Made by a program: the position numbers and the translations under genes. The notes under the pieces are model-generated. The model was not told where the DNA came from. It did no database searches and saw nothing but the letters and a program-made list of their open reading frames with translations. From Catellatospora sp. KI3 (GTDB taxonomy: Bacteria; Actinomycetota; Actinomycetes; Mycobacteriales; Micromonosporaceae), in assembly GCF_029948125.1 (NCBI RefSeq), contig NZ_JASAMB010000002.1, positions 512,479 through 576,478 of the forward strand: DNA of 64,000 nucleotides, written 5' to 3'. Shown here one piece after another: positions 1 to 64,000 of this stretch. Within the stretch, counting starts at the first letter, position 1. The number at the start of each line of letters is the position of its first letter.

Positions 1-1110
1 GATCTCCTGGTCGAAGGCGATCTTGAACGACTGGTTGGGGCGGCGGCGCGCGTACAGCCAGCGCAGCAGCGGCGGCTCCATGATGTCCAGCGCGTCGGCC
101 GGGGTCGGCACGCCGCCCCGCGAGCTGCTCATCTTGGCCATGCCGGAGATGCCGACGAAGGCGTACATCGGGCCGATCGGCTGCTCGCCGCCGAAGACCT
201 CGCCCACGAGCTGCCCGCCGACCTGGAACGACGAGCCGGGGGAGGAGTGGTCCACGCCCGAGGGCTCGAAGACCACGCCCTCGTACGCCCAGCGCATCGG
301 CCAGTCGACCTTCCACACCAGCTTGCCCCGGTTGTGCGTGGACAGCCGGATCTGCTCGGTGTGCCCGCACACGCAGGTGTAGTCGAGCTCGGTGGTCTCG
401 TCGTCGTAGGCGACCACCGTGGTCAGGTCGCGGTCGCACACCGAGCAGTACGGCTTGTACGGGAAGTACCCCGCCGCCGTGTTGCCGTCGTCCTCACCGG
501 CGGCGCCCGAACCCTCGGCGGCCTCCGCGGCGGCGGCCGCCTCCTCCTCGTCGAGCCTGCCCTGCTGGGCGCCCCCGGCGCGGTTCTTGGTGCGGTAGCG
601 GTCCAGCACCGCGTCGATCCGGGCACGCTCGCGCATGGCCAGCAAGATCTGCTCGCGGTACTTGCCGGAGGTGTACTGCTCCGTCTGGCTGATCGGGCGG
701 TACTCCACGCCCAGCTGCGCCAGCGACTCGATCATCGGCGCCTTGAAGTGCTCGGCCCAGTTCGCGTACGTGCTGCCGGCCGGGGCGGGCACCGAGGTCA
801 GCGGCTTGCCGATGTGCTCGGCCCAGGACTCGTCGACGCCGGGGACGCTGAGCGGCACCTTGCGGAACCGGTCGTAGTCGTCCCAGGAGAGCACGTGCTC
901 GCACTCGTACCCGCGGCGGCGGATCTCGTCGGCGACCAGGTGCGGGGTCATCACCTCGCGCAGGTTGCCCAGGTGGATCGGGCCCGACGGACTCAGGCCG
1001 GACGCGCAGACGATCGGTTTGCCCGGCGCGCGACGCTCCGCCTCGGCGATCACTTCATCCGCGAAGCGGGAGACCCAGTCGGCCTCGGGGCTTACAGCCA
1101 CGACCAGCAC
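1..1110 (-). CDS. lysS: Class I lysyl-tRNA synthetase (C-terminal part beyond window)
   Basis: This enzyme charges tRNA-Lys with lysine in the cytoplasm. It reads as the class I (archaeal-type) LysRS: the HIGH-like signature is HLGN at residues 46-49 and the KMSKS loop is KMSSSRG from residue 325. Between them lie a Cys pair (CSVC) and a second cysteine motif (CVCG) that look like a zinc-binding insert, and an acidic Glu/Ala-rich segment near residue 183. Translation probably starts at GTG 1110, just after GGAAAGG; an in-frame GTG at 1101 is an alternative. The 370 codons seen run off the left edge, so the anticodon-binding domain is missing here. Confidence 0.93.
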   Translation of the reverse strand, partial: MLVVAVSPEADWVSRFADEVIAEAERRAPGKPIVCASGLSPSGPIHLGNLREVMTPHLVADEIRRRGYECEHVLSWDDYDRFRKVPLSVPGVDESWAEHIGKPLTSVPAPAGSTYANWAEHFKAPMIESLAQLGVEYRPISQTEQYTSGKYREQILLAMRERARIDAVLDRYRTKNRAGGAQQGRLDEEEAAAAAEAAEGSGAAGEDDGNTAAGYFPYKPYCSVCDRDLTTVVAYDDETTELDYTCVCGHTEQIRLSTHNRGKLVWKVDWPMRWAYEGVVFEPSGVDHSSPGSSFQVGGQLVGEVFGGEQPIGPMYAFVGISGMAKMSSSRGGVPTPADALDIMEPPLLRWLYARRRPNQSFKIAFDQEI

Positions 1111-1182
1111 GTCCTTTCCGGGAAAGAGGTGTTTCCGCCATTCTCCCGGATGCCGTGAACGGGTTTTACGCCCGCCCCGGTC

Positions 1183-1887
1183 TCAGCCCACCAGGGCGTG
1201 TGCCGGCAGCACCACCGAGGCGGCGATGCCGCGCTCGCCGGCCGGCTCCAGCTCGACCCGGATGTCGTGCCGCTGCGCCAGCCGCCCCACCACGCCGATG
1301 CCCATCTGCCGGACGGTGACCGCGCCGACCTGGGCCGACGGCTGGGCCAGCCGCTGGTTCAGCTCGCGCAGCCGCGCCGGGGGGATGCCGATGCCGCGAT
1401 CCTCGATCAGGATCACCGCCCGGTCGGTCACCCGCCGCACCTCAACCAGCACCTTCGTGTCCGGGGCGGAGAACGCGGCCGCGTTGTCGTACAGCTCCGC
1501 CAGCAGGTGCACCAGGTCGTTGACGACCGGGGCGGCCACCACCAGGCCTGGCTCGACCACGCCGAACTCGATCCGGCGGAAGTCCTCGACCTCCGAGCAG
1601 GCGCCCTGCAGCACGTCCTCCAGCGACACCGGCTCGCGCCGGATGCGCGCCGACTCGCCCCCGGCCAGCACCAGCAGGCTCTCGTCGTTGCGGCGCATGC
1701 GCAGGGCGAGGAAGTCCAGCTCGAAGAAGTTCTTCAGGCGCTCCGGATCCTGCTCCTGCTGGCCCATCCGGTCCAGGCAGCCGATGAGCCGGTCGACCAT
1801 GGCCTGCGAGCGCCGCGACAGGTGCAGCAGCATGTCGACCGTCTCGAGATGCGCTTCCTCGTTCGTGGGGTCGGTCGCGGCGGTCAT
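1183..1887 (-). CDS. Soluble histidine-kinase-like ATP-binding protein
   Basis: The protein is about 234 residues and matches only the cytoplasmic half of the actinobacterial nitrate/nitrite-sensor-type histidine kinases. It has a dimerisation-like helix (LSRRSQAMVDRL), the downstream segment LRMRRNDESLLVLAGGE, and a HATPase domain with an N-box (ELYDNAAAFS) and a G1 box (EDRGIGI). No membrane segment or sensor domain is present, and the usual phosphoacceptor His is not evident in the helix. A role as a stand-alone ATPase or kinase accessory (as in conservon-type systems) is inferred. The ATG at 1887 has GGAG eight bases upstream; a GTG at 1896 is an alternative. Confidence 0.8.
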   Translation of the reverse strand: MTAATDPTNEEAHLETVDMLLHLSRRSQAMVDRLIGCLDRMGQQEQDPERLKNFFELDFLALRMRRNDESLLVLAGGESARIRREPVSLEDVLQGACSEVEDFRRIEFGVVEPGLVVAAPVVNDLVHLLAELYDNAAAFSAPDTKVLVEVRRVTDRAVILIEDRGIGIPPARLRELNQRLAQPSAQVGAVTVRQMGIGVVGRLAQRHDIRVELEPAGERGIAASVVLPAHALVG

Positions 1888-1988
1888 GGTGATCACTCCA
1901 GTGACGGTGACGGTTACCGGGGCGCTATCTGTACTGGCGCAGACTCAACCATGTCGAGGGCGGGTCGACAAGCCGCTCGGGGACCGGT

Positions 1989-1994
1989 CAGGCT
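1989..1994 (+). promoter_or_regulatory. -10 element of a probable leaderless promoter (Nudix gene)
   Basis: CAGGCT lies seven bases before ATG 2002 and there is no Shine-Dalgarno sequence. The spacing fits transcription starting at the start codon. Confidence 0.4.
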
Positions 1995-2001
1995 GTATGC
2001 C

Positions 2002-2796
2002 ATGGTGGTGGTACCGGATCGGGATCGGGTCAGCGCGCTCCTGCTCGACGGAGCGGAGCTGATCCTGATCCGCCGCACCCGTCCGGGCCTGGACCAGCCG
2101 TACTGGGTGACGCCCGGCGGGGGCCGCGACAGGCACGACGCCTCGCTGCTGGCGGCCCTGCTGCGCGAGCTGGACGAGGAGCTGTGCGCGGTGGTGGCGC
2201 CGCCGGTGCCGCTGACGATCCGGGACAGCCGCAGCCTGGACGGCCGCCTGATCCGGCACCACCTCTACGCCTGCCGGCTGGTCTCGATGGACCCCGCCAA
2301 CCGGTACGGCCCCGAGTTCGCCGACCCGGCCAAGGGCACGTACGACGTGGTGCGGGTGCCGTTCACGCTGCCCGCGCTGGCGGCGCTGAACCTGCAGCCC
2401 GAGTCGCTGCGCATCTACCTGTCCGGAGCGGCGGACCGGGTGCGGCGGGCGGCGCGCGACGGGCAGATGTCGTACGAGGTGTCGTTCGCCGCCGACGCCG
2501 CACCGCACCGCCTGGTCGCGGCCCTCGCCGAGGAGTACGGCGTGACGGATGTGTCGGTCGGCGACGCGGCCGCGCAACCGCAGGCCACGGTGCGGCTCAC
2601 CCCTGGCGGGGGCGTAGGCGGCCAGGGCGCCGGGTGCGTGCTGACGGCCGGGCCCGCGCTGGCCGCGCTGACCGGCGCGAGCGAACTGGAACTGGCCACC
2701 CGCCTGTGCCGCCGCGCGGCCACGTCCGCCCTGGTCACCGAGGCCCCCGACCACCACTGGTCGGTCGCCCCCGACGGCTCCTACGCCCCCGCCTGA
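2002..2796 (+). CDS. Nudix-domain protein with unassigned C-terminal half
   Basis: The N-terminal half (about residues 5-140) has a Nudix fold. The Nudix box is recognisable around GGGRDRHD...RELDEEL, so a diphosphate hydrolase acting on a nucleoside-diphosphate-type substrate is likely. The box is degenerate: the first conserved Glu of GX5EX7REUXEEXGU is replaced by Ala, and the last Gly by Cys. The REL-DEE metal-binding core is intact. The C-terminal ~110 residues match no family I recognise. Start ATG 2002 is chosen because an upstream -10-like hexamer fits a leaderless start. The substrate is unknown. Confidence 0.75.
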   Translation: MVVVPDRDRVSALLLDGAELILIRRTRPGLDQPYWVTPGGGRDRHDASLLAALLRELDEELCAVVAPPVPLTIRDSRSLDGRLIRHHLYACRLVSMDPANRYGPEFADPAKGTYDVVRVPFTLPALAALNLQPESLRIYLSGAADRVRRAARDGQMSYEVSFAADAAPHRLVAALAEEYGVTDVSVGDAAAQPQATVRLTPGGGVGGQGAGCVLTAGPALAALTGASELELATRLCRRAATSALVTEAPDHHWSVAPDGSYAPA

Positions 2797-2885
2797 CTCC
2801 GCGCGCCGAGCGCGCTGCCCCGCGCGCCCCGCGCGGCCCGAGCGCGCAGCCCCCGCGGCCCGCGTGGGCGGGGCGCGGCGGCGCG

Positions 2886-3803
2886 TCAGGGCGTGATGCG
2901 GTCGGGGCGGGTGTACACGTTCATGGTCTGGCCGCGCAGGAAGCCGACCAGCGTCATCCCGGCCTCCTCGGCCAGGTCGACGGCGAGTGTGCTCGGCGCC
3001 GACACCGCCGCCAGCACCGGTATCCCGGCCAGCCACGCCTTCTGGGTCAGCTCGAAGCTGGCCCGACCGGAGACCAGCAGCACGTGCCCGGCCAGCGGCA
3101 GCCGCCCGGCCTGCAACGCGGCGCCGATCACCTTGTCCACGGCGTTGTGCCGCCCGACGTCCTCGCGCACGCTGACCAGCTCGCCGGCGGCCGTGAACAG
3201 CCCGGCCGCGTGCAGCCCGCCGGTGCGCTCGAACGTCCGCTGCGCCCTGCGCAGCCGGTCGGGCAGCTCGCCGAGCAGCGTCGCCGCGACGCGCAGCGGA
3301 TCGGCGGCCACGTCGTGCCGCGAGCGGACCCGGATCGCGTCGATGCTGGCCTTCCCGCACACCCCGCACGAGCTGGTGGTGTAGAAGTTCCGCTCCACCC
3401 CCGCGTCCGGCGCCGCCACCTGATCGCCCAGCACCACGTCCACCACGTTGTACCCGCCGCCCGCCTCCTCCTCCGCCAACTCCTCCGTGGCGTTAAGAAG
3501 GGGCCCTTCACCTACGGAAAGCGATAAGAAGGGTCCCTTCCTTACCTCGGGGCCGGCGCAGAGTTGGGCGGTGAGCACGTCGCTGGGCGACGTGATGACG
3601 CCTTCGGTGAACAGGAAGCCCAGGGCCAGGTCGAGTTCGTCGCCGGGGGTGCGCATGGTGACGGCGAGCGGGCGGCGGGGGCGGCCGCGGTGGCCGACCC
3701 GGATCTCCAGCGGCTCCTCGGCGGCCAGGGCGTCCTGGCGGCGTACGGAGGTGCCGGAGAGGTCGATCCGGGTGACGGTGCGGCGGTCGCTGGCCCGGCC
3801 CAT
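2886..3803 (-). CDS. fdhD: Formate dehydrogenase accessory sulfurtransferase FdhD
   Basis: FdhD transfers sulfur to the molybdenum cofactor of formate dehydrogenase. The family's catalytic Cys motif is visible as SSCGVCGKAS, and the C-terminal nucleotide/Moco-binding segment is well conserved (DVGRHNAVDK, SGRASFE). The ATG overlaps the TGA of the upstream molybdoenzyme gene (ATGA-type overlap), so the two are translationally coupled. Oddly, residues of the loop between LCAGPEV and GGYNVVDVV include RKGPFLSLSVGEGPLLNA. These are encoded by a 57-bp palindromic repeat (3490-3546) sitting in frame. The 305-residue length is slightly above typical because of this insert. Confidence 0.95.
   Translation of the reverse strand: MGRASDRRTVTRIDLSGTSVRRQDALAAEEPLEIRVGHRGRPRRPLAVTMRTPGDELDLALGFLFTEGVITSPSDVLTAQLCAGPEVRKGPFLSLSVGEGPLLNATEELAEEEAGGGYNVVDVVLGDQVAAPDAGVERNFYTTSSCGVCGKASIDAIRVRSRHDVAADPLRVAATLLGELPDRLRRAQRTFERTGGLHAAGLFTAAGELVSVREDVGRHNAVDKVIGAALQAGRLPLAGHVLLVSGRASFELTQKAWLAGIPVLAAVSAPSTLAVDLAEEAGMTLVGFLRGQTMNVYTRPDRITP
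3490..3546. repeat. 57-bp palindromic element, copy A, inside fdhD
   Basis: The element is an inverted repeat made of two AAGGGNCCCTT palindromes about 33 bp apart, bounded by GCGTTAAGAAGG and CCTTCCTTACC. It is 57 bp (19 codons) and is read in frame by fdhD. Other copies lie at 10106, 40855 and 52658. Confidence 0.9.
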
Positions 3804-6085
3804 CAGCGCGGCCGCAGCCGTACGACGACCTGCTTGGAGGTGGGCGTGTTCGACTCGGCGGCGGTGGAGTCCAGCGGGACGAGCACGTTCGCCTCGGGGA
3901 AGTAGGTCGCGGCGCAGCCCCGGGCGGTCGGGTAGGCGATCACGCGGAACGACTCGGCGACGCGCTCGCCGTCGGCCCACTCGGAGATGAGGTCCACCAT
4001 GGTGCCGTCGGCGAGGCCGAGTTCGCTCAGGTCGTCGGGGTTGACGAAGACGACGCGGCGGCCCGCCCTGACGCCGCGGTAGCGGTCGTCCAGGCCGTAG
4101 ATGGTGGTGTTGTACTGGTCGTGGCTGCGCAGGGTCTGCAGCAGCAGGCGGCCGGGCGGGATCGTCAGCACCGCGAGGGTGTTGGCGGTGAACCGGGCCC
4201 TGCCGTCGGGGGTGGGGAAGCGGCGGCTGTCGCGGGGCGGGTGCGGCAGGGTGAATCCGCCGGGCTCGCGGACCTTGGCCTCGAAGTCGTCGAAGCCGGG
4301 GATCGTGTCGGCGATCAGGGCGCGTACGGAGCGGTAGTCCTGGGCGTACGTCTCCCACGGGATGGTGGAGTCGGGCAGCAGGTGCCGGGCCAGGCCGGAC
4401 ACGATCGCGACCTCGGAGCGCAGCGACGGCGCGGCGGGGTCGAGGCGGCCGCGGGAGGCGTGCACGCTCGACATCGAGTCCTCGACGGTGACGAACTGGT
4501 CGCCCGCGAGCTGGGTGTCGCGTTCGGTGCGGCCCAGGCAGGGCAGGATCAGCACGGTCTGCGGGTCGGCGGTGACCACGTGTGAGCGGTTGAGCTTGGT
4601 GGACACGTGCACGGTGAGCGCGCAGGAGCGCAGCGCGGCCTCGGTGACCTCGGTGTCGGGCGAGGCGGCGGCGAAGTTGCCGCCCAGGGCCATGAACACG
4701 GTGGCTTCGCCGTCGCGCATGGCGCGGATCGCCTCGACGGTGTCGTACCCCCGCCGGGACGGCATGGCCAGGGAGAGCGAGTCGCCCAGTCGGGCCAGCC
4801 ACGACGGCGGCTCGTGCCAGATGCCCATGGTGCGGTCGCCCTGGACGTTGGAGTGGCCGCGCACCGGGCACAGGCCCGCGCCGGGCAGGCCGATCATGCC
4901 GCGCAGCAGCTGCACGTTGACGACCTCGCGAATGGTCGCGACCGAGTCGCGGCCCTGGGTGAGGCCCATCGCCCAGCAGACGATGGTGGCGGGCGAGCCG
5001 GCGAACAGCCGGGCCGCGGCCTCGATCTGGTCGCGGGTCAGGCCGGTCGCGGTCGCGACCAGGTCCCAGTCCAGCTCGCGCACGGACTCGGCATAGGCCT
5101 CGAAATCCACCGTGTACGAGGAGACGAAGCTCTCGTCGACCCTGCCCCACGACAGCAGCAGCGAACCGATCGCCTGGAACAGGGCGAGGTCGCCGCCGAC
5201 CCGGATGGGCAGGTGCAGGTCGGACAGCGAGGTGCCGCCGCCGACCAGGCCGCCGACCTGCTGCGGGTTCTTGAAGCGCATCAGCCCGGCCTCGGGCAGC
5301 GGGTTCACCGAGATGATCTTCGCGCCGTTGCGCTTGGCGGTCTCCAGCGCGCTGAGCATGCGGGGGTGGTTGGTGCCCGGGTTCTGGCCCACCACCGCGA
5401 TCAGCTTGGCCCGGTGGATGTCCTCCAGCGTCACCGAGCCCTTGCCCATGCCGATGGTGCTGTTCAGCGCCACCCCGGACGACTCGTGGCACATGTTGGA
5501 GCAGTCCGGCAGGTTGTTGGTGCCGTACGCCCGCGCCAGCAGCTGGTACAGGAAGGCGGCCTCGTTCGAGGTGCGGCCGGAGGTGTAGAACAGGGCCCGG
5601 TCCGGCTCGATCGCGCGCAGGTGCCCTGCGGCCAGCGCGAACGCCTCGTCCCAGCCGATCGGTGTGAAATGCGTCGCGCCCGGCTGCTTCACCATCGGCT
5701 CGGTGATCCGCCCCTGCTGGCCCAGCCAGTAGTCGCTGCGCGCGGCCAGGTCGGCCACGGCGTGCTCGGCGAAGAAGGCCGGGGTCACCCGGCGCAGCGT
5801 GGCCTCCTCGGCCACCGCCTTGGCGCCGTTCTCGCAGAACTCGAAGTGGGTCCGGTGCGCGGGCAGCGGCTCGGGCCAGGCGCAGCCGGGGCAGTCGAAG
5901 CCGTCGGCCTGGTTCATCTTGAGCAGGGTGAGCGCGGAGCGGCGTACGCCCATCTGCGCCCCGGCGGCCCGCAGGCCGTGCATCACCCCGGGCAGACCGG
6001 CCGCGCTGTCCTTGGGCGCGCGCACGGTCAGGTCCTGGTCACCGACATCGTCGCGGGGAGGCTTCTTCGCCATACCTACGACCAT
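3803..6085 (-). CDS. FdhF/YdeP-family molybdopterin oxidoreductase
   Basis: This is a large (760-residue) molybdopterin-guanine-dinucleotide oxidoreductase of the YdeP / formate-dehydrogenase-alpha-like type. It contains the Moco-binding segments typical of the family (YTSGRTSNEAAF, DCSNMCHESSG, GHSNVQGDRTMG). Its N-terminus has the YdeP-style cysteines (CPGC, FCENGAKA) rather than a classical four-cysteine ferredoxin motif. It is followed immediately by fdhD, whose product would sulfurate its cofactor, so formate oxidation is the best guess; the physiological substrate is unproven for this family. ATG 6073 is an alternative start, 12 bases downstream. Confidence 0.88.
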   Translation of the reverse strand: MVVGMAKKPPRDDVGDQDLTVRAPKDSAAGLPGVMHGLRAAGAQMGVRRSALTLLKMNQADGFDCPGCAWPEPLPAHRTHFEFCENGAKAVAEEATLRRVTPAFFAEHAVADLAARSDYWLGQQGRITEPMVKQPGATHFTPIGWDEAFALAAGHLRAIEPDRALFYTSGRTSNEAAFLYQLLARAYGTNNLPDCSNMCHESSGVALNSTIGMGKGSVTLEDIHRAKLIAVVGQNPGTNHPRMLSALETAKRNGAKIISVNPLPEAGLMRFKNPQQVGGLVGGGTSLSDLHLPIRVGGDLALFQAIGSLLLSWGRVDESFVSSYTVDFEAYAESVRELDWDLVATATGLTRDQIEAAARLFAGSPATIVCWAMGLTQGRDSVATIREVVNVQLLRGMIGLPGAGLCPVRGHSNVQGDRTMGIWHEPPSWLARLGDSLSLAMPSRRGYDTVEAIRAMRDGEATVFMALGGNFAAASPDTEVTEAALRSCALTVHVSTKLNRSHVVTADPQTVLILPCLGRTERDTQLAGDQFVTVEDSMSSVHASRGRLDPAAPSLRSEVAIVSGLARHLLPDSTIPWETYAQDYRSVRALIADTIPGFDDFEAKVREPGGFTLPHPPRDSRRFPTPDGRARFTANTLAVLTIPPGRLLLQTLRSHDQYNTTIYGLDDRYRGVRAGRRVVFVNPDDLSELGLADGTMVDLISEWADGERVAESFRVIAYPTARGCAATYFPEANVLVPLDSTAAESNTPTSKQVVVRLRPR

Positions 6086-6187
6086 CTCACGTTTCCCGTG
6101 GTGCGTAGCCGCCGGTCGGCGCTTAGCCTGTGGCGGTCACACCGGCACCCCGGCCGGTGCGATTCCATCCTCTGGGGAGGACTCTCG

Positions 6188-6478
6188 ATGAAAGACTGGA
6201 TCGCCGGTCTGCTGGCCGTGCTCGGGACGCTGCTGATCCTGGGCGGTGCGACGGTCACCGTCGTGAAGACGCTCACCCCCGACCCGGGCACGGCCGCGGT
6301 CACCACCGACCCGCTGGGCGGCACCGCCGTGGCCGCGGGCAGCCGGTTCACCCGCTGGCTGCACCGGGTCAGCGCGGCCGACCGGCTCATCGCGTGGGGT
6401 GTGGTGCTGCTCGTGCTGGCCGCGGTGGCGGCGGGTGCCATCTCGCTCAATCTGAGCGCCGCCGCGGGAACCCGCTGA
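6188..6478 (+). CDS. Small two-helix membrane protein
   Basis: This is a 96-residue protein with two hydrophobic segments (about residues 5-27 and 66-90) joined by a polar Thr/Gly-rich loop. A strong ribosome site (GGGGAGG) precedes ATG 6188. It is divergent from the molybdoenzyme and upstream of ctaD. I recognise no family. Confidence 0.75.
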   Translation: MKDWIAGLLAVLGTLLILGGATVTVVKTLTPDPGTAAVTTDPLGGTAVAAGSRFTRWLHRVSAADRLIAWGVVLLVLAAVAAGAISLNLSAAAGTR

Positions 6479-6501
6479 CCAGCGCCGCACCGAATGTGAA
6501 C

Positions 6502-6530
6502 GGCGGCCCGGCCCGCGTGACCGGGCCGCC
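6502..6530 (+). terminator. Hairpin after the small membrane protein gene
   Basis: A perfect 10-bp stem (GGCGGCCCGG / CCGGGCCGCC) with a 9-base loop lies 24 bases after the stop codon. There is no U-tract, as is usual for high-GC actinobacteria. Confidence 0.65.
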
Positions 6531-6680
6531 AAACTACACCGTTCGGCGCGGCTTGGTACACCCCGCGCTCCCTGGCCACCTGCGAAGGATTATTCTGCCT
6601 CCGAGGTACGCCTCAACTGATCAATCCGGGCGGCGGCGCGCAGGCGTCGTGGCGGCCGGGCCAGCCACAGGAGGCCACAC

Positions 6681-8405
6681 GTGACCACCGTCGCACCGCA
6701 GCCGATCGCGACGCGGCCCTACCCCGTGCGAAAGCAGATCAAGGGTTCGGCGATCGCGCGACTGCTGCGCACCACGGACGCGAAGCAGATCGGGATCATG
6801 TACATGGTCACCGCCTTCGTGTTCTTCCTGATCGGCGGGTTGCTGGCGCTGCTGATGCGCGCCGAGCTGGCGCAGCCGGGGATGCAGTTCCTGAGCCCGG
6901 AGCAGTACAACCAGCTGTTCACCATGCACGGCACGATCATGCTGCTGTTCTTCGCCACCCCGATCGTGTTCGCCTTCGCGAACTACGTGGTGCCGATCCA
7001 GATCGGCGCGCCGGACGTGTCCTTCCCGCGCCTGAACTCCTTCGCGTACTGGCTCTACCTGTTCGGCGCGAGCCTGGCCACCGCCGGGTTCATCACGCCG
7101 GGCGGTGCCGCGGACTTCGGCTGGTTCGCGTACGCGCCGCTCAACGACGCGATCAACTCGCCCGGCATCGGCGCGGACATGTGGATCGCGGGCCTGGTGC
7201 TGTCGGGTCTGGGCACCATCCTCGGCGCGGTCAACATGATCACCACGATCCTGACCCTGCGCGCGCCCGGCATGACCATGTTCCGTATGTCGATCATGAC
7301 GTGGAACATCCTCGTCACCAGCCTCCTGGTGATCATGGTCTTCCCGCTGCTGGCCGCCGCGCTGCTGGCCCTGCTGGCCGACCGCCGCCTCGGCGCCCAC
7401 GTCTTCGACCCCGCCACCGGCGGCCCGATGCTGTGGCAGCACCTCTTCTGGTTCTTCGGCCACCCTGAGGTGTACATCGTCGCGCTGCCGTTCTTCGGCA
7501 TCATCTCCGAGGTCATCCCGGTCTTCAGCCGCAAGCCGATCTTCGGCTACACCGGTCTGGTCGCCGCGACCCTCGGCATCGCCGCCCTGTCGATGAGCGT
7601 GTGGGCGCACCACATGTTCGCCACCGGCCAGGTGCTGCTGCCGTTCTTCTCGTTCCTGAGCTTCCTCATCGCAGTGCCCACCGGTATGAAGTTCTTCAAC
7701 TGGATCGGCACCATGTGGCGCGGCCAGATCACCTTCGAGACGCCGATGCTGTTCGCCATCGGCTTCCTGATCACCTTCCTCTTCGGCGGCCTGTCGGGCG
7801 TGCTGCTGGCCAGCCCGCCGATCGACTTCCAGGTGTCGGACTCGTACTTCGTCGTGGCGCACTTCCACTACGTGCTCTTCGGCACCATCGTGTTCGCCGT
7901 GTACTCGGGCATCTACTTCTGGTTCCCGAAGATGTTCGGCCGCATGATGGACGAGAAGCTGGGCAAGGTCCACTTCTGGCTGACCTTCATCGGCTTCAAC
8001 GCCACCTTCCTGGTGCAGCACTGGCTCGGCGCCGAGGGCATGCCCCGCCGGTACGCCGACTACCTGCCCTCGGACGACTTCACCACGCTGAACATGATCT
8101 CGACCGTCGGCGCGTTCATCCTGGGCGCCTCCACGCTGCCGTTCATCTACAACGTGTGGAAGTCCTACCGGACCGGCCCGATCGTGACCGTGGACGACCC
8201 GTGGGGCCACGGCAACTCGCTCGAGTGGGCCACCAGCTGCCCGCCGCCGCTGCGCAACTTCGACAGCATGCCGCGCATCCGCTCCGAGCGGCCCGCGTTC
8301 GACGCGAAGTTCCCGCACCTGGCGGTCAGCACCGGCACCAAGGCCCCGGTCATCGAGGCGCCGAGCTACTCGCACGGCCGCCACGGCGGCGACCACGAGG
8401 TCTGA
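6681..8405 (+). CDS. ctaD: Cytochrome c oxidase subunit I
   Basis: This is the catalytic heme-copper subunit of the aa3-type terminal oxidase, in the membrane, reducing O2 to water and pumping protons. The 574-residue protein contains the signature [14 protein letters not shown] (Cu_B His and the cross-linked His-Tyr region), the K/D-channel segments, [12 protein letters not shown], and the proximal heme-ligand region HFHYVLFGT. About twelve hydrophobic helices are evident. GTG 6681 is preceded by AGGAGG. The gene stands alone here with its own strong terminator; the other oxidase subunits are not in the window. Confidence 0.97.
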
Positions 8406-8423
8406 CCCACCACCGCTTCACCC

Positions 8424-8462
8424 GAGGCCCCGGCCCGCCGCAACCCGGCGGGCCGGGGCCTC
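8424..8462 (+). terminator. Terminator after ctaD
   Basis: A perfect 17-bp GC stem (GAGGCCCCGGCCCGCCG and its complement) with loop CAACC starts 18 bases after the ctaD stop. Confidence 0.85.
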
Positions 8463-8466
8463 GGCC

Positions 8467-8522
8467 GTCCCGGCGTCCCGGCGTCCCGGCATCCCGGCGT
8501 CCCGGCATCCCGGCGTCCCGGC
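8467..8522. repeat. Seven tandem 8-bp units (GTCCCGGC)
   Basis: Seven consecutive units of GTCCCGGC, two of them with A in the first position, fill the space after the ctaD terminator. This is a simple-sequence tract and has no apparent coding role. Confidence 0.9.
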
Positions 8523-8552
8523 CGCTCGGCCGAGCCGCCGCTCGGCCGCCAA

Positions 8553-8613
8553 GATCGGCGTTTGCGGTCGGACCCTGTGTTCTGAGGCGACTTCGTGACC
8601 GCAGACCGCGATC
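8553..8613. repeat. 61-bp GATC-bounded palindromic element, copy 1
   Basis: The element starts and ends with GATC and carries TGCGGTC 10 bases in from the left and GACCGCA about the same distance from the right. Copies of identical length lie at 32315 and 45366. Confidence 0.8.
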
Positions 8614-8707
8614 AAGGTGACGGGAATTACTCCGGGCCAGTCGGTAAAGACCTTGCTGGATAGTCGGGGGTGTCGGGCACCATGGTCGGCTGGAGGTAAC
8701 AACCGCA

Positions 8708-9952
8708 ATGACCATCGAGCCTTACCGCAAGATTCTCGGCCTGCCCGGCGTACGCGCGTTGCTGCTGGTCGGGCTGGTAGCTCGGATCCCGGTCATCGCC
8801 ACCGGCATCGTGCTTACGCTGCACGTCGTCAACACCCTCGGCCTCGGGTTCGCCCAGGCTGGCCTGGTCGGCACGGCCTCCACCCTCGGCTCCGCGATCG
8901 GCTCCCCGATCACCGGCCGCATGATCGACCGGTACGGCCTGCGCCCCGTCCTGATCACCACCACCGCCGCCCAGGCTGTGTTCTGGCTCGCCGCCCCGAA
9001 GCTCGGCTACGGCTTCCTGCTCGGTGCCGCGGCGGTCGCGGGCGTGCTCGGCCTGCCGGTGTTCACCATCGTGCGGCAGAGCCTGGCCGCGATGGTCCCC
9101 GCCGAACAGCGCCGCCCCGGGTTCGCGCTGGACTCGATGGCGGTTGAGCTGTCGTACATGGTCGCCCCGGCGGCGGCCGTGGCCGCGGTCAGCCAGTTCG
9201 GCAGCCGCCCGGTCATGATCGCGGTCGGGCTCGGCGTGGTGCTGGCCGGGCTCGCGCTCATCGTGCTCAACGCGCCGACCCAGGCCCCGGCCGAGGACGG
9301 CGAGCCCGAGGCCGCGGTGCCGCGCCGCCAGTGGCTGCGGCCGCGCGTGATCGCGCTCTTCGCGCTGACGGCGTCGCTGACCTTCGTGCTCACCGCCTCC
9401 GACCTGTCGCTGATCGCCGTGCTGAAGGAGTCCGGCCAGCCGAACTGGGCCGGCGTCGTGATCGCGATCTGGTGCCTCTACTCGCTGATCGGCGGCTTCG
9501 TGTACGGCGCGCTGCACCGCAACGTGTCCCCGGCTCTGCTCGCGGGCGGCCTGGCCGCGCTCACCGTGCCGGTCGGGCTGGCGGCCGGGGCGCCGTGGTG
9601 GGGGCTCTGCCTGATCCTGATCCCGTCGGGCGTACTGGTCGCGCCGGCGCTGTCGGCCACGATCGACACGCTCAGCTCCTGGGTTCCCGCCGGGTCGCGG
9701 GGTGAGGCGATGGGGCTGCACGGCACCGCGCTGACCATCGGCGTCGCCGCGGGCGCACCGTTCGCCGGGACCATCATCGACTCGGCCGGTCCGGGCTGGG
9801 CCTTCGCCGCGGCCGGAGTGGTCGCGCTGCTACTGCTGGCCGGAGCGCTGCCCTTCTGGCGCTCGGCCACCGAGGCCGCCCCGGCCGCGGCTCCCGCCGG
9901 ACCGCTGACGCCCGACACCCCGGCCGAGCCCGCACCGAGCCTCGCCGGGTAG
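8708..9952 (+). CDS. MFS transporter
   Basis: This 414-residue membrane protein has about twelve hydrophobic segments and the layout of the Major Facilitator Superfamily. The motif between helices 2 and 3 is GRMIDRYGLRP, a recognisable form of the MFS GxxxDRxGR loop. Start ATG 8708 has GGAGG upstream. The substrate cannot be read from the sequence; small-molecule efflux is the usual role for this single-gene type. Confidence 0.88.
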   Translation: MTIEPYRKILGLPGVRALLLVGLVARIPVIATGIVLTLHVVNTLGLGFAQAGLVGTASTLGSAIGSPITGRMIDRYGLRPVLITTTAAQAVFWLAAPKLGYGFLLGAAAVAGVLGLPVFTIVRQSLAAMVPAEQRRPGFALDSMAVELSYMVAPAAAVAAVSQFGSRPVMIAVGLGVVLAGLALIVLNAPTQAPAEDGEPEAAVPRRQWLRPRVIALFALTASLTFVLTASDLSLIAVLKESGQPNWAGVVIAIWCLYSLIGGFVYGALHRNVSPALLAGGLAALTVPVGLAAGAPWWGLCLILIPSGVLVAPALSATIDTLSSWVPAGSRGEAMGLHGTALTIGVAAGAPFAGTIIDSAGPGWAFAAAGVVALLLLAGALPFWRSATEAAPAAAPAGPLTPDTPAEPAPSLAG

Positions 9953-9960
9953 TCCGCGCC

Positions 9961-9993
9961 GCCTCCGCCGCGACCGCGCCGCGCCGCGGAGGC
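9961..9993 (+). terminator. Hairpin after the MFS gene
   Basis: GCCTCCGC and GCGGAGGC form an 8-bp stem with a GC-rich interior, 8 bases after the stop codon. Confidence 0.6.
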
Positions 9994-10003
9994 GGGGCGC
10001 GGC

Positions 10004-10065
10004 TGCAGTTTCGGGGAAACTGTCGGAATCTGCCCCAAGATTCGTGCACTTTCCCCGAAACTGCA
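10004..10065. repeat. 62-bp palindromic element (TGCAGTTTCGGGGAAA arms)
   Basis: Perfect 16-bp outer arms (TGCAGTTTCGGGGAAA at 10004-10019 and its complement at 10050-10065) enclose a second short stem, GAATC/GATTC. It is the only copy in the window, but its size and form resemble the other repeat families. Confidence 0.8.
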
Positions 10066-10105
10066 CCACCAACCCCGGCGCGCGGGTTGAGGGGGTGAGG
10101 GCTGT

Positions 10106-10162
10106 GCGTTAAGAGGGGGCCCTTCTACCTCGGAAAGCGATAAGAAGGGGCCCTTCCTTAGC
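10106..10162. repeat. 57-bp palindromic element, copy B, at the nei stop codon
   Basis: This is the same 57-bp architecture as the copy in fdhD. The TTA at 10158-10160, part of the element's terminal CCTTAGC, is the TAA stop codon of the minus-strand nei gene. Confidence 0.9.
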
Positions 10163-10967
10163 TCGGGGCGGGGGCGGGGGTGGGGGCGGGCTGGCAGTGG
10201 GGGCACCAGTAGGTGATGCGGTCGCCTTCGGTGTCCTTGCTGATGGGGGCGGCGCAGTTGCGGCAGGGGTGGGCGCGGCGGCCGTACACGTAGCTGGTCT
10301 CGCCGCGGCGCAGGGAGCCGGTGGTGGTCTGGGTCCAGCGGCCGACGTTGTGGGCGAGCAGGCGCTGGGCGAGGCCGACCAGGCCGGGCAGGTCGGGTAC
10401 GTCGCCGACCGGAGTCCACGGCCACACGCCGCGCAGGAACAGCACCTCGCACTTGTAGAGGTTGCCGATGCCGGCGAGGTTGCGCTGGTCCAGCAGGGCC
10501 GCGGCGACGGGTACGGCCGGGTCGCGGGTCAGGCGGCGTACCGCCTCGGCGGGGTCCCAGTCGGGGCCGAGCAGGTCGGGGCCGAGGTGGCCGACCAGGC
10601 GGTCCTCCTGGGCGGTGGGCACCAGGGCGAGATCGTGCAGGTGGAAGCCGACGGCGGTGCGGTCGGCGGTGCGCAGCACCACCCGGATGGTGTGCCCGGG
10701 GCGGGCGTTCCAGCGCTGGCCGGGAGAGTACACCCGCCAGGCGCCCTCCATCCGCAGGTGCGAGTGCAGGCTGAGGTCGCGGCCGCCCGCGGTGCGCAGG
10801 CGCAGCAGCAGGTGCTTGCCGCGGCTGACGGACTCGGCGACCTCGGCGCCGGTCAGGTCGACGGTGGCCAGCTGGGGCACCCGGAACTGGGAGCCGGTCA
10901 GGGTGCGCCCGACCAGCCCTTCGCGCAGCACCTGCGCGGTGTTGTAGACGGTGTCGCCCTCGGGCAT
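10158..10967 (-). CDS. nei: Endonuclease VIII / Fpg-type DNA glycosylase
   Basis: This bifunctional DNA glycosylase/AP lyase removes oxidised bases. It starts MPEGDT, giving the catalytic Pro2 and Glu3 after Met removal, and contains a helix-two-turn-helix segment (LLDQRNLAGIGNLYK). A C-terminal zinc finger, CRNC...WCPHC, is also present. PEGDT rather than PELPE points to the Nei (endonuclease VIII) branch. The tail is a Pro/Ala stretch ending at a TAA that belongs to a palindromic repeat, so the natural C-terminus may have been altered. A -10-like CAGTAT six bases before ATG suggests a leaderless start. Confidence 0.93.
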   Translation of the reverse strand: MPEGDTVYNTAQVLREGLVGRTLTGSQFRVPQLATVDLTGAEVAESVSRGKHLLLRLRTAGGRDLSLHSHLRMEGAWRVYSPGQRWNARPGHTIRVVLRTADRTAVGFHLHDLALVPTAQEDRLVGHLGPDLLGPDWDPAEAVRRLTRDPAVPVAAALLDQRNLAGIGNLYKCEVLFLRGVWPWTPVGDVPDLPGLVGLAQRLLAHNVGRWTQTTTGSLRRGETSYVYGRRAHPCRNCAAPISKDTEGDRITYWCPHCQPAPTPAPAPS

Positions 10968-10973
10968 GACCCC

Positions 10974-10979
10974 ATACTG
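10974..10979 (-). promoter_or_regulatory. -10 element, probable leaderless promoter of nei
   Basis: CAGTAT on the minus strand lies six bases before ATG 10967, with no ribosome site between. Confidence 0.4.
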
Positions 10980-10990
10980 CCGTAAAGGGG

Positions 10991-11032
10991 CGGGGCCCCG
11001 GTCCGGACGTCGCGGTCCGGGCCGGGGCCCCG
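10991..11032 (-). terminator. Terminator of the chitinase gene
   Basis: An 11-bp stem (CGGGGCCCCGG / CCGGGGCCCCG) is continued by an inner CCGGAC/GTCCGG stem. It lies 19 bases past the chitinase stop. Confidence 0.7.
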
Positions 11033-11051
11033 CTCAGGTGGCCCTGCTGGA

Positions 11052-12698
<1,647 letters not shown>

Positions 12699-12749
12699 GG
12701 CTCTCCTCATTGATTGACGCCGGTCCCCCCGATGGCGCCAAACAATAAG

Positions 12750-12763
12750 TTAAGTTTCCTTAA
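12750..12763. promoter_or_regulatory. Palindrome upstream of the chitinase gene
   Basis: TTAAGTTTCCTTAA is a perfect inverted repeat (TTAAG-N4-CTTAA) in an AT-rich island about 50 bases before the chitinase start. It is a candidate operator; the regulator is unknown. Confidence 0.4.
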
Positions 12764-12792
12764 AATGGAATAGTGCTTACCTGAAACCGGAC

Positions 12793-13365
12793 CTAAATGG
12801 TCTCCACCAGGTGCACACCCGCAGCTCGCAGCTCTGCGACCGCCCGCTCCGTCGTCTCCGGAGCGACCCCGGCGGTGAACCCGAGCACCACGGTGGTGTC
12901 GAAGCCCTCCCGGACGGCGTCCAGCGCGGTGGCCCGTACACAGTGGTCGGTCGCGATGCCCACGATGTCCACTTCGGTCACCTCGCGGTCCCGCAGCCAG
13001 GCCGCCAGCCCGACCCCGGCGGTGTGCCCCTCGAACCCGGAGTAGGCCGCGGCGTACTCGCCCTTGCGGAACACCGCCTCCACCCGCCCCGTGTCGAGGT
13101 CGGGGTGGAACTGCGCCCCGAAGGTGTCGGCGACGCAGTGCACCGGCCAGCTCGACGAGTAGTCCGGCGGGTCGCCGAAGTGGCCGCCCGGGTCGGTGTG
13201 GTGGTCCTGCGTGGCCACCACGTGCTGCCAGCGGTGCCCGCCCGCGGCGTCGGCCGACAGCTTCGCGGACAGGTTCGCGGCCACGGCCGCACCGCCCGCC
13301 ACCGCCAGCGATCCGCCCTCGCAGAAGTCGTTCTGCACGTCGACGATGATCAGTGCCCGGGTCAT
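12793..13365 (-). CDS. pncA: Nicotinamidase
   Basis: This enzyme converts nicotinamide to nicotinate for NAD salvage. The 190-residue isochorismatase-fold protein has the catalytic Asp9 (IIVDVQNDF), the metal site DHHTDPGGHF, a conserved Lys in FRKGEY, and the nucleophilic Cys in ATDHCVRATA. GGAGG lies ten bases upstream of ATG 13365. The neighbouring pncB supplies the next salvage step. Confidence 0.95.
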   Translation of the reverse strand: MTRALIIVDVQNDFCEGGSLAVAGGAAVAANLSAKLSADAAGGHRWQHVVATQDHHTDPGGHFGDPPDYSSSWPVHCVADTFGAQFHPDLDTGRVEAVFRKGEYAAAYSGFEGHTAGVGLAAWLRDREVTEVDIVGIATDHCVRATALDAVREGFDTTVVLGFTAGVAPETTERAVAELRAAGVHLVETI

Positions 13366-13413
13366 GGCTCGCCCGCCTCCCGTTGACGTCCTCGGTCAGC
13401 ACCCATGCTGCGC

Positions 13414-13459
13414 CACCGCCGCAAGCGGTGCAAGATCTCCCCGTCACGCCGTAGGCGTG
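13414..13459 (-). terminator. Two short hairpins between pncB and pncA
   Basis: CACCGC/GCGGTG and CACGCC/GGCGTG form two small stems separated by 14 bases, downstream of pncB. They may terminate pncB transcripts. Confidence 0.45.
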
Positions 13460-13475
13460 CCCGCTGGGATCTCCG

Positions 13476-14777
13476 TCACGCGGTCGGGGCGACCGTCACC
13501 GGGATGGCCGGGTCGCCGGCCGAGAGCTTCAGCCCCTCCCACGGGATCGTGATCAGACAGTCGCGCAGGTGGGCGCGGCTCTCCTCCAGCGTGGGCAGGT
13601 CGGCCACCAGCTCGCCGCCGCGCACCAGCGGGCGCTGCAGCAGCCGGTCGCCCGGCTGCGGGTCGGGCTCGCCCTGCGACAGCACGATCTCCTCGATCGC
13701 GGTGCCGGTGGGCTTGTGCCGCCGGTACGCCGTCTTGCGGCCGCCGACCGTCGCCTTGTTCTCCGAGCGCTTGACCACCGGGCGGCCCTCGACCTCGACC
13801 AGCTTGTAGACCAGGCCCGCGGTCGGGGCGCCGGAGCCGGTAACCACGGCGGTGCCCGCGCCGTACACGTCGACCGGCTCGGCGGCCAGGGCGGCGATGG
13901 CGTACTCGTCCAGGTCGCCGCTGACCACGATCTTCGTGTCGGGCGCGCCCAGCTCGTCCAGCAGCGCGCGCGAGTGGGCGGCCAGCACCGACAGGTCGCC
14001 GGAGTCGATGCGCACCGCGTTCAGCCCGGGGCCGGCCACCGCGATGGCGTTGCGGATGCCCTGGCTGATGTCGTACGTGTCGACCAGCAGGGTGGTGCCC
14101 TCGCCCAGCGCCGCGACCTGCGAGGCGAACGCCGCCTTCTCGTCGTCGTGCAGCAGCGTGAACGCGTGCGCGGCGGTGCCGCGGGTGGGGATGCCGTAGC
14201 GCAGCCCGGCGGCCAGGTTCGAGGTGGAGCTGAAGCCCGCCAGGTACGCCGCGCGCGCCGAGGCGACGGCGGCCTCCTCGTGCGCCCGGCGCCCGCCCAT
14301 CTCGATCAGCGGGCGGCCCCGGGCCGCGGTGACCATGCGGGCCGCGGCGGCGGCCACCGCGCAGTCATGGTTGAACACCGACAGGATCAGCGTCTCCAGC
14401 ACCACGCACTCGGCGAAGGTGCCGGTCACGGTCAGGATCGGCGAGTTGGGGAAGAACAGCTCGCCCTCGGCGTACCCGTCGAGGTCGCCGGAGAAGCGGT
14501 AGTCGGCCAGCCAGGCCGCGGTCTGCTCGTCGACCACGCCGGTACGGCGCAGGAAGTCGACCTCCGCAGGGTGGAAGCGGAACGCCGCGAGCTGCTCCAG
14601 CAGCCGTCCCGTCCCGGCCACCACGCCGTAGCGGCGGCCCAGCGGCAGCCGGCGCGCGAACACCTCGAACACGCTGCGCCGGTGCGCGGTGCCGTCGCGC
14701 AGCGCCGCGCTGATCATGGTCAGCTCGTAGTGGTCGGTCAGCAGGGCGGGCGCACCCGCACCGGCGAAATCACCCAT
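13476..14777 (-). CDS. pncB: Nicotinate phosphoribosyltransferase
   Basis: This enzyme converts nicotinate and PRPP to nicotinate mononucleotide, feeding NAD synthesis from the PncA product. The 433-residue protein begins with the family's [10 protein letters not shown] and carries [10 protein letters not shown] and VRIDSGDL, typical of the actinobacterial enzyme. It is divergent from clpS, as pncB1 is in mycobacteria. TAGGGT six bases before ATG 14777 fits a leaderless transcript. Confidence 0.95.
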
Positions 14778-14783
14778 GGCGCC

Positions 14784-14789
14784 ACCCTA
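14784..14789 (-). promoter_or_regulatory. -10 element, leaderless promoter of pncB
   Basis: TAGGGT on the minus strand lies six bases before ATG 14777. Confidence 0.5.
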
Positions 14790-14955
14790 AGGCCGCCGCG
14801 CCCCCGGCGCCGTGGGGACCGGACGCGACGCGGGACACACCGAGATCATCGGAGCTCGGCGCGTCTGCCGAGGTCATACCGGATAAGTCAGTATCTGGTA
14901 GGAGGCGGCCTCATCCCCGCGGTGCGCGAGCCTGTGTGTTGCCGGAATCAACTCG

Positions 14956-14961
14956 TAGGAT
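14956..14961 (+). promoter_or_regulatory. -10 element, leaderless promoter of clpS
   Basis: TAGGAT lies seven bases before GTG 14969, which supports GTG rather than the overlapping ATG 14960 as the start. Confidence 0.5.
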
Positions 14962-14968
14962 GGGGAAC

Positions 14969-15262
14969 GTGACCGCCGCCCCGCAGACCACTCCGGTAGA
15001 TCAACCGGACGTAGACGAAGCATCGGAGTTCGCCCGTCCCTGGGTGACGATCGTGCACAACGACCCGGTGAACCTGATGAGCTACGTGACCTGGGTGTTC
15101 CAGCAGCTCTTCGGTTACAGCCGGGACAAGGCCGAGCTGCTGATGCTGGACGTGCACCAGAAGGGCAAGGCGATCGTCTCGCACGGCGCCCGCGAGCGCA
15201 TGGAGCACGACGCCACCCGCCTGCACTCGTACGGCCTGTGGGCCACCGTCGACAAGCAGTAG
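14969..15262 (+). CDS. clpS: ATP-dependent Clp protease adaptor ClpS
   Basis: ClpS delivers N-degron substrates to the ClpC/ClpA protease. The 97-residue protein has the conserved core [15 protein letters not shown] with the Asn-Asp substrate-gating residues, followed by the helical [11 protein letters not shown] and RERMEHDA segments. GTG 14969 is preferred because a -10 hexamer fits a leaderless start; ATG 14960 would add three residues. It is followed six bases later by the DUF2017 gene. Confidence 0.93.
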
Positions 15263-15268
15263 GCCCGG

Positions 15269-15769
15269 ATGACGATGTTCCGCCGCGTCGGCGGTGAGTG
15301 CGTGGCGGATTTCCGCGAGGACGAGGTCAGGGTCCTGCGCAAGGTCGCCGAGGAGGTCGTCGGACTGCTCACCGAGGGGTTCGAGCGCGACGACCCGGTG
15401 GTCGAGCGGCTCTTCCCGGACGTGTACCCGGACCAGCCCCGCGACTCGGCCGAGTTCCGCCGGTTCACCGAGGGCGACCTCAAGACCGCCAAGATCGACC
15501 AGGCCGCCGCGGTGCTCGCGGCGCTGCCCGAGGACGGCCGCGGCGAGGTCCGGCTGGACCCCGAGGCGGCCGAGTGCTGGCTGCGGGCCATCAACGACGC
15601 GCGGCTGGCGCTGGGCATCCGGCTAGAGCTCACCGACGACACCATCGTCGAGTACGAGCTGGAGGAGGCGCTCGCCGTGGACGCGTCGTCGGCGCGGGTG
15701 TTCCAGCTCAGCGTCTACTCGTACCTCGGCTACCTGCAGGAGAGCCTGCTCGACGCCATCATCGGCTGA
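15269..15769 (+). CDS. aosR: DUF2017 protein, AosR-like
   Basis: This 166-residue protein is of the DUF2017 family, always found next to clpS in actinobacteria. The M. tuberculosis member (Rv1332, named AosR) has been described as a redox-responsive regulator of the mec-cysO-cysM genes that follow here; I recall this from the literature and the sequence does not prove it. Two cysteines are visible, Cys11 and Cys103, which could form a redox pair. The gene lies between clpS and mec in the same orientation. Confidence 0.8.
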   Translation: MTMFRRVGGECVADFREDEVRVLRKVAEEVVGLLTEGFERDDPVVERLFPDVYPDQPRDSAEFRRFTEGDLKTAKIDQAAAVLAALPEDGRGEVRLDPEAAECWLRAINDARLALGIRLELTDDTIVEYELEEALAVDASSARVFQLSVYSYLGYLQESLLDAIIG

Positions 15770-15823
15770 TTGTTCCCGCTGCGGCACGGATCACTCGACC
15801 TGTCGCGCCGCCGAGCCGGTCGG

Positions 15824-15829
15824 TAGGCT
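15824..15829 (+). promoter_or_regulatory. -10 element, leaderless promoter of mec
   Basis: TAGGCT lies seven bases before GTG 15837 and no ribosome site is present. Confidence 0.5.
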
Positions 15830-15836
15830 TGTCGGC

Positions 15837-16358
15837 GTGCTGACCATCCAACGGGAGATCATCGAGGCGATCGTCGCCCATGCCCGCCGGGACCACCCGG
15901 ACGAGGCGTGCGGGGTGGTCGCCGGACCCATCGGGTCGGACACCGCGGTGCGGCACATCCCCATGGAGAACGCCGAGCGCTCGACCACGTTCTACCGCTT
16001 CGACGCCGGCGAGCAGCTGCGCGTCTGGCGGGAGATGGACGACCGCGACGAGGAGCCGGTGGTCATCTACCACTCGCACACGGCCACCGAGCCGTTCCCG
16101 TCGCGCACCGACGTGTCATACGCGGGGGAGCCCGACGCGCACTACCTGCTGGTGTCGACGCGCGACCCGCAGACTGCGGAGATCCGCTCGTTCCGCATCG
16201 TGGACGGGCAGGTGACCGAAGAACCGGTCCGGCTCGTTGATGAGAGCATGCAGTCCATGCGGTCCACGGAGAAGAGCGGCGACCCGCACGCCGTGCAGTC
16301 GTACATGTTCGGGCAGAGCCCGACGGCGGTCGAGTACGAGTGTCAGCCCCAGAACTGA
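15837..16358 (+). CDS. mec: JAMM/MPN metalloprotease Mec (CysO-cysteine hydrolase)
   Basis: Mec releases cysteine from the C-terminus of the carrier CysO in the thiocarboxylate cysteine pathway. The 173-residue protein carries the zinc JAMM signature HSHTATEPFPSRTD (HxH-x7-S-x2-D) and an upstream catalytic Glu in DEACGVV. It is followed by cysO and cysM, completing the pathway. It may also trim the unusual C-terminal extension of the CysO encoded next door; that is inference. Confidence 0.93.
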   Translation: MLTIQREIIEAIVAHARRDHPDEACGVVAGPIGSDTAVRHIPMENAERSTTFYRFDAGEQLRVWREMDDRDEEPVVIYHSHTATEPFPSRTDVSYAGEPDAHYLLVSTRDPQTAEIRSFRIVDGQVTEEPVRLVDESMQSMRSTEKSGDPHAVQSYMFGQSPTAVEYECQPQN

Positions 16359-16413
16359 CCCGACCCTGACCGTTCCCCGTCCGACCCGTTTTCTTCTTCA
16401 GGAGTGACCCATC

Positions 16414-16728
16414 ATGGCGATCGACGTCCGTATCCCGACCATCCTGCGCTCGTACACCGGTGGCGCCAAGGCCGTCTCCGGTGCCGGCGAGACCCTCGCG
16501 GCCCTGCTCAGCGACCTCGACGGCAGCTACCCGGGCCTGCGCGGCCGGCTGATCACGCCCGAGGGCGGGCTGCACCGCTTCGTCAACATCTACGTCAACG
16601 ACGAGGACGTCCGCTTCCTCGGCTCGCTCGACGCCAAGGTCAGTGACGGCGACACCGTCACGATCCTGCCCGCCGTCGCCGGCGGCGCCTTCGGCCTGGC
16701 CGCCGCGGCCGCCGTCCTGGGCCGCTGA
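16414..16728 (+). CDS. cysO: Sulfur carrier CysO with C-terminal extension
   Basis: This ubiquitin-like (ThiS/MoaD) carrier holds sulfur as a C-terminal thiocarboxylate for CysM. The body is clearly CysO (RFVNIYVNDEDVRFLG, VTILPAVAGG). As I recall, M. tuberculosis CysO ends exactly at the diglycine. Here Gly-Gly (codons 16681-16686) is followed by 13 more residues, AFGLAAAAAVLGR, before TGA 16726. The extension would have to be removed to expose the functional diglycine. A good ribosome site (AGGAG) precedes ATG 16414. Confidence 0.93.
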   Translation: MAIDVRIPTILRSYTGGAKAVSGAGETLAALLSDLDGSYPGLRGRLITPEGGLHRFVNIYVNDEDVRFLGSLDAKVSDGDTVTILPAVAGGAFGLAAAAAVLGR

Positions 16729-16751
16729 GCCCGCCCGACCCACTGCGCGCC

Positions 16752-16791
16752 AACGGCGGTCAGGCACCTTCCGGGGTGCCCGGCCGCCGTT
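16752..16791 (+). terminator. Hairpin between cysO and cysM
   Basis: An outer stem AACGGCGG/CCGCCGTT encloses an inner GGCACC/GGTGCC stem. It may attenuate or terminate before cysM. Confidence 0.5.
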
Positions 16792-16820
16792 CGCGCCTGT
16801 GCGGCCGATCTTCGTGATAG

Positions 16821-17795
<975 letters not shown>

Positions 17796-17803
17796 CCCGG
17801 CAC

Positions 17804-17845
17804 CGCCGAAAGCCCCCCGACCGGCCGGTCGGGGGGCTTTCGGCG
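17804..17845. terminator. Bidirectional terminator, perfect 42-bp palindrome
   Basis: Two 21-base arms pair perfectly with no spacer (centre CCGG/CCGG; AAAGC and GCTTT near the ends give a U-tract in both directions). It lies between cysM and the convergent membrane-protein gene. Confidence 0.9.
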
Positions 17846-17855
17846 TGGTGCGCGC

Positions 17856-18347
17856 CTACAGGGCGGAGTAGGCGAGGGTGATGTTGGCCAGGAGCAGGAC
17901 CGTGGCGGCGGTGAAGAGGTAGGTCGGGAGGCGGTCGCGGTGGATGGCGGCGAAGCCGCCCACCATCGCGAGGATGCCGAGCACGCCCAGCGCCAGCGTC
18001 ACGGGGGCGTACCAGCCGGGGGCGGGCATGCCCAGGGCCAGGGTGACGCCGAGGCGGCCGCCGGGGATCAGGCCCAGGAAGGCCAGGACCGCCGCCCACA
18101 GGGACAGGCCGACCAGGCGCTTGGCGCGCGGGGCGGGGTCGTCCTCGGCGGGCAGCCGGAACCGGGCGGACACGGCCGAGCGCAGACGCCCCGGCGTACG
18201 CGCGGCCTCGTCGGGCGCGGTCCGGGCCGCGGGCATGGCGCTGTGATCGTTACCGGCCGTGGTCGCCGCGTCGCTCGACGCGTCAGCGGGGTCGACGGTG
18301 GTGAGAGTGCCCTCGCCGTCGCGCTCGGAGTCTGACTCAGTACGCAC
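17856..18347 (-). CDS. Membrane protein, three hydrophobic helices
   Basis: The protein has a charged, Ala/Asp-rich N-terminus of about 85 residues followed by three hydrophobic helices. It matches no family I recognise. It takes the position held by a rhomboid protease in mycobacteria but has no Ser-His dyad motif. The start is uncertain: GTG 18347 is given, and the frame stays open upstream to a TTG at 18404. Confidence 0.6.
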   Translation of the reverse strand: MRTESDSERDGEGTLTTVDPADASSDAATTAGNDHSAMPAARTAPDEAARTPGRLRSAVSARFRLPAEDDPAPRAKRLVGLSLWAAVLAFLGLIPGGRLGVTLALGMPAPGWYAPVTLALGVLGILAMVGGFAAIHRDRLPTYLFTAATVLLLANITLAYSAL

Positions 18348-18500
18348 TGTGCTCGCTATTCTCTGCCTGACCTGCCCGTCCACCGGGCCCTGCACTGAGT
18401 GCAACGGTTTCCGACGACCGTCCGTAACGGCACGCTCGCAACGGTGTCACGTTGGCGACATCTAGGAAGGGACTGTTCCCCTGAGGGGGGTTTGGCCAAG

Positions 18501-18506
18501 TAGGCT
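18501..18506 (+). promoter_or_regulatory. -10 element, leaderless promoter of murI
   Basis: TAGGCT lies seven bases before GTG 18514. Confidence 0.5.
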
Positions 18507-18513
18507 GCGCAGC

Positions 18514-19308
18514 GTGACGGACGCGCCGATCGGCATCTTCGACTCGGGGGTCGGCGGGCTGACGGTTGCCCGCGCCATCCTCGACCAGCTGCCACATGAG
18601 CGCGTGGTCTACCTGGCCGACACCGCGCACATGCCCTACGGGCCCAAGCCGATCGCCGACGTGCGGTCGTACGCGCTGGCCTGCCTCGACCAGCTGGTCG
18701 AGCGGGGGGCGAAGATGCTGGTCATCGCCTGCAACACCGCCTCGGCCGCCTGCCTGCACGACGCGCGCGAGCGCTACTCGGTGCCGGTGGTCGAGGTGAT
18801 CCGACCCGCGGTCCGGCGCGCCGTGGCGGCGACGCGCAACGGGCGGGTCGGTGTGATCGGTACGGCCACTACCATCAACTCAGGGGCCTACCAGGACTCG
18901 TTCGCGGCGGCACCGCACCTTGAGGTGACCGCGACGGCGTGCCCGCAGTTCGTCCCGCTGATCGAGCGGGGCGTCACCTCGGGCCGGGCGCTGCTCGGCC
19001 TGGCCAGTGCCTACCTGGAGCCGCTACAGCAGGCCCAGGTCGACACGCTCGTGCTCGGCTGCACGCACTATCCGCTGCTGACCGGCGTGATCAGTCTCGT
19101 GATGGGGGATCAGGTGACTCTGGTGTCGAGCGCGGACGAGACGGCGCGGGACGTCTACCGCGTGCTCGTCGAGGGCGACATGGTGCGGCCGGACGACGCG
19201 CCGCCACCCGCCCACGAGCTGCTGACAACGGGCGATCAGGAGATCTTCGACCGGCTCGCGCGCCGCTTCCTCGGCTCCGCGCTCGAGCAGGCGGGAGCAC
19301 ACGCATGA
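18514..19308 (+). CDS. murI: Glutamate racemase
   Basis: This enzyme makes D-glutamate for peptidoglycan. The 264-residue protein has both catalytic cysteines in conserved context (ACNTAS and GCTHYP), the start [12 protein letters not shown], and the VIGTATT segment. It overlaps the following phosphodiesterase gene by an ATGA. A leaderless -10 supports GTG 18514. Confidence 0.97.
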
Positions 19309-20051
19309 GACTGACGGTGCTGGGCTGCGCGGGCAGCTTCCCCGGGCCGGAGGCGGCCTGCTCGGCGTACCTGGTGGAGGCGGACGGGTTCCGGCTGCTG
19401 ATGGACTTCGGCACCGGCTCGCTGTCGGCGCTGCAGCGCTACGCCGGGATCAAGTCGGTGGACGCGATCCTGCTCAGCCATCTGCACTGCGACCACATGC
19501 TCGACGCCTGCTCGTACGTGGTGGTCCGCCGCTACGCCCCCGACGGGCCGTACCCGCCGATCCCGGTCTACGCCCCGGCCGGGGCGCCCGAGCGCATCGC
19601 CACGGCGTACAGCCTCGACGAGGGGCCGCTCGACGACGTGTACACGTTCTACGCGCTGCAGCCGGGCAGCTTCCCCATCGGCCCGTTCCAGGTCAGCGTC
19701 GACCGGGTGAACCACCCGGTGGAGACGTACGGCGTGCGCCTGGAGCACGAGGGCAGGTCGCTGGCGTACTCCGGCGACACCGCGCCCTGCGACGCGCTGC
19801 TGCGGCTGGCCGGCGGGGCGGACCTGTTCCTGTGCGAGGCCAGCTACCTCGACGGCGTGGACAACCCGCCGGACCTGCACCTGACCGGGGCCGAGGCGGG
19901 CGAGATCGCCACCAAGGCCGGGGCGCGGCGGCTGCTGCTGACCCACCTGGTCACGGCCTGGGGTTCGGAGGCCGAGACGCTGAACAACGCCATGGCCACC
20001 TTCGCCGGTCCGGTGGAGATCGTCCGACCTGGGGCCCGCTACGACGTTTGA
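19305..20051 (+). CDS. Metallo-beta-lactamase-fold phosphodiesterase (Rv1339-like)
   Basis: This 248-residue MBL-fold hydrolase has the metal motif [10 protein letters not shown], later His and Asp ligands ([15 protein letters not shown]) and the LLTHL strand. The M. tuberculosis orthologue in the same position (Rv1339) has been reported as an atypical class II cyclic-nucleotide phosphodiesterase; that is recalled from the literature. cAMP degradation is therefore likely but not certain. Its ATG overlaps the murI stop, so the two are translationally coupled. Confidence 0.88.
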
Positions 20052-20081
20052 CCCGCTCGCGGGCGAAAAGAGACGGCGCCA

Positions 20082-20087
20082 TAGGGT
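20082..20087 (+). promoter_or_regulatory. -10 element, leaderless promoter of rph
   Basis: TAGGGT lies six bases before ATG 20094. Confidence 0.45.
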
Positions 20088-20093
20088 GGGCGC

Positions 20094-20866
<773 letters not shown>

Positions 20867-20870
<4 letters not shown>

Positions 20871-21487
20871 AGGTCCTGCTCGCCACGCGCAACGTCAAGA
20901 AGCTCGACGAGCTGCGCCGCATCCTGGCGTCCTCGCCCGAACTGCTCAAGGTGGAGCTGGTCGGCCTCGACGACGTCCCCGAGTACGCCGAGGTTCCCGA
21001 GACCGGGCTGACCTTCGCGGAGAACGCGCTGCTCAAGGCGCGCGAGGGGGCCAAGCACACCGGGCTGCCGACCGTCGCCGACGACTCGGGCCTGGCCGTG
21101 GACGCGCTCAACGGCATGCCGGGCGTCTTCAGCGCCCGCTGGTCCGGCCGGCACGGCGACGATCGGGCCAACCTGGAGCTGGTCCTGGCGCAGATCGGCG
21201 ACGTGCCGGACGAGCACCGCGGCGCGGCCTTCGTCTGCGCGGCGGCCCTGGTGCTGCCCGGCGGCGCCGGCCCGGCCAACGGGCGAGAGCACCTGGTCAG
21301 CGGCAAGATGGGCGGGCGCGTGCTGCGCGCGGCGCGCGGCGAGGGCGGGTTCGGGTACGACCCGATCTTCGTGGCCGAGGGGCAGACGCGTACCAACGCG
21401 GAGCTGTCGGCGGCCGAGAAGGACGCGATCAGCCACCGGGGCAAGGCGTTCCGCGCCCTGGCCGCGGTGATCGCCAAGACGCTCTGA
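20867..21487 (+). CDS. rdgB: XTP/dITP diphosphatase
   Basis: This enzyme hydrolyses non-canonical purine triphosphates (dITP, XTP) to keep them out of DNA. The 206-residue HAM1-family protein has the nucleotide-binding start [10 protein letters not shown], the [10 protein letters not shown] motif, and GGFGYDPIF and SHRGKAF near the end. It is translated from GTG 20867, overlapping the rph stop. Confidence 0.96.
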
Positions 21488-21514
21488 CCCGGCTCTGACC
21501 TCCAGCCCGCCCTG

Positions 21515-22117
21515 TCAGTGCGACGGGGCGGGCCGGAACGCACCCGCGCGGGCGGCGGTCGCCACGGCGGTCGCGGTGCGGGCCGCCAGCGCCGCGTCCA
21601 GGGGCTCGCCGGTGAGCAGCAGGCGCAGGTAGTACGGCCCGACCAGCGCTTCGATGGCGTGGATCGGGTCGGTGTCGGCGGGGATGTCGCCGCGTGCCGC
21701 CGCGCGGGTGAAGACCACCGAACCGGCGCCGGCGCGGCCGAGGATGAACCCGCGCAGGGTCGCGGCCGCCTCGGGGCTGCGGGTGGCGGCGGCGACCAGG
21801 CCGGTGACCAGGGCGGCTATCGAGGGGTCGGTGAGCACGCCGCCGATCAGGCCTGCCAGGCGGTGCAGGTCGAGGTCGAGGTCGCCGGTGTCGGGGATGG
21901 GCACCGCGCGCGCGGCCAGGTCGGCCAGCAGCTCGGTGAGCAGGCCGTCGAGGTCGGTCCAGCGGCGGTAGATGGTGGTCTTGTTGACGCCGGCCAGGTC
22001 GGCGATGCGGTCGACGGTGAGGCCGCCGTAGCCGTCCTCGGCCAGGGCGCGCAGGGTGGCGGCCATGACCTCGGCGCGTACGCGGGCGCTGCGGCCTCCG
22101 GGGCGCGTGACGGCCAT
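21515..22117 (-). CDS. TetR-family transcriptional regulator
   Basis: This 200-residue repressor-type protein has an N-terminal helix-turn-helix (LTVDRIADLAGVNKTTIYRRW) and a C-terminal ligand domain of the TetR_C type. ATG 22117 is six bases after AGGAGG. It is divergent from the FAD monooxygenase gene, with operator-like repeats between, so it most likely represses that gene and itself. Confidence 0.92.
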   Translation of the reverse strand: MAVTRPGGRSARVRAEVMAATLRALAEDGYGGLTVDRIADLAGVNKTTIYRRWTDLDGLLTELLADLAARAVPIPDTGDLDLDLHRLAGLIGGVLTDPSIAALVTGLVAAATRSPEAAATLRGFILGRAGAGSVVFTRAAARGDIPADTDPIHAIEALVGPYYLRLLLTGEPLDAALAARTATAVATAARAGAFRPAPSH

Positions 22118-22141
22118 CACCTGCCTCCTTATCGCATCTTC

Positions 22142-22194
22142 AGTTGCTTTTGTGGATGTGCCGGTTCAGACTCAGCTTAAAGCAACTACAGTTG
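22142..22194. promoter_or_regulatory. Operator region of the TetR/FAD oxidoreductase divergon
   Basis: AGTTGCTTT (22142-22150) and AAAGCAACT (22179-22187) form an inverted repeat, and CAACTACAGTTG (22183-22194) is a tighter palindrome just before the oxidoreductase ribosome site. They are the likely TetR binding sites. Confidence 0.6.
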
Positions 22195-22214
22195 TGATAG
22201 GGAGTGAGGGTCTG

Positions 22215-23408
22215 ATGGACACCCAGGTCTGCGTCGTCGGCGGGGGCCCCGCCGGGCTCATGCTGTCGCTGCTGCTCGCCCGGCAGGGCGTCGGCGTCGT
22301 ACTGCTGGAGAAGCACGCCGACTTCCTGCGCGACTTCCGCGGCGACACCATCCACCCGTCCACCCTCGACCTGCTCGCCCAGCTCGGCCTGGAGGAGCGC
22401 ATCCAGGCGCTGCCCGGACGCCACGAGCGCACCCTGACCGCCACCTTCGACGACGGCACCTTCCCGATGGCCGACTTCACCCGGCTGCCCGAGCCGCACA
22501 ACTACCTCATGTTCCTGCCGCAGTGGGACTTCCTCGACCTGCTCGCCGCCGAGGCGGCCACCCTGCCGGGCTTCACCCTGCTGCGCTCGACCGAGGCCGT
22601 CGACGTGCTGCGCGACGCGGCCGGGACCGTCGTCGGCGTCGCCGCGTCCGGTCCGGACGGGCCGGTCGAGATCCGGGCCGGGCTGACCGTCGCCTGCGAC
22701 GGGCGGTTCTCGGTGGTCCGCGACCGGCTCGGGCTGGTGCCGCGCGAGTTCGGCGCGCCGATGGACGTGCTGTGGTTCCGGCTGCCGCGCACCGAGGCCG
22801 ACCACACCGGGCTCGACCTCCGGGTCGGCGCGGGGTCGCTGCTGCTCACCATCGACCGGCACGACTACTTCCAGTGCGCGTGCGTCATCCCCAAGGGCGG
22901 CTACGACCAGGTGCGCGCCGAGGGGCTGGACCGGCTGCGGGCACGGGTCACGACGCTGGTGCCGCAGTTCGCCGACCGGGTCGCCGAACTGGCCGACTGG
23001 GACCGGGTGAAGCTGCTGACGGTACGGGTCAACCGCCTCGACCGCTGGCACGCGCCCGGCGTCCTGTGCATCGGCGACGCCGCCCACGCCATGAGCCCCG
23101 TCGGCGGGGTCGGCGTCAACCTGGCGGTGCAGGACGCCGTGGCCACCGCCCGCCTGCTCGGCCCGAAGCTGAGGGCGGGCACCCTCACCACCGCCGACCT
23201 CGACCTGGTACGCCGCCGTCGCCGCTTCCCGACGGTCGTCACCCAGCGGATCCAGCGCGTCGCCCAGTCCCGGGTCATCGGCACCGCCCTGCGCGCCAGC
23301 GGCCCGGTCAACGCCCCCGCCCCCGTCCGCCTCCTCCAGCGCCTCCCGTTCCTCCAGGCCCTCACCGCCCGCCTGGTCGGCATAGGCGCCCGCCCCGAAT
23401 CCCTCTGA
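22215..23408 (+). CDS. FAD-dependent aromatic-hydroxylase-type monooxygenase
   Basis: This 397-residue group A flavoprotein monooxygenase has an N-terminal Rossmann motif (VVGGGPAGLMLSLLLARQG), a ligand segment near GDTIHPSTLDLL, and the FAD-contacting GDAAHAMSPVGGVGVNLAVQD. Hydroxylation of an aromatic or antibiotic substrate using NAD(P)H is inferred; the substrate is unknown. The TetR neighbour suggests induction by that substrate or a related compound. Start ATG 22215 follows AGGGAGTGAGG. Confidence 0.9.
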   Translation: MDTQVCVVGGGPAGLMLSLLLARQGVGVVLLEKHADFLRDFRGDTIHPSTLDLLAQLGLEERIQALPGRHERTLTATFDDGTFPMADFTRLPEPHNYLMFLPQWDFLDLLAAEAATLPGFTLLRSTEAVDVLRDAAGTVVGVAASGPDGPVEIRAGLTVACDGRFSVVRDRLGLVPREFGAPMDVLWFRLPRTEADHTGLDLRVGAGSLLLTIDRHDYFQCACVIPKGGYDQVRAEGLDRLRARVTTLVPQFADRVAELADWDRVKLLTVRVNRLDRWHAPGVLCIGDAAHAMSPVGGVGVNLAVQDAVATARLLGPKLRAGTLTTADLDLVRRRRRFPTVVTQRIQRVAQSRVIGTALRASGPVNAPAPVRLLQRLPFLQALTARLVGIGARPESL

Positions 23409-23418
23409 CCCCCGAGGG

Positions 23419-24954
23419 TCAGGCGAGGGGGCCGAGGTCCGCCTCGATGGCCGCGCGGAGGGTGCGGTCGGCGATGACCGCGCGGACCTGCTCCAGGACG
23501 GGGGCCAGGAAGATGTCGGGGCCGGGGGTGCCGGCGGCCGGGGTGAGGGCGGCGATCGCGAGGCGGCCGGCCGGGGACGGGGCCAGCGGGGCGCGGAGCT
23601 GGAGGCCGCGTACGGCGGCGAGCAGCTCCACGGCCAGCAGGCTGGTCAGGTTGTCCAGGACCGTGCGCAGCTTCTTGGCGGCGGCCCAGCCCATCGAGAC
23701 GTGGTCCTCCTGCATGCCGCTGGTCGGGATGGTGTCCACGCTGGCGGGCGAGGCCAGCCGCCGGTTCTCGGCGACGATGCCGGCGGCGGTGTACTGGGCG
23801 ATCATCAGCCCCGAGTTCACCCCGGCGTCGGGGCTCAGGAACGGCGGGAGCTGGCGGGAGCGGGTCACGTCGAGCAGCCGGTCGACCCGGCGCTCGCTGA
23901 TGGAGCCGATCTCGGCGGCGGCGATGGCCAGGAAGTCGGCGGCGAAGCCGAGCGGGGCGCCGTGGAAGTTGCCGGTCGACTCGACCCGCCCGTCGGGCAG
24001 CACGACCGGGTTGTCGGCCAGGCTGACCAGCTCGCGGGCGGCGATCGTACGGGCGAACTCCAGGGTGTCGCGGGCCGCTCCGGCGACCTGCGGAGCGCAG
24101 CGCATCGAGTACGCGTCCTGCACCGCGTGCTCGAGGTCGTCGCGGTGGCTGTCCATGATGGCCGAACCCTGCAGCAGCTTGTAGATGTTGGCGGCGCTGA
24201 CGCTCTGGCCGGGGTGCGGCCGGATGTCGTGGATCGAGTGGTGGAACGGCTTGTCGGTGCCGAGCATCGCCTCGATCGACAGCGCGGCGGTGACGTCGGC
24301 CATGGTGCACAGGTGCGCGAAGTCGTCGCAGGCCAGCTGGAGCATGCCGAGCATGCCGTCGGTGCCGTTGATCAGCGCCAGGCCCTCCTTGGAGCTGAGT
24401 GTGATCGGGGTCAGCCCGGCCGCGTGCAGCGCGTCGGCGCCGTCGAGGCGGGCGCCGTCCTTGCCCAGCACCCAGCCCTCGCCCATCAGCACCAGGGCGC
24501 AGTGGGCCAGCGGCGCCAGGTCGCCGGAGGCGCCGAGCGAGCCGTGCTCGGGCACCCACGGGGTGATGTCATGGTTGAGCAGGTCGACCAGGGCCTGGGC
24601 GACGAGCGGGCGTACGCCGGAGTGGCCCAGCGCCAGCGACCGCACCCGCAGCAGCATCATCGCCCGGACCACCTCGCGCGGCATCGGAGCGCCGACGCCC
24701 GAGGCGTGCGAGCGGATCAGGGCGTGCTGCAGCTCGGCGCGGCGGGCCGGGGCGATGAACGTGTTGGCCAGGGCGCCGAAGCCGGTGGAGACGCCGTACA
24801 CGGGGCGGCCGTCGCGTTCGATGTCGTCGACGATGGCACGGCTGACCTGCATCGCCTCGACGGCGGCTGGGCTCAGTTCCACGCGCGCGTCCTGGCGGGC
24901 GACGGCGGCGATGTCGGCGGGCGCGATCCCGTTCGGCTCGACGATGACGGTCAT
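23419..24954 (-). CDS. hutH: Histidine ammonia-lyase
   Basis: HutH deaminates histidine to urocanate, the first step of histidine breakdown. The 511-residue protein carries the MIO-forming Ala-Ser-Gly in [14 protein letters not shown] and the active-site Tyr segment VYGVSTGFG. It is the last gene of the hut operon and its ATG overlaps the hutI stop. Confidence 0.97.
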
Positions 24955-26177
24955 GACAGCACTCCCTTGTGCGGCTGTTCCAGGTGCGATGAGACGGTGG
25001 GCGAGGACCGGTGGGTGCCCCAGGGCCAGTGGAAGGCGCCCCGGCGTACCACCAGGCGGGTGAGGGGGACGGCGGGTCGGTAGGCGAGGTGCAGGTGCGA
25101 GGGGGCGTCCAGGAGCTGGAGGTCGGCGGCGGCGCCGACCGACAGCCGGCCCAGGTCCGGGCGGCGCAGGGCGCGGGCGCCGCCGGCGGTGGCGGCCCAG
25201 ACGGCTTCGCCGGGGGACATGCCCATCTCGCGTACGGCCACCGCGACGCAGAACGGCATCGAGGAGGTGTACGACGAGCCCGGGTTGCAGTCGGTGGCCA
25301 GCGCGACGGTCGCCCCGGCGTCGAGCAGGCGGCGGGCGTCCGGATACGGCGCGCGGGTGGAGAACTCGGCCCCGGGCAGCAGCGTCGCCACCGTGTCGGA
25401 GTTCGCCAGCGCGTCCACGTCCGCGTCGGACAGGTGGGTGCAGTGGTCGGCCGAGGCGCAGTCCAGCTCGACCGCGAGCCGCACGCCGCCGCCCATGGTG
25501 AGCTGGTTGGCGTGGATGCGCGGGCGCAGCCCGGCGGCGATGCCCGCCTTCAGCACCGAGCGCGACTCCTCGACGTCGAAGGCGCCCCGCTCGCAGAACA
25601 CGTCCACCCACCGCGCGTACGGCGCGCAGGCGGTCAGCATCTCGCCGTTGACCAGGGACACGTAGTCCTCGGGGCCGTCGGCGGGCTTCACGTGCGCCCC
25701 GAGGTAGGTGACCTCGTCGCTGAACTCGGCGGCGATGCGCAGGCTGCGGGCCTCGTCGGCGGTGCTCAGGCCGTACCCACTCTTGATCTCGATGGTGGTG
25801 GTGCCCTGCCGCAGCCCCTCGCCGACCAGGCGGGCGACGTTGGCGCGCAGCTGGTCGTCGGTGGCGGCCCGGGTGGCGGCCACGGTCGTGCGGATACCCC
25901 CGCCGGTGTACGGCTCACCGCTCATCCGCGCCGCGAACTCCGCCGCCCGGTCCCCGGCGAACACCAGGTGGCTGTGGCTGTCCACGAACCCAGGCAGCGC
26001 TGCCGCGCCAGCGGCATCGAGCCGCTCGTCGGCGGCGGGTGCCGACTTCGCCGGGCCGACCCACTCGACCCGGTCGCCGACCACGATCGCCGCGTCGCGC
26101 ACGATGCCCAGCGGGCCCTCGCCCAGCGCCGGATCGTTGGTGACCAGCTCGCCGATGTTGGTGATCAGGACGCTCAC
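24951..26177 (-). CDS. hutI: Imidazolonepropionase
   Basis: HutI opens the ring of imidazolone-propionate to give formimino-glutamate. The 408-residue amidohydrolase has the metal-binding [17 protein letters not shown] and DCNPGSSY motifs. GTG 26177 has GGGAGG seven bases upstream. It lies between hutF and hutH in the operon. Confidence 0.96.
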
Positions 26178-26223
26178 GGGTTCGCCTCCCAGAGATGGCC
26201 CGCGCTGCCCGGAACAGGGCTGC

Positions 26224-27609
26224 TCAGAACAGGCACGTGATCGCCTCCCGCAGTTCGCGCGGCACGTCGATCTCGCGGTGCCGCCCGTCGCGGACGATCT
26301 CGCGGCCACCCGCGACCACGTGGGTGACGTCGGCGGCGCCCGCCGCGAACAGCACGCCCTCGGGCTCGATCCCGGCGGTGCGCACGCTGTCCAACGAGAC
26401 GGTGACCAGGTCGGCGCGCATGCCGACCGCGATCGAGCCCGCGTCGGGCCAGCCCAGACTGGTGTGGCCGGTGGCCGCCGCGCGCAGTTCGGCCGGGGTG
26501 AAGTGCCCGCGCCGCCGCGTGGCCAGGCGTTCGTTCAGCTCCAGCGCCCGCGCTTCCTCGAAGAAGTCTATGACCGCGTGGCTGTCGCTGCCCAAGGTCA
26601 GCCGGGCGCCCGCGTCGGCCAGGGTCCGGGCCGGGCCGATGCCGTCGCCCAGGTCGCGCTCGGTGGTCGGGCAGAAGCAGGCGTACGACCCCGACAGCAG
26701 CGCGATGTCGGCGTGCGTGAGGTGCGTGGCGTGCACCGCTGAGAACGTCTCGTGCACCGCCCCGAAGTCGGCCAGCACCTGCGTCGGCGTACGGCCGTGC
26801 TCGGCCAGGCAGGCCTCGTTCTCGGCGACCTGCTCCGACACGTGCGCGTGTAGCGGGCGGCCGCCCGCCCATGCGGCGATCGTCGGCAGCTGCGCGGTCG
26901 GCACGGCGCGCACGGAGTGGATCGCGGCGCCGACGAGCAGGTGCGGCTGGTCGCCGATCGCGTCCACGCGTTCGGCCCAGCGCAGGGCGTCGCCGTCGCC
27001 GAAGCGCAGCTGCGGGCCTTCGAGGGGTTTTCCGTCGACCGAGGCGGTGAGATAGAGGGTGTCCAGGAGGGTGATGCGCAGGCCCGCGTCCTGGGCGGCG
27101 GCGATGAGGGCGTGGCCCATCGCGTTCGGGTCGGCGTACGGGGTGCCGCCGGTGCCGTGGTGGAGGTAGTGGAACTCGCCGACGGTGGTGATGCCGGAAA
27201 GGGCCATCTCGCCGTATACGGCTCTGGCCAGGCGGTAGTAGGAGTCGGGGTCGAGGGCGCGGGCGACGGTGTACATCTGGGTGCGCCAGGTCCAGAAGTC
27301 GCCGCGGTCGGCGTGGGTGCGGCCGCGCAGCGCGCGGTGGAACGCGTGCGAGTGCGCGTCGGCGAAGCCGGGGATGGTGATGCCCGGGCGCCACTCGGCG
27401 GCCTCGCCGCCCCGCTCTTCAATTGACGCTGGCCTATCCAGAGGACCGTTTTCGTCCAGCCGTCCTCTGGATAGGCCAGCGTCGATGCTAGGCGGGACGG
27501 CGGAACCGCCGCCGGGGGCCACGCGGGCGAAGCGGCCGTCGCGGATGTCGAGCAGGACGTCGGCGGCCACCCCGTCGGGCAGCCAGGCGTACTCGCAGCG
27601 GATCAGCAC
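26224..27609 (-). CDS. hutF: Formimidoylglutamate deiminase with in-frame repeat insert
   Basis: HutF converts formimino-glutamate to N-formyl-glutamate plus ammonia. The 461-residue amidohydrolase has the metal site [14 protein letters not shown] and later HVSEQ and LGSDSHAV motifs. Just before the metal site the protein contains residues including SIDAGLSRG and [11 protein letters not shown], encoded by a 65-bp palindrome (27422-27486). The insert falls in a loop and keeps frame, so the enzyme is probably active. It starts at GTG 27609 (GGAG upstream) and overlaps the previous gene by seven bases. Confidence 0.95.
27422..27486. repeat. 65-bp palindromic element inside hutF
   Basis: Arms of 25 bp (24 match) run 27422-27446 and 27462-27486 around a 15-bp centre. 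The outer part, GACGCTGGCCTAT, is shared with the element at 45570. Confidence 0.9.
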
Positions 27610-28786
27610 GCCAGCTCCTGCAGCACGTCGGCCAGCGCCCGAACGCCGGACTCGCAGTCGGCGTCGACGGCGTGCTCGGCGGGGGAGTGCGACACCCCGG
27701 TCGGGTTGCGCACGAACAGCATCGCCGTCGGCAGCACCGTGCTCAGCACCCCCGCGTCGTGCCCGGCGCCGGTCGGCAGCACCGGCGCGTCGTCGAGCAC
27801 CTTCGCCAGCCGGTCGCGCAGCCCCACGTGGAACTCCGTCTCCGGTGACACCGACTCGGCGGTCAGCTCCACCTTCGTACCGTCCTCACGGGCCCGCGCG
27901 CGTGCCGCGTCGTACACGGCCGCGACCACCGCCTCCATCGTGTCCGGGGCGTCCGCGCGGGCGTCCAGCCACGCGCTGACCAGCGACGGGATCGCGTTGG
28001 TGGCGTTGGGGGCGACCTGCACCCGGCCGATGGTCGCGTGCGCGCCCAGCCGCCGCGCCTCGGCGTTGGCGGCCAGCACCGTCGCGGCGAAGGTCAGCAT
28101 CGGGTCGCGCCGGTCGGCCATCAGCGTGGTGCCGGCGTGGTTGGCCTGGCCGTGGAAGTCCAGCCGCCACCGGCCGTGCGGCCAGATCGCGCTGGCCACG
28201 CCCACGGCCCGGTCCAGGTCGACCAGGGCCCGGCCCTGCTCGACGTGCAGCTCGACATAGCAGCCCAGGCGCGCGACGAGGTCCGGCCGGGCGCCGGTCG
28301 GGACGGCGCCCATGGCCTGGGCCAGGGTGACGCCGTCGCGGTCGGTCAGCGCGGCGGCCGCGGCCGGGGCGATCGCGCCGGTGAGCAGCCGCGAGCCGAG
28401 GCAGGCCAGCCCGAACCGGGAGCCCTCCTCCTCGGCGAAGACGGCGACGCCGATCGGGCGGGCCGGGGTGACGCCGCGTACGCGCAGCTCGTCGACGGCC
28501 AGCAGGGCGCTGACCACGCCCAGCGGGCCGTCGTACGCGCCGCCGTGCGGCACCGAGTCCAGGTGCGAGCCGGTCAGTACGGCGTCACCGGCGGCCGGGT
28601 CGCCCCACCAGGCGAACAGGTTGCCGTTGCCGTCCTCCTCGACCGCCAGGTCGCGGGCGGCGGCCTGGTCCAGGAACCAGGCCCGCAGCCGCGCCTCGGC
28701 CGGCGTGTACGCGTACCGCAGGTAGCCGCCGGTGCCGGGGTCGCGCCCCACCGGCGCCAGCTGCGCCCACAGCTGCGCGAACGTGC

Positions 28787-28790
<4 letters not shown>
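27603..28790 (-). CDS. M20-family allantoate amidohydrolase-like hydrolase
   Basis: This 395-residue zinc peptidase-fold amidase resembles allantoate amidohydrolase / N-carbamoyl-amino-acid hydrolases, with metal-site segments [19 protein letters not shown] and HVEQG, and a later AGHDAG motif. It sits between hutU and hutF, where an N-formylglutamate deformylase (hutG) would be expected but is absent. It probably removes the formyl group from HutF's product, completing the path to glutamate; this is inference from position. The ATG overlaps the hutU stop. Confidence 0.88.
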
Positions 28791-30436
<1,646 letters not shown>

Positions 30437-30440
30437 CTGC

Positions 30441-31289
30441 CTACTCCATGAAGACGGCACGGCGGGTGGCCGAGCTCTCGAAGTGTTCGAGCCGGCGCTG
30501 GGTGGCGGCCGGATCGATGTCGCTCATCGCCTGCAGCAGCACCATGGTCAGCACCATCGGTGCGGTGTGCAGGTCGAACACGAGTTGCGAGCCGACCGCG
30601 GCGGTGAGCGCGACGTCGGCGAAGTCGGCGGCCGGGCTGACCGGCGAGTCGGTCACCACGACCAGCGCGAGGCCCAGGGACCGGGCCTCGGCGAGCGCGT
30701 CGCGCAGCTCGCGGGGGTAGCGCGGCAGCGCGTACGCCAGGACGGCGCGCGCGCCGGAGTCGGCGGCCTGCTCCAGCCGCTCGATGAGCAGGCTGCCGCC
30801 GCTGTCGAAGACCCGCACCTCGGGGTGGATCTTGGCGGCGAAGTAGCCGAAGTAGCCCGCCAGCGGCGCGGCGGCGCGCAGGCCGAGCACCGGCAGCGGG
30901 CGGCTGGCCGCCAGCAGTCCCGCCGCGGCGTGCACGGCGGCCGGGTCGGCCAGGGTGTCGGCCAGGCGGGTCAAGTTCGAGATCTCATCGCGTACGGCCC
31001 GCTGCAGGTCGTTGGCCTCGTCCTCGACCACCGGGGCGCCCGCGCTCAGCTCGCGCAGCCGCCGCCGCAGCGCGGGATAGCCGTCGAACCCGAGCGCCAT
31101 CGCGAACCGGGTCACCGACGGCTGGCTGACCTGCGCCATCTCGGCCACCTCGGCCGCTGACAGGTACGCGGCCGTGTCCGCGTGGTGCACCAGCTCGCGG
31201 GCGATGCGCCGCTGGGTCGGGGTCAGCCGCGCCCCCTGCACGAGCTCCCGCACCCCGGCCGCCGCCCCGGAAGTAACCCCAACATTCAC
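30441..31289 (-). CDS. MurR/RpiR-family regulator heading the hut operon
   Basis: This 282-residue regulator has an N-terminal RpiR helix-turn-helix ([26 protein letters not shown]) and a C-terminal SIS domain (about residues 120-255). RpiR-type proteins usually sense phosphosugars; this one is co-transcribed with the histidine genes, so histidine, urocanate or a carbon-status signal is the likely effector. TACAGT six bases before GTG 31289 fits a leaderless start. Confidence 0.9.
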
Positions 31290-31295
31290 TCAGCC

Positions 31296-31301
31296 ACTGT
31301 A
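31296..31301 (-). promoter_or_regulatory. -10 element, leaderless promoter of the hut operon
   Basis: TACAGT on the minus strand lies six bases before GTG 31289. Confidence 0.45.
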
Positions 31302-31314
31302 TGCAAGTTTTCAT
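31301..31314. promoter_or_regulatory. Candidate RpiR operator upstream of the hut operon
   Basis: ATGCAAGTTTTCAT reads as ATGnAA-N2-TTnCAT, an imperfect palindrome just upstream of and touching the putative -10 of the hut operon. Confidence 0.45.
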
Positions 31315-31421
31315 TCAGAAGCTACCCCGCACCGGTCGACCGGGTCCGCCCGGACATCTGGTAAGGGGCGCGCCGAGGTGGTAGAAAGCGGCAGAGGATT
31401 CATGTTCGTGGAAGGTGCGCC

Positions 31422-32264
31422 ATGCCCGACCGCAAGACGAGAATCAGGCGCGCCGTGTCGCGCACCCCGCTCGCACCGCTGGCCGCGCTGCCCAAACGGC
31501 TCGCCCGGGTCGCCAAGCACGACGCCGGGGTCCTCCGCGAGTCCGCCCGCTGGCTGGTGAAGTCCCGCGAACACCACAACTACACCTACGACCTGACCGC
31601 GCTCAACCGCGAACACCTGGCCTGGTTCGTCAGCGTCGTCGGCGACGCGCCCGTCGGGCAGGTGCGCGCGTGGATGGCCGAGATCGAGGCCGACACGGAC
31701 CTGCGCACCCACATCGAGACCACCACCGCGAACGCCGCCCGCCGCGGCCTGGCCGACAAGAAGGTCCGCTACGCCCGGCGCCTGGGCTGGTACGCCCTGA
31801 TCCGGGCGGTCCGGCCCGCGCACGTGGTCGAGACCGGGGTCGACAAGGGCCTGGGCACCTGCGTGATCGCCTCGGCGCTGCTGCGCAACGCCGCCGAGGG
31901 GCACCCCGGGCGGGTCACCTCGCTGGACATCAACCCCGAGGCCGGCTACCTGGCCCGGGCGCAGCCGTGGGCGTCGGTGGTCGACCTGGTCATCGGCGAC
32001 TCGATCGCCTCGATCAACGCGCTGGACCGGCCGGTGGACCTGTTCCTGCACGACAGCGACCACAGCGCCGCGCACGAGCTGCGCGAGTTCACCGCGGTCG
32101 AGTCGAAGCTGTCCGAGCGAGCCCTGCTGCTCACCGACAACGTGACCGTGACGCGGGTGCTGTCCCAGGTCGCCGAGAAGACCGGCCGCCGCTTCCTCGC
32201 CTTCCGCGAGCAGCCCTCCCACCACTGGTACCCGGGCGACGGCATCGGCGCCGCCTGGCGCTGA
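31422..32264 (+). CDS. Class I SAM-dependent methyltransferase
   Basis: This 280-residue protein has a basic N-terminus (about 60 residues) and a class I methyltransferase fold of the Methyltransf_24 type. The SAM-binding loop is VVETGVDKGLGTC, followed by acidic SLDINPEAG and the Asp-rich DLFLHDSDHS. The substrate is unknown; its neighbours give no clue. GGAAGG precedes ATG 31422. Confidence 0.85.
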   Translation: MPDRKTRIRRAVSRTPLAPLAALPKRLARVAKHDAGVLRESARWLVKSREHHNYTYDLTALNREHLAWFVSVVGDAPVGQVRAWMAEIEADTDLRTHIETTTANAARRGLADKKVRYARRLGWYALIRAVRPAHVVETGVDKGLGTCVIASALLRNAAEGHPGRVTSLDINPEAGYLARAQPWASVVDLVIGDSIASINALDRPVDLFLHDSDHSAAHELREFTAVESKLSERALLLTDNVTVTRVLSQVAEKTGRRFLAFREQPSHHWYPGDGIGAAWR

Positions 32265-32314
32265 CCGGCGCGGCCCGGCTGGCCACTGCCGCCGGTTCGT
32301 GATCGCCGTCAGGT

Positions 32315-32375
32315 GATCAGCGGCTGCGGTCGAAAACTGCGTTTACAGCCGAGCTTTTGACCGCGGACAGCGATC
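32315..32375. repeat. 61-bp GATC-bounded palindromic element, copy 2
   Basis: Identical in length and layout to the copy at 8553: GATC ends, TGCGGTCGAAAA on the left and CTTTTGACCGC on the right. Confidence 0.8.
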
Positions 32376-32383
32376 ACCACGGG

Positions 32384-32417
32384 CGAGGGGCCCCGCCGGA
32401 ACCGGCGGAGCCCCTCG
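32384..32417. terminator. Bidirectional terminator, methyltransferase/M14 peptidase
   Basis: A 16-bp stem with one mismatch (CGAGGGGCCCCGCCGG and its complement) and a two-base loop sits between the two convergent genes. Confidence 0.8.
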
Positions 32418-32432
32418 TTCGGTGCGGTGCGG

Positions 32433-35400
32433 TCAGTGGCCCAGGAGGTGGCGGAGGGAGCGTTTGACCAGGTCGTTGCGGTCGGTGGGGGACAGGCCCT
32501 CGATGCCGAAGCCGGTGAGGACCGTGTCGCGGGTCGTCACGATGCTGCCCTCCTCGAAGGCCAGCTGGCTGCGGGTGAAGTCGCCGCTGTTGCCGGGCGA
32601 CCCCGCGGGCGGGCCCGCGATCGCCCAGCCGCCCAGGTCGCTCTCGAACGAGGTGTCGGCGACGGCCGCGCCGTCGGCCTTGACCGTCACGTCGTCGAGG
32701 AAGACGCCCAGCCCCTGGGTGCCCCAGTCGGAGGCGTACGAGATGGACAGCTCGACCTGCTTGCCCGCGTACGGGGTGAGGTCGAACGCCAGTTCCGTCC
32801 AGCCGCCGGAGGCGCCGGTCAGCGCGTTCCAGGAGCCGGTGGTGCCCGTCGCCGAGCAGTCCCAGCCCTGGTAGTGGGCCAGGAACGGGTGCACGCCGTC
32901 GACCCAGCCCGCGGCGCAGCTCTCGCCGGTGCCCTGGGTGCTGTGCCCGGTGGTGTCGGGCAGCGTGGTCCAGCTGTCCGTGCCGACCTCGTGCGCCTCG
33001 ACGAACAGGTAGTCCCACTCCGGCTCGGTGTCGAACGAGGACCAGAACCGCAGCTCACCGCTGGTCTTGCCGGTGAGGTCGACGGTACGGGTCAGCCGCT
33101 TGTAGCTGGAGTCGGCCCGGCCGCTGTAGAGGTACCAGCCGCCGGTGTGCGGGTCGTACGGGGCGGCGCCGGGGCGCAGCCAGTCGGCCGGGGCGGAGCT
33201 GCGGAACTGCGGGAACGAGGCCGGGGGCAGGAAGCTGGACGTGCTCAGGAACGAGGCGGTGTGCGCCTGGTTGCCGGCCGATCCGGCCCCGTTGAGGGTG
33301 CCGGTGAAGCCGCTGAACGCGCCCGTGCTGCCGCCCAGCGGGTACGGGTTGTCGTCGGGTGCGGTGCCGCCGCCGTCGATGTAGCTGTACGCGCCGAGCC
33401 AGTACTGCAGGAAGTCGTTGAGGACCGGCAGGCACGGGTACTCGCGGACGGTGCACTCGGGCTCGGTGGGCACGTTCGGGTTGTAGAAGTAGGAGCCGTC
33501 GGCGGACTGGGCGTACTCGGCGTACTGGCCGGAGAGCAGCAGCTTGCCGCCCTCGTTGAGGTAGTCGCGCACGGCCAGCTCGATGTCGAGCGAGGCCTTG
33601 GCGGTGGTGCCGCCGGGCTGGCCGAGCTGGCGCAGGATGATGTCGTCGCCGGTCTCCCAGACGATCGCGTCGTAGTGCGACAGCACGCCCAGCGGGTGCG
33701 GCGCCTGCCGGCCCATGGCGTCGAAGTCGTACACGTCGCTGGTGTAGCCCGCGGCGGTCAGCGCCTCGGCGTAGGAGCCGGCGTACTTGGCGGCGGTGCC
33801 GGTCTGGGCCGGGCTGGCGCCGGTGACGTCCTCGGCGGCCAGGATGAGCACCTTGCCGCCGATGTCGTCGTGCACCTTGTAGGTGAAGTGCTCGCTGGCG
33901 GTCGGCCCGCTCTTGCCGCGGCCGGTGAACCACACCTCGACCTGGTCGCCCGCCCTGGTGCCGGTGACCTTGCCGCGGAATTCGCCGTAGTAGTCGTCGT
34001 TGGTGTCGCCGTAGCGCTCGCCGCCCTGCCACTCCTTGACCCCGGCGGTCTTCGTGTAGCCGCCGTTGACGCGCCAGTGCAGCTTGACGTCCTTGAGGGT
34101 GCGCCGGACGGTCGCGGCCACCGGCTGGGTGCGGCCGTACGACACGTCGAAGGCGTCGACGACGAAGTCGGGGGTGGTGCGCCCGACGGCGGAGACCGGG
34201 TTGGCCGGGTCGGCGGCCGACGTGGCCAGTGACAGCGCGAACGGGATGTTCTTCAGGAACTCGTCCTGGACCAGCTTCTCGTCGTCCGGGAAGTTGAAGA
34301 CGCTGGCGCAGTCCTCGGCGTGCCACGGGTCGTCCGGGTCGAGGTTGGACGCCGTCTCGCAGGTGCTCATCTCGGGCGTGAAGCCGAGCGTGCCGTACTC
34401 GACCGCCATGTGCATGTCGGTGTCGCCGTTGGTGGTGTACAGCTCGGCGGAGATGTCCGGGTCGTAGCCGGGGATGGCCGAGTGCGCGTCGTCGCCGGCC
34501 AGCGCCTCGTAGATGACGTCGTCGGGCGTGGGCGTGCTGACCTGCCAGCCGGCGCCGTACAGCAGCAGCTCGGCGGCGGAGTGGTAGTTGACGAAGAAGT
34601 CGAACTTCACCCGCTTGAACAGCGCGTTCAGCGCCTTGGACTCCGGCTCGGAGTTGGGTCCGGCGCCGCGGAAGGTCTCGCTGGCCGGGTCGTCGGAGGA
34701 GCCCTCGTTGTCGTAGCCCCACTTGGTGCCGTAGTTGCGGTTCGGGTCGACGCCGTCACCGGCGCCGATCACGCCGTCGCCGTTGTTGTCGCGCAGGTTC
34801 TTGCGCCACAGCCGGTTGCCGTCGGTGAAGGTGAAGTCGTAGCCGTCCGGGTTGGCCACCGGGATGAACCACAGCTCGCGGGTGTTGACCAGGCTGGTCA
34901 GCTCGGGGTCGGTGCCGTACCCGTCGAGGAAGTGGTGCAGCAGGCGGCGCGTCATCTCGGGGGTGATCCACTCGCGGGCGTGCTGCCCGCCCATGTAGAC
35001 CACCGACGGGCGGCTGCCGTCGCGGACCGAGCGGGCGTGGCGGGTCACCTTGACGGCGGTGATCGGCTTGCCCTGCACGGTGTAGCCGATCGTCTCCAGC
35101 TTGGCCAGGTCCGGGTGGGCGGCGGCGGTCTGCACCAGCTCCTCGCGCAGTCCCCCCGGGCCGCTGTAGGGCCGGAACACGGCCGGGCCGGCCAGGCGGC
35201 GCAGCGACTGCGAGGCGGGCCTGCCGTCGATCGTCTTGACCGCCAGCTTCACGCCCTGGCTCGCGAGCCGGGCCGCGTCGCGCCGGGTGAGCACGACCTC
35301 GACGGCGATCCTGTCGCCGGACGCTGGCTTGACCGCCACGTCCTCGCGGTCCAGGCCCAGCGCGCTGAAGCGGCCGATCTGGTTGGCCGCTATCTCGCCG

Positions 35401-35549
35401 ACGTAGACCTCGAGCGGGTTGGCCTGGTCGGCGGCCTTGGCGGTGGTCGGCGGTGCCGCCGAGCCGACCGCCTGCGCGCTGCCCGGCAGGATCAGCGCGA
35501 TCGCGCCGACCACGCCGAGGCCAGCGGCCACGATCCGTGATCTTGTCAT
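32433..35549 (-). CDS. Secreted M14 zinc carboxypeptidase, multi-domain
   Basis: This large (1038-residue) secreted peptidase has a signal peptide to about residue 28 (ending GSAQA) and an N-terminal propeptide-like region. The M14 catalytic domain carries zinc ligands His190 and Glu193 in GGQHAREW, the third His in NYHSAAE, and the general-base Glu in EYGTLGFTPEM. The C-terminal half has an immune-inhibitor-A-like domain (residues from about 800) rich in Trp/Asp. GGGGGAG precedes ATG 35549. A gene for a winged-helix regulator and a divergent S8 protease follow, suggesting a shared extracellular protein-degradation role. Confidence 0.93.
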   Translation of the reverse strand: MTRSRIVAAGLGVVGAIALILPGSAQAVGSAAPPTTAKAADQANPLEVYVGEIAANQIGRFSALGLDREDVAVKPASGDRIAVEVVLTRRDAARLASQGVKLAVKTIDGRPASQSLRRLAGPAVFRPYSGPGGLREELVQTAAAHPDLAKLETIGYTVQGKPITAVKVTRHARSVRDGSRPSVVYMGGQHAREWITPEMTRRLLHHFLDGYGTDPELTSLVNTRELWFIPVANPDGYDFTFTDGNRLWRKNLRDNNGDGVIGAGDGVDPNRNYGTKWGYDNEGSSDDPASETFRGAGPNSEPESKALNALFKRVKFDFFVNYHSAAELLLYGAGWQVSTPTPDDVIYEALAGDDAHSAIPGYDPDISAELYTTNGDTDMHMAVEYGTLGFTPEMSTCETASNLDPDDPWHAEDCASVFNFPDDEKLVQDEFLKNIPFALSLATSAADPANPVSAVGRTTPDFVVDAFDVSYGRTQPVAATVRRTLKDVKLHWRVNGGYTKTAGVKEWQGGERYGDTNDDYYGEFRGKVTGTRAGDQVEVWFTGRGKSGPTASEHFTYKVHDDIGGKVLILAAEDVTGASPAQTGTAAKYAGSYAEALTAAGYTSDVYDFDAMGRQAPHPLGVLSHYDAIVWETGDDIILRQLGQPGGTTAKASLDIELAVRDYLNEGGKLLLSGQYAEYAQSADGSYFYNPNVPTEPECTVREYPCLPVLNDFLQYWLGAYSYIDGGGTAPDDNPYPLGGSTGAFSGFTGTLNGAGSAGNQAHTASFLSTSSFLPPASFPQFRSSAPADWLRPGAAPYDPHTGGWYLYSGRADSSYKRLTRTVDLTGKTSGELRFWSSFDTEPEWDYLFVEAHEVGTDSWTTLPDTTGHSTQGTGESCAAGWVDGVHPFLAHYQGWDCSATGTTGSWNALTGASGGWTELAFDLTPYAGKQVELSISYASDWGTQGLGVFLDDVTVKADGAAVADTSFESDLGGWAIAGPPAGSPGNSGDFTRSQLAFEEGSIVTTRDTVLTGFGIEGLSPTDRNDLVKRSLRHLLGH

Positions 35550-35567
35550 CTGTGCTCCCCCTGGGTG

Positions 35568-35581
35568 TCGAAGGACTTCGA
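35568..35581. promoter_or_regulatory. Palindrome in the M14 peptidase leader
   Basis: TCGAAGGACTTCGA (TCGAAG-GA-CTTCGA) lies 19 bases upstream of the start codon, where it could block transcription or translation. Confidence 0.35.
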
Positions 35582-35698
35582 AAGAAAGCCTTCGGGTCAC
35601 CGTCACATATGTCAATACTTGAGGCCACGATCGAGTGGGCGGAGGGGGCGCCGTTCACGTGTCCGCAACAGGCTAAAGCGCGCAGGTCGCGCGGTGGC

Positions 35699-36214
35699 TC
35701 AGCGCGCGCGCGTGGCGTCGGTGGCGACCAGCCGGTAACCGACGCCGCGCACGGTCTCCAGGGCCAGCTCGCCGTCGGCCACGGCCAGCTTGACGCGCAG
35801 CCGCTTCACGGCTGAGTGCAGGATCGACGTGTCGCCCAGGTAGGCGCCGCCCCACACCGCCTGGAACAGCCGCTGGTACGTCCACACCGTCGGCGGCGGC
35901 CCGGCCAGGCAGCCCAGCAGGCGCCGCTCCAGCCTGGTCAGCGACAGCGGCGCGCCGTGCCAGCTCACCCGGTGCCCGCCCGCCTCGATGACCAGGCCGC
36001 CCAGCTGCACCCGCTCGGCGTGCACGGCGGTGACCGCCGCCACCGGCGACGCCTGCTCGGCGGCGGCCGGTTCGGGGAACAGGATGCCGCGCAGCTCGTC
36101 CAGGTCGGCGCAGATGAGCACGGCACCGCACGAGTCCAGGCGGCGCACCAGGCGTTCGCGTACCGCCAGATCGGACGATACGCAGACAACCAGCGGCACA
36201 TCGGCAGCGATCAC
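35699..36214 (-). CDS. Winged-helix (OmpR-type) regulator with degenerate receiver
   Basis: The 171-residue protein has a C-terminal OmpR/PhoB winged helix (LTRLERRLLGCLAG, YLGDTSILHSAVKRLRVKLA, VRGVGYRL). The N-terminus is a short, receiver-like stretch lacking the Asp/Lys phosphorylation residues, so it is probably not controlled by a kinase. GGGGAGG lies five bases before GTG 36214. Two direct repeats (36230, 36247) in the upstream region are likely its binding sites and may also control the divergent protease gene. Confidence 0.85.
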   Translation of the reverse strand: MIAADVPLVVCVSSDLAVRERLVRRLDSCGAVLICADLDELRGILFPEPAAAEQASPVAAVTAVHAERVQLGGLVIEAGGHRVSWHGAPLSLTRLERRLLGCLAGPPPTVWTYQRLFQAVWGGAYLGDTSILHSAVKRLRVKLAVADGELALETVRGVGYRLVATDATRAR

Positions 36215-36229
36215 CGCAACCTCCCCAGT

Positions 36230-36260
36230 GGTTGCTCAAACGCATAGGTTGCTCAAACGC
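36230..36260. promoter_or_regulatory. Direct repeat operator (two GGTTGCTCAAACGC copies)
   Basis: Two identical 14-bp sequences, 17 bp start to start, lie just upstream of the winged-helix gene and within its divergent intergenic region with the S8 protease. Confidence 0.6.
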
Positions 36261-36470
36261 CTACAGACAACCCGCTTACATAGATCAAGTCAACTATTTG
36301 TCGGTCAGATTCGTGACGCCGACGGCATTCTGCCCGAATCGACGGAGTACTGACAGGGACTTGCCCGCCCATGGCCATTGATCGCCGCCATTGGCTGACC
36401 GAAGCATGGCATGCAATGGCCTGCGCGGGACATCCCCGTCGCGGGCCGCTCATCCAGGGGAGGACGAGAG

Positions 36471-39400
36471 ATGTCACAAGCCAGCCGGCGTAACAGCCGG
36501 TCGCGGTGGCCGCAACGCCTGGCCGCCGTTTCGGTACTGCTGCTGGCCGCGGCCGGCACGCCCGCGGTGTCGGCGCAGGCCGCGCCCGCGAGCAGGGCAG
36601 AGGTCAGCGCGGCGGTGCGCGCCGCGGTGGCCGGCGGAGGGACCACCGGATTCCTGGTGTACCTGCGCGAGAAGGCCGACCTGAGCCCGGCGGCGACCGC
36701 GGCGAGCTCGACCGAGCGCGCCACCCGCGTCTACAGCGCGCTGACCGCGACGGCGGCCAGCAGCCAGCGCGATGTGCGGACGCTGCTGGACGACCGCAAG
36801 GTGAGCTACAAGTCGTTCTGGATCGCCAACGCGCTGCTGGTGCAGGGCGACCAGTCGGTCCTCGACGCGCTGGCGGCCGAGCCGACCGTGGCCAGCATCG
36901 CCCCGTCCAAGACGTACCCGCTGGTCCAGCCGATCCACGGCACCGACCAGGCGACCGTCAACGCGGTCGAGTGGGGCCTGGACAACATCAAGGCGCCGCA
37001 GGTGTGGTCGGAGTACGGCGTACGCGGTGAGGGCGTCGTCGTGGCCAACATCGACAGCGGCGTGCAGTACGACCACCCGGCGCTGGTCGGCAAGTACCGC
37101 GGCAACACCGGCGGCACGTTCGCCCACGACTACAACTGGTTCGACCCGACCGGGCTGTGCACCGGAGGGACGCCCTGCGACAACAACGACCACGGCACCC
37201 ACACCATGGGCACCATGGTCGGCGACGACGGCGCCGGCAACGTGATCGGCGTGGCGCCCGGGGCGAAGTGGATCGCGGCCAAGGGCTGCGAGGTCGTCAA
37301 CTGCTCCGACGCGTCGCTGCTGGCCGCCGCGCAGTGGGTGCTCGCCCCGACCGACCGGGCCGGCAACAACCCGCGCCCGGACCTGCACCCGGACATCGTC
37401 AACAACTCGTGGGGCGGTGGCGGCGGCGACCTGTGGTACGAGGACTCCGTCGACGCCTGGATCGCCGCGGGCATCTTCCCGATGTTCTCCAACGGCAACG
37501 AGGGCCCGAACTGCGGCACGGCGGGCTCGCCCGGCGACTACCCGCAGTCGTACTCGGCCGGTGCCTACAACAGCAGCAACGTCATCGCGGGCTTCAGCAG
37601 CCGCGGCGCCTCGGCGGTGGATGCCGGCATCAAGCCGAACATCGCCGCCCCGGGCGTGAACGTGCGCTCCAGCGTCCCCGGCGGCGGGTACGACTCCTTC
37701 AGCGGCACCTCGATGGCCTCGCCGCACGTGGCGGGCACCGTCGCGCTGCTGTGGTCGGCGGCCCCGGCGCTCAAGGGCGACATCGACGCCACGAAGGCGC
37801 TGCTCGACGACACGGCCGTCGACGTCGACTCGCTCGGCTGCGGTGGCACCGTCGACGACAACAACAACTTCGGCGAGGGCCGGCTCGACGCGTACGCGGC
37901 GGTCACGGCCGCACCGCGCGGCCCGCACGGCACCGTCACCGGCACCGTGACCGACGCCGCGACCGGCACCGCGCTGGCCGGCGCCACCGTCTCGGTGACC
38001 GGCCGCACCGTCACCACCGCCGCGAACGGCTCCTTCGAGCTGTCCGTCCCGGCGGGGGCGAACGAGGTGACCGCGAGCAAGTACGGCTACCACGCCGTCA
38101 CGCAGACCGTCACCGTCGCCGAGGACGCCACCGTCACGCAGAACTTCGCGCTGACCCCGGCGCCGATGGTGACCGTCAGCGGCAAGGTGACCGACGGCTC
38201 CGGCCACGGCTACCCGCTGTACGCCCGCATCGACGTCGCGGGCGCGCCCGGCGCGGTCTTCACCGACCCGTTCACCGGCCGCTACAGCGTCGACCTGCCC
38301 GGCAACGCCACCTACCAGTTCAGCACCGCCCCGCTGTACCCCGGCTACCGCACCGCGACCACCTCGGTGGTCCTGGCCGCGGCCGCCAAGACCGTGAACG
38401 TGGCGGTCACCGTCGACCCCGGCTGCACCGTGGCGGGCTACGCCTCGGCGTTCAGCACCCCGCTGCTGTCGGAGGACTTCGGCACCGGCAGCCTGCCGGC
38501 CGGCTGGACCACCGCCACCCGCACCACGGGCGGCGACTGGGCGTTCACCGACCTCGGTGCGCGCGGCAACCTGACCGGCGGCACCGGCGGCTTCGCCATC
38601 CTGGACAGCGACAAGCTCGGTACGGGCAAGACGCAGGACGCCGACCTGATCACGCCGGTGCTCGACCTGTCCGGCTCGGCCGCGCCGTACCTGCGGTTCA
38701 ACAGCGACTACCGCGCGTTCTCCAACAGCATCGCCGACGTGGACGTCAGCACCGACGGCACCACGTGGACGAACGTCTGGCACCAGACCACCGCCAACCT
38801 GCGCGGCCCCCGGGTCGAGCAGATCGCGCTGACCTCGCTCGCGGGCTCGGCCACCGCCCAGATCCGGTTCCACTACAAGGGCACCTGGGCCTGGTGGTGG
38901 CAGGTCGACAACGTCGAGGTCGTCAACCGGACCTGCTCGCCGGTCCCCGGCGGCCTGGTCGCCGGGATCACCACCGACGCCAACACCGGCGCCGGGCTCA
39001 ACGGCGTGACCGTGACCAGCACCGACGTCCCCGGTGACAAGGCCGTCTCGGCGGCCACGCCGGACGACCCGGCGCTGGGCGACGGCTTCTACTGGCTGTT
39101 CTCGACGGTGACCGGGGCGCACCCGTTCGCCGCGGCGAAGGCGCCGTACGCCACGCTCAGCAAGAGCGTGACCGTGGTCGCCGACGGGGTCAAGCGGACC
39201 GACTTCGCGCTGAAGTCCGGCCGGTTGACGATCTCCCCGACCGACGTGCAGTCGTTCCAGCCGTACGGCAGCACCCGCAAGACCACGCTGACCGTCACCA
39301 ACACCGGCTCCGCCACCGCGACGGTGGACGTGCTGGAGCGCGGCGGCGACTTCGAGATCCTCGGCCGGGCCGGTGCCCCGCTGGTGGAGTCGAAGCTGCC

Positions 39401-40823
39401 CGGCGGCAAGGCACCGCGCGGGATGACCGGCGTGGCCGGCACCCGACCGGCGGACACGGCCCCGGCGGCGGCCGGAGCCTGGGCTCCGATCGCCGACTAC
39501 CCGGTGGACGTCTTCGACAACGCGGCGGCCTCGCTGGAGGGCAAGGTCTACTCGGTCGGCGGCGGTAGCGGCACCGGCAACGAGAACAAGGCCTTCCGGT
39601 ACGACCCGGTGACCGGTGCCTGGTCGGCTCTGCCGAACCTGCCCACCGGCCGGGCCAAGCCGCAGGTCGCGGCCGTCGCCGGCAAGCTCTACGTGCTGGG
39701 CGGCTGGAACGGCAGCGGTACGCCGATCTCCAGTGTCGACGTGTTCGACCCGATCGCCGGCACCTGGAGCACCCTGTCCGGCGTGATCAACCCGAAGCCG
39801 CGCTCGGCGGCGGGCATCGCGGTCGCCAACGGAAAGATCATCACGGTGGGCGGCTGCACCGACAGCAGCTGCACCGAGTCCACCGACACGGTGATCTTCG
39901 ACCCGTCGACCAACGTGTTCACCCTCGGTGCGCCCTACCCGCAGGGTGTCGCCTGGATGTCCTGCGGCGGCGTCTCCGGCAAGGTCTACTGCGCCGGCGG
40001 TAGCGGCGCGGCCGACTTCGACAACGGCTTCGCCTACGACGGCAGCAGCTGGTCGCCGATCGCCGACATGCCGTTCGACCTGTGGGGCTCGGCCGGCACC
40101 GCCGGCGGGGGCCTGCTGGTGCTGGCCGGTGGCGTCACCGACGGCTCCACCACGGTGACGAACAAGACCATCGCCTACGACCCGGCCGCCAACGCCTGGC
40201 TCACCCTGCCCAACGCCGCCAACGCGGTGTACCGGGCCGGGGCCGCCTGCGGCGCGTACAAGATCGGCGGTTCGCCGACCTCGTTCGTCGGGTCGAAGAA
40301 GTCGGAGTTCCTCGGCGACCTAGGGCAGTGCGACGAGGCCACCGAGATCAGCTGGCTGACCGAGACCCCGGCGTCGTTCACCCTGGCCGCGGGCAAGTCG
40401 CGCACCATCACGGTCACCCTGACCGCGACGGCCGCGGCGGGCGTGCAGCAGCCCGGCACCTACACCGCGCAGCTGGCGCTGCGCTCGGACACGCCGTACC
40501 CGGTGTCCGGGGTGGACGTCGAGATGAACGTCTCGCCGCCGCCGAGCTGGGGCAAGATCCAGGGCACCGTGCTCGGCCAGCCCTGCTCGGGCGGCCCGGT
40601 GGGCGTGCCCGCGATCGTCCGGGTGAACCTGCTCGACCTCCCGGACACCGGCTGGACCCTGCGCGCCGGGGCCGACGGCTCCTTCGCGTACTGGGTGCCG
40701 AAGGGCAACTACGAGGTCATCGTCGCCAAGGACGGCTGGATTCCGGAGGCCTTCAGGTTGAAGATCGAGGCGGGCATCGTCCGCACCGTGAACTTCACCC
40801 TCGACCCCGTGAACCCGTGCTGA
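36471..40823 (+). CDS. Secreted S8 subtilisin-like protease with Kelch repeats
   Basis: A 1450-residue secreted protease. It has a signal peptide (about 1-38), an inhibitor I9-type propeptide (about 45-140) and an S8 catalytic domain with Asp195 (NIDSGV), His241 (NDHGTHT) and Ser414 (GTSMASPHVAG). Carboxypeptidase-regulatory-like beta domains follow (VTGTVTDAATGTALAGATV), then a jelly-roll domain around residues 680-800, several Kelch repeats (VYSVGGGSGTG, LYVLGGWNG, ITVGGCT) and a C-terminal beta domain. ATG 36471 has AGGGGAGGA upstream. It is probably anchored to or acting on extracellular polymers; the substrate is unknown. Confidence 0.93.
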   Translation: MSQASRRNSRSRWPQRLAAVSVLLLAAAGTPAVSAQAAPASRAEVSAAVRAAVAGGGTTGFLVYLREKADLSPAATAASSTERATRVYSALTATAASSQRDVRTLLDDRKVSYKSFWIANALLVQGDQSVLDALAAEPTVASIAPSKTYPLVQPIHGTDQATVNAVEWGLDNIKAPQVWSEYGVRGEGVVVANIDSGVQYDHPALVGKYRGNTGGTFAHDYNWFDPTGLCTGGTPCDNNDHGTHTMGTMVGDDGAGNVIGVAPGAKWIAAKGCEVVNCSDASLLAAAQWVLAPTDRAGNNPRPDLHPDIVNNSWGGGGGDLWYEDSVDAWIAAGIFPMFSNGNEGPNCGTAGSPGDYPQSYSAGAYNSSNVIAGFSSRGASAVDAGIKPNIAAPGVNVRSSVPGGGYDSFSGTSMASPHVAGTVALLWSAAPALKGDIDATKALLDDTAVDVDSLGCGGTVDDNNNFGEGRLDAYAAVTAAPRGPHGTVTGTVTDAATGTALAGATVSVTGRTVTTAANGSFELSVPAGANEVTASKYGYHAVTQTVTVAEDATVTQNFALTPAPMVTVSGKVTDGSGHGYPLYARIDVAGAPGAVFTDPFTGRYSVDLPGNATYQFSTAPLYPGYRTATTSVVLAAAAKTVNVAVTVDPGCTVAGYASAFSTPLLSEDFGTGSLPAGWTTATRTTGGDWAFTDLGARGNLTGGTGGFAILDSDKLGTGKTQDADLITPVLDLSGSAAPYLRFNSDYRAFSNSIADVDVSTDGTTWTNVWHQTTANLRGPRVEQIALTSLAGSATAQIRFHYKGTWAWWWQVDNVEVVNRTCSPVPGGLVAGITTDANTGAGLNGVTVTSTDVPGDKAVSAATPDDPALGDGFYWLFSTVTGAHPFAAAKAPYATLSKSVTVVADGVKRTDFALKSGRLTISPTDVQSFQPYGSTRKTTLTVTNTGSATATVDVLERGGDFEILGRAGAPLVESKLPGGKAPRGMTGVAGTRPADTAPAAAGAWAPIADYPVDVFDNAAASLEGKVYSVGGGSGTGNENKAFRYDPVTGAWSALPNLPTGRAKPQVAAVAGKLYVLGGWNGSGTPISSVDVFDPIAGTWSTLSGVINPKPRSAAGIAVANGKIITVGGCTDSSCTESTDTVIFDPSTNVFTLGAPYPQGVAWMSCGGVSGKVYCAGGSGAADFDNGFAYDGSSWSPIADMPFDLWGSAGTAGGGLLVLAGGVTDGSTTVTNKTIAYDPAANAWLTLPNAANAVYRAGAACGAYKIGGSPTSFVGSKKSEFLGDLGQCDEATEISWLTETPASFTLAAGKSRTITVTLTATAAAGVQQPGTYTAQLALRSDTPYPVSGVDVEMNVSPPPSWGKIQGTVLGQPCSGGPVGVPAIVRVNLLDLPDTGWTLRAGADGSFAYWVPKGNYEVIVAKDGWIPEAFRLKIEAGIVRTVNFTLDPVNPC

Positions 40824-40854
40824 CCAGCACTCCCACTCCTCGCGTGTGAGGTGA

Positions 40855-40911
40855 GGTAAGGAAGGGCCCCTTCTTATCGCAATGCGATGTAGAAGGGGCC
40901 CTTCTTCACGC
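40855..40911. repeat. 57-bp palindromic element, copy C (intergenic)
   Basis: This is the same element as copies A, B and D; here it lies 31 bases past the protease stop and may act as its terminator hairpin. Confidence 0.88.
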
Positions 40912-40941
40912 CGATCGCGTGAGGGTGTCGGAGGGCGGGGC

Positions 40942-40947
40942 TAGCGT
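40942..40947 (+). promoter_or_regulatory. -10 element, leaderless promoter of the YjbR gene
   Basis: TAGCGT lies seven bases before ATG 40955. Confidence 0.45.
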
Positions 40948-40954
40948 TCGGGGC

Positions 40955-41302
40955 ATGGTGACGCTGGAGGACGTACGGGAGATCACGCGGACGCTGCCGC
41001 GCACCGAGGAGGCGCTGGTCCGCGACTACGTGAAGTTCCGCGTCCGGGGCATCGTCTACGCCTCGGTCTCGCCCGACGAGACGATCATGGGGTTCGGCTT
41101 CCCGAAGGAGGAGCGGGCCGACCTGGTCGCCGCCGAGCCGGCGAAGTTCCTGCTGCCCCGCGAGTCGGACCTGCGGTTCCACTGGGTGCAGGCGCGGCTG
41201 GCCGCCCTCGACGAGCAGGAGCTCTACGAGCTGGTCACCGAGGCGTGGCGGATGACGGTCCCGAAGAAGGTCGCCGCCGCCCGGCTGGGCGAGCGGCGCT
41301 GA
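40955..41302 (+). CDS. MmcQ/YjbR-family protein
   Basis: This 115-residue protein of the MmcQ/YjbR family (CyaY-like fold, often called DNA-binding) has the family's opening LEDVREITRTLPRTEE and the central KFRVRGIVYASVSPDE. The molecular role of the family is not established. ATG 40955 has a leaderless -10. Confidence 0.85.
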   Translation: MVTLEDVREITRTLPRTEEALVRDYVKFRVRGIVYASVSPDETIMGFGFPKEERADLVAAEPAKFLLPRESDLRFHWVQARLAALDEQELYELVTEAWRMTVPKKVAAARLGERR

Positions 41303-41323
41303 GGCGGGCGCGGCCGGCGCCGC

Positions 41324-41821
41324 TCAGTGGACGTAGCCCTTCTCCTTGCGTACGTCGAGCACGGCGGCGGGTGCCTGGTGGCCGAAGTCGAACACCTTGG
41401 CCCAGGTCGGCGTGATGGAGATCCGGACCAGCTGGTCCCATAGACTCGTGACGTGCGCCTCCCAGTTGGCGTACTGCACGCTGTCGCGCAGCAGCCGGCG
41501 CCCGGTGTCGAGGTAGTCGTCCGGGATGCCGTCGACCAGGGTCAGCGTGGCGGTGCCGCGCACCATCAGCAGCCGGGGCGGCTGGCTCTCGGTGTCGACG
41601 GTGAGCGCCACCTTCGGGTTGGCCCGCAGCGCCGCGACCTTGGGTGAGGCGGGCAGGGTGAAGATCTCGAACGTGTCGCCGTTGAAGATGAAGCTGATGG
41701 GGATGACGCGAGGGTCGCCGTCGGGGCCGATGTAGGCCATCCGTACCGGGATCGCGGCGTTGAGCAGGTCTTTCGCGATCGGATCATTATTAAGTAGATA
41801 GTGTGCCTTATCGCTTCCCAT
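41324..41821 (-). CDS. PPOX-fold (pyridoxamine 5'-phosphate oxidase-like) protein
   Basis: The 165-residue protein matches the split-barrel FMN/F420-binding family: VRMAYIGPDGDPRVIPISFIFNGDTF and VALTVDTESQPPRLLMVRGTATL. It could use FMN or F420 to reduce an unknown substrate. The first codons are unusually AT-rich for this genome (NNDPIAK region). TACAGT six bases before ATG 41821 fits a leaderless start. Confidence 0.85.
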   Translation of the reverse strand: MGSDKAHYLLNNDPIAKDLLNAAIPVRMAYIGPDGDPRVIPISFIFNGDTFEIFTLPASPKVAALRANPKVALTVDTESQPPRLLMVRGTATLTLVDGIPDDYLDTGRRLLRDSVQYANWEAHVTSLWDQLVRISITPTWAKVFDFGHQAPAAVLDVRKEKGYVH

Positions 41822-41827
41822 CGGGCG

Positions 41828-41833
41828 ACTGTA
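41828..41833 (-). promoter_or_regulatory. -10 element, leaderless promoter of the PPOX gene
   Basis: TACAGT on the minus strand lies six bases before ATG 41821. Confidence 0.4.
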
Positions 41834-41911
41834 AGCGACTAGGGCCCCACTCAGCGTACGCAAAGATGCCGTGTCGCAGCACGGGAAGTACTTTCCATTG
41901 AAGGTCTTCGA

Positions 41912-41988
41912 TGGTAGGGCCGGCGGGACTCGAACCCGCACTGGCGCGGACCTAAACCGCGTGCCTCTGCCAATTGGGCTACGGCCCC
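41912..41988 (-). tRNA. tRNA with UAG anticodon but short variable arm (Leu-like)
   Basis: The 77-base cloverleaf is complete: acceptor GGGGCCG/CGGCCCT (first pair G-U), D arm GCCC...AGGC, anticodon stem CGCGG/CCGCG with loop TTTAGGT (anticodon UAG, reading CUA leucine codons), and T arm GCGGG-TTCGAGT-CCCGC with encoded CCA. The variable region is only five bases (CCAGT), whereas bacterial tRNA-Leu normally has a long variable arm. The loop TTTAGGT is, from memory, the same as in canonical actinobacterial tRNA-Leu(UAG). The amino acid is therefore uncertain. Confidence 0.85.
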
Positions 41989-42062
41989 AGTGCGAACATT
42001 GTCGCCCATCGCCGGACCCGGCGCTGACCCAGGTCCGGCGCGTCGGCCGCGACACGCGGCGA

Positions 42063-42539
42063 TCAGCTCAGCTTGAGGTCCCGGCGCAGCTTGGCGACGT
42101 GCCCGGTGGCCTTCACGTTGTAGAAGGCGTGCTCGATCTGCCCCTGCTCGTCGATCACGAAGGTGGAGCGGATCACGCCCTGCACGGTCTTGCCGTAGTT
42201 CTTCTTCTCGCCGTACGCGCCATACGCCTTGAGCACGGCCTTGTCCTCGTCGCCGACCAGCGGGAACGTCAGCGCGTCGCGCTCGGTGAACTTGGCGAGC
42301 TTGGCGGGGGCGTCGGGGGAGATGCCGACGACCGCGTAGCCCTGCGCGGTCAGCGAGGCGACCGAGTCGCGGAAGTCGCAGGCCTGGGTGGTGCAGCCGG
42401 GGGTCATCGCCGCGGGGTACGCGTACAGGATGACCTTCTTGCCGCGCAGGCTGGACAGGGCGAGCGTGCCGCCGTCGGCGGTGGGCAGGGTGAAGTCGGG
42501 GGCGGTGTCCCCGGGCGCGAGCCGAGCGTTCTCCGTCAC
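42063..42539 (-). CDS. bcp: Thioredoxin-dependent peroxiredoxin (Bcp/PrxQ type)
   Basis: This enzyme reduces hydroperoxides. The 158-residue AhpC/TSA-fold protein has the peroxidatic Cys in TPGCTTQACDFRDS, with a resolving Cys five residues later. The core PGDTAPDFTLPTADGGTL is typical. TAGGGT six bases before GTG 42539 indicates a leaderless transcript. Confidence 0.94.
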   Translation of the reverse strand: MTENARLAPGDTAPDFTLPTADGGTLALSSLRGKKVILYAYPAAMTPGCTTQACDFRDSVASLTAQGYAVVGISPDAPAKLAKFTERDALTFPLVGDEDKAVLKAYGAYGEKKNYGKTVQGVIRSTFVIDEQGQIEHAFYNVKATGHVAKLRRDLKLS

Positions 42540-42545
42540 CTCGCC

Positions 42546-42551
42546 ACCCTA
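42546..42551 (-). promoter_or_regulatory. -10 element, leaderless promoter of bcp
   Basis: TAGGGT on the minus strand lies six bases before GTG 42539. Confidence 0.5.
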
Positions 42552-42632
42552 GCCCGCTGCCGAGTTCCGCCCGGCCGTTGACCCATCCATCGCGGCTCGT
42601 GTTCCGAAGCACCTTCGGTAGTGCCATTCTTA

Positions 42633-42649
42633 TTGCAACTAGTTTGCAA
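42633..42649. promoter_or_regulatory. Nur-box-like operator upstream of the ECF transporter
   Basis: TTGCAA-CTAGT-TTGCAA matches the form tTGCaa-N5-ttGCAA that I recall as the Streptomyces nickel-regulator (Nur) box. It overlaps the promoter of the metal-transporter operon, as expected for repression by nickel. Confidence 0.7.
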
Positions 42650-42656
42650 CAAGGCA

Positions 42657-42662
42657 TAGGCT
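42657..42662 (+). promoter_or_regulatory. -10 element of the nickel/cobalt transporter operon
   Basis: TAGGCT lies six bases before GTG 42669 and 18 bases after the first TTGCAA half of the Nur-like box, which may serve as -35. Confidence 0.5.
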
Positions 42663-42668
42663 GGCCCG

Positions 42669-43724
42669 GTGAATCACGCCATGCACATCAGCAACGGCAT
42701 CATCGACGGCCCTGTGTCCCTGGCGTACGGCGTGGTGGCCGTCGCACTTCTCGCGTTCTGCCTGGGCAAGGCGCGCCACGACCTCAGCGACCGCCTCGCC
42801 CCGATGGCGGGGCTGGTCGCGGCGTTCATCTTCGCGGTGCAGATGCTGAACTTCCCGGTGCTGCCCGGCGTCAGCGGCCACCTGCTCGGCGGCGCCCTGG
42901 CCGCGGCACTGGTCGGCCCGTGGGTCGGCGCCCTGTGCGTGTCCGTGGTGCTCATCGTGCAGGCGCTGGTCTTCGCCGACGGCGGCATCAGCGCCCTGGG
43001 CCTCAACATCGCCAACATGGCGCTGCTGGGCACCGCCGTCGGCTTCGGCGTGCTGATCGCCCTGATGAAGCTGCTGCCGCGTACCGCCGCGGGGCTTGGC
43101 CTGGCCGTGTTCCTCGCCTCGATCCTCAGCGTCACGCTGGCCTCGCAGGGCTTCGTGCTGCAGTACCTCCTCGGCGGCGACGTGCCGCTGACCATCGGCT
43201 ACGGCCAGATCTCGCTCACCATGGCCGGGGTGCACGTGCTCATCGGCATCGGCGAGGGCCTGATCGCGGCGGTCACCGTCACCACCGTCGCCAAGGTCCG
43301 ACCCGACCTGGTGTACGCCCTGCGCGGCCGGCGCCTCGACCCGGCCGTGGGCGGCGGCTCGACCCGCAAGTTCGTGCTCGCGGGCCTCGGCGTGGCCGCG
43401 GTCCTGGCCGGCGGCGTCAGCTACCTGGCTTCCGGCTCGCCGGACGGCCTCGACGCGACCACCCGCGAAGGCTGCACCGTCGACGCGGCCGGGGAGATCA
43501 CCGGTGGCAGCTGCATCGCGCAGCGGGCCGCCGACCACGAGCTCGGCGGCTCCGTCCTGGCCGACTACGGCGTCAAGGGACTCGACGGCTCCACCGGCCT
43601 GGCGGGCCTGATCGGCGTGGTGCTCACGTTCGCCATCGGACTGGGCGTGTTCTGGCTGGTCCGGCGCCGTCGGGCGGCGGCCGGGGCGCAGGCGCCGGCC
43701 GAGCGGGTCGGCGCGGGGAACTGA
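42669..43724 (+). CDS. cbiM: ECF metal transporter substrate-binding subunit (CbiM/NikM with PDGLE domain)
   Basis: This is the membrane S component of a nickel/cobalt energy-coupling-factor transporter. It has seven or so hydrophobic helices, then a PDGLE (CbiN-like) C-terminal domain (SPDGLDATTREGC). The motif MHISNGIIDGP matches CbiM/NikM N-termini, whose Met1/His2 bind the metal. That makes ATG 42681 (Met-His) functionally attractive, although the promoter fits a leaderless GTG 42669. It is followed by cbiQ and cbiO in an operon; nickel is favoured by the Nur-like box. Confidence 0.92.
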   Translation: MNHAMHISNGIIDGPVSLAYGVVAVALLAFCLGKARHDLSDRLAPMAGLVAAFIFAVQMLNFPVLPGVSGHLLGGALAAALVGPWVGALCVSVVLIVQALVFADGGISALGLNIANMALLGTAVGFGVLIALMKLLPRTAAGLGLAVFLASILSVTLASQGFVLQYLLGGDVPLTIGYGQISLTMAGVHVLIGIGEGLIAAVTVTTVAKVRPDLVYALRGRRLDPAVGGGSTRKFVLAGLGVAAVLAGGVSYLASGSPDGLDATTREGCTVDAAGEITGGSCIAQRAADHELGGSVLADYGVKGLDGSTGLAGLIGVVLTFAIGLGVFWLVRRRRAAAGAQAPAERVGAGN

Positions 43725-43728
43725 GCCG

Positions 43729-44499
43729 ATGGGCGCCGGACACACCCACCCGATGTACGTGCACAGCCACTCGGCCGTGCACCACCTCGCCCCCGAGGTG
43801 AAGATCGCCGCGGCGGTGCTGTTCACCGTCGTGGTCGTCGCGACGCCCCGCGAGCTGCTGGGCGCGTTCGCGGCGTACGCGGTGCTGATCCTGGCCCTCG
43901 CCGTGCTGGCCCGGATCCCGGCCGGCTGGCTGACCAAGCGCAGCCTCATCGAGCTGCCGTTCGTGGCCACCGCGCTGCTGCTGCCGTTCTTCGCCTCCGG
44001 CCCGCGCACCGACGTGCTCGGGCTGAGCGTGGCCGTCGAAGGACTGTGGGGCGGCTGGAACATCCTGGTCAAAGGCACGCTCGGCGTGCTCATCGCGCTG
44101 CTGCTGGCGGGCACCACGCCCGCCCGCGACATCCTGATCGGGCTCGACCGGCTGCGCACGCCCCAGGCGATCACGCAGATCGCGCTGTTCATGCTGCGCT
44201 ACCTCGACGTGCTCGCCGACGAGGCGCGGCGGATGCGGCTGGCCCGCATCTCGCGCCTGGACGACCCCCGCTTCCTGTGGCAGCTGCGCGGCTTCGCCTC
44301 CGGCCTCGGCACGCTGTTCCTGCGCGCGTTCGAGCGCGGCGAGCGGGTCTACCTGGCCATGCGCTCGCGCGGCTACACCGGGCGGCTGCCCGCCGCCCTG
44401 CACGAGGGCAGCGCCGCCACCGCGGGCCAGTGGGTGGCCGGCGCGATCGTGCCCGCGGCGGCCGCCGCGGTGCTCCTGCTCGGAAGGTTCGGGGTATGA
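43729..44499 (+). CDS. cbiQ: ECF transporter transmembrane coupling subunit
   Basis: This T component joins the S protein to the ATPase. The 256-residue membrane protein has four to five hydrophobic helices and the family's coupling motifs RRMRLARIS and YLAMRSRGYTG. His-rich N-terminus HTHPMYVHSHSAVHH may help gather metal. It starts five bases after the cbiM stop and overlaps cbiO by an ATGA. Confidence 0.92.
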   Translation: MGAGHTHPMYVHSHSAVHHLAPEVKIAAAVLFTVVVVATPRELLGAFAAYAVLILALAVLARIPAGWLTKRSLIELPFVATALLLPFFASGPRTDVLGLSVAVEGLWGGWNILVKGTLGVLIALLLAGTTPARDILIGLDRLRTPQAITQIALFMLRYLDVLADEARRMRLARISRLDDPRFLWQLRGFASGLGTLFLRAFERGERVYLAMRSRGYTGRLPAALHEGSAATAGQWVAGAIVPAAAAAVLLLGRFGV

Positions 44500-45263
44500 C
44501 CACCGCCGCACTGCACCTCGACGGCGTCCAGTACGCCTACCCCGACGGCCACCAGGCCCTGCACGGCGTCGACCTGCGCGTCGAACCCGGCGAGCGGGTC
44601 GCCCTGCTCGGCCCGAACGGCGCCGGCAAGACCACCCTGGTCCTGCACCTCAACGGCATCCTGCCCGGCACGGGCGCGATCGGGGCGCAGGGCGCGGTGC
44701 GGGTCGGGGACCGTACCGTCGACCCGCGCGACCGGGCCGGGCTCGCCGAGATCCGGCGCCGGGTCGGCATCGTCTTCCAGGACCCCGACGACCAGCTGTT
44801 CCTGCCCACGGTCGGCGAGGACGTGGCGTTCGGCCCGGCCAACCTCGGCCTGCGCGGGGCCGAGCTGGCCGCACGGGTGGACGAGGCCCTGGCCGCCGTG
44901 GGCATGGCCGACATGAAGTCGCGCGCCCCGCACCACCTGTCGCTGGGGCAGCGCCGCCGCGTCGCCGTCGCCACGGTGCTGGCGATGCGCCCCGACCTGC
45001 TGGTGCTCGACGAACCGTCGTCGAACCTCGATCCGCAGGCGCGCCGGGAACTGGCCGAGATCATCCTCGGGCTGGACGTGACGGTGCTGATGGTCACCCA
45101 CGACCTGCCGTACGCGCTCCAGCTGTGCGAACGGTCGGTGATCCTCGACAGCGGCCGCATCGTCGCCGACGCCCCCACCCGCGACCTGCTCGCCGACGAC
45201 GCCCTGCTCACCAAGCACCGCCTCGAACTCCCCTACGGCTTCGCCATCCCGACGGCCCCCTGA
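44496..45263 (+). CDS. cbiO: ECF transporter ATPase
   Basis: This ATP-binding subunit powers the transporter. The 255-residue protein has Walker A GPNGAGKTT, the Q-loop FQDPDDQLF, signature LSLGQRRR, Walker B LLVLDEP, and the switch His in MVTHDL. It is translationally coupled to cbiQ. Confidence 0.94.
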   Translation: MTTAALHLDGVQYAYPDGHQALHGVDLRVEPGERVALLGPNGAGKTTLVLHLNGILPGTGAIGAQGAVRVGDRTVDPRDRAGLAEIRRRVGIVFQDPDDQLFLPTVGEDVAFGPANLGLRGAELAARVDEALAAVGMADMKSRAPHHLSLGQRRRVAVATVLAMRPDLLVLDEPSSNLDPQARRELAEIILGLDVTVLMVTHDLPYALQLCERSVILDSGRIVADAPTRDLLADDALLTKHRLELPYGFAIPTAP

Positions 45264-45365
45264 CCCCTCCACCCAGCCCGGTCCCTGCGGATGTCCGCTC
45301 AGTCAGGGTTCGGGGCTGGCGGCTGCGGCCCGTGTTCGGACCGCGGGTCGCGATCTTCAGGGCTA

Positions 45366-45426
45366 GATCGCTGGCTGCGGTCGAACTGTGGGGCTGAGGG
45401 GCCGGTTGTGACCGCAGGCAGTGATC
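45366..45426. repeat. 61-bp GATC-bounded palindromic element, copy 3
   Basis: The element has GATC ends, TGCGGTCGAA on the left and TGTGACCGCA on the right. Partial half-sites flank it (ending near 45354 and starting at 45437). This is the densest part of the 367-base gap between cbiO and the convergent membrane-protein gene. Confidence 0.8.
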
Positions 45427-45482
45427 TTCGCGAGGAGATCACTGCCTGCGGACGAAAGGCGCGGCGTGCTGCGGCCCTGCCC

Positions 45483-45564
45483 GGCGCCCGGCTGGCGGCG
45501 GGGTGCGGCGCCCGGCTGGCGGCGGGGCGTGGCGCCCGGCTGGCGGCGGGGCGTGGCGCCCGGC
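45483..45564. repeat. 24-bp tandem repeat, 3.4 copies
   Basis: The unit is GGCGCCCGGCTGGCGGCGGG plus four bases. Copies 2 and 3 are identical; copy 1 differs by two bases. The reading frame LAAGRGAR is open but looks like low-complexity noise. Confidence 0.9.
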
Positions 45565-45569
45565 TTTTC

Positions 45570-45634
45570 ATAGACGTTGGCCTATTACGTGCAAGACGAT
45601 CAATCGTCAGTCGACGTAATAGGCCAGTGTCTAT
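45570..45634. repeat. 65-bp palindromic element at a stop codon
   Basis: Arms of 21 bp (19 match) surround a centre containing a second hairpin, GACGAT/ATCGTC. It shares length and outer arms with the element in hutF. CTA at 45631-45633 is the TAG stop of the membrane-protein gene. Confidence 0.9.
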
Positions 45635-46761
45635 TTAAGGGGGTCGGTGGTGGCGGGAGTGGGTGCTCGTTCGGCAGTGGTGGGGGCGGGTGTCGGGGTG
45701 GGCGGGGTGGGGGTGAGGCCGCGGAGGCGGAGCATGCCGGCGGCGGCGACCCCGACGCCCAGTGAGATGACGACCGTGATGGCGATGCGGGCCAGGTCGT
45801 CGGAGGGCTTGCCGGACAGGGGCGGCTGCGGGGCGACGGAGCGGTGGAAGACCGCGGCGTTGACCATACCGGCGAACAGGCCCGTTGCCGCACCGCCCAG
45901 GGCCAGCGCGAAGTCGCCCGCGGCCTTGCGGGTCAGCGAGTAGACCCCGGCGGCGATCGCGGCGATCGCGCTGACGGCGGGCCACAGCTGCACCGTGAAC
46001 AGCTCGCCGAGGATGGACAGCACGGTGGTGTTCCCGGCGTCGATCTCGCGGCCGACCGCGTACGCCAGGGCGAGGGCGCCCGCGGTGATCGCGGCCAGCG
46101 CCAGCGTGACGGTGACCCAGCGCGGGCGGCGCGGGATGAAGCCGAGCAGCGCCACGAGCGCGGCCCCGGCGGCGGCCACGATCCACCAGGTCACCGGCGC
46201 GGGCGGCGGTACGTAGTCGAGGGTGCCGGACAGCCTCAGCGGGGTGACCTCGGTGCGCATCGGCACCGTCCACTCCTTGATCCGGCGCGGCTGGCCGGGC
46301 GCGGCCAGCACCTCGGGCGGGTCGACCGGCTCGGTCCAGATGACGCGCTGGTCGTGCCAGCGGTACACCGGATCGTCGCTGACCTTGCGCCACTCCGGCG
46401 GCAGCGTCGGGTCGGCGGTCGCGGGCGGGTCCACGTGCGCGATGGTGATGTTGAGGTACGTGGCGGGGGAGTGGATGTTCTCGTACACCCCGTCGGGGCG
46501 TACCTCCAGGTAGGGCTCGTTCTGGTAGCCCAGCACCTCGACCGGCTCGCCGCTGTGGTTGGTCAGCTGCAGCCGCGCCCCCGCCTCGATGCTGATCACC
46601 TCGAGGCCCGGCAGGTCCGGGCTGACCGTGATGGTGGTGCGGAAGTTGGTGGCGTCGGGCGCGTCGGCGCCGTGCGCGAAGGCGGGGGTGGCGGTGGCCA
46701 GGAGCGCGGCGAGCGCGGTCCCGAGGACCGCGCCCGCGCGTCGTACCAGGAGGGGTGTCAT
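45631..46761 (-). CDS. Secreted-domain membrane protein of the copper/redox cluster
   Basis: This 376-residue protein has a signal peptide ending AFAHG (about residue 30), an extracellular beta-rich domain to about residue 205, five hydrophobic helices, and a Thr/Pro-rich tail. The family is unnamed. A mature N-terminus with His next to the cleavage site (as in CopC and YcnI) and its position beside DsbA, MauE and CopCD suggest a copper or oxidase-assembly role. The stop codon lies in a palindromic repeat, so the tail may have been changed by it. Confidence 0.8.
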   Translation of the reverse strand: MTPLLVRRAGAVLGTALAALLATATPAFAHGADAPDATNFRTTITVSPDLPGLEVISIEAGARLQLTNHSGEPVEVLGYQNEPYLEVRPDGVYENIHSPATYLNITIAHVDPPATADPTLPPEWRKVSDDPVYRWHDQRVIWTEPVDPPEVLAAPGQPRRIKEWTVPMRTEVTPLRLSGTLDYVPPPAPVTWWIVAAAGAALVALLGFIPRRPRWVTVTLALAAITAGALALAYAVGREIDAGNTTVLSILGELFTVQLWPAVSAIAAIAAGVYSLTRKAAGDFALALGGAATGLFAGMVNAAVFHRSVAPQPPLSGKPSDDLARIAITVVISLGVGVAAAGMLRLRGLTPTPPTPTPAPTTAERAPTPATTDPLK

Positions 46762-46771
46762 CTGACCTGCT

Positions 46772-47506
46772 CTAACTTGCGGTGGGGGTGGGTCCCGTCC
46801 CGGACGCCGCGGCGACTGCCGCCGCGATGGCCGGGCCGGTGGCCTGGACCGGTTTGCCGTTCACCAGCACGGTAGGCGTACCGCTGACGCCGGCTTTGCC
46901 TGCCTCGGTGGTGACGTGGTCGGTCCAGTTCACGAACTTCTTGTCCTTGACGCACTGGGCGAACGGGTCGCCGAGTCCGACGGTCTTGCCGAGCGCGATC
47001 AGGTCGTCGTCGCTGGGTCCGGCGGTGCCCTCGGCGGGCTGCGCGGCGAACAGCGCGTCGGCGTACTCGGTGAACCTGCCCTCGTCGGCGGCGCAGCCGG
47101 CGGCGGCCGACGAGCGGGTGGAGTACTGGTTGGTGGAGGCGCCGTCGAGGTACGCCACCGGGTGGGTGACCAGGGTGATCTTGCCGGTGTCGGCGAGCTG
47201 CTTGATCTGGGCCGCGTAGTCGTCGTGGAAGGCCTTGCAGTGCGGGCACAGGAAGTCGACGTACTCGTCGACGGTGACCGGGCCGGAGCCGGTGACCACG
47301 CCGCTGCCCGCGCTGTTGGTGTTGCGCGGGGCGGTGAACTCGCCGCTCTTGCTGGACGCGTAGACGCCCCAGCCGATCAGACCGGCGATGACCAGCGCCG
47401 ATACGGCGGCGATGGAGATGTACAGGGTGCGCTTGCGGCGCTTCTCGGCCGCGATCTGCTCGCGTACCAGCCGCGCCGCCGCGTTCTGGTCCTTCCGGCT
47501 GCTCAT
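46772..47506 (-). CDS. Membrane-anchored DsbA-like thiol-disulfide protein
   Basis: This 244-residue protein has one N-terminal membrane helix (about 28-50) and an extracytoplasmic thioredoxin-like domain with the active site FLCPHCKAF (CPHC, as in DsbA). The cis-Pro loop is SGTPTV. It probably oxidises or isomerises disulfides outside the membrane, fed by the MauE-like protein encoded just upstream. Confidence 0.92.
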   Translation of the reverse strand: MSSRKDQNAAARLVREQIAAEKRRKRTLYISIAAVSALVIAGLIGWGVYASSKSGEFTAPRNTNSAGSGVVTGSGPVTVDEYVDFLCPHCKAFHDDYAAQIKQLADTGKITLVTHPVAYLDGASTNQYSTRSSAAAGCAADEGRFTEYADALFAAQPAEGTAGPSDDDLIALGKTVGLGDPFAQCVKDKKFVNWTDHVTTEAGKAGVSGTPTVLVNGKPVQATGPAIAAAVAAASGTGPTPTAS

Positions 47507-47524
47507 GCCGTCACCGCCGGGACG

Positions 47525-48085
47525 TCACGGCCGCCTCTGGCGTGCCGCGGGAGCGGCAGGCTCGTCTTCCCCGTTGTCATCGTCATACTCCTCAAACGCT
47601 TCGTCCGTGGTGGACAGTTGATCCAGCCGTGCGTCGAGGGAGAAACGGCTGAGCGGGTAGATGATCAAAAAGACGGCCATCGCCAGGAAGGCCGCATCCC
47701 GGAGCAGCTCCGGAACGTAGTTGGGGGTGACTCCGGGCGGCAGCACGCCGCCCTTGCTGAAGCAGCCGCAGTCGATGTTGAGACCGCGGGCCCAGGCCGA
47801 GGAGATGCCCGCGATGAACGCGACCATCATCACGGCGCTGATCCAGCCGGCCAGGCGGGTGGCCAGGCCGACGAGCAGGAGCAGGCCGAGGGCGATCTCC
47901 ACGAACGGCTGCGCCGCCCCGAAGATCATCGCAGCGTCGTACGGCAGGATCTGGTACGCGTTGACCGCACGCCCCGACGCCGCCAGGTCCCCGACCTTGA
48001 GCAGCCCGGCGGTGAGGAAGACGCCCGCGAGGGCGAGCCGTACCACCAGGCTCACCCAGGGCTGCGCCCGGTGCCAACTGCTCAT
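47525..48085 (-). CDS. MauE/DoxX-family redox membrane protein
   Basis: This 186-residue protein has four hydrophobic helices of the MauE/DoxX type and a Cys pair in NIDCGCFSKGG that could relay electrons to the DsbA-like partner. GGAGGAGAC precedes ATG 48085. It lies between the ECF sigma and DsbA-like genes in one transcription unit. Confidence 0.88.
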   Translation of the reverse strand: MSSWHRAQPWVSLVVRLALAGVFLTAGLLKVGDLAASGRAVNAYQILPYDAAMIFGAAQPFVEIALGLLLLVGLATRLAGWISAVMMVAFIAGISSAWARGLNIDCGCFSKGGVLPPGVTPNYVPELLRDAAFLAMAVFLIIYPLSRFSLDARLDQLSTTDEAFEEYDDDNGEDEPAAPAARQRRP

Positions 48086-48102
48086 GTCTCCTCCTCGCGC
48101 CA

Positions 48103-48666
48103 TTAGGCGGCTAGTGCGGTAACGACGTCGGCCACCAAGTCGGCGCGGGCGCGCGCGACCCGGGACCGGATCGTGCCGACCGGCACCTCCAGCACCGCCG
48201 CCGCCTGCTCGTACGGCAGCCCCAGCAGCTGGGTCAGCACGAACGCCTCCCGGCGCTCCGGTGACAGCCGCTCCAGCAGCTGCGCCGCGCTGATCTGGCC
48301 GGCCGGGTCGGGGTGCGGCCCGCCCGTCGCCGCCTCGCCCGCCAGACGGGTGTCCAGCCGGCGCTGCCTTACCACCGTACGCACATGGTCGGCGCAGGCG
48401 CGGCGGGCGATTCCCAGCAGCCACGTGCGCACCGTGGACCTGCCCTCGAAGCCGGGCAGCGCCCGGAACGCCCGCAGGTAGGTCTCCTGGGTCAGATCGT
48501 CCGCGCTGCCCGGATCGACCAGGGCCGCCACGAACCGCCACACCTCGGCCTGGGTGGCCCGCACCAGCGCGGCCTGCGCCAGCGGGTCCCCGCCGCGCGC
48601 CGCGAGCGCCCACGCGGTGGCCGGATCGGCGACCGGGGCGGCGGCATCGGATGGCTGGGGGGACAC
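48103..48666 (-). CDS. ECF RNA polymerase sigma factor
   Basis: This 187-residue sigma factor has region 2 (DLTQETYLRAFRALPGFEGRS) and region 4 (AFVLTQLLGLPYEQAAAVLEVPVGTIRSRVARAR) and lacks region 3. Its anti-sigma partner is encoded divergently, 122 bases away. GTG 48666 is chosen from a leaderless -10; a TTG at 48675 would add three residues. It probably controls the copper/redox genes on both sides. Confidence 0.93.
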   Translation of the reverse strand: MSPQPSDAAAPVADPATAWALAARGGDPLAQAALVRATQAEVWRFVAALVDPGSADDLTQETYLRAFRALPGFEGRSTVRTWLLGIARRACADHVRTVVRQRRLDTRLAGEAATGGPHPDPAGQISAAQLLERLSPERREAFVLTQLLGLPYEQAAAVLEVPVGTIRSRVARARADLVADVVTALAA

Positions 48667-48674
48667 GGGGAGCA

Positions 48675-48680
48675 AGCCTA
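48675..48680 (-). promoter_or_regulatory. -10 element of the sigma factor gene
   Basis: TAGGCT on the minus strand lies eight bases before GTG 48666. Confidence 0.4.
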
Positions 48681-48788
48681 ACGGCCGATCCGGCTGTCAC
48701 GGAACGGTCACGCAGTGCGTGTCCCACGCCACGCTGATTCCTTCACGCCGCCGGGAACCGGACGGCCCCGAGCGGCGACTACCCGCCC

Positions 48789-49430
48789 ATGAACATCTGC
48801 GACGAGGTACGCGAAGGGCTCTCGGCCCGGCTGGACGGTGAGGAAGAAGGCTGGGCGGCGACGTCGGCGGCGTCCCTGGACGGGCACCTGGCCGGCTGCG
48901 CCGGCTGCCGCACCTGGCTGCGCGCCGCGGAGCAGCTGACCCGCACGGTACGGCTGCAGGCCGTCGACGTGCCCGACCTCACCGCCCCGATCCTGGCCGC
49001 GGTCGCCGCCGAGCAGCACGCCGCGCAGCGGACCCGCCGCGAGCAGGCGCACGGCCGCCGCCAGATCCTGCGCGTCGCGCTGGCCGCCACCGCCGGGGTG
49101 CAGCTGCTGCTGGCGCTGCCCGCGCTGCTGGCCGGGGTGGGCGAGCTGCACACCGGCCGGGAGGCGGCCTCGTTCGACATCGCGCTGGCGGTCGGGTTCG
49201 CGCTGGCCGCCTGGCGCCCCGAGCGGGCGCGGGCGTTCCTGCCGGTCGCCTTCGTGCTGGCGGTCTGCCTGATCCTGACCAGCGCCTTCGACGTGGCCGA
49301 CGGCATGACCGCGATCGCGCACGAGATCGGCCACCTGGCGGCGCTGGCGCAGGCGGGGCTGCTGTGGGCACTGAGCCGTACGCCCGACATCTCCCGTTCG
49401 GGGCACCGCCCGGCTACGGTCGCCGGGTGA
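48789..49430 (+). CDS. Zinc-finger anti-sigma factor, membrane-bound
   Basis: The 213-residue protein starts with a putative zinc-binding anti-sigma domain (Cys near residue 4, then HLAGCAGC) and has four or so hydrophobic helices in its C-terminal half. It would hold the divergently encoded ECF sigma at the membrane until a signal (perhaps copper or thiol stress) releases it. It overlaps copCD by one base pair of codons (GTGA). Confidence 0.88.
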   Translation: MNICDEVREGLSARLDGEEEGWAATSAASLDGHLAGCAGCRTWLRAAEQLTRTVRLQAVDVPDLTAPILAAVAAEQHAAQRTRREQAHGRRQILRVALAATAGVQLLLALPALLAGVGELHTGREAASFDIALAVGFALAAWRPERARAFLPVAFVLAVCLILTSAFDVADGMTAIAHEIGHLAALAQAGLLWALSRTPDISRSGHRPATVAG

Positions 49431-51082
49431 CCGATGTGACGTCCCCTCGATTTCTCGCGCGCCCCGTGCGCGCGCTGCTGGCGCTGGCGGCGTTCGCGCT
49501 GCTGCTGGTGCTGCCCGCCAGCCCGGCGTACGCCCACGCCGCACTGCTGCGCACCAACCCCCCGGCCGGTTCGGTCGTGCCGCAGGGACCGGCGGAGGTG
49601 CAGCTCACCTTCAGCGAGCCGATCACCCCGGTCACCGACAAGATCCGCATCATCGGCCCGGACGGCAAGCGGGCCGACCAGGGCACCCCCACCGTCAACG
49701 GCAACGTGCTGCGCATCGGCATGCGCGACAAGGCCCTGCCCGGGACGTACCTGGTCAGCTACCGGGTGATCTCGGCCGACAGCCACCCGGTGCCCGGCGG
49801 CTTCACGTTCTCCGTCGGCGCCCCCTCGGCCACCCCGACCGCCGAGGTGGCCGACGAGGTCGACCAGACCATCCAGACGCTGATCGCCGTCGCCAAGGTC
49901 GTCGGGTACGTCGGCCTGATCCTGATCGTCGGCCCGGCACTGGTGCTGGCGCTGCTGTGGCCCGGCCGCCTGGACCGGCGCGGCCCGCGCAAGCTGGTCT
50001 GGGCCGGGTTCGGCCTGGTCGCCCTGTCCACCCTGGCCGGGCTCTACCTGCAGGCGCCCTACACCACCGGAGCCTCCCTGTTCGGGGCCACCGCGAGCGA
50101 CCTCGGCGACGTGCTCGGCAGCCAGTACGGCATCGCGCTGCTGGTCCGGCTGGCGTGCCTGGCGGTCGCCGCGATCCTGGTGCGCCCGCTGCTGGCCGGG
50201 CGCGACGGCCCGGTCGACCGGGTGCTGCTGCTGATCGTCGCCGGGATCGGCGCGCTGACCTGGCCGCTGGCCGGGCACCCGGCCGCCTCGCCGGTGCCGC
50301 CGGTCTCGGTCGCCGTCGACGCGCTGCACCTGGCCGGGGCCGCGGTCTGGTTCGGCGGCCTGCTCATGCTCGTGGCGTACCTGCTGCGCCAGGCCGACGC
50401 CCGCGAGCTCGGCGCGATCCTGCCGATCTGGTCCCGGTGGGCGGCGCTGGCCATGTCCACGGTGCTGCTGGCGGGCGTCGTGTCCGGGCTGATCCAGGTC
50501 GGCACACCGGCGGCGCTGGTGCAGACCACGTACGGCCGGGTGCTGCTGGTCAAGGTCGGCCTGGTCGCGCTCGCCCTGGCCGCCGCCTGGCTGGCCCGCC
50601 GCCACGTGCTCAACGGCGCCGCCGACAACCCGAAGCCGCTGCGCAAGGTGGTCGCGGTGGAGCTGTCGATCGCGGCGGTGGTCCTGGCGCTGACCGGGGC
50701 GCTGACCCAGACCACCCCGGCCCGCACCGCCGCCGAGACCACCCAGGGCGTCGCCCAGCAGCAGCTCTACTCGACCACCCTCACCACCTCGCTGTACCGG
50801 CTCCAGGTCGAGATCGACCCGGGCAAGCTCGGCGACAACCTGGTCCACCTGTACGCCTACACCCCGGCGGGCGACCCGCTGCCGGTCGTCGAGTGGAAGG
50901 CGTCGGCGGCGCTGCCCGCGGCGGGCATCGAGCCGATCTCGTTCACCCTGCTGAAGCTGACCGACAACCACGCCAGCGGGCAGGTGTCCCTGCCGACCAA
51001 GGGCGACTGGCAGCTGAAGTTCACGCTCCGTACCTCCGAAATCGATCAAGCCTCGGTCACCGCCACGGTGCCGATCTCGTAG
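49427..51082 (+). CDS. copCD: CopC-CopD fusion copper-resistance protein
   Basis: This 551-residue protein begins with a signal peptide ending AYAH, so the mature CopC domain (about residues 36-125) would start with the Cu-binding His. It continues as an eight-helix CopD domain (about 145-440) and a C-terminal beta domain. It handles periplasmic-side copper and its import. Its GTG overlaps the anti-sigma stop, and ycnI follows 34 bases later. Confidence 0.93.
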   Translation: MTDVTSPRFLARPVRALLALAAFALLLVLPASPAYAHAALLRTNPPAGSVVPQGPAEVQLTFSEPITPVTDKIRIIGPDGKRADQGTPTVNGNVLRIGMRDKALPGTYLVSYRVISADSHPVPGGFTFSVGAPSATPTAEVADEVDQTIQTLIAVAKVVGYVGLILIVGPALVLALLWPGRLDRRGPRKLVWAGFGLVALSTLAGLYLQAPYTTGASLFGATASDLGDVLGSQYGIALLVRLACLAVAAILVRPLLAGRDGPVDRVLLLIVAGIGALTWPLAGHPAASPVPPVSVAVDALHLAGAAVWFGGLLMLVAYLLRQADARELGAILPIWSRWAALAMSTVLLAGVVSGLIQVGTPAALVQTTYGRVLLVKVGLVALALAAAWLARRHVLNGAADNPKPLRKVVAVELSIAAVVLALTGALTQTTPARTAAETTQGVAQQQLYSTTLTTSLYRLQVEIDPGKLGDNLVHLYAYTPAGDPLPVVEWKASAALPAAGIEPISFTLLKLTDNHASGQVSLPTKGDWQLKFTLRTSEIDQASVTATVPIS

Positions 51083-51116
51083 CGCTCGCGCCGCGAGCCG
51101 TAGGAAAGGTCCAGAC

Positions 51117-51821
51117 ATGAAGACGATGCGTCGCCTCGGCGTGGTGGCCGCGGCCGTGCTCGGCCTGGTGGCCGTCGCGGTGCCCGCCTCGGCCCACGTG
51201 ACGGTCAACCCGGGCACGGCGGTGCAGGGCGGCTACGCCCGGCTGGCGTTCCGGGTGCCGACCGAGTCGGACACCGACAGCACCACCAAGCTGGAGGTGC
51301 ACCTGCCCGACGACGCCCCGGTCGCCTCGGTGATGACCTCACCGGTGCCCGGCTGGACCGCCACCGTGACCAAGCGCAAGCTGGACCAGCCCATCGAGGT
51401 GCACGGCAGCCCCGTCAGCGAGGTCGTCTCCGTGGTGACCTGGACCGCCTCGGCCGGCGCCGGGATCAAGCCGGGCCAGTTCCAGGAGTTCCCGATCTCG
51501 CTGGGCCCGCTGCCGAAGGTCGACCAGATGGTCTTCAAGACGCTGCAGACGTACTCCGACGGCACCGTGGTGCGGTGGATCGACGAGCCGGCCAACGACG
51601 GCACCGAGGCGGAGAGCCCGGCCCCGGTGCTGAAGCTGACTGCCGCGGCCCCGGGCGAGGCCGCGCCGACCACGGCGGCCACCGTCCCGCTGGCCCAGGA
51701 GGACAAGGCCGACGGCGGCAGCGGCTGGACCGGCGTCGCCGGGCTGGTCGCGGGCGTGCTCGCGCTCATCGTGGCCGGTCTGGCGCTGGCCCGTACCCGC
51801 AAGCCCGCCGGCACGGCATGA
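51117..51821 (+). CDS. ycnI: YcnI-family (DUF1775) copper-binding membrane protein
   Basis: The 234-residue protein has a signal peptide ending ASA, then a mature N-terminal His (HVTVNPGTAVQGG) with the conserved Trp downstream (GWTATV), which form the Cu(II) site known for YcnI. One C-terminal membrane helix (about 205-227) anchors it. It likely works with CopCD just upstream. Confidence 0.93.
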   Translation: MKTMRRLGVVAAAVLGLVAVAVPASAHVTVNPGTAVQGGYARLAFRVPTESDTDSTTKLEVHLPDDAPVASVMTSPVPGWTATVTKRKLDQPIEVHGSPVSEVVSVVTWTASAGAGIKPGQFQEFPISLGPLPKVDQMVFKTLQTYSDGTVVRWIDEPANDGTEAESPAPVLKLTAAAPGEAAPTTAATVPLAQEDKADGGSGWTGVAGLVAGVLALIVAGLALARTRKPAGTA

Positions 51822-51834
51822 CCGGTAGCGGACC

Positions 51835-51872
51835 CACACCGCAGGTGGTGTGACCACACCACCTGCGGTGTG
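51835..51872. terminator. Perfect 38-bp palindrome after ycnI
   Basis: Two 18-base arms (CACACCGCAGGTGGTGTG and its complement) are separated by AC. It lies 13 bases past the ycnI stop; it may be a terminator or an operator. Confidence 0.75.
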
Positions 51873-51888
51873 ACCTTCTGAGTGACCA

Positions 51889-51921
51889 GGGCCGGGCCCC
51901 GCATCTGCGGGTGCCCGGCCC
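51889..51921 (+). terminator. Second hairpin after ycnI
   Basis: GGGCCGGGC/GCCCGGCCC with an inner CCCGCA/TGCGGG stem follows the palindrome. Confidence 0.55.
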
Positions 51922-52004
51922 GCGTTGTCCCCGGTGGAACGGCGCCGCCCCCGCCTACCCGCGGGAGGTCCGTCGGCGGCCGCCCGGTCGGGAGGGACAC
52001 GCGG

Positions 52005-53225
52005 ATGCGCTCGCTGCGGTGGATGGTCGGCCTGCTCGCCCTGCTGGTGGCGATCCCGGCCGCGGCCGCCGGGGTGGCCGCCTGGTGGGTGATGCGCCAC
52101 CCGAGCCCGGACGGGGCCTTCCACGCCGACCTCGCGCCGATCGAGCGCGCCGACCGGGTGCTGGTCGTGCCGGACCTGGACGCGCTGCTGCGCCGCGACG
52201 CGCCGTACGTCCGGGTGGGGCAGACCACGCTGCGGCTGAGCGCCAGCTCCGGCGGTACCCCCGCGTTCCTGGGCGTGGCCGAGCCGGGCCAGGTCGCGGC
52301 CTACCTCGCCGGGGTGCGCTACACCGAGCTCGCGCAGGTGCAGCTGGGCCGGGGCGTGCTGCCGGTGCGCACCGCCCGGGTGGACGCCCAGGGCGGCGAG
52401 CCGGGGGACCCGCAGGCGCAGGGCATCTGGCAGCGGCAGGGGCTGGGCTCGCTGTCGTGGCGGCCGAGCGAGGACCGCAGCCGCCGGGTCGCGCTGGTCA
52501 TCGTCCTGCGCGACGGTACGGCCACCGCCGGCCCCCACACCGCCCGGCTGGAGGCCGCCCTGCACGCCGACTGGCTGGGGACCGCCTCGTGGGGGCTGCT
52601 GATCTTCGCCATCGCCGTCCTCACCCTCGGCTTCGTCCTCCTCGCCTGGCCCGGCTCCGAAAGGAAGGGCCCCTTCCCATCGCATTCCGACGAACAAGGG
52701 CCCCTTCTTAACGGGGCGCTGCCCGCCAGCCGGGTGTCGACGGTGGAGTTCGTGCGGGTCGGGAGCGGGGGCGCGAGCGGGGGTGGTGGCGGCGGACCGG
52801 CCGACAGGCGGTCGGCGCCGATCGTGCCGGGGCTGGCCCGGGACCGTGCCGCCGAGGTGACGGCGGCCATGCCCGGCCCCGGCGCCGTCGAGCCGCGGGC
52901 GGCCGGGCAGGCGTGGCCCGGGTCGGCGGGGCGGACCGCGCGGCTGCCGCTGCAGCCGGTGGCGCCGGACGAGCTGCCCTGGGCGGGCCTGCCGCACCGG
53001 GGCGCGCCGCCGGTCGCCGGGGTCGTGTTCCGGGCGGGGGCGCACGGCGGCCCCGCACCGGTGGCCGCGCCGTCGGACCTGGTCTGGCCGCCGCGCCGCC
53101 CCGCCGAGCCGCCCGCCACCGCGCCGGTCCGCGAGGTGGTGACCGAGCAGCTGCCGCCGGTGCCGTACCTGCCGCGCCCCGCCTGCACGCTGCGGCTGGA
53201 CCGGGACCGCCTGGCCGCCCGCTGA
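52005..53225 (+). CDS. Single-pass membrane protein with Pro-rich tail and repeat insert
   Basis: The 406-residue protein has an N-terminal hydrophobic helix, an extracellular domain of about 180 residues, a second helix (GLLIFAIAVLTLGFVLLAW) and a Pro/Ala/Gly-rich cytoplasmic tail. No family is recognised. Right after the second helix the residues ERKGPFPSHS...GPLLNG are encoded by copy D of the 57-bp palindromic element. GGGAGGG precedes ATG 52005. Confidence 0.75.
   Translation: MRSLRWMVGLLALLVAIPAAAAGVAAWWVMRHPSPDGAFHADLAPIERADRVLVVPDLDALLRRDAPYVRVGQTTLRLSASSGGTPAFLGVAEPGQVAAYLAGVRYTELAQVQLGRGVLPVRTARVDAQGGEPGDPQAQGIWQRQGLGSLSWRPSEDRSRRVALVIVLRDGTATAGPHTARLEAALHADWLGTASWGLLIFAIAVLTLGFVLLAWPGSERKGPFPSHSDEQGPLLNGALPASRVSTVEFVRVGSGGASGGGGGGPADRRSAPIVPGLARDRAAEVTAAMPGPGAVEPRAAGQAWPGSAGRTARLPLQPVAPDELPWAGLPHRGAPPVAGVVFRAGAHGGPAPVAAPSDLVWPPRRPAEPPATAPVREVVTEQLPPVPYLPRPACTLRLDRDRLAAR
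52658..52714. repeat. 57-bp palindromic element, copy D, inside a membrane-protein gene
   Basis: Read in the same frame and same orientation relative to the gene as the fdhD copy (K-G-P-F...G-P-L-L-N). Confidence 0.88.
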
Positions 53226-53321
53226 GACCGGACCCAGCCGCCCGCTGAGACCGGACCGGGCCGGTCGCCGGGGCCCACCGGGTACGTGATCACGGGGCGG
53301 CCGGGGCGGCGTGATCTCTGG

Positions 53322-53327
53322 CATACT
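53322..53327 (+). promoter_or_regulatory. -10 element, probable leaderless promoter of the glycosyltransferase gene
   Basis: CATACT lies six bases before GTG 53334. Confidence 0.35.
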
Positions 53328-53333
53328 CGCGCC

Positions 53334-54998
53334 GTGCTCGAACGGCGGCGTTCATCGGACAACCTGTCAGCCCTGATCCGGCGGCCCGCCTGGATCGCGA
53401 CGGCGCTCGCCGTCCTGCTCCTGGCGGCGGTGCAGCTGCGGGTCTGGCTGCACGGCCGGGCGCTGTGGAACGACGAGCTGGCCATCGCGATCAACCTCAA
53501 GGAGCGCGGGCCGGTCGACCTGGGCCGCGGGCTCAAGTACTCGCAGGTCGCGCCGATCGGCTGGCTGCAGGTGGAGAACTTCCTGCAGTCGCTGAGCGAC
53601 AGCGAACTGGTGCTGCGCCTGCCCGCGCTGATCGCGGGCATCGCCCTGCTGGTCGGCACCGCCGCGGTGGCGCGCCGCGCGATCGGGGACTGGGCCGCGG
53701 CCGCGGCGGTGCTGCTGGTCGGCTCGTCGCCGATGGTCGTCTACTTCTCCAGCGAGCTGAAGCAGTACGCCGTCGAGTCGGCCGTCGCGCTGGGCCTGCT
53801 GCTGCTGGGCGCCGACTACCTGCACCGCCGCGAGCAGCGCGAACCGCTGACGTGGCGAGGGCGCGCGGTCTACGCCGTGGTGCTGGTCGCGGCGCTGTCG
53901 CTCAGCTACACGGCGCTGCTGGTGCTGGTCGGGGTGCTCGCGGTGGTGGCGCTGCGGTGCTGGTGGAAGCTGGTCTGGCGGGACGCGGTCGGGCTGTGGC
54001 TGGCGGCCGTCCCGGCCCTGGTGATGGCGGCCGGCCTGGTGGTGCTGCGCAAGATGCAGCACATGATCTCCGGCCAGGAGACGTTCTTCACCGGCGGCAT
54101 GCCGCTGGAGGGCAGCGGGCTGCCCGGGATCTGGAAGTGGCTGCCGCAGATGTGGGCGGCGTTCGCGGCCAAGCCGATCGGGGCGGCCAACGCGTGGGTG
54201 CTGCTGGCGCTCGTGGTCGGCGGCGTGGTGGCCCTGGTGCTGCGCGGGCGGGTGCTGTGGGCGCTGCTGCTGGCCAGTCCGCTGGTGATGGCGCTGGCCG
54301 GGGCTGCGGTGCGGGGCATGCCGATGGTGGACCGGGTCGCGCTGTACCTCACCGCCCCCGCGCTGCTGCTGGTCGTGGCGGCGCTGGACGGGCTGGTGCG
54401 GCTGGTGCTCGCCGCCGCCCGGGGGCTGCGGCCGGGTGCGGTCCGGGCGGCTGTCGCGACGGTGGTCGCGCTGGCCGTCGGCGCGGGCGGCGGCTGGGCC
54501 GTCGGCCTGCTGCCCAGCCGGGAGGCGGCGTACGAGGCGGTGCGCAGCCCGATCGAGCGTACCCAGGTCAGGGCCCTGATCTCCGACGTAGCGACCCGGG
54601 TGCGCCCGGGTGACGTGGTGCTGGCCTACTACTGGCTGGAGATGCCGGTCGACTGGTACGGCCCCCGCTACGGCGTGAGCGTCGACTCCTATCTCAAGCT
54701 GGGCCCGAGCGGCGACCCGCAGCGCTGCCGCCCGGTGACGGTCGACGCGGTGCTGGCCGGTGGCGGCCGGGTCTGGTACCTGCACGGCAACCAGCTCACC
54801 TCCGACGTCGGCGACTACCGGGCCCGGGTGGTGCGCGAGCTGGCCGAGCACGGCTCGATCACCGCGAGCGACCCGCTGGGCTGGACCCTGTTCGACATGA
54901 GTGCCCCGCCGCAGGCCGCGAGCCTGCCCGAGCCGCCCGCGAGTCCGCGCTGGGACTGCCTGTCGGCGACGCCGCGCCCCGCGCCGTCGGCCCGCTGA
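53334..54998 (+). CDS. Multi-pass glycosyltransferase (GT39/ArnT-like)
   Basis: The 554-residue membrane protein has about ten hydrophobic helices and the GT-C features of PMT/ArnT-type transferases: an acidic motif in loop 1 (WNDELAIAI) and a large C-terminal extracytoplasmic domain. It would transfer a sugar from a lipid-phosphate donor onto a protein or lipid outside the membrane. GTG 53334 is chosen from a leaderless -10; a GTG at 53286 is also open. Confidence 0.82.
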   Translation: MLERRRSSDNLSALIRRPAWIATALAVLLLAAVQLRVWLHGRALWNDELAIAINLKERGPVDLGRGLKYSQVAPIGWLQVENFLQSLSDSELVLRLPALIAGIALLVGTAAVARRAIGDWAAAAAVLLVGSSPMVVYFSSELKQYAVESAVALGLLLLGADYLHRREQREPLTWRGRAVYAVVLVAALSLSYTALLVLVGVLAVVALRCWWKLVWRDAVGLWLAAVPALVMAAGLVVLRKMQHMISGQETFFTGGMPLEGSGLPGIWKWLPQMWAAFAAKPIGAANAWVLLALVVGGVVALVLRGRVLWALLLASPLVMALAGAAVRGMPMVDRVALYLTAPALLLVVAALDGLVRLVLAAARGLRPGAVRAAVATVVALAVGAGGGWAVGLLPSREAAYEAVRSPIERTQVRALISDVATRVRPGDVVLAYYWLEMPVDWYGPRYGVSVDSYLKLGPSGDPQRCRPVTVDAVLAGGGRVWYLHGNQLTSDVGDYRARVVRELAEHGSITASDPLGWTLFDMSAPPQAASLPEPPASPRWDCLSATPRPAPSAR

Positions 54999-55003
54999 CG
55001 ACG

Positions 55004-55034
55004 AGCGGCCCGGACGCTGCGCGTCCGGGCCGCT
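55004..55034 (+). terminator. Terminator after the GT39-like gene
   Basis: A perfect 14-bp stem AGCGGCCCGGACGC with loop TGC lies six bases after the stop. Confidence 0.8.
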
Positions 55035-55134
55035 CTCACCGGGGGAACGGTGTCACCACTGGGGACCGTCCCGGGGGAGACGGATCCCGATGCGTTCCAC
55101 GGTACGCCAAAACCGTCAGAACGGACAAGTATGT

Positions 55135-56373
55135 CTAATCGGCCCTTGACCTGAGATAATCCGATGATCTGTCCCGGATCGGCAGGAACGCCACCAGCAC
55201 CAGGCCGGCCAGCACGTAGGCGTTGCGGGCCAGGAACAGGCCGGGAGTGTCCGTCGGCACCGCCGCCACCCCCCAGTCGACCAGCGACACCACCCCGAGC
55301 AGCGGCACCGCGTACGCGGCGGCGGCGAACGCCAGCCAGCCCCAGCGGCGCGCCCCGGCGGCGTCCAGCCCGGCGGCGACCAGGGCCACCACCGCGGGCA
55401 CGAACCAGTACAGGTGGTGCGGCCAGGTGATCGGGCTGATCAGGGCGGACAGCAGGCCGGTCAGGGCCAGCGCGGCCACCACGTCCCCGGCGCGCCCGGC
55501 CTTGGCGGCGCGCCACAGCCCGAACGCGAGCACGGCGAGCGCGAGCAGCAGCCATACCCACTTGGCCGGCTCGTGCGGCGCGACCAGCCGGGCCAGCAGG
55601 CCCTGCAGCGACTGATTGCCGGTGTAGTCCAGCCGCCCGACCCGCGCGGTGTCCCACAGCGCCGAGGTCCAGAACTGCCACGACGCGCGCGGCGCGACCG
55701 CCGCGGCCAGCAGCGTCGCCCCGGCGGCCGTGACCGCCGCCGTCACCGCGGCCCGCCACTGCCGGGTGACCAGCAGGTACACGATGAACAGGCCCGGGAT
55801 CAGCTTGATCGCGGTGGCCAGGCCGATGCCGACGCCAGTCCAGCGCGACCCGCGCGGACCCAGCACCAGCAGGTCCAGCATGATCAGGACGATCAGCAGC
55901 ATGTTGATCTGGCCGAAGGTCAGCGTCTCGCGCAGCGGCTCGATCAGCAGCACCAGCGGCGCGGCGATCCCGACCGCGAACCAGGCCGGCTGCCGCCACC
56001 GCCGCGCCAGCGGCGCCACCAGCCAGTACGTGGTGACCAGCACCGCCGCGACCGTGCCCGCGGTGAACAGCGCCGCCACCACGCCCGTCGGCAGCAGCCC
56101 GAACGGGAACAGCAGCGCCGCCGCGAACGGCGGATAGGTGAAGTACAGCGCGCCCTGCACCCGGTCGGGCTGGGCGTAGTCGTAGAGCTCGTTGCCGTCG
56201 CCCCACCAGCGCACCGCCGACAGGTAGATCTTCAGATCGAAGAAGTCGTGGGTGACCCGCAGCCGCTGGAACGCGAACGCGGCGACCGCGGCCACGACGA
56301 CCACGATCGCGACCCGGATCCCGGTGGCCGCGCCGGCCCGGTTCGCGGCGGTCTGCGCCGGTGAGGTGGACAT
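55135..56373 (-). CDS. GT87-family (DUF2029) mannosyltransferase
   Basis: This 412-residue GT-C enzyme of the GT87 family has about nine hydrophobic helices, the loop-1 acidic residues ([14 protein letters not shown]) and family motifs YTYPPFAA and FGQINMLL. In mycobacteria the family adds mannose from polyprenyl-phosphate-mannose to lipids. TAGGGT seven bases before ATG 56373 points to a leaderless start divergent from orn. Confidence 0.88.
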
Positions 56374-56380
56374 GGCCGCA

Positions 56381-56386
56381 ACCCTA
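56381..56386 (-). promoter_or_regulatory. -10 element, leaderless promoter of the GT87 gene
   Basis: TAGGGT on the minus strand lies seven bases before ATG 56373. Confidence 0.5.
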
Positions 56387-56452
56387 GTCGGCCTGCCGAC
56401 AGCGTTTCAGACAGGAGCGGCGACAGCCTCCGGTCCGTGGGGGATTCGGGCG

Positions 56453-56458
56453 TACGCT
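56453..56458 (+). promoter_or_regulatory. -10 element, leaderless promoter of orn
   Basis: TACGCT lies six bases before GTG 56465. Confidence 0.5.
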
Positions 56459-56464
56459 GTGCCC

Positions 56465-57079
56465 GTGGGAGATCTTCGTAGTGCCGACCATCTCGTGTGG
56501 ATCGACTGTGAGATGACCGGCCTCAATCTGGGTGGCGACGCGCTCGTCGAGATCGCGGCACTGGTCACCGACGCCGAGCTGAACGTGCTCGGCGAGGGCG
56601 TCGACGTGGTGATCCACGCCGAGGACGCCCAGCTCGACGCCATGGTCGACGTGGTGAGGCAGATGCACGAGCGCTCGGGTCTGACCGAAGCGGTGCGCGC
56701 CTCCACCGTCACCGTCGCCCAGGCGGAGGACATGGTGCTGGAGTACATCTCCAAGTACGTCACCGAGCCGCGTACGGCGCCGCTGTGCGGCAACTCGATC
56801 GCCACCGACCGCGGCTTCATCGTGCGCGACATGCCCCGCCTCGACGCGCACCTGCACTACCGCATGATCGACGTGTCGTCGGTGAAGGAGCTGTGCCGCC
56901 GCTGGTACCCCCGGGTGTACTTCGGGCAGCCGGAGAAGGGTCTGGCGCACCGGGCCCTGGCCGACATCCGCGAGAGCATCCGTGAGCTGCGGTACTACCG
57001 CGAGGCGATCTTCGTGCCGCAGCCCGGTCCGGACGTCGACGAGGCCAAGCGGATCGCCGCCACGATGGTCCTGCCGTAA
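56465..57079 (+). CDS. orn: Oligoribonuclease
   Basis: Orn degrades two- to five-base RNA fragments (and pGpG) to mononucleotides. The 204-residue DEDDh exonuclease has WIDCEMTGL (catalytic Asp, Glu), [11 protein letters not shown] (Asp) and [10 protein letters not shown] (His, Asp). GTG 56465 fits a leaderless -10. A tRNA-His follows. Confidence 0.96.
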
Positions 57080-57163
57080 CACTCCCCATACCCACTCGAC
57101 GGGAGGCCGGGGGGACCGGCTATCATTAGCCGTCGCCGCGATCGCGAGGTCAGCGGTGGACAT

Positions 57164-57240
57164 GGTGGTCGTAGCTCAGCTGGTAGAGCACCGGGTTGTG
57201 GTCCCGGGGGTCGCGGGTTCGAGTCCCGTCGATCACCCCA
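57164..57240 (+). tRNA. tRNA-His (GUG)
   Basis: The cloverleaf has acceptor GTGGTCG/CGATCAC, anticodon loop TTGTGGT (GTG), the T-loop TTCGAGT, the His-specific C73 and encoded CCA. The preceding G (57164) can serve as the G-1 typical of tRNA-His. Confidence 0.97.
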
Positions 57241-57245
57241 CGAAG

Positions 57246-57275
57246 AAGCCCCGGCGGGTTGTCCCGCCGGGGCTT
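57246..57275 (+). terminator. Terminator after tRNA-His
   Basis: A 13-bp stem (AAGCCCCGGCGGG/CCCGCCGGGGCTT), loop TTGT, followed by TTCT. It also lies just past the convergent transpeptidase stop. Confidence 0.88.
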
Positions 57276-57288
57276 TCTGCTGCTCCGA

Positions 57289-58611
57289 TCAGGCGCTCGG
57301 CGCCACGGACGGCTCCGCCGACGGCGACGCCGAGGGGTCCGGTGTGGCCGACGGGTCCGGGGTCGGGGCGGCGGGGGCCACGTACGGGATCGCGCTGCCC
57401 TTCACGTACTCCTCCCACGGCTTGTCCCAGTCGGTCCAGCCGTTGCCGTACTCCAGCTTGCGCGGGGTGCCGGTGGTGGTCACCGGGGTGCCGACCAGGG
57501 TGTTCTCGAACAGCCACTTGGCGTTGGCCATCGACACGTTGACGCAGCCGTGCGACACGTTGCGCTTGCCCTGGTGCTGCACCGACCACGGTGCGGCGTG
57601 GATGAACTCGCCGCCCCAGGTCATCCGCTGCGCGAAGTCGATCTCGGTGCGGTAGCGGTTGGCCGGATCCGGATTGTCCATGGTGTCGAAGACGGTGTGC
57701 GACTTCTTCTCGATGATGATCATCGTGCCGCTGGACGACGGCATGGTCGGACGGCCCAGGCTGACCGGGATCGTCTTGACCGACTTGCCGTCCTTGACCA
57801 CGGTCATCATGTGGGTCTTGTCGTTGACCTTCAGCACCAGGTCCGGGCCGACCTTGCAGACCAGCGTCGAGTCGCGCTTGCCGAAGTAGCCGTCGCCCAG
57901 CGGCAGGCCGCCGGCGCGCACCTTGACGAGGATCTCGGTGCCGGACTGCCAGAACTCGCGCGGCCGCCAGTGCAGCTCGGTCGCGTTGTACCAGGTCCAG
58001 ATGCCTTCCTGCAGCGGCTGGGTCTCCACCAGCAGCCGCCGCTGGAACGCCGCGCGCTGCGCCTTCGGGACGGCCCGGCTGGTCCGGAAGATCAGCGGCA
58101 TGCCGACGCCGATGACGGCGTCGTCGGCCAGGAAGCTGCTGACGCCGACCACCTTGCCGGGCTTGGCCATGGTGGTGAAGGTGGTGGTGGCCGAGACGGC
58201 CTTGCCGTCGTCGCCGGTCGCGGTCACCGTCGCCGTGTAGGTCGCGCCGTAGGCCAGTGCCTTGTCCGGCAGCCAGCCCGCGCCGTCCGGGTGCATCGCG
58301 CCCGGGACCTCGGTGCCGGCCTTGTCGGCCAGCACGACCTTGGTCTCCACCGCGTCGGTGGCGGTGAACACGATCTCCGCCGAGGCGGGCACGTTCTTGG
58401 TGTCGGCGGCCGGGCCGGTGATGGCGACGGTCGCCTTCGGGGGCGTCTCCTGCGGCTTGCCGTCGCCGGAGCCGTTCCAGACGGGGTCGTCGTCACCGGT
58501 GCAGGCGGCGAGGCTGGCCACACCGGCCGCACCCGCACCGGCCAGGCCGAGTGCGGTCAGCGCGCGCCGGCGGCTCAACTGCAGCCGGGTCAGGCGGTCG
58601 GGGGTGGGCAT
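57289..58611 (-). CDS. L,D-transpeptidase lipoprotein (Ldt)
   Basis: This 440-residue cell-wall enzyme forms 3-3 peptidoglycan cross-links. It has a signal peptide with an Arg-rich start and lipobox LAACTG, two Ig-like domains (about 60-270), and a YkuD catalytic domain with the Cys-His motif SHGCVN and the upstream His in FIHAAPW. A Pro/Ser/Ala tail follows. GAGGAG precedes ATG 58611. Confidence 0.95.
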   Translation of the reverse strand: MPTPDRLTRLQLSRRRALTALGLAGAGAAGVASLAACTGDDDPVWNGSGDGKPQETPPKATVAITGPAADTKNVPASAEIVFTATDAVETKVVLADKAGTEVPGAMHPDGAGWLPDKALAYGATYTATVTATGDDGKAVSATTTFTTMAKPGKVVGVSSFLADDAVIGVGMPLIFRTSRAVPKAQRAAFQRRLLVETQPLQEGIWTWYNATELHWRPREFWQSGTEILVKVRAGGLPLGDGYFGKRDSTLVCKVGPDLVLKVNDKTHMMTVVKDGKSVKTIPVSLGRPTMPSSSGTMIIIEKKSHTVFDTMDNPDPANRYRTEIDFAQRMTWGGEFIHAAPWSVQHQGKRNVSHGCVNVSMANAKWLFENTLVGTPVTTTGTPRKLEYGNGWTDWDKPWEEYVKGSAIPYVAPAAPTPDPSATPDPSASPSAEPSVAPSA

Positions 58612-58654
58612 TGCACTCCTCACCAGGGTCGAGGGGGATCACGGACAAGCGACC

Positions 58655-58693
58655 CATCCATCCTGCCCCAATGACGCGCGGGACGGGTGGATG
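58655..58693 (-). terminator. Hairpin between the two transpeptidase genes
   Basis: CATCCATCC/GGGTGGATG forms a nine-base stem with one G-T pair downstream of the second transpeptidase. Confidence 0.4.
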
Positions 58694-58742
58694 AGTTGCC
58701 TGTCGTGAGGCTTCCCACCGTACCTCGGCGGGGAAGTCCGCC

Positions 58743-60101
58743 CTACTGCCCAGGTTCGTCAGCCGGAGCGTCCTCCTGCGCCGTTGCGTCCTCATCGGCC
58801 GGGTCGGCCTCGCCGGAGTCGGTCGGCTGCGGACCGGCCGCGGCCGGTGAGGCCTGCGGGGTGGCGGCCGGGCTCGCGCTCGGAGTGACCGCCGCCACGG
58901 CCGAGGGCTGCAGGGCGGCCGGGACCGGCAGGGCGCTGCCCTTGATGAAGTCCTTCCAGCTCAGATCCCAGGCGGTGAAGCCGTTGCCGGGTTCGAGCGA
59001 GTGGCCGGTGCCCTTGACCGTGACCGGGTCGCCGACGTGCGTGTTCTCGAACAGCCAGACCGCGTTGCCGGGCGAGACGTTCAGGCAGCCGTGCGAGACG
59101 TTGCGCTGGCCCTGGTCGCCCACCGACCACGGGGCCGAGTGGATGAACTCGCCGCCCCAGGTCAGCCGCTGGGCGTACTGGATGGTGACCCGGTAGTGGT
59201 CCACGCCCGGCTCGCGGGTGGTGTCGAAGATCGTGGACTCCTGCTTGTCCATGATCACCATGGTGCCGCTGGATGAGGGCGTGCTCGACTTGCCCAGGCT
59301 GACCGGCATCTCCTTGACCAGCTTGTCGTTGCGGTACACCTGGATGTGCTTGGTCGAGTTCTTGACCTTGAGTTCGACCTTGTCCTTGGTGATCTTCGCG
59401 GTCGCGCGTCGGTCGTCGTCGCCGAAGCGGCCCTCGCCCATCGGGGCGCCCTTCAGCGCCGCCCGCACGGTCAGCACCGTGCCCGGCTGCCAGTACTTCG
59501 GCGCCCGGTAGGTCACCTGCCGCGAGCTCATCCAGTGCCACACCCCCGGCTGCGCGGGCTGGGTCGTCACGAACAGCCGCGACTCCACCGCCGCCCGCGC
59601 GCTGTCCGGGATCGCCTCGGAGAACTCGACCACCACCGGCATGGCCACGCCGTAGGTCAGCCCGTCGAACAGGTACAGCCCCGTGCCGACCTGCCGCGGC
59701 GGCTCGGCCATGGTGCGGAAGTCGGTCGACTGCGTCACCGCGCGCCGCCCGTCGGTCGCGACCACCGTCGCCGAGTAGCGGCTGGCGTAGGCCAGCGGCC
59801 GGTCCGGCACCCAGGCGGTGCCGTCCTCGCGCATCCGCCCCGGCACGATCCTGCCGTCGGGCCCGGTCAGCACGACTGAGCGGACCGAGGCGTTGCCCAC
59901 GGCCACCCCGATCTCGGTGCTGGCCGGCAGGTCCTGGGCCTGCGCGGCCGGCGTGACCACCAGGGTCAGCGGGGGCGGCGCCGGCGCCGCGACCGGCGCC
60001 GCGGCCTGCTTGCGCTCACCGTCCGAACAACCGCTCAGCAGCACCGGTACGGCCAGAGCCAGTGCCGCCGCCGCGGTGCCCACCCCCCGCAGTGCACCCA
60101 T
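58743..60101 (-). CDS. Second L,D-transpeptidase lipoprotein
   Basis: This 452-residue paralogue of the next gene has a lipobox LLSGCSD, Ig-like domains, a YkuD domain with SHGCLN and HSAPW, and a long acidic Ala/Pro/Glu tail. The duplicated pair probably has overlapping roles in 3-3 cross-linking. ATG 60101 follows GGGTGGG; TTG 60107 is an alternative. Confidence 0.94.
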   Translation of the reverse strand: MGALRGVGTAAAALALAVPVLLSGCSDGERKQAAAPVAAPAPPPLTLVVTPAAQAQDLPASTEIGVAVGNASVRSVVLTGPDGRIVPGRMREDGTAWVPDRPLAYASRYSATVVATDGRRAVTQSTDFRTMAEPPRQVGTGLYLFDGLTYGVAMPVVVEFSEAIPDSARAAVESRLFVTTQPAQPGVWHWMSSRQVTYRAPKYWQPGTVLTVRAALKGAPMGEGRFGDDDRRATAKITKDKVELKVKNSTKHIQVYRNDKLVKEMPVSLGKSSTPSSSGTMVIMDKQESTIFDTTREPGVDHYRVTIQYAQRLTWGGEFIHSAPWSVGDQGQRNVSHGCLNVSPGNAVWLFENTHVGDPVTVKGTGHSLEPGNGFTAWDLSWKDFIKGSALPVPAALQPSAVAAVTPSASPAATPQASPAAAGPQPTDSGEADPADEDATAQEDAPADEPGQ

Positions 60102-60207
60102 GTTCAACCCACCCCGCCGGAATAGCTGCGATATGTCCGCTTCACATCCTGCCGTAGCCGAACGTCCCCGGGGCGCTATACGGGAAGTTTCGCCGGTAAA
60201 CGAGCGA

Positions 60208-60236
60208 AGCCGGGAACCGCGACGCGGCTCCCGGCT
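60208..60236 (-). terminator. Terminator after ahcY
   Basis: AGCCGGGA/TCCCGGCT encloses an inner CCGCG/CGCGG stem, 15 bases past the ahcY stop. Confidence 0.7.
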
Positions 60237-60250
60237 CCGATCTGCCTGGC

Positions 60251-61708
60251 TCAGTAGCGGTAGTGCTCGGACTTGTACGGCCCGTCCACGTCCACGCCGA
60301 GGTACTCGGCCTGCTTCTTGGTCAGCGTGGTCAGCTGCACGCCCAGCGCCACCAGGTGCAGGCGCGCGACCTTCTCGTCCAGCAGCTTCGGCAGGACGTA
60401 GACCTTCTTCTCGTACTCGCCCGGCTTGGTCCACAGCTCGACCTGCGCGATCACCTGGTTGGTGAACGACGCCGACATCACGAAGCTCGGGTGGCCGGTC
60501 GCGTTGCCCAGGTTCAGCAGGCGGCCCTCGGACAGCACGATGACCGAGTGCCCGTCCGGGAAGCGCCACTCGTGCACCTGCGGCTTGATCTCGACCTTCT
60601 CGACGCCCGGCCACTTGGCCAGACCCGCCATGTCCACCTCGGTGTCGAAGTGGCCCACGTTGCCGACGATCGCGTTGTGCTTCATCTTCGACATGTGCTC
60701 GGCGGTGATGATGTCCTCGCCGCCGGTCGTGGTGATGAACAGGTCCGCCTGGCCGACCACGTCGTCCAGCCGGACCACCTGCAGGCCCTCCATCGCGGCC
60801 TGCAGCGCGCAGATCGGGTCGATCTCGGTGACCAGCACCCGGGCACCCTGACCGCGCAGCGACTCCACCGCGCCCTTGCCGACGTCGCCGAAGCCGCAGA
60901 CCACGGCCACCTTGCCGCCCAGCATCACGTCGGTGCCCCGGTTGATGCCGTCGACCAGCGAGTGGCGGATGCCGTACTTGTTGTCGAACTTCGACTTCGT
61001 CACCGAGTCGTTGACGTTGATCGCCGGGAACAGCAGGCGACCCTCGTTGGCCATCCGGTACAGCCGCTCGACGCCGGTCGTGGTCTCCTCGGACACACCG
61101 CGCACGTCCGCCGCGATCCGGGTGAACCGCTTCGCGTCGGCCTCCAGGCTGCCCCGCAGCGTCTGCAGGATGACCTGGTACTCGTGGTGGTCGTTCTCGC
61201 TCGGGGCCGGGACGGCGCCCGCCGCCTCGAACTCGACGCCCTTGTGCAGCAGCAGGGTCACGTCGCCGCCGTCGTCGACGATCATGTTCGGGCCGCGGCC
61301 GTCACCGAAGTCGAACAGCTGCATGGTGCACCACCAGTACTCCTCCAGCGTCTCGCCCTTCCAGGCGAAAACCGGAGTGCCCGACGGCGCCTCCACCGTG
61401 CCCTTGCCCACGACCACGGCCGCCGCCGCCTCGTCCTGCGTCGAGAAGATGTTGCAGGACACCCAGCGGACCTCGGCACCCAGCGACACCAGCGTCTCGA
61501 TCAGCACCGCGGTCTGCACCGTCATGTGCAGCGAGCCCGCCACCCGGGCCCCGCGCAGCGGCTGCGCCTGCGCGTACTCCTTGCGGAGCGCCATCAGGCC
61601 GGGCATCTCGTGCTCGGCCAGGCGGATCTGGTGCCGGCCGGCCTCGGCCAGCGACAGGTCCGCCACGGCGAAGTCGACACCGTTGACGTGCTGCAGTTTC
61701 GCGCTCAT
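60251..61708 (-). CDS. ahcY: S-adenosylhomocysteine hydrolase
   Basis: This enzyme splits S-adenosylhomocysteine to adenosine and homocysteine, clearing the product of methylation. The 485-residue protein has the NAD-binding [15 protein letters not shown], the substrate motifs [11 protein letters not shown] and [15 protein letters not shown], and the family's C-terminal KSEHYRY. GGGAGAGG precedes ATG 61708. An SAH riboswitch lies in its leader. Confidence 0.97.
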
Positions 61709-61795
61709 GAATCCTCTCCCATGAAACGTGAACGGGTTGTCGGACCCGAGCGGGAGGCGAGCCGGTCACCGGCACGGCACAGCGTGATGGCAAAC

Positions 61796-61825
61796 AAAAA
61801 AGGCACCTCCTCGATCGGAGGCGCC
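61796..61825 (-). terminator. Rho-independent terminator in the ahcY leader
   Basis: On the minus strand GGCGCCTCC pairs with GGAGGTGCC (one G-U), loop GATCGA, followed by six U. It is unusual for this GC-rich genome and overlaps the riboswitch pseudoknot. Confidence 0.9.
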
Positions 61826-61886
61826 CTTGATAGTGAAGGCCGGGTCGAGCGTGGCGGGTGATCACCCGTCGCAGCGCCTCTCGACC
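61817..61886 (-). promoter_or_regulatory. SAH riboswitch controlling ahcY
   Basis: Minus-strand features match the SAH riboswitch: P1 GGTCGAG/CTCGACC, conserved core GGCGCTGCGAC, P2 GGGTGATCACCC, and a pseudoknot between AGGCGC (near P1) and GCGCCT 3' of P1. The pseudoknot's 3' strand is the 5' arm of the leader terminator, so SAH binding would prevent termination and turn ahcY on. Confidence 0.9.
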
Positions 61887-61917
61887 TCGACCGCGCATAA
61901 CGCGTTCACGAAGACTA

Positions 61918-62310
61918 TCACGATTTCGCCGTACGACGACCCTCGCGCACCGGTGCCGACTCGGCCGCCAGCATGCTGACCAGGACCGGGACGTGACTGT
62001 GCGCGACGTCCTTGGCCGAGGTGAGCAAGGTGACAGGCCCCGCGCGCAGTCGCCCGCGCAGGGTGCCGAGCGCGGCCTGCTGCGCCGGGCCGTCGAGTTC
62101 GCGCCGGTAGCGGTCGGCGAACTCGGCCCGGCGGGCCTCCGGGTCCGCGTGGTACCACTGGCGCAGCTCGGTGGAGGGGGTCACGTCCTTGAGCCACTCG
62201 TCCACGTGGGCGGCCTCCTTGGCCAGGCCGCGGGGCCAGAGGCGGTCGACCAGGACGCGAAGCCCGTCGTCGGCGGCGGGTGGGTCGTACACCCTCTTCG
62301 TGCGCAGCAC
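61918..62310 (-). CDS. DUF488-family protein
   Basis: This 130-residue protein of the DUF488 family has the conserved LVDRLWPRGLAKE motif and WYHADPEARR. Its function is unknown. GTG 62310 is chosen because it matches the usual N-terminus; an ATG at 62394 is also in frame. It is upstream of and separate from the ahcY leader. Confidence 0.8.
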   Translation of the reverse strand: MLRTKRVYDPPAADDGLRVLVDRLWPRGLAKEAAHVDEWLKDVTPSTELRQWYHADPEARRAEFADRYRRELDGPAQQAALGTLRGRLRAGPVTLLTSAKDVAHSHVPVLVSMLAAESAPVREGRRTAKS

Positions 62311-62450
62311 GGGTCCACTCAACCACGGCGGCCGCCGCGATGCGGACCGTTCGACCGATGCGCTCTGTACTGTCAGCGCTTCATAGCGTTGCATCGACTT
62401 GTCAGAATGTGCAGGCTGCCGTGCCGCGTCGGAGGGTAGGAAACCCGTTG

Positions 62451-63509
62451 ATGAACACGCACAGGTCCCGCAAGCTCGACGACTACACCAAACTGCTGAT
62501 CGCCCTGTTCGTCACCCCGGCCCCGTTCGAGATCGCGATCGGTGTCGTCAAGCGCGAGCAGTACGACTTCCGCCGCCTGGCGATCATCCTCGGCACCCTG
62601 ATCGTCCTGGCGGGCGTGCTGGGCGTCCTGCGCCGCCGCACCTGGTGGTATCCGCAGATCATCGTCGGCTACTACGTACTGCTGGTGGGCGTGGTCCTGT
62701 CCGCCCTCGGCGTGACCGCCGTGATCTGGGACGACGAGATCCGCGCGATGACCGGCTGGTCGGGCACCGTGGAGATCATCGTGACCGCGCTGTCGCCGTC
62801 GCTGGGCGTCCTGTTGGTCGCCTCCGGGGTGTACCTGGTGCGCGAGCGCCGCCGCCGCGCCGTGGCCGAACTGGACAACCCGCTGCCCGACCGCACCAGC
62901 AAGACCAGGATCGTGGCGGTCAACAAGCGCACCTCGGCGGTCTGGACCACCGACGACACCACGCACCAGCGCGGCCGCAACACCCTCGTCACGATCAGCC
63001 AGGGCTTCCTCAGCGTCGACGACCTGCACTACATCGCCTGGTACACCCCGCAGGCCGACTGCGAGTTCTACGTCGACCTGTTCGACGACGACGCGCTGGA
63101 GCTGCTGGCGACCGGGGACTCCGCCGAGCGGCGGACCAACTACATGCGCCACGGGCGGCACATCCGCCATCTGATCACCAAGCTCAGCGACCGCCTGGAC
63201 GACCTGGAGACCGGCCTGCTGGTGCGGGTCGTGCTCGACGTCGAGAAGGGCGCGATCTACCACTACAACCTGCCCGGCCTCGGCTTCCTCATCGGGGTGA
63301 CGCTCGACCAGCGCAAGGTGGATCCGACCGACTGGAAGCTGTCCGACCTGGCCAACGCGATCCTGCGGGCCCACGGCAAGAACGAGGACGACGACTTCTA
63401 CCGCCTGTGCCCGCACTGCGGCCGAACCAACCGGGGGCACCCGGTCGGGCCGACCGGCCCGGTCGACACCCTCAACGTGGTGCCTATGCCACGCCGCGAC
63501 GTCGGCTGA
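62451..63509 (+). CDS. Membrane protein with C-terminal soluble domain
   Basis: The 352-residue protein has four hydrophobic helices in its first 140 residues, a soluble domain of about 190 residues, and a C-terminal CPHC pair (LCPHCGRTNRG) that looks like half a zinc ribbon. No family is recognised. ATG 62451 follows GGAGGG and AGGA. Confidence 0.7.
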   Translation: MNTHRSRKLDDYTKLLIALFVTPAPFEIAIGVVKREQYDFRRLAIILGTLIVLAGVLGVLRRRTWWYPQIIVGYYVLLVGVVLSALGVTAVIWDDEIRAMTGWSGTVEIIVTALSPSLGVLLVASGVYLVRERRRRAVAELDNPLPDRTSKTRIVAVNKRTSAVWTTDDTTHQRGRNTLVTISQGFLSVDDLHYIAWYTPQADCEFYVDLFDDDALELLATGDSAERRTNYMRHGRHIRHLITKLSDRLDDLETGLLVRVVLDVEKGAIYHYNLPGLGFLIGVTLDQRKVDPTDWKLSDLANAILRAHGKNEDDDFYRLCPHCGRTNRGHPVGPTGPVDTLNVVPMPRRDVG

Positions 63510-63612
63510 CGTCACCCGTTCGCGGCGGTCGGCATTGCGGCGCGCGTCAGTACCCTGATGCTGCTGTCACCTGGTGAGACGAGTCGCCGTTCGGCGGCGG
63601 GAAGGTGAACCC

Positions 63613-64000
63613 ATGCGGCGCCTCGCGTTGCTCACGGCCTTCGTCCTGGCGGGACTGGGCGCGGCCGCGGTGCTCGACGTCGACGCCGCGGCCCTGCCGC
63701 GCTCCGACGTCTACCACTGGGCCGCCTACCTGCTGCTAGCCATCGGCCTGTACGGCGCCACCTACGGCATCGACCTGGCCCAGGCCCGCGCCGACAGGAG
63801 GATCATCCTGTCGGCGGTGACCGTCGGGGTCGTCGCCAAAGCACTGATCATCGGCGGGGCGCTGGCGCTGGCCTGGCGCGATCCGCTGTTCCTGCTGCTG
63901 GGCGTGGCGGTGGCGCAGATCGATCCGCTGTCGGTCGCCGCGCTGATGGGCGACGCGCGGATGAGCACCCGCGCGCGTACCGTGCTCGCCGCCTGGTCCT
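63613..64000 (+). CDS. Putative cation:proton antiporter (5' part)
   Basis: The first 129 residues show a hydrophobic start, three or four membrane helices, and VAVAQIDPLSVAALMGDARM, which resembles the ion-binding helix of Na+/H+ exchanger family proteins. GAAGG precedes ATG 63613. The gene runs off the right edge, so the call is tentative. Confidence 0.6.
   Translation, partial: MRRLALLTAFVLAGLGAAAVLDVDAAALPRSDVYHWAAYLLLAIGLYGATYGIDLAQARADRRIILSAVTVGVVAKALIIGGALALAWRDPLFLLLGVAVAQIDPLSVAALMGDARMSTRARTVLAAWS

Follow-up and report, generated by a model that had tools for sequence, protein, structure and literature searches.

The four copies of a palindromic element found in a 64,000-nucleotide stretch of the Catellatospora sp. 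KI3 genome (the window, meaning the whole stretch analyzed) are part of a genome-wide dispersed repeat family of the Micromonosporaceae. We put a probability of roughly two in three on the reading that the element is a REP- or REPIN-like repeat that would serve as a gene-end hairpin, as a terminator and/or in mRNA protection, and that once spread and is now kept.

Four copies in the window

A preliminary description had placed copies at positions 3490, 10106, 40855, and 52658, and all four were recovered there as matrix matches. On the reverse strand, the copy at 3490 to 3547 lies in frame inside fdhD (2886 to 3803, reverse strand; FdhD-NarQ family, PF02634), and the copy at 10106 to 10163 provides the TAA stop codon of an Fpg/Nei-type DNA glycosylase gene (10158 to 10967, reverse strand). 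On the forward strand, the copy at 40854 to 40911 is situated about 31 nt past the stop codon of a subtilase/kelch protein gene (36411 to 40823, forward strand), and the copy at 52657 to 52714 is in frame within an open reading frame with no Pfam match (52005 to 53225, forward strand); the limits of this frame and of fdhD are those of a home-made caller. These relations to genes agree with the preliminary description. Its claim that all copies share one orientation relative to the gene holds for the window's four, each of which is codirectional with its gene; beyond the window the bias is strong but not absolute.

With up to one mismatch allowed, AAGGGNCCCTT matched nine times in the window (chance expectation, 0.68), eight of them within the four copies. 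One palindrome of the copy at 10106 carries one mismatch. The ninth, an isolated match to AAGGGCCCCTT at 29379 to 29389, has no partner arm and is not an element.

The element is predicted to fold as one long hairpin

The consensus for the KI3 genome reads GWAAGG-AAGGGNCCCTT-CTTATCGCTTTCCGTAGTAG-AAGGGNCCCTT-CTTAAC. The two palindromes previously described are present, but both are arms of a single inverted repeat of about 57 nt. All 27 pairs found in 864 kb of the KI3 genome have the same 31-bp spacing, so that the architecture is indeed fixed, whereas the figure of exactly 57 bp depends on the chosen ends.

We rejected a model of two separate local hairpins. Position 11 varies without local compensation at -1, whereas core pairs 6-35 and 11-30 compensate from arm to arm, and a single long hairpin was predicted for 188 of 189 elements gathered. 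Of these 189 elements, 147 have C-G and 36 have A-T at pair 6-35; at pair 11-30, 142 have C-G, 11 have G-C, and 2 have A-T, with the remainder mostly unpaired. Counted as cells, which are nonindependent events, the arms of the same element were 87.8% paired compared with 87.3% when arms were swapped within a genome; this effect is small, although none of 500 shuffles reached the observed value. Swapping across genomes gave 85.0%, clearly below the same-element figure. On the sense strand of the gene, G.T cells outnumbered A.C cells (207 versus 48 in the 189 elements, likewise nonindependent), which agrees with the expectation for a structure formed on that strand. The better-folding strand was the sense strand in 131 elements and the antisense strand in 56. 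Within the KI3 genome, however, the antisense strand gave the better fold in 17 of 27 cases, which counts against a sense-strand structure.

A spacing of 31 bp corresponds to about three helical turns. Because the palindromes always keep this distance, the element might instead act at the DNA level, as a site bound by a nucleoid protein or by DNA-uptake machinery. Excerpts of PMC2397512 supply a precedent in the Neisseria uptake sequences, dispersed short repeats whose inverted pairs double as terminators; the present family, by contrast, has the pair itself as its invariable unit, at the spacing given above. We regard a DNA-level site as very improbable, because the core varies while arm pairing persists, G.T cells exceed A.C cells, and the copies are oriented relative to genes and placed at stop codons, as described below.

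Copy number and distribution

The pattern AAGGNNNCCTT-N20-AAGGNNNCCTT had 182 exact matches in the KI3 genome and 215 when one mismatch was permitted, with none in the control. Applied to 864 kb of KI3 sequence, a matrix derived from the 27 paired copies detected 28 elements, and it gave no hit once the sequence was reversed. Searching the whole genome and relatives for the palindrome pair, a check proposed in the preliminary description, thus gave about 200 copies in KI3 and carriers across genera of the Micromonosporaceae.

A GTDB scan with the exact left-arm pattern returned at least 71 stretches, and among the matches listed all came from Catellatospora, Plantactinospora, or Micromonospora. 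Half of the pattern, with up to three mismatches, matched in 34 of 150 family genomes and in 7 of 44 genera (control, 0); carriers had between 1 and 207 matches, distributed unevenly within genera. Exact full-core counts were 249 in G051, 263 in G016, 152 in G129, 141 in G058, 113 in G010, 84 in G031, 41 in G123, 37 in G118, and 36 in G036, and all controls gave 0. A sample of 200 genomes from the order included about 171 from outside the family, and 1 to 4 matches were found in 9 of them. Six such places were inspected: five contained a different motif, and the sixth came from a genome with 10 matches in its reversed control.

The 189 distinct elements analyzed are a nonrandom collection. Those of KI3, G133, and G118 came from tiling and the GTDB loci from the matches listed for the exact left-arm pattern, and the tiles of G010, G123, and G016 were picked for containing listed copies.

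A second dispersed palindromic repeat, GCAGTTTCSGGGAAASTGCA, is found at positions 10004 to 10065 of the window, and several of its pairs are 41 bp apart. With up to two mismatches, it matched 34 times in C1:1-400000 and 19 times in C12:1-400000 of KI3 and once in the window.

Position and orientation relative to genes

Gene boundaries were taken from a home-made codon-usage caller. Orientation could be assigned to 183 elements, which represent six or more genera; the other 6 of the 189, with unclear orientation, were left out. The bias relative to gene strand and stop codons that the preliminary description had suggested for the window proved real in these 183. Only 12 of them lie inside genes, 11 codirectional and 1 antidirectional (P = 0.006). 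For KI3, 4 of 28 copies are inside genes, all codirectional, and 21 of the 24 extragenic copies are placed after a codirectional gene.

Among the 171 extragenic elements, both flanking genes were called for 147, and 24 were set aside. Same-strand gaps held 50 elements oriented along the genes and 18 opposed to them (P = 1.3e-4). Convergent gaps accounted for 71 of the 147; here the left end was closer to its stop codon in 54 cases and the right end in 16, with one tie (54:16, P = 6e-6). Only eight of the 147 were in divergent gaps. Relative to 475 gaps of the KI3 genome, the only genome used as baseline, convergent gaps were in excess (P = 4e-11) and divergent gaps in deficit (P = 1e-8). When KI3 elements alone were compared with KI3 gaps, the corresponding values were P = 0.007 and P = 0.02.

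Placement at the stop codon is close. Of 121 left ends, 98 were within 15 nt of a codirectional stop codon, with a median distance of 3 nt, and 23 elements end the gene with a TAA of their own. Of 89 right ends, 37 had a facing stop codon no more than 15 nt away. G010 is an exception, with two elements along and five against the genes in same-strand gaps and six of the eight divergent cases.

Some elements occur as close pairs in opposite orientation, such as those at 13491 and 13750 of locus L259 (G123) and at C1:551897 and 551999 of KI3. Each element of the G123 pair is 3' of its own convergent gene; judging by sequence, we take these genes to be galT-like and icd-like.

Exchange with other hairpins at single gene ends

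To follow individual gene ends, we used inhA and pepA, taking for each the 30 best-scoring loci among 61 genomes, all of them in Micromonospora, which represent the nearest relatives. Downstream of inhA, the element was present at 17 of the 30 loci and missing from 13. Folding of the 65 nt past the stop codon gave similar mean energies, -39.7 with the element and -39.5 without it. Two of the 13 loci stand out: that of G190 resembles a decayed copy, and that of G189 has no strong hairpin within the folded 65 nt. At the pepA end, a strong hairpin was predicted in all 30 loci; the element was present in eight, and G164 carried a variant under the cut.

Compensation between arms was also apparent at this one orthologous inhA site. 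Its elements (n = 16) had 89.1% of cells paired compared with 84.6% after shuffling, where none of 500 shuffles was as high. Both sides had changed in 8 of 19 pairs, and sliding the partner lowered pairing to 51 to 62%. G149, which has one exact full-core match genome-wide, has kept a paired variant after inhA.

Comparison of 11 genomes across genera extended this picture. At inhA, G058 and G113 had the element beside the stop codon and G036 had it at a greater distance; G010 carried a paired variant, six genomes had other strong hairpins, and G031 had a weak structure. At pepA, the element was present in G036 and other strong hairpins in four genomes; five Catellatospora genomes and G031 showed no strong hairpin within 65 nt. 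The pepA 3' ends of two Catellatospora genomes, G133 and G118 (L341 and L343), contain a different long, AT-richer hairpin with a stem around CTATCTAGAGGAC, and related sequence is visible at the KI3 pepA locus (L342).

Hairpins past stop codons are common in KI3 genes that lack the element. The z score was below -2 for 38% of the convergent genes (n = 185) and 33% of the same-strand genes (n = 259), compared with in-gene controls of 3% and 6%, respectively. Such hairpins started at a median of 4 nt past the stop codon (306 genes), against 3 nt with the element (19 genes), both values being without a shuffle control.

These distances bear on a translation-level role, in which a hairpin at the stop codon would stall terminating ribosomes. 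Excerpts of PMC12306157 report such stalling for Escherichia coli REPs less than 16 nt from the stop codon, and the present element resembles them in forming a hairpin within 15 nt of it. The proportions differ, however, since 446 of 4,072 predicted E. coli REPs are that close, compared with 98 of 121 left ends here. By this analogy stalling might operate, but we consider it improbable as the explanation of the element: even with no shuffle control, the similar medians of 4 and 3 nt indicate that the distance is not element specific, and stalling does not predict the excess in convergent gaps.

Site history and mobility

The preliminary description had proposed that the elements are mobile. 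Sites were largely common to several species. The fdhD site was occupied in 8 and empty in 3 of 11 Catellatospora genomes, with copies of the GGGNCCC type in KI3 and Catellatospora tritici and mostly of the GGGCACC type in relatives. Of 14 KI3 elements tried against C. tritici, 7 were collinear: 5 intact, 1 half deleted, and 1 absent. Against G118, 9 of 14 were collinear, with 5 sites occupied, 1 short remnant, and 3 absent; the five occupied sites in G118 all had the GGGCACC type, although one of them contained an inner insert and another was only a related hairpin. Two Micromonospora genomes with flanks 95 to 98% identical (G123 and G199) shared all four collinear sites of six G123 elements tried. 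At C12:240299, the GGGCCCC/GGGGCCC arms of KI3 correspond to GGGCACC/GGTGCCC in G133 and G118, a double change with pairing retained.

Neither clean empty sites nor target duplications were found at fdhD in the 11 Catellatospora genomes or in the comparisons of KI3 with C. tritici, KI3 with G118, and G123 with G199. Most of the copies compared are old, inherited residents rather than new insertions. A second palindrome, TCGTCGGCTSGCGTCAGCSAGACGA-like, is nested inside the element in fdhD of G016, G087, and G071 (L082, L086, and L089) and also at the G118 site corresponding to KI3 C12:372209.

RAYT-dependent mobilization was likewise unsupported. Y1_Tnp was detected in 41 of 150 family genomes but in none of KI3, G133, G010, G016, and G058, and it was not enriched in carriers (10 of 34, compared with 31 of 116 other genomes). 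The element was absent from 30 Y1 loci of 1.8 to 3.4 kb. A few family genomes have numerous Y1_Tnp genes (10 matches in G105, 12 in G121, 7 in G114, and 7 in G149); G121 has several equal-scoring copies, with no link to the element.

Mobility as a present activity thus gains no support from the common sites, the lack of a clean empty site, and the lack of a RAYT partner. The preliminary description had named ordinary sharing of sites among relatives, or a missing orientation bias, as outcomes that would speak against it; of these, the element was indeed found at matching positions in relatives, but the orientation bias held up. The copies must nonetheless have spread at some past time. An unlikely alternative is that a selfish REPIN-like element is still being copied by some enzyme and that gene ends are the least harmful places for insertion. 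Copies that are similar (86% mean pairwise identity in the KI3 sample) and number roughly 200 per genome, copy numbers that are uneven within genera, and species-specific core types would be expected of such an element. They have to be set against sites that are mostly common to several species, the orientation bias, the arm compensation at inhA, and the absence of a Y1 transposase association.

Relation to known repeats and terminators

The element combines features of several known classes. Short palindromes in high copy number, mostly extragenic near gene 3' ends, are typical of REPs in general, and the whole element is an inverted repeat, as the terminal inverted repeats of MITEs would require. 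REPINs are REP doublets that fold as hairpins and are linked with RAYT transposases (PMC3116915). According to the portions of that report used here, the element shares with them the inverted doublet, fixed spacing, hairpin fold, hundreds of copies, and mostly extragenic location; it differs in having no RAYT (Y1) association and in being oriented by the gene, whereas REPIN doublets are random in extragenic space. Because the architecture matches but the RAYT link does not, we call the element REPIN-like and do not class it as a REPIN.

Excerpts of PMC3733652 already report REPs at gene ends, REPs that give stop codons or lie in frame within genes, and a class, the CGTC REPs, with no dedicated transposase; those features alone are therefore not new. 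GTAG and CGTC REPs resemble the element as stem-loops at gene 3' ends that sometimes supply a stop codon or lie in frame, and CGTC REPs also in lacking a transposase. GTAG REPs have their motif beside the stem in most copies; in the present family, only 114 of 189 spacers contain GTAG, and the motif is not placed where the long hairpin has its foot. The same source cites Rickettsia palindromic elements, which are also palindromic repeats in frame within genes, but only 12 of the 183 oriented elements are intragenic here. The main text of PMC3733652 mentions none of the actinobacterial genera looked for. No match to the element's sequence strings or family was found in the literature searched by sequence string and word. 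Within that literature, what appears to be new is the family together with its clade, the rule of orientation, and the way other hairpins stand in for the element at single gene ends.

The stable hairpin past the stop codon that defines intrinsic terminators is present, as judged from predicted fold and position, and no U-tract follows it. Streptomyces intrinsic terminators are described in parts of PMC12207403 as long, stable hairpins with few U residues, with ends at a median of 66 to 76 nt past the coding sequence. The element is similar in its long stable hairpin with few U residues behind it and differs in being one sequence family repeated about 200 times. An element that starts about 5 nt past the stop codon ends near +60. 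A simple terminator scan of window positions 40000 to 55000 found at an element only a minor antisense stem-loop (52717 to 52700), within chance. No element was among the three window matches to Rfam covariance models above the gathering score, and the copy at 40854 gave only subthreshold matches to miRNA hairpins. The window also contains tRNAs at 41915 to 41988 and 57165 to 57237 and, at 61812 to 61888, a match to the SAH riboswitch family barely above the gathering score (37.8 versus 37 bits).

A probable gene-end hairpin that once spread

Under the preferred reading of a gene-end hairpin, the element would be transcribed with the preceding gene and fold into one long hairpin a few nucleotides past the stop codon. 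This hairpin would form or protect the mRNA 3' end, as a U-tract-poor terminator like those reported from high-GC Streptomyces and/or by blocking 3'-5' exonucleases. Stabilization of mRNA is reported for E. coli REPs located in 3' ends (excerpts of PMC12306157). Copies presumably spread once through some copying process and are now retained as gene-end hairpins, and those within genes would be read through in frame. The role in ending transcripts raised in the preliminary description is thus plausible, with the gene-end link seen in the 183 oriented elements and the function itself predicted. Between termination, mRNA stabilization, and ribosome stalling, sequence alone does not decide.

A more specific scenario, which we offer tentatively and give about one chance in three, is that a REPIN population that spread by itself without RAYT took over the terminator slot of ordinary genes and so supplies the family with ready-made transcript ends, that selection keeps the hairpin, and that the core type shifts species-wide at orthologous sites.

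A long-standing question is whether to regard REP-type repeats as selfish DNA or as functional parts of mRNA. The present family suggests a spread that did not involve the usual RAYT transposase. It also offers single gene ends that, in related species, carry the element, another hairpin, or a decayed copy, so that a terminator role can be tested by hairpin exchange.
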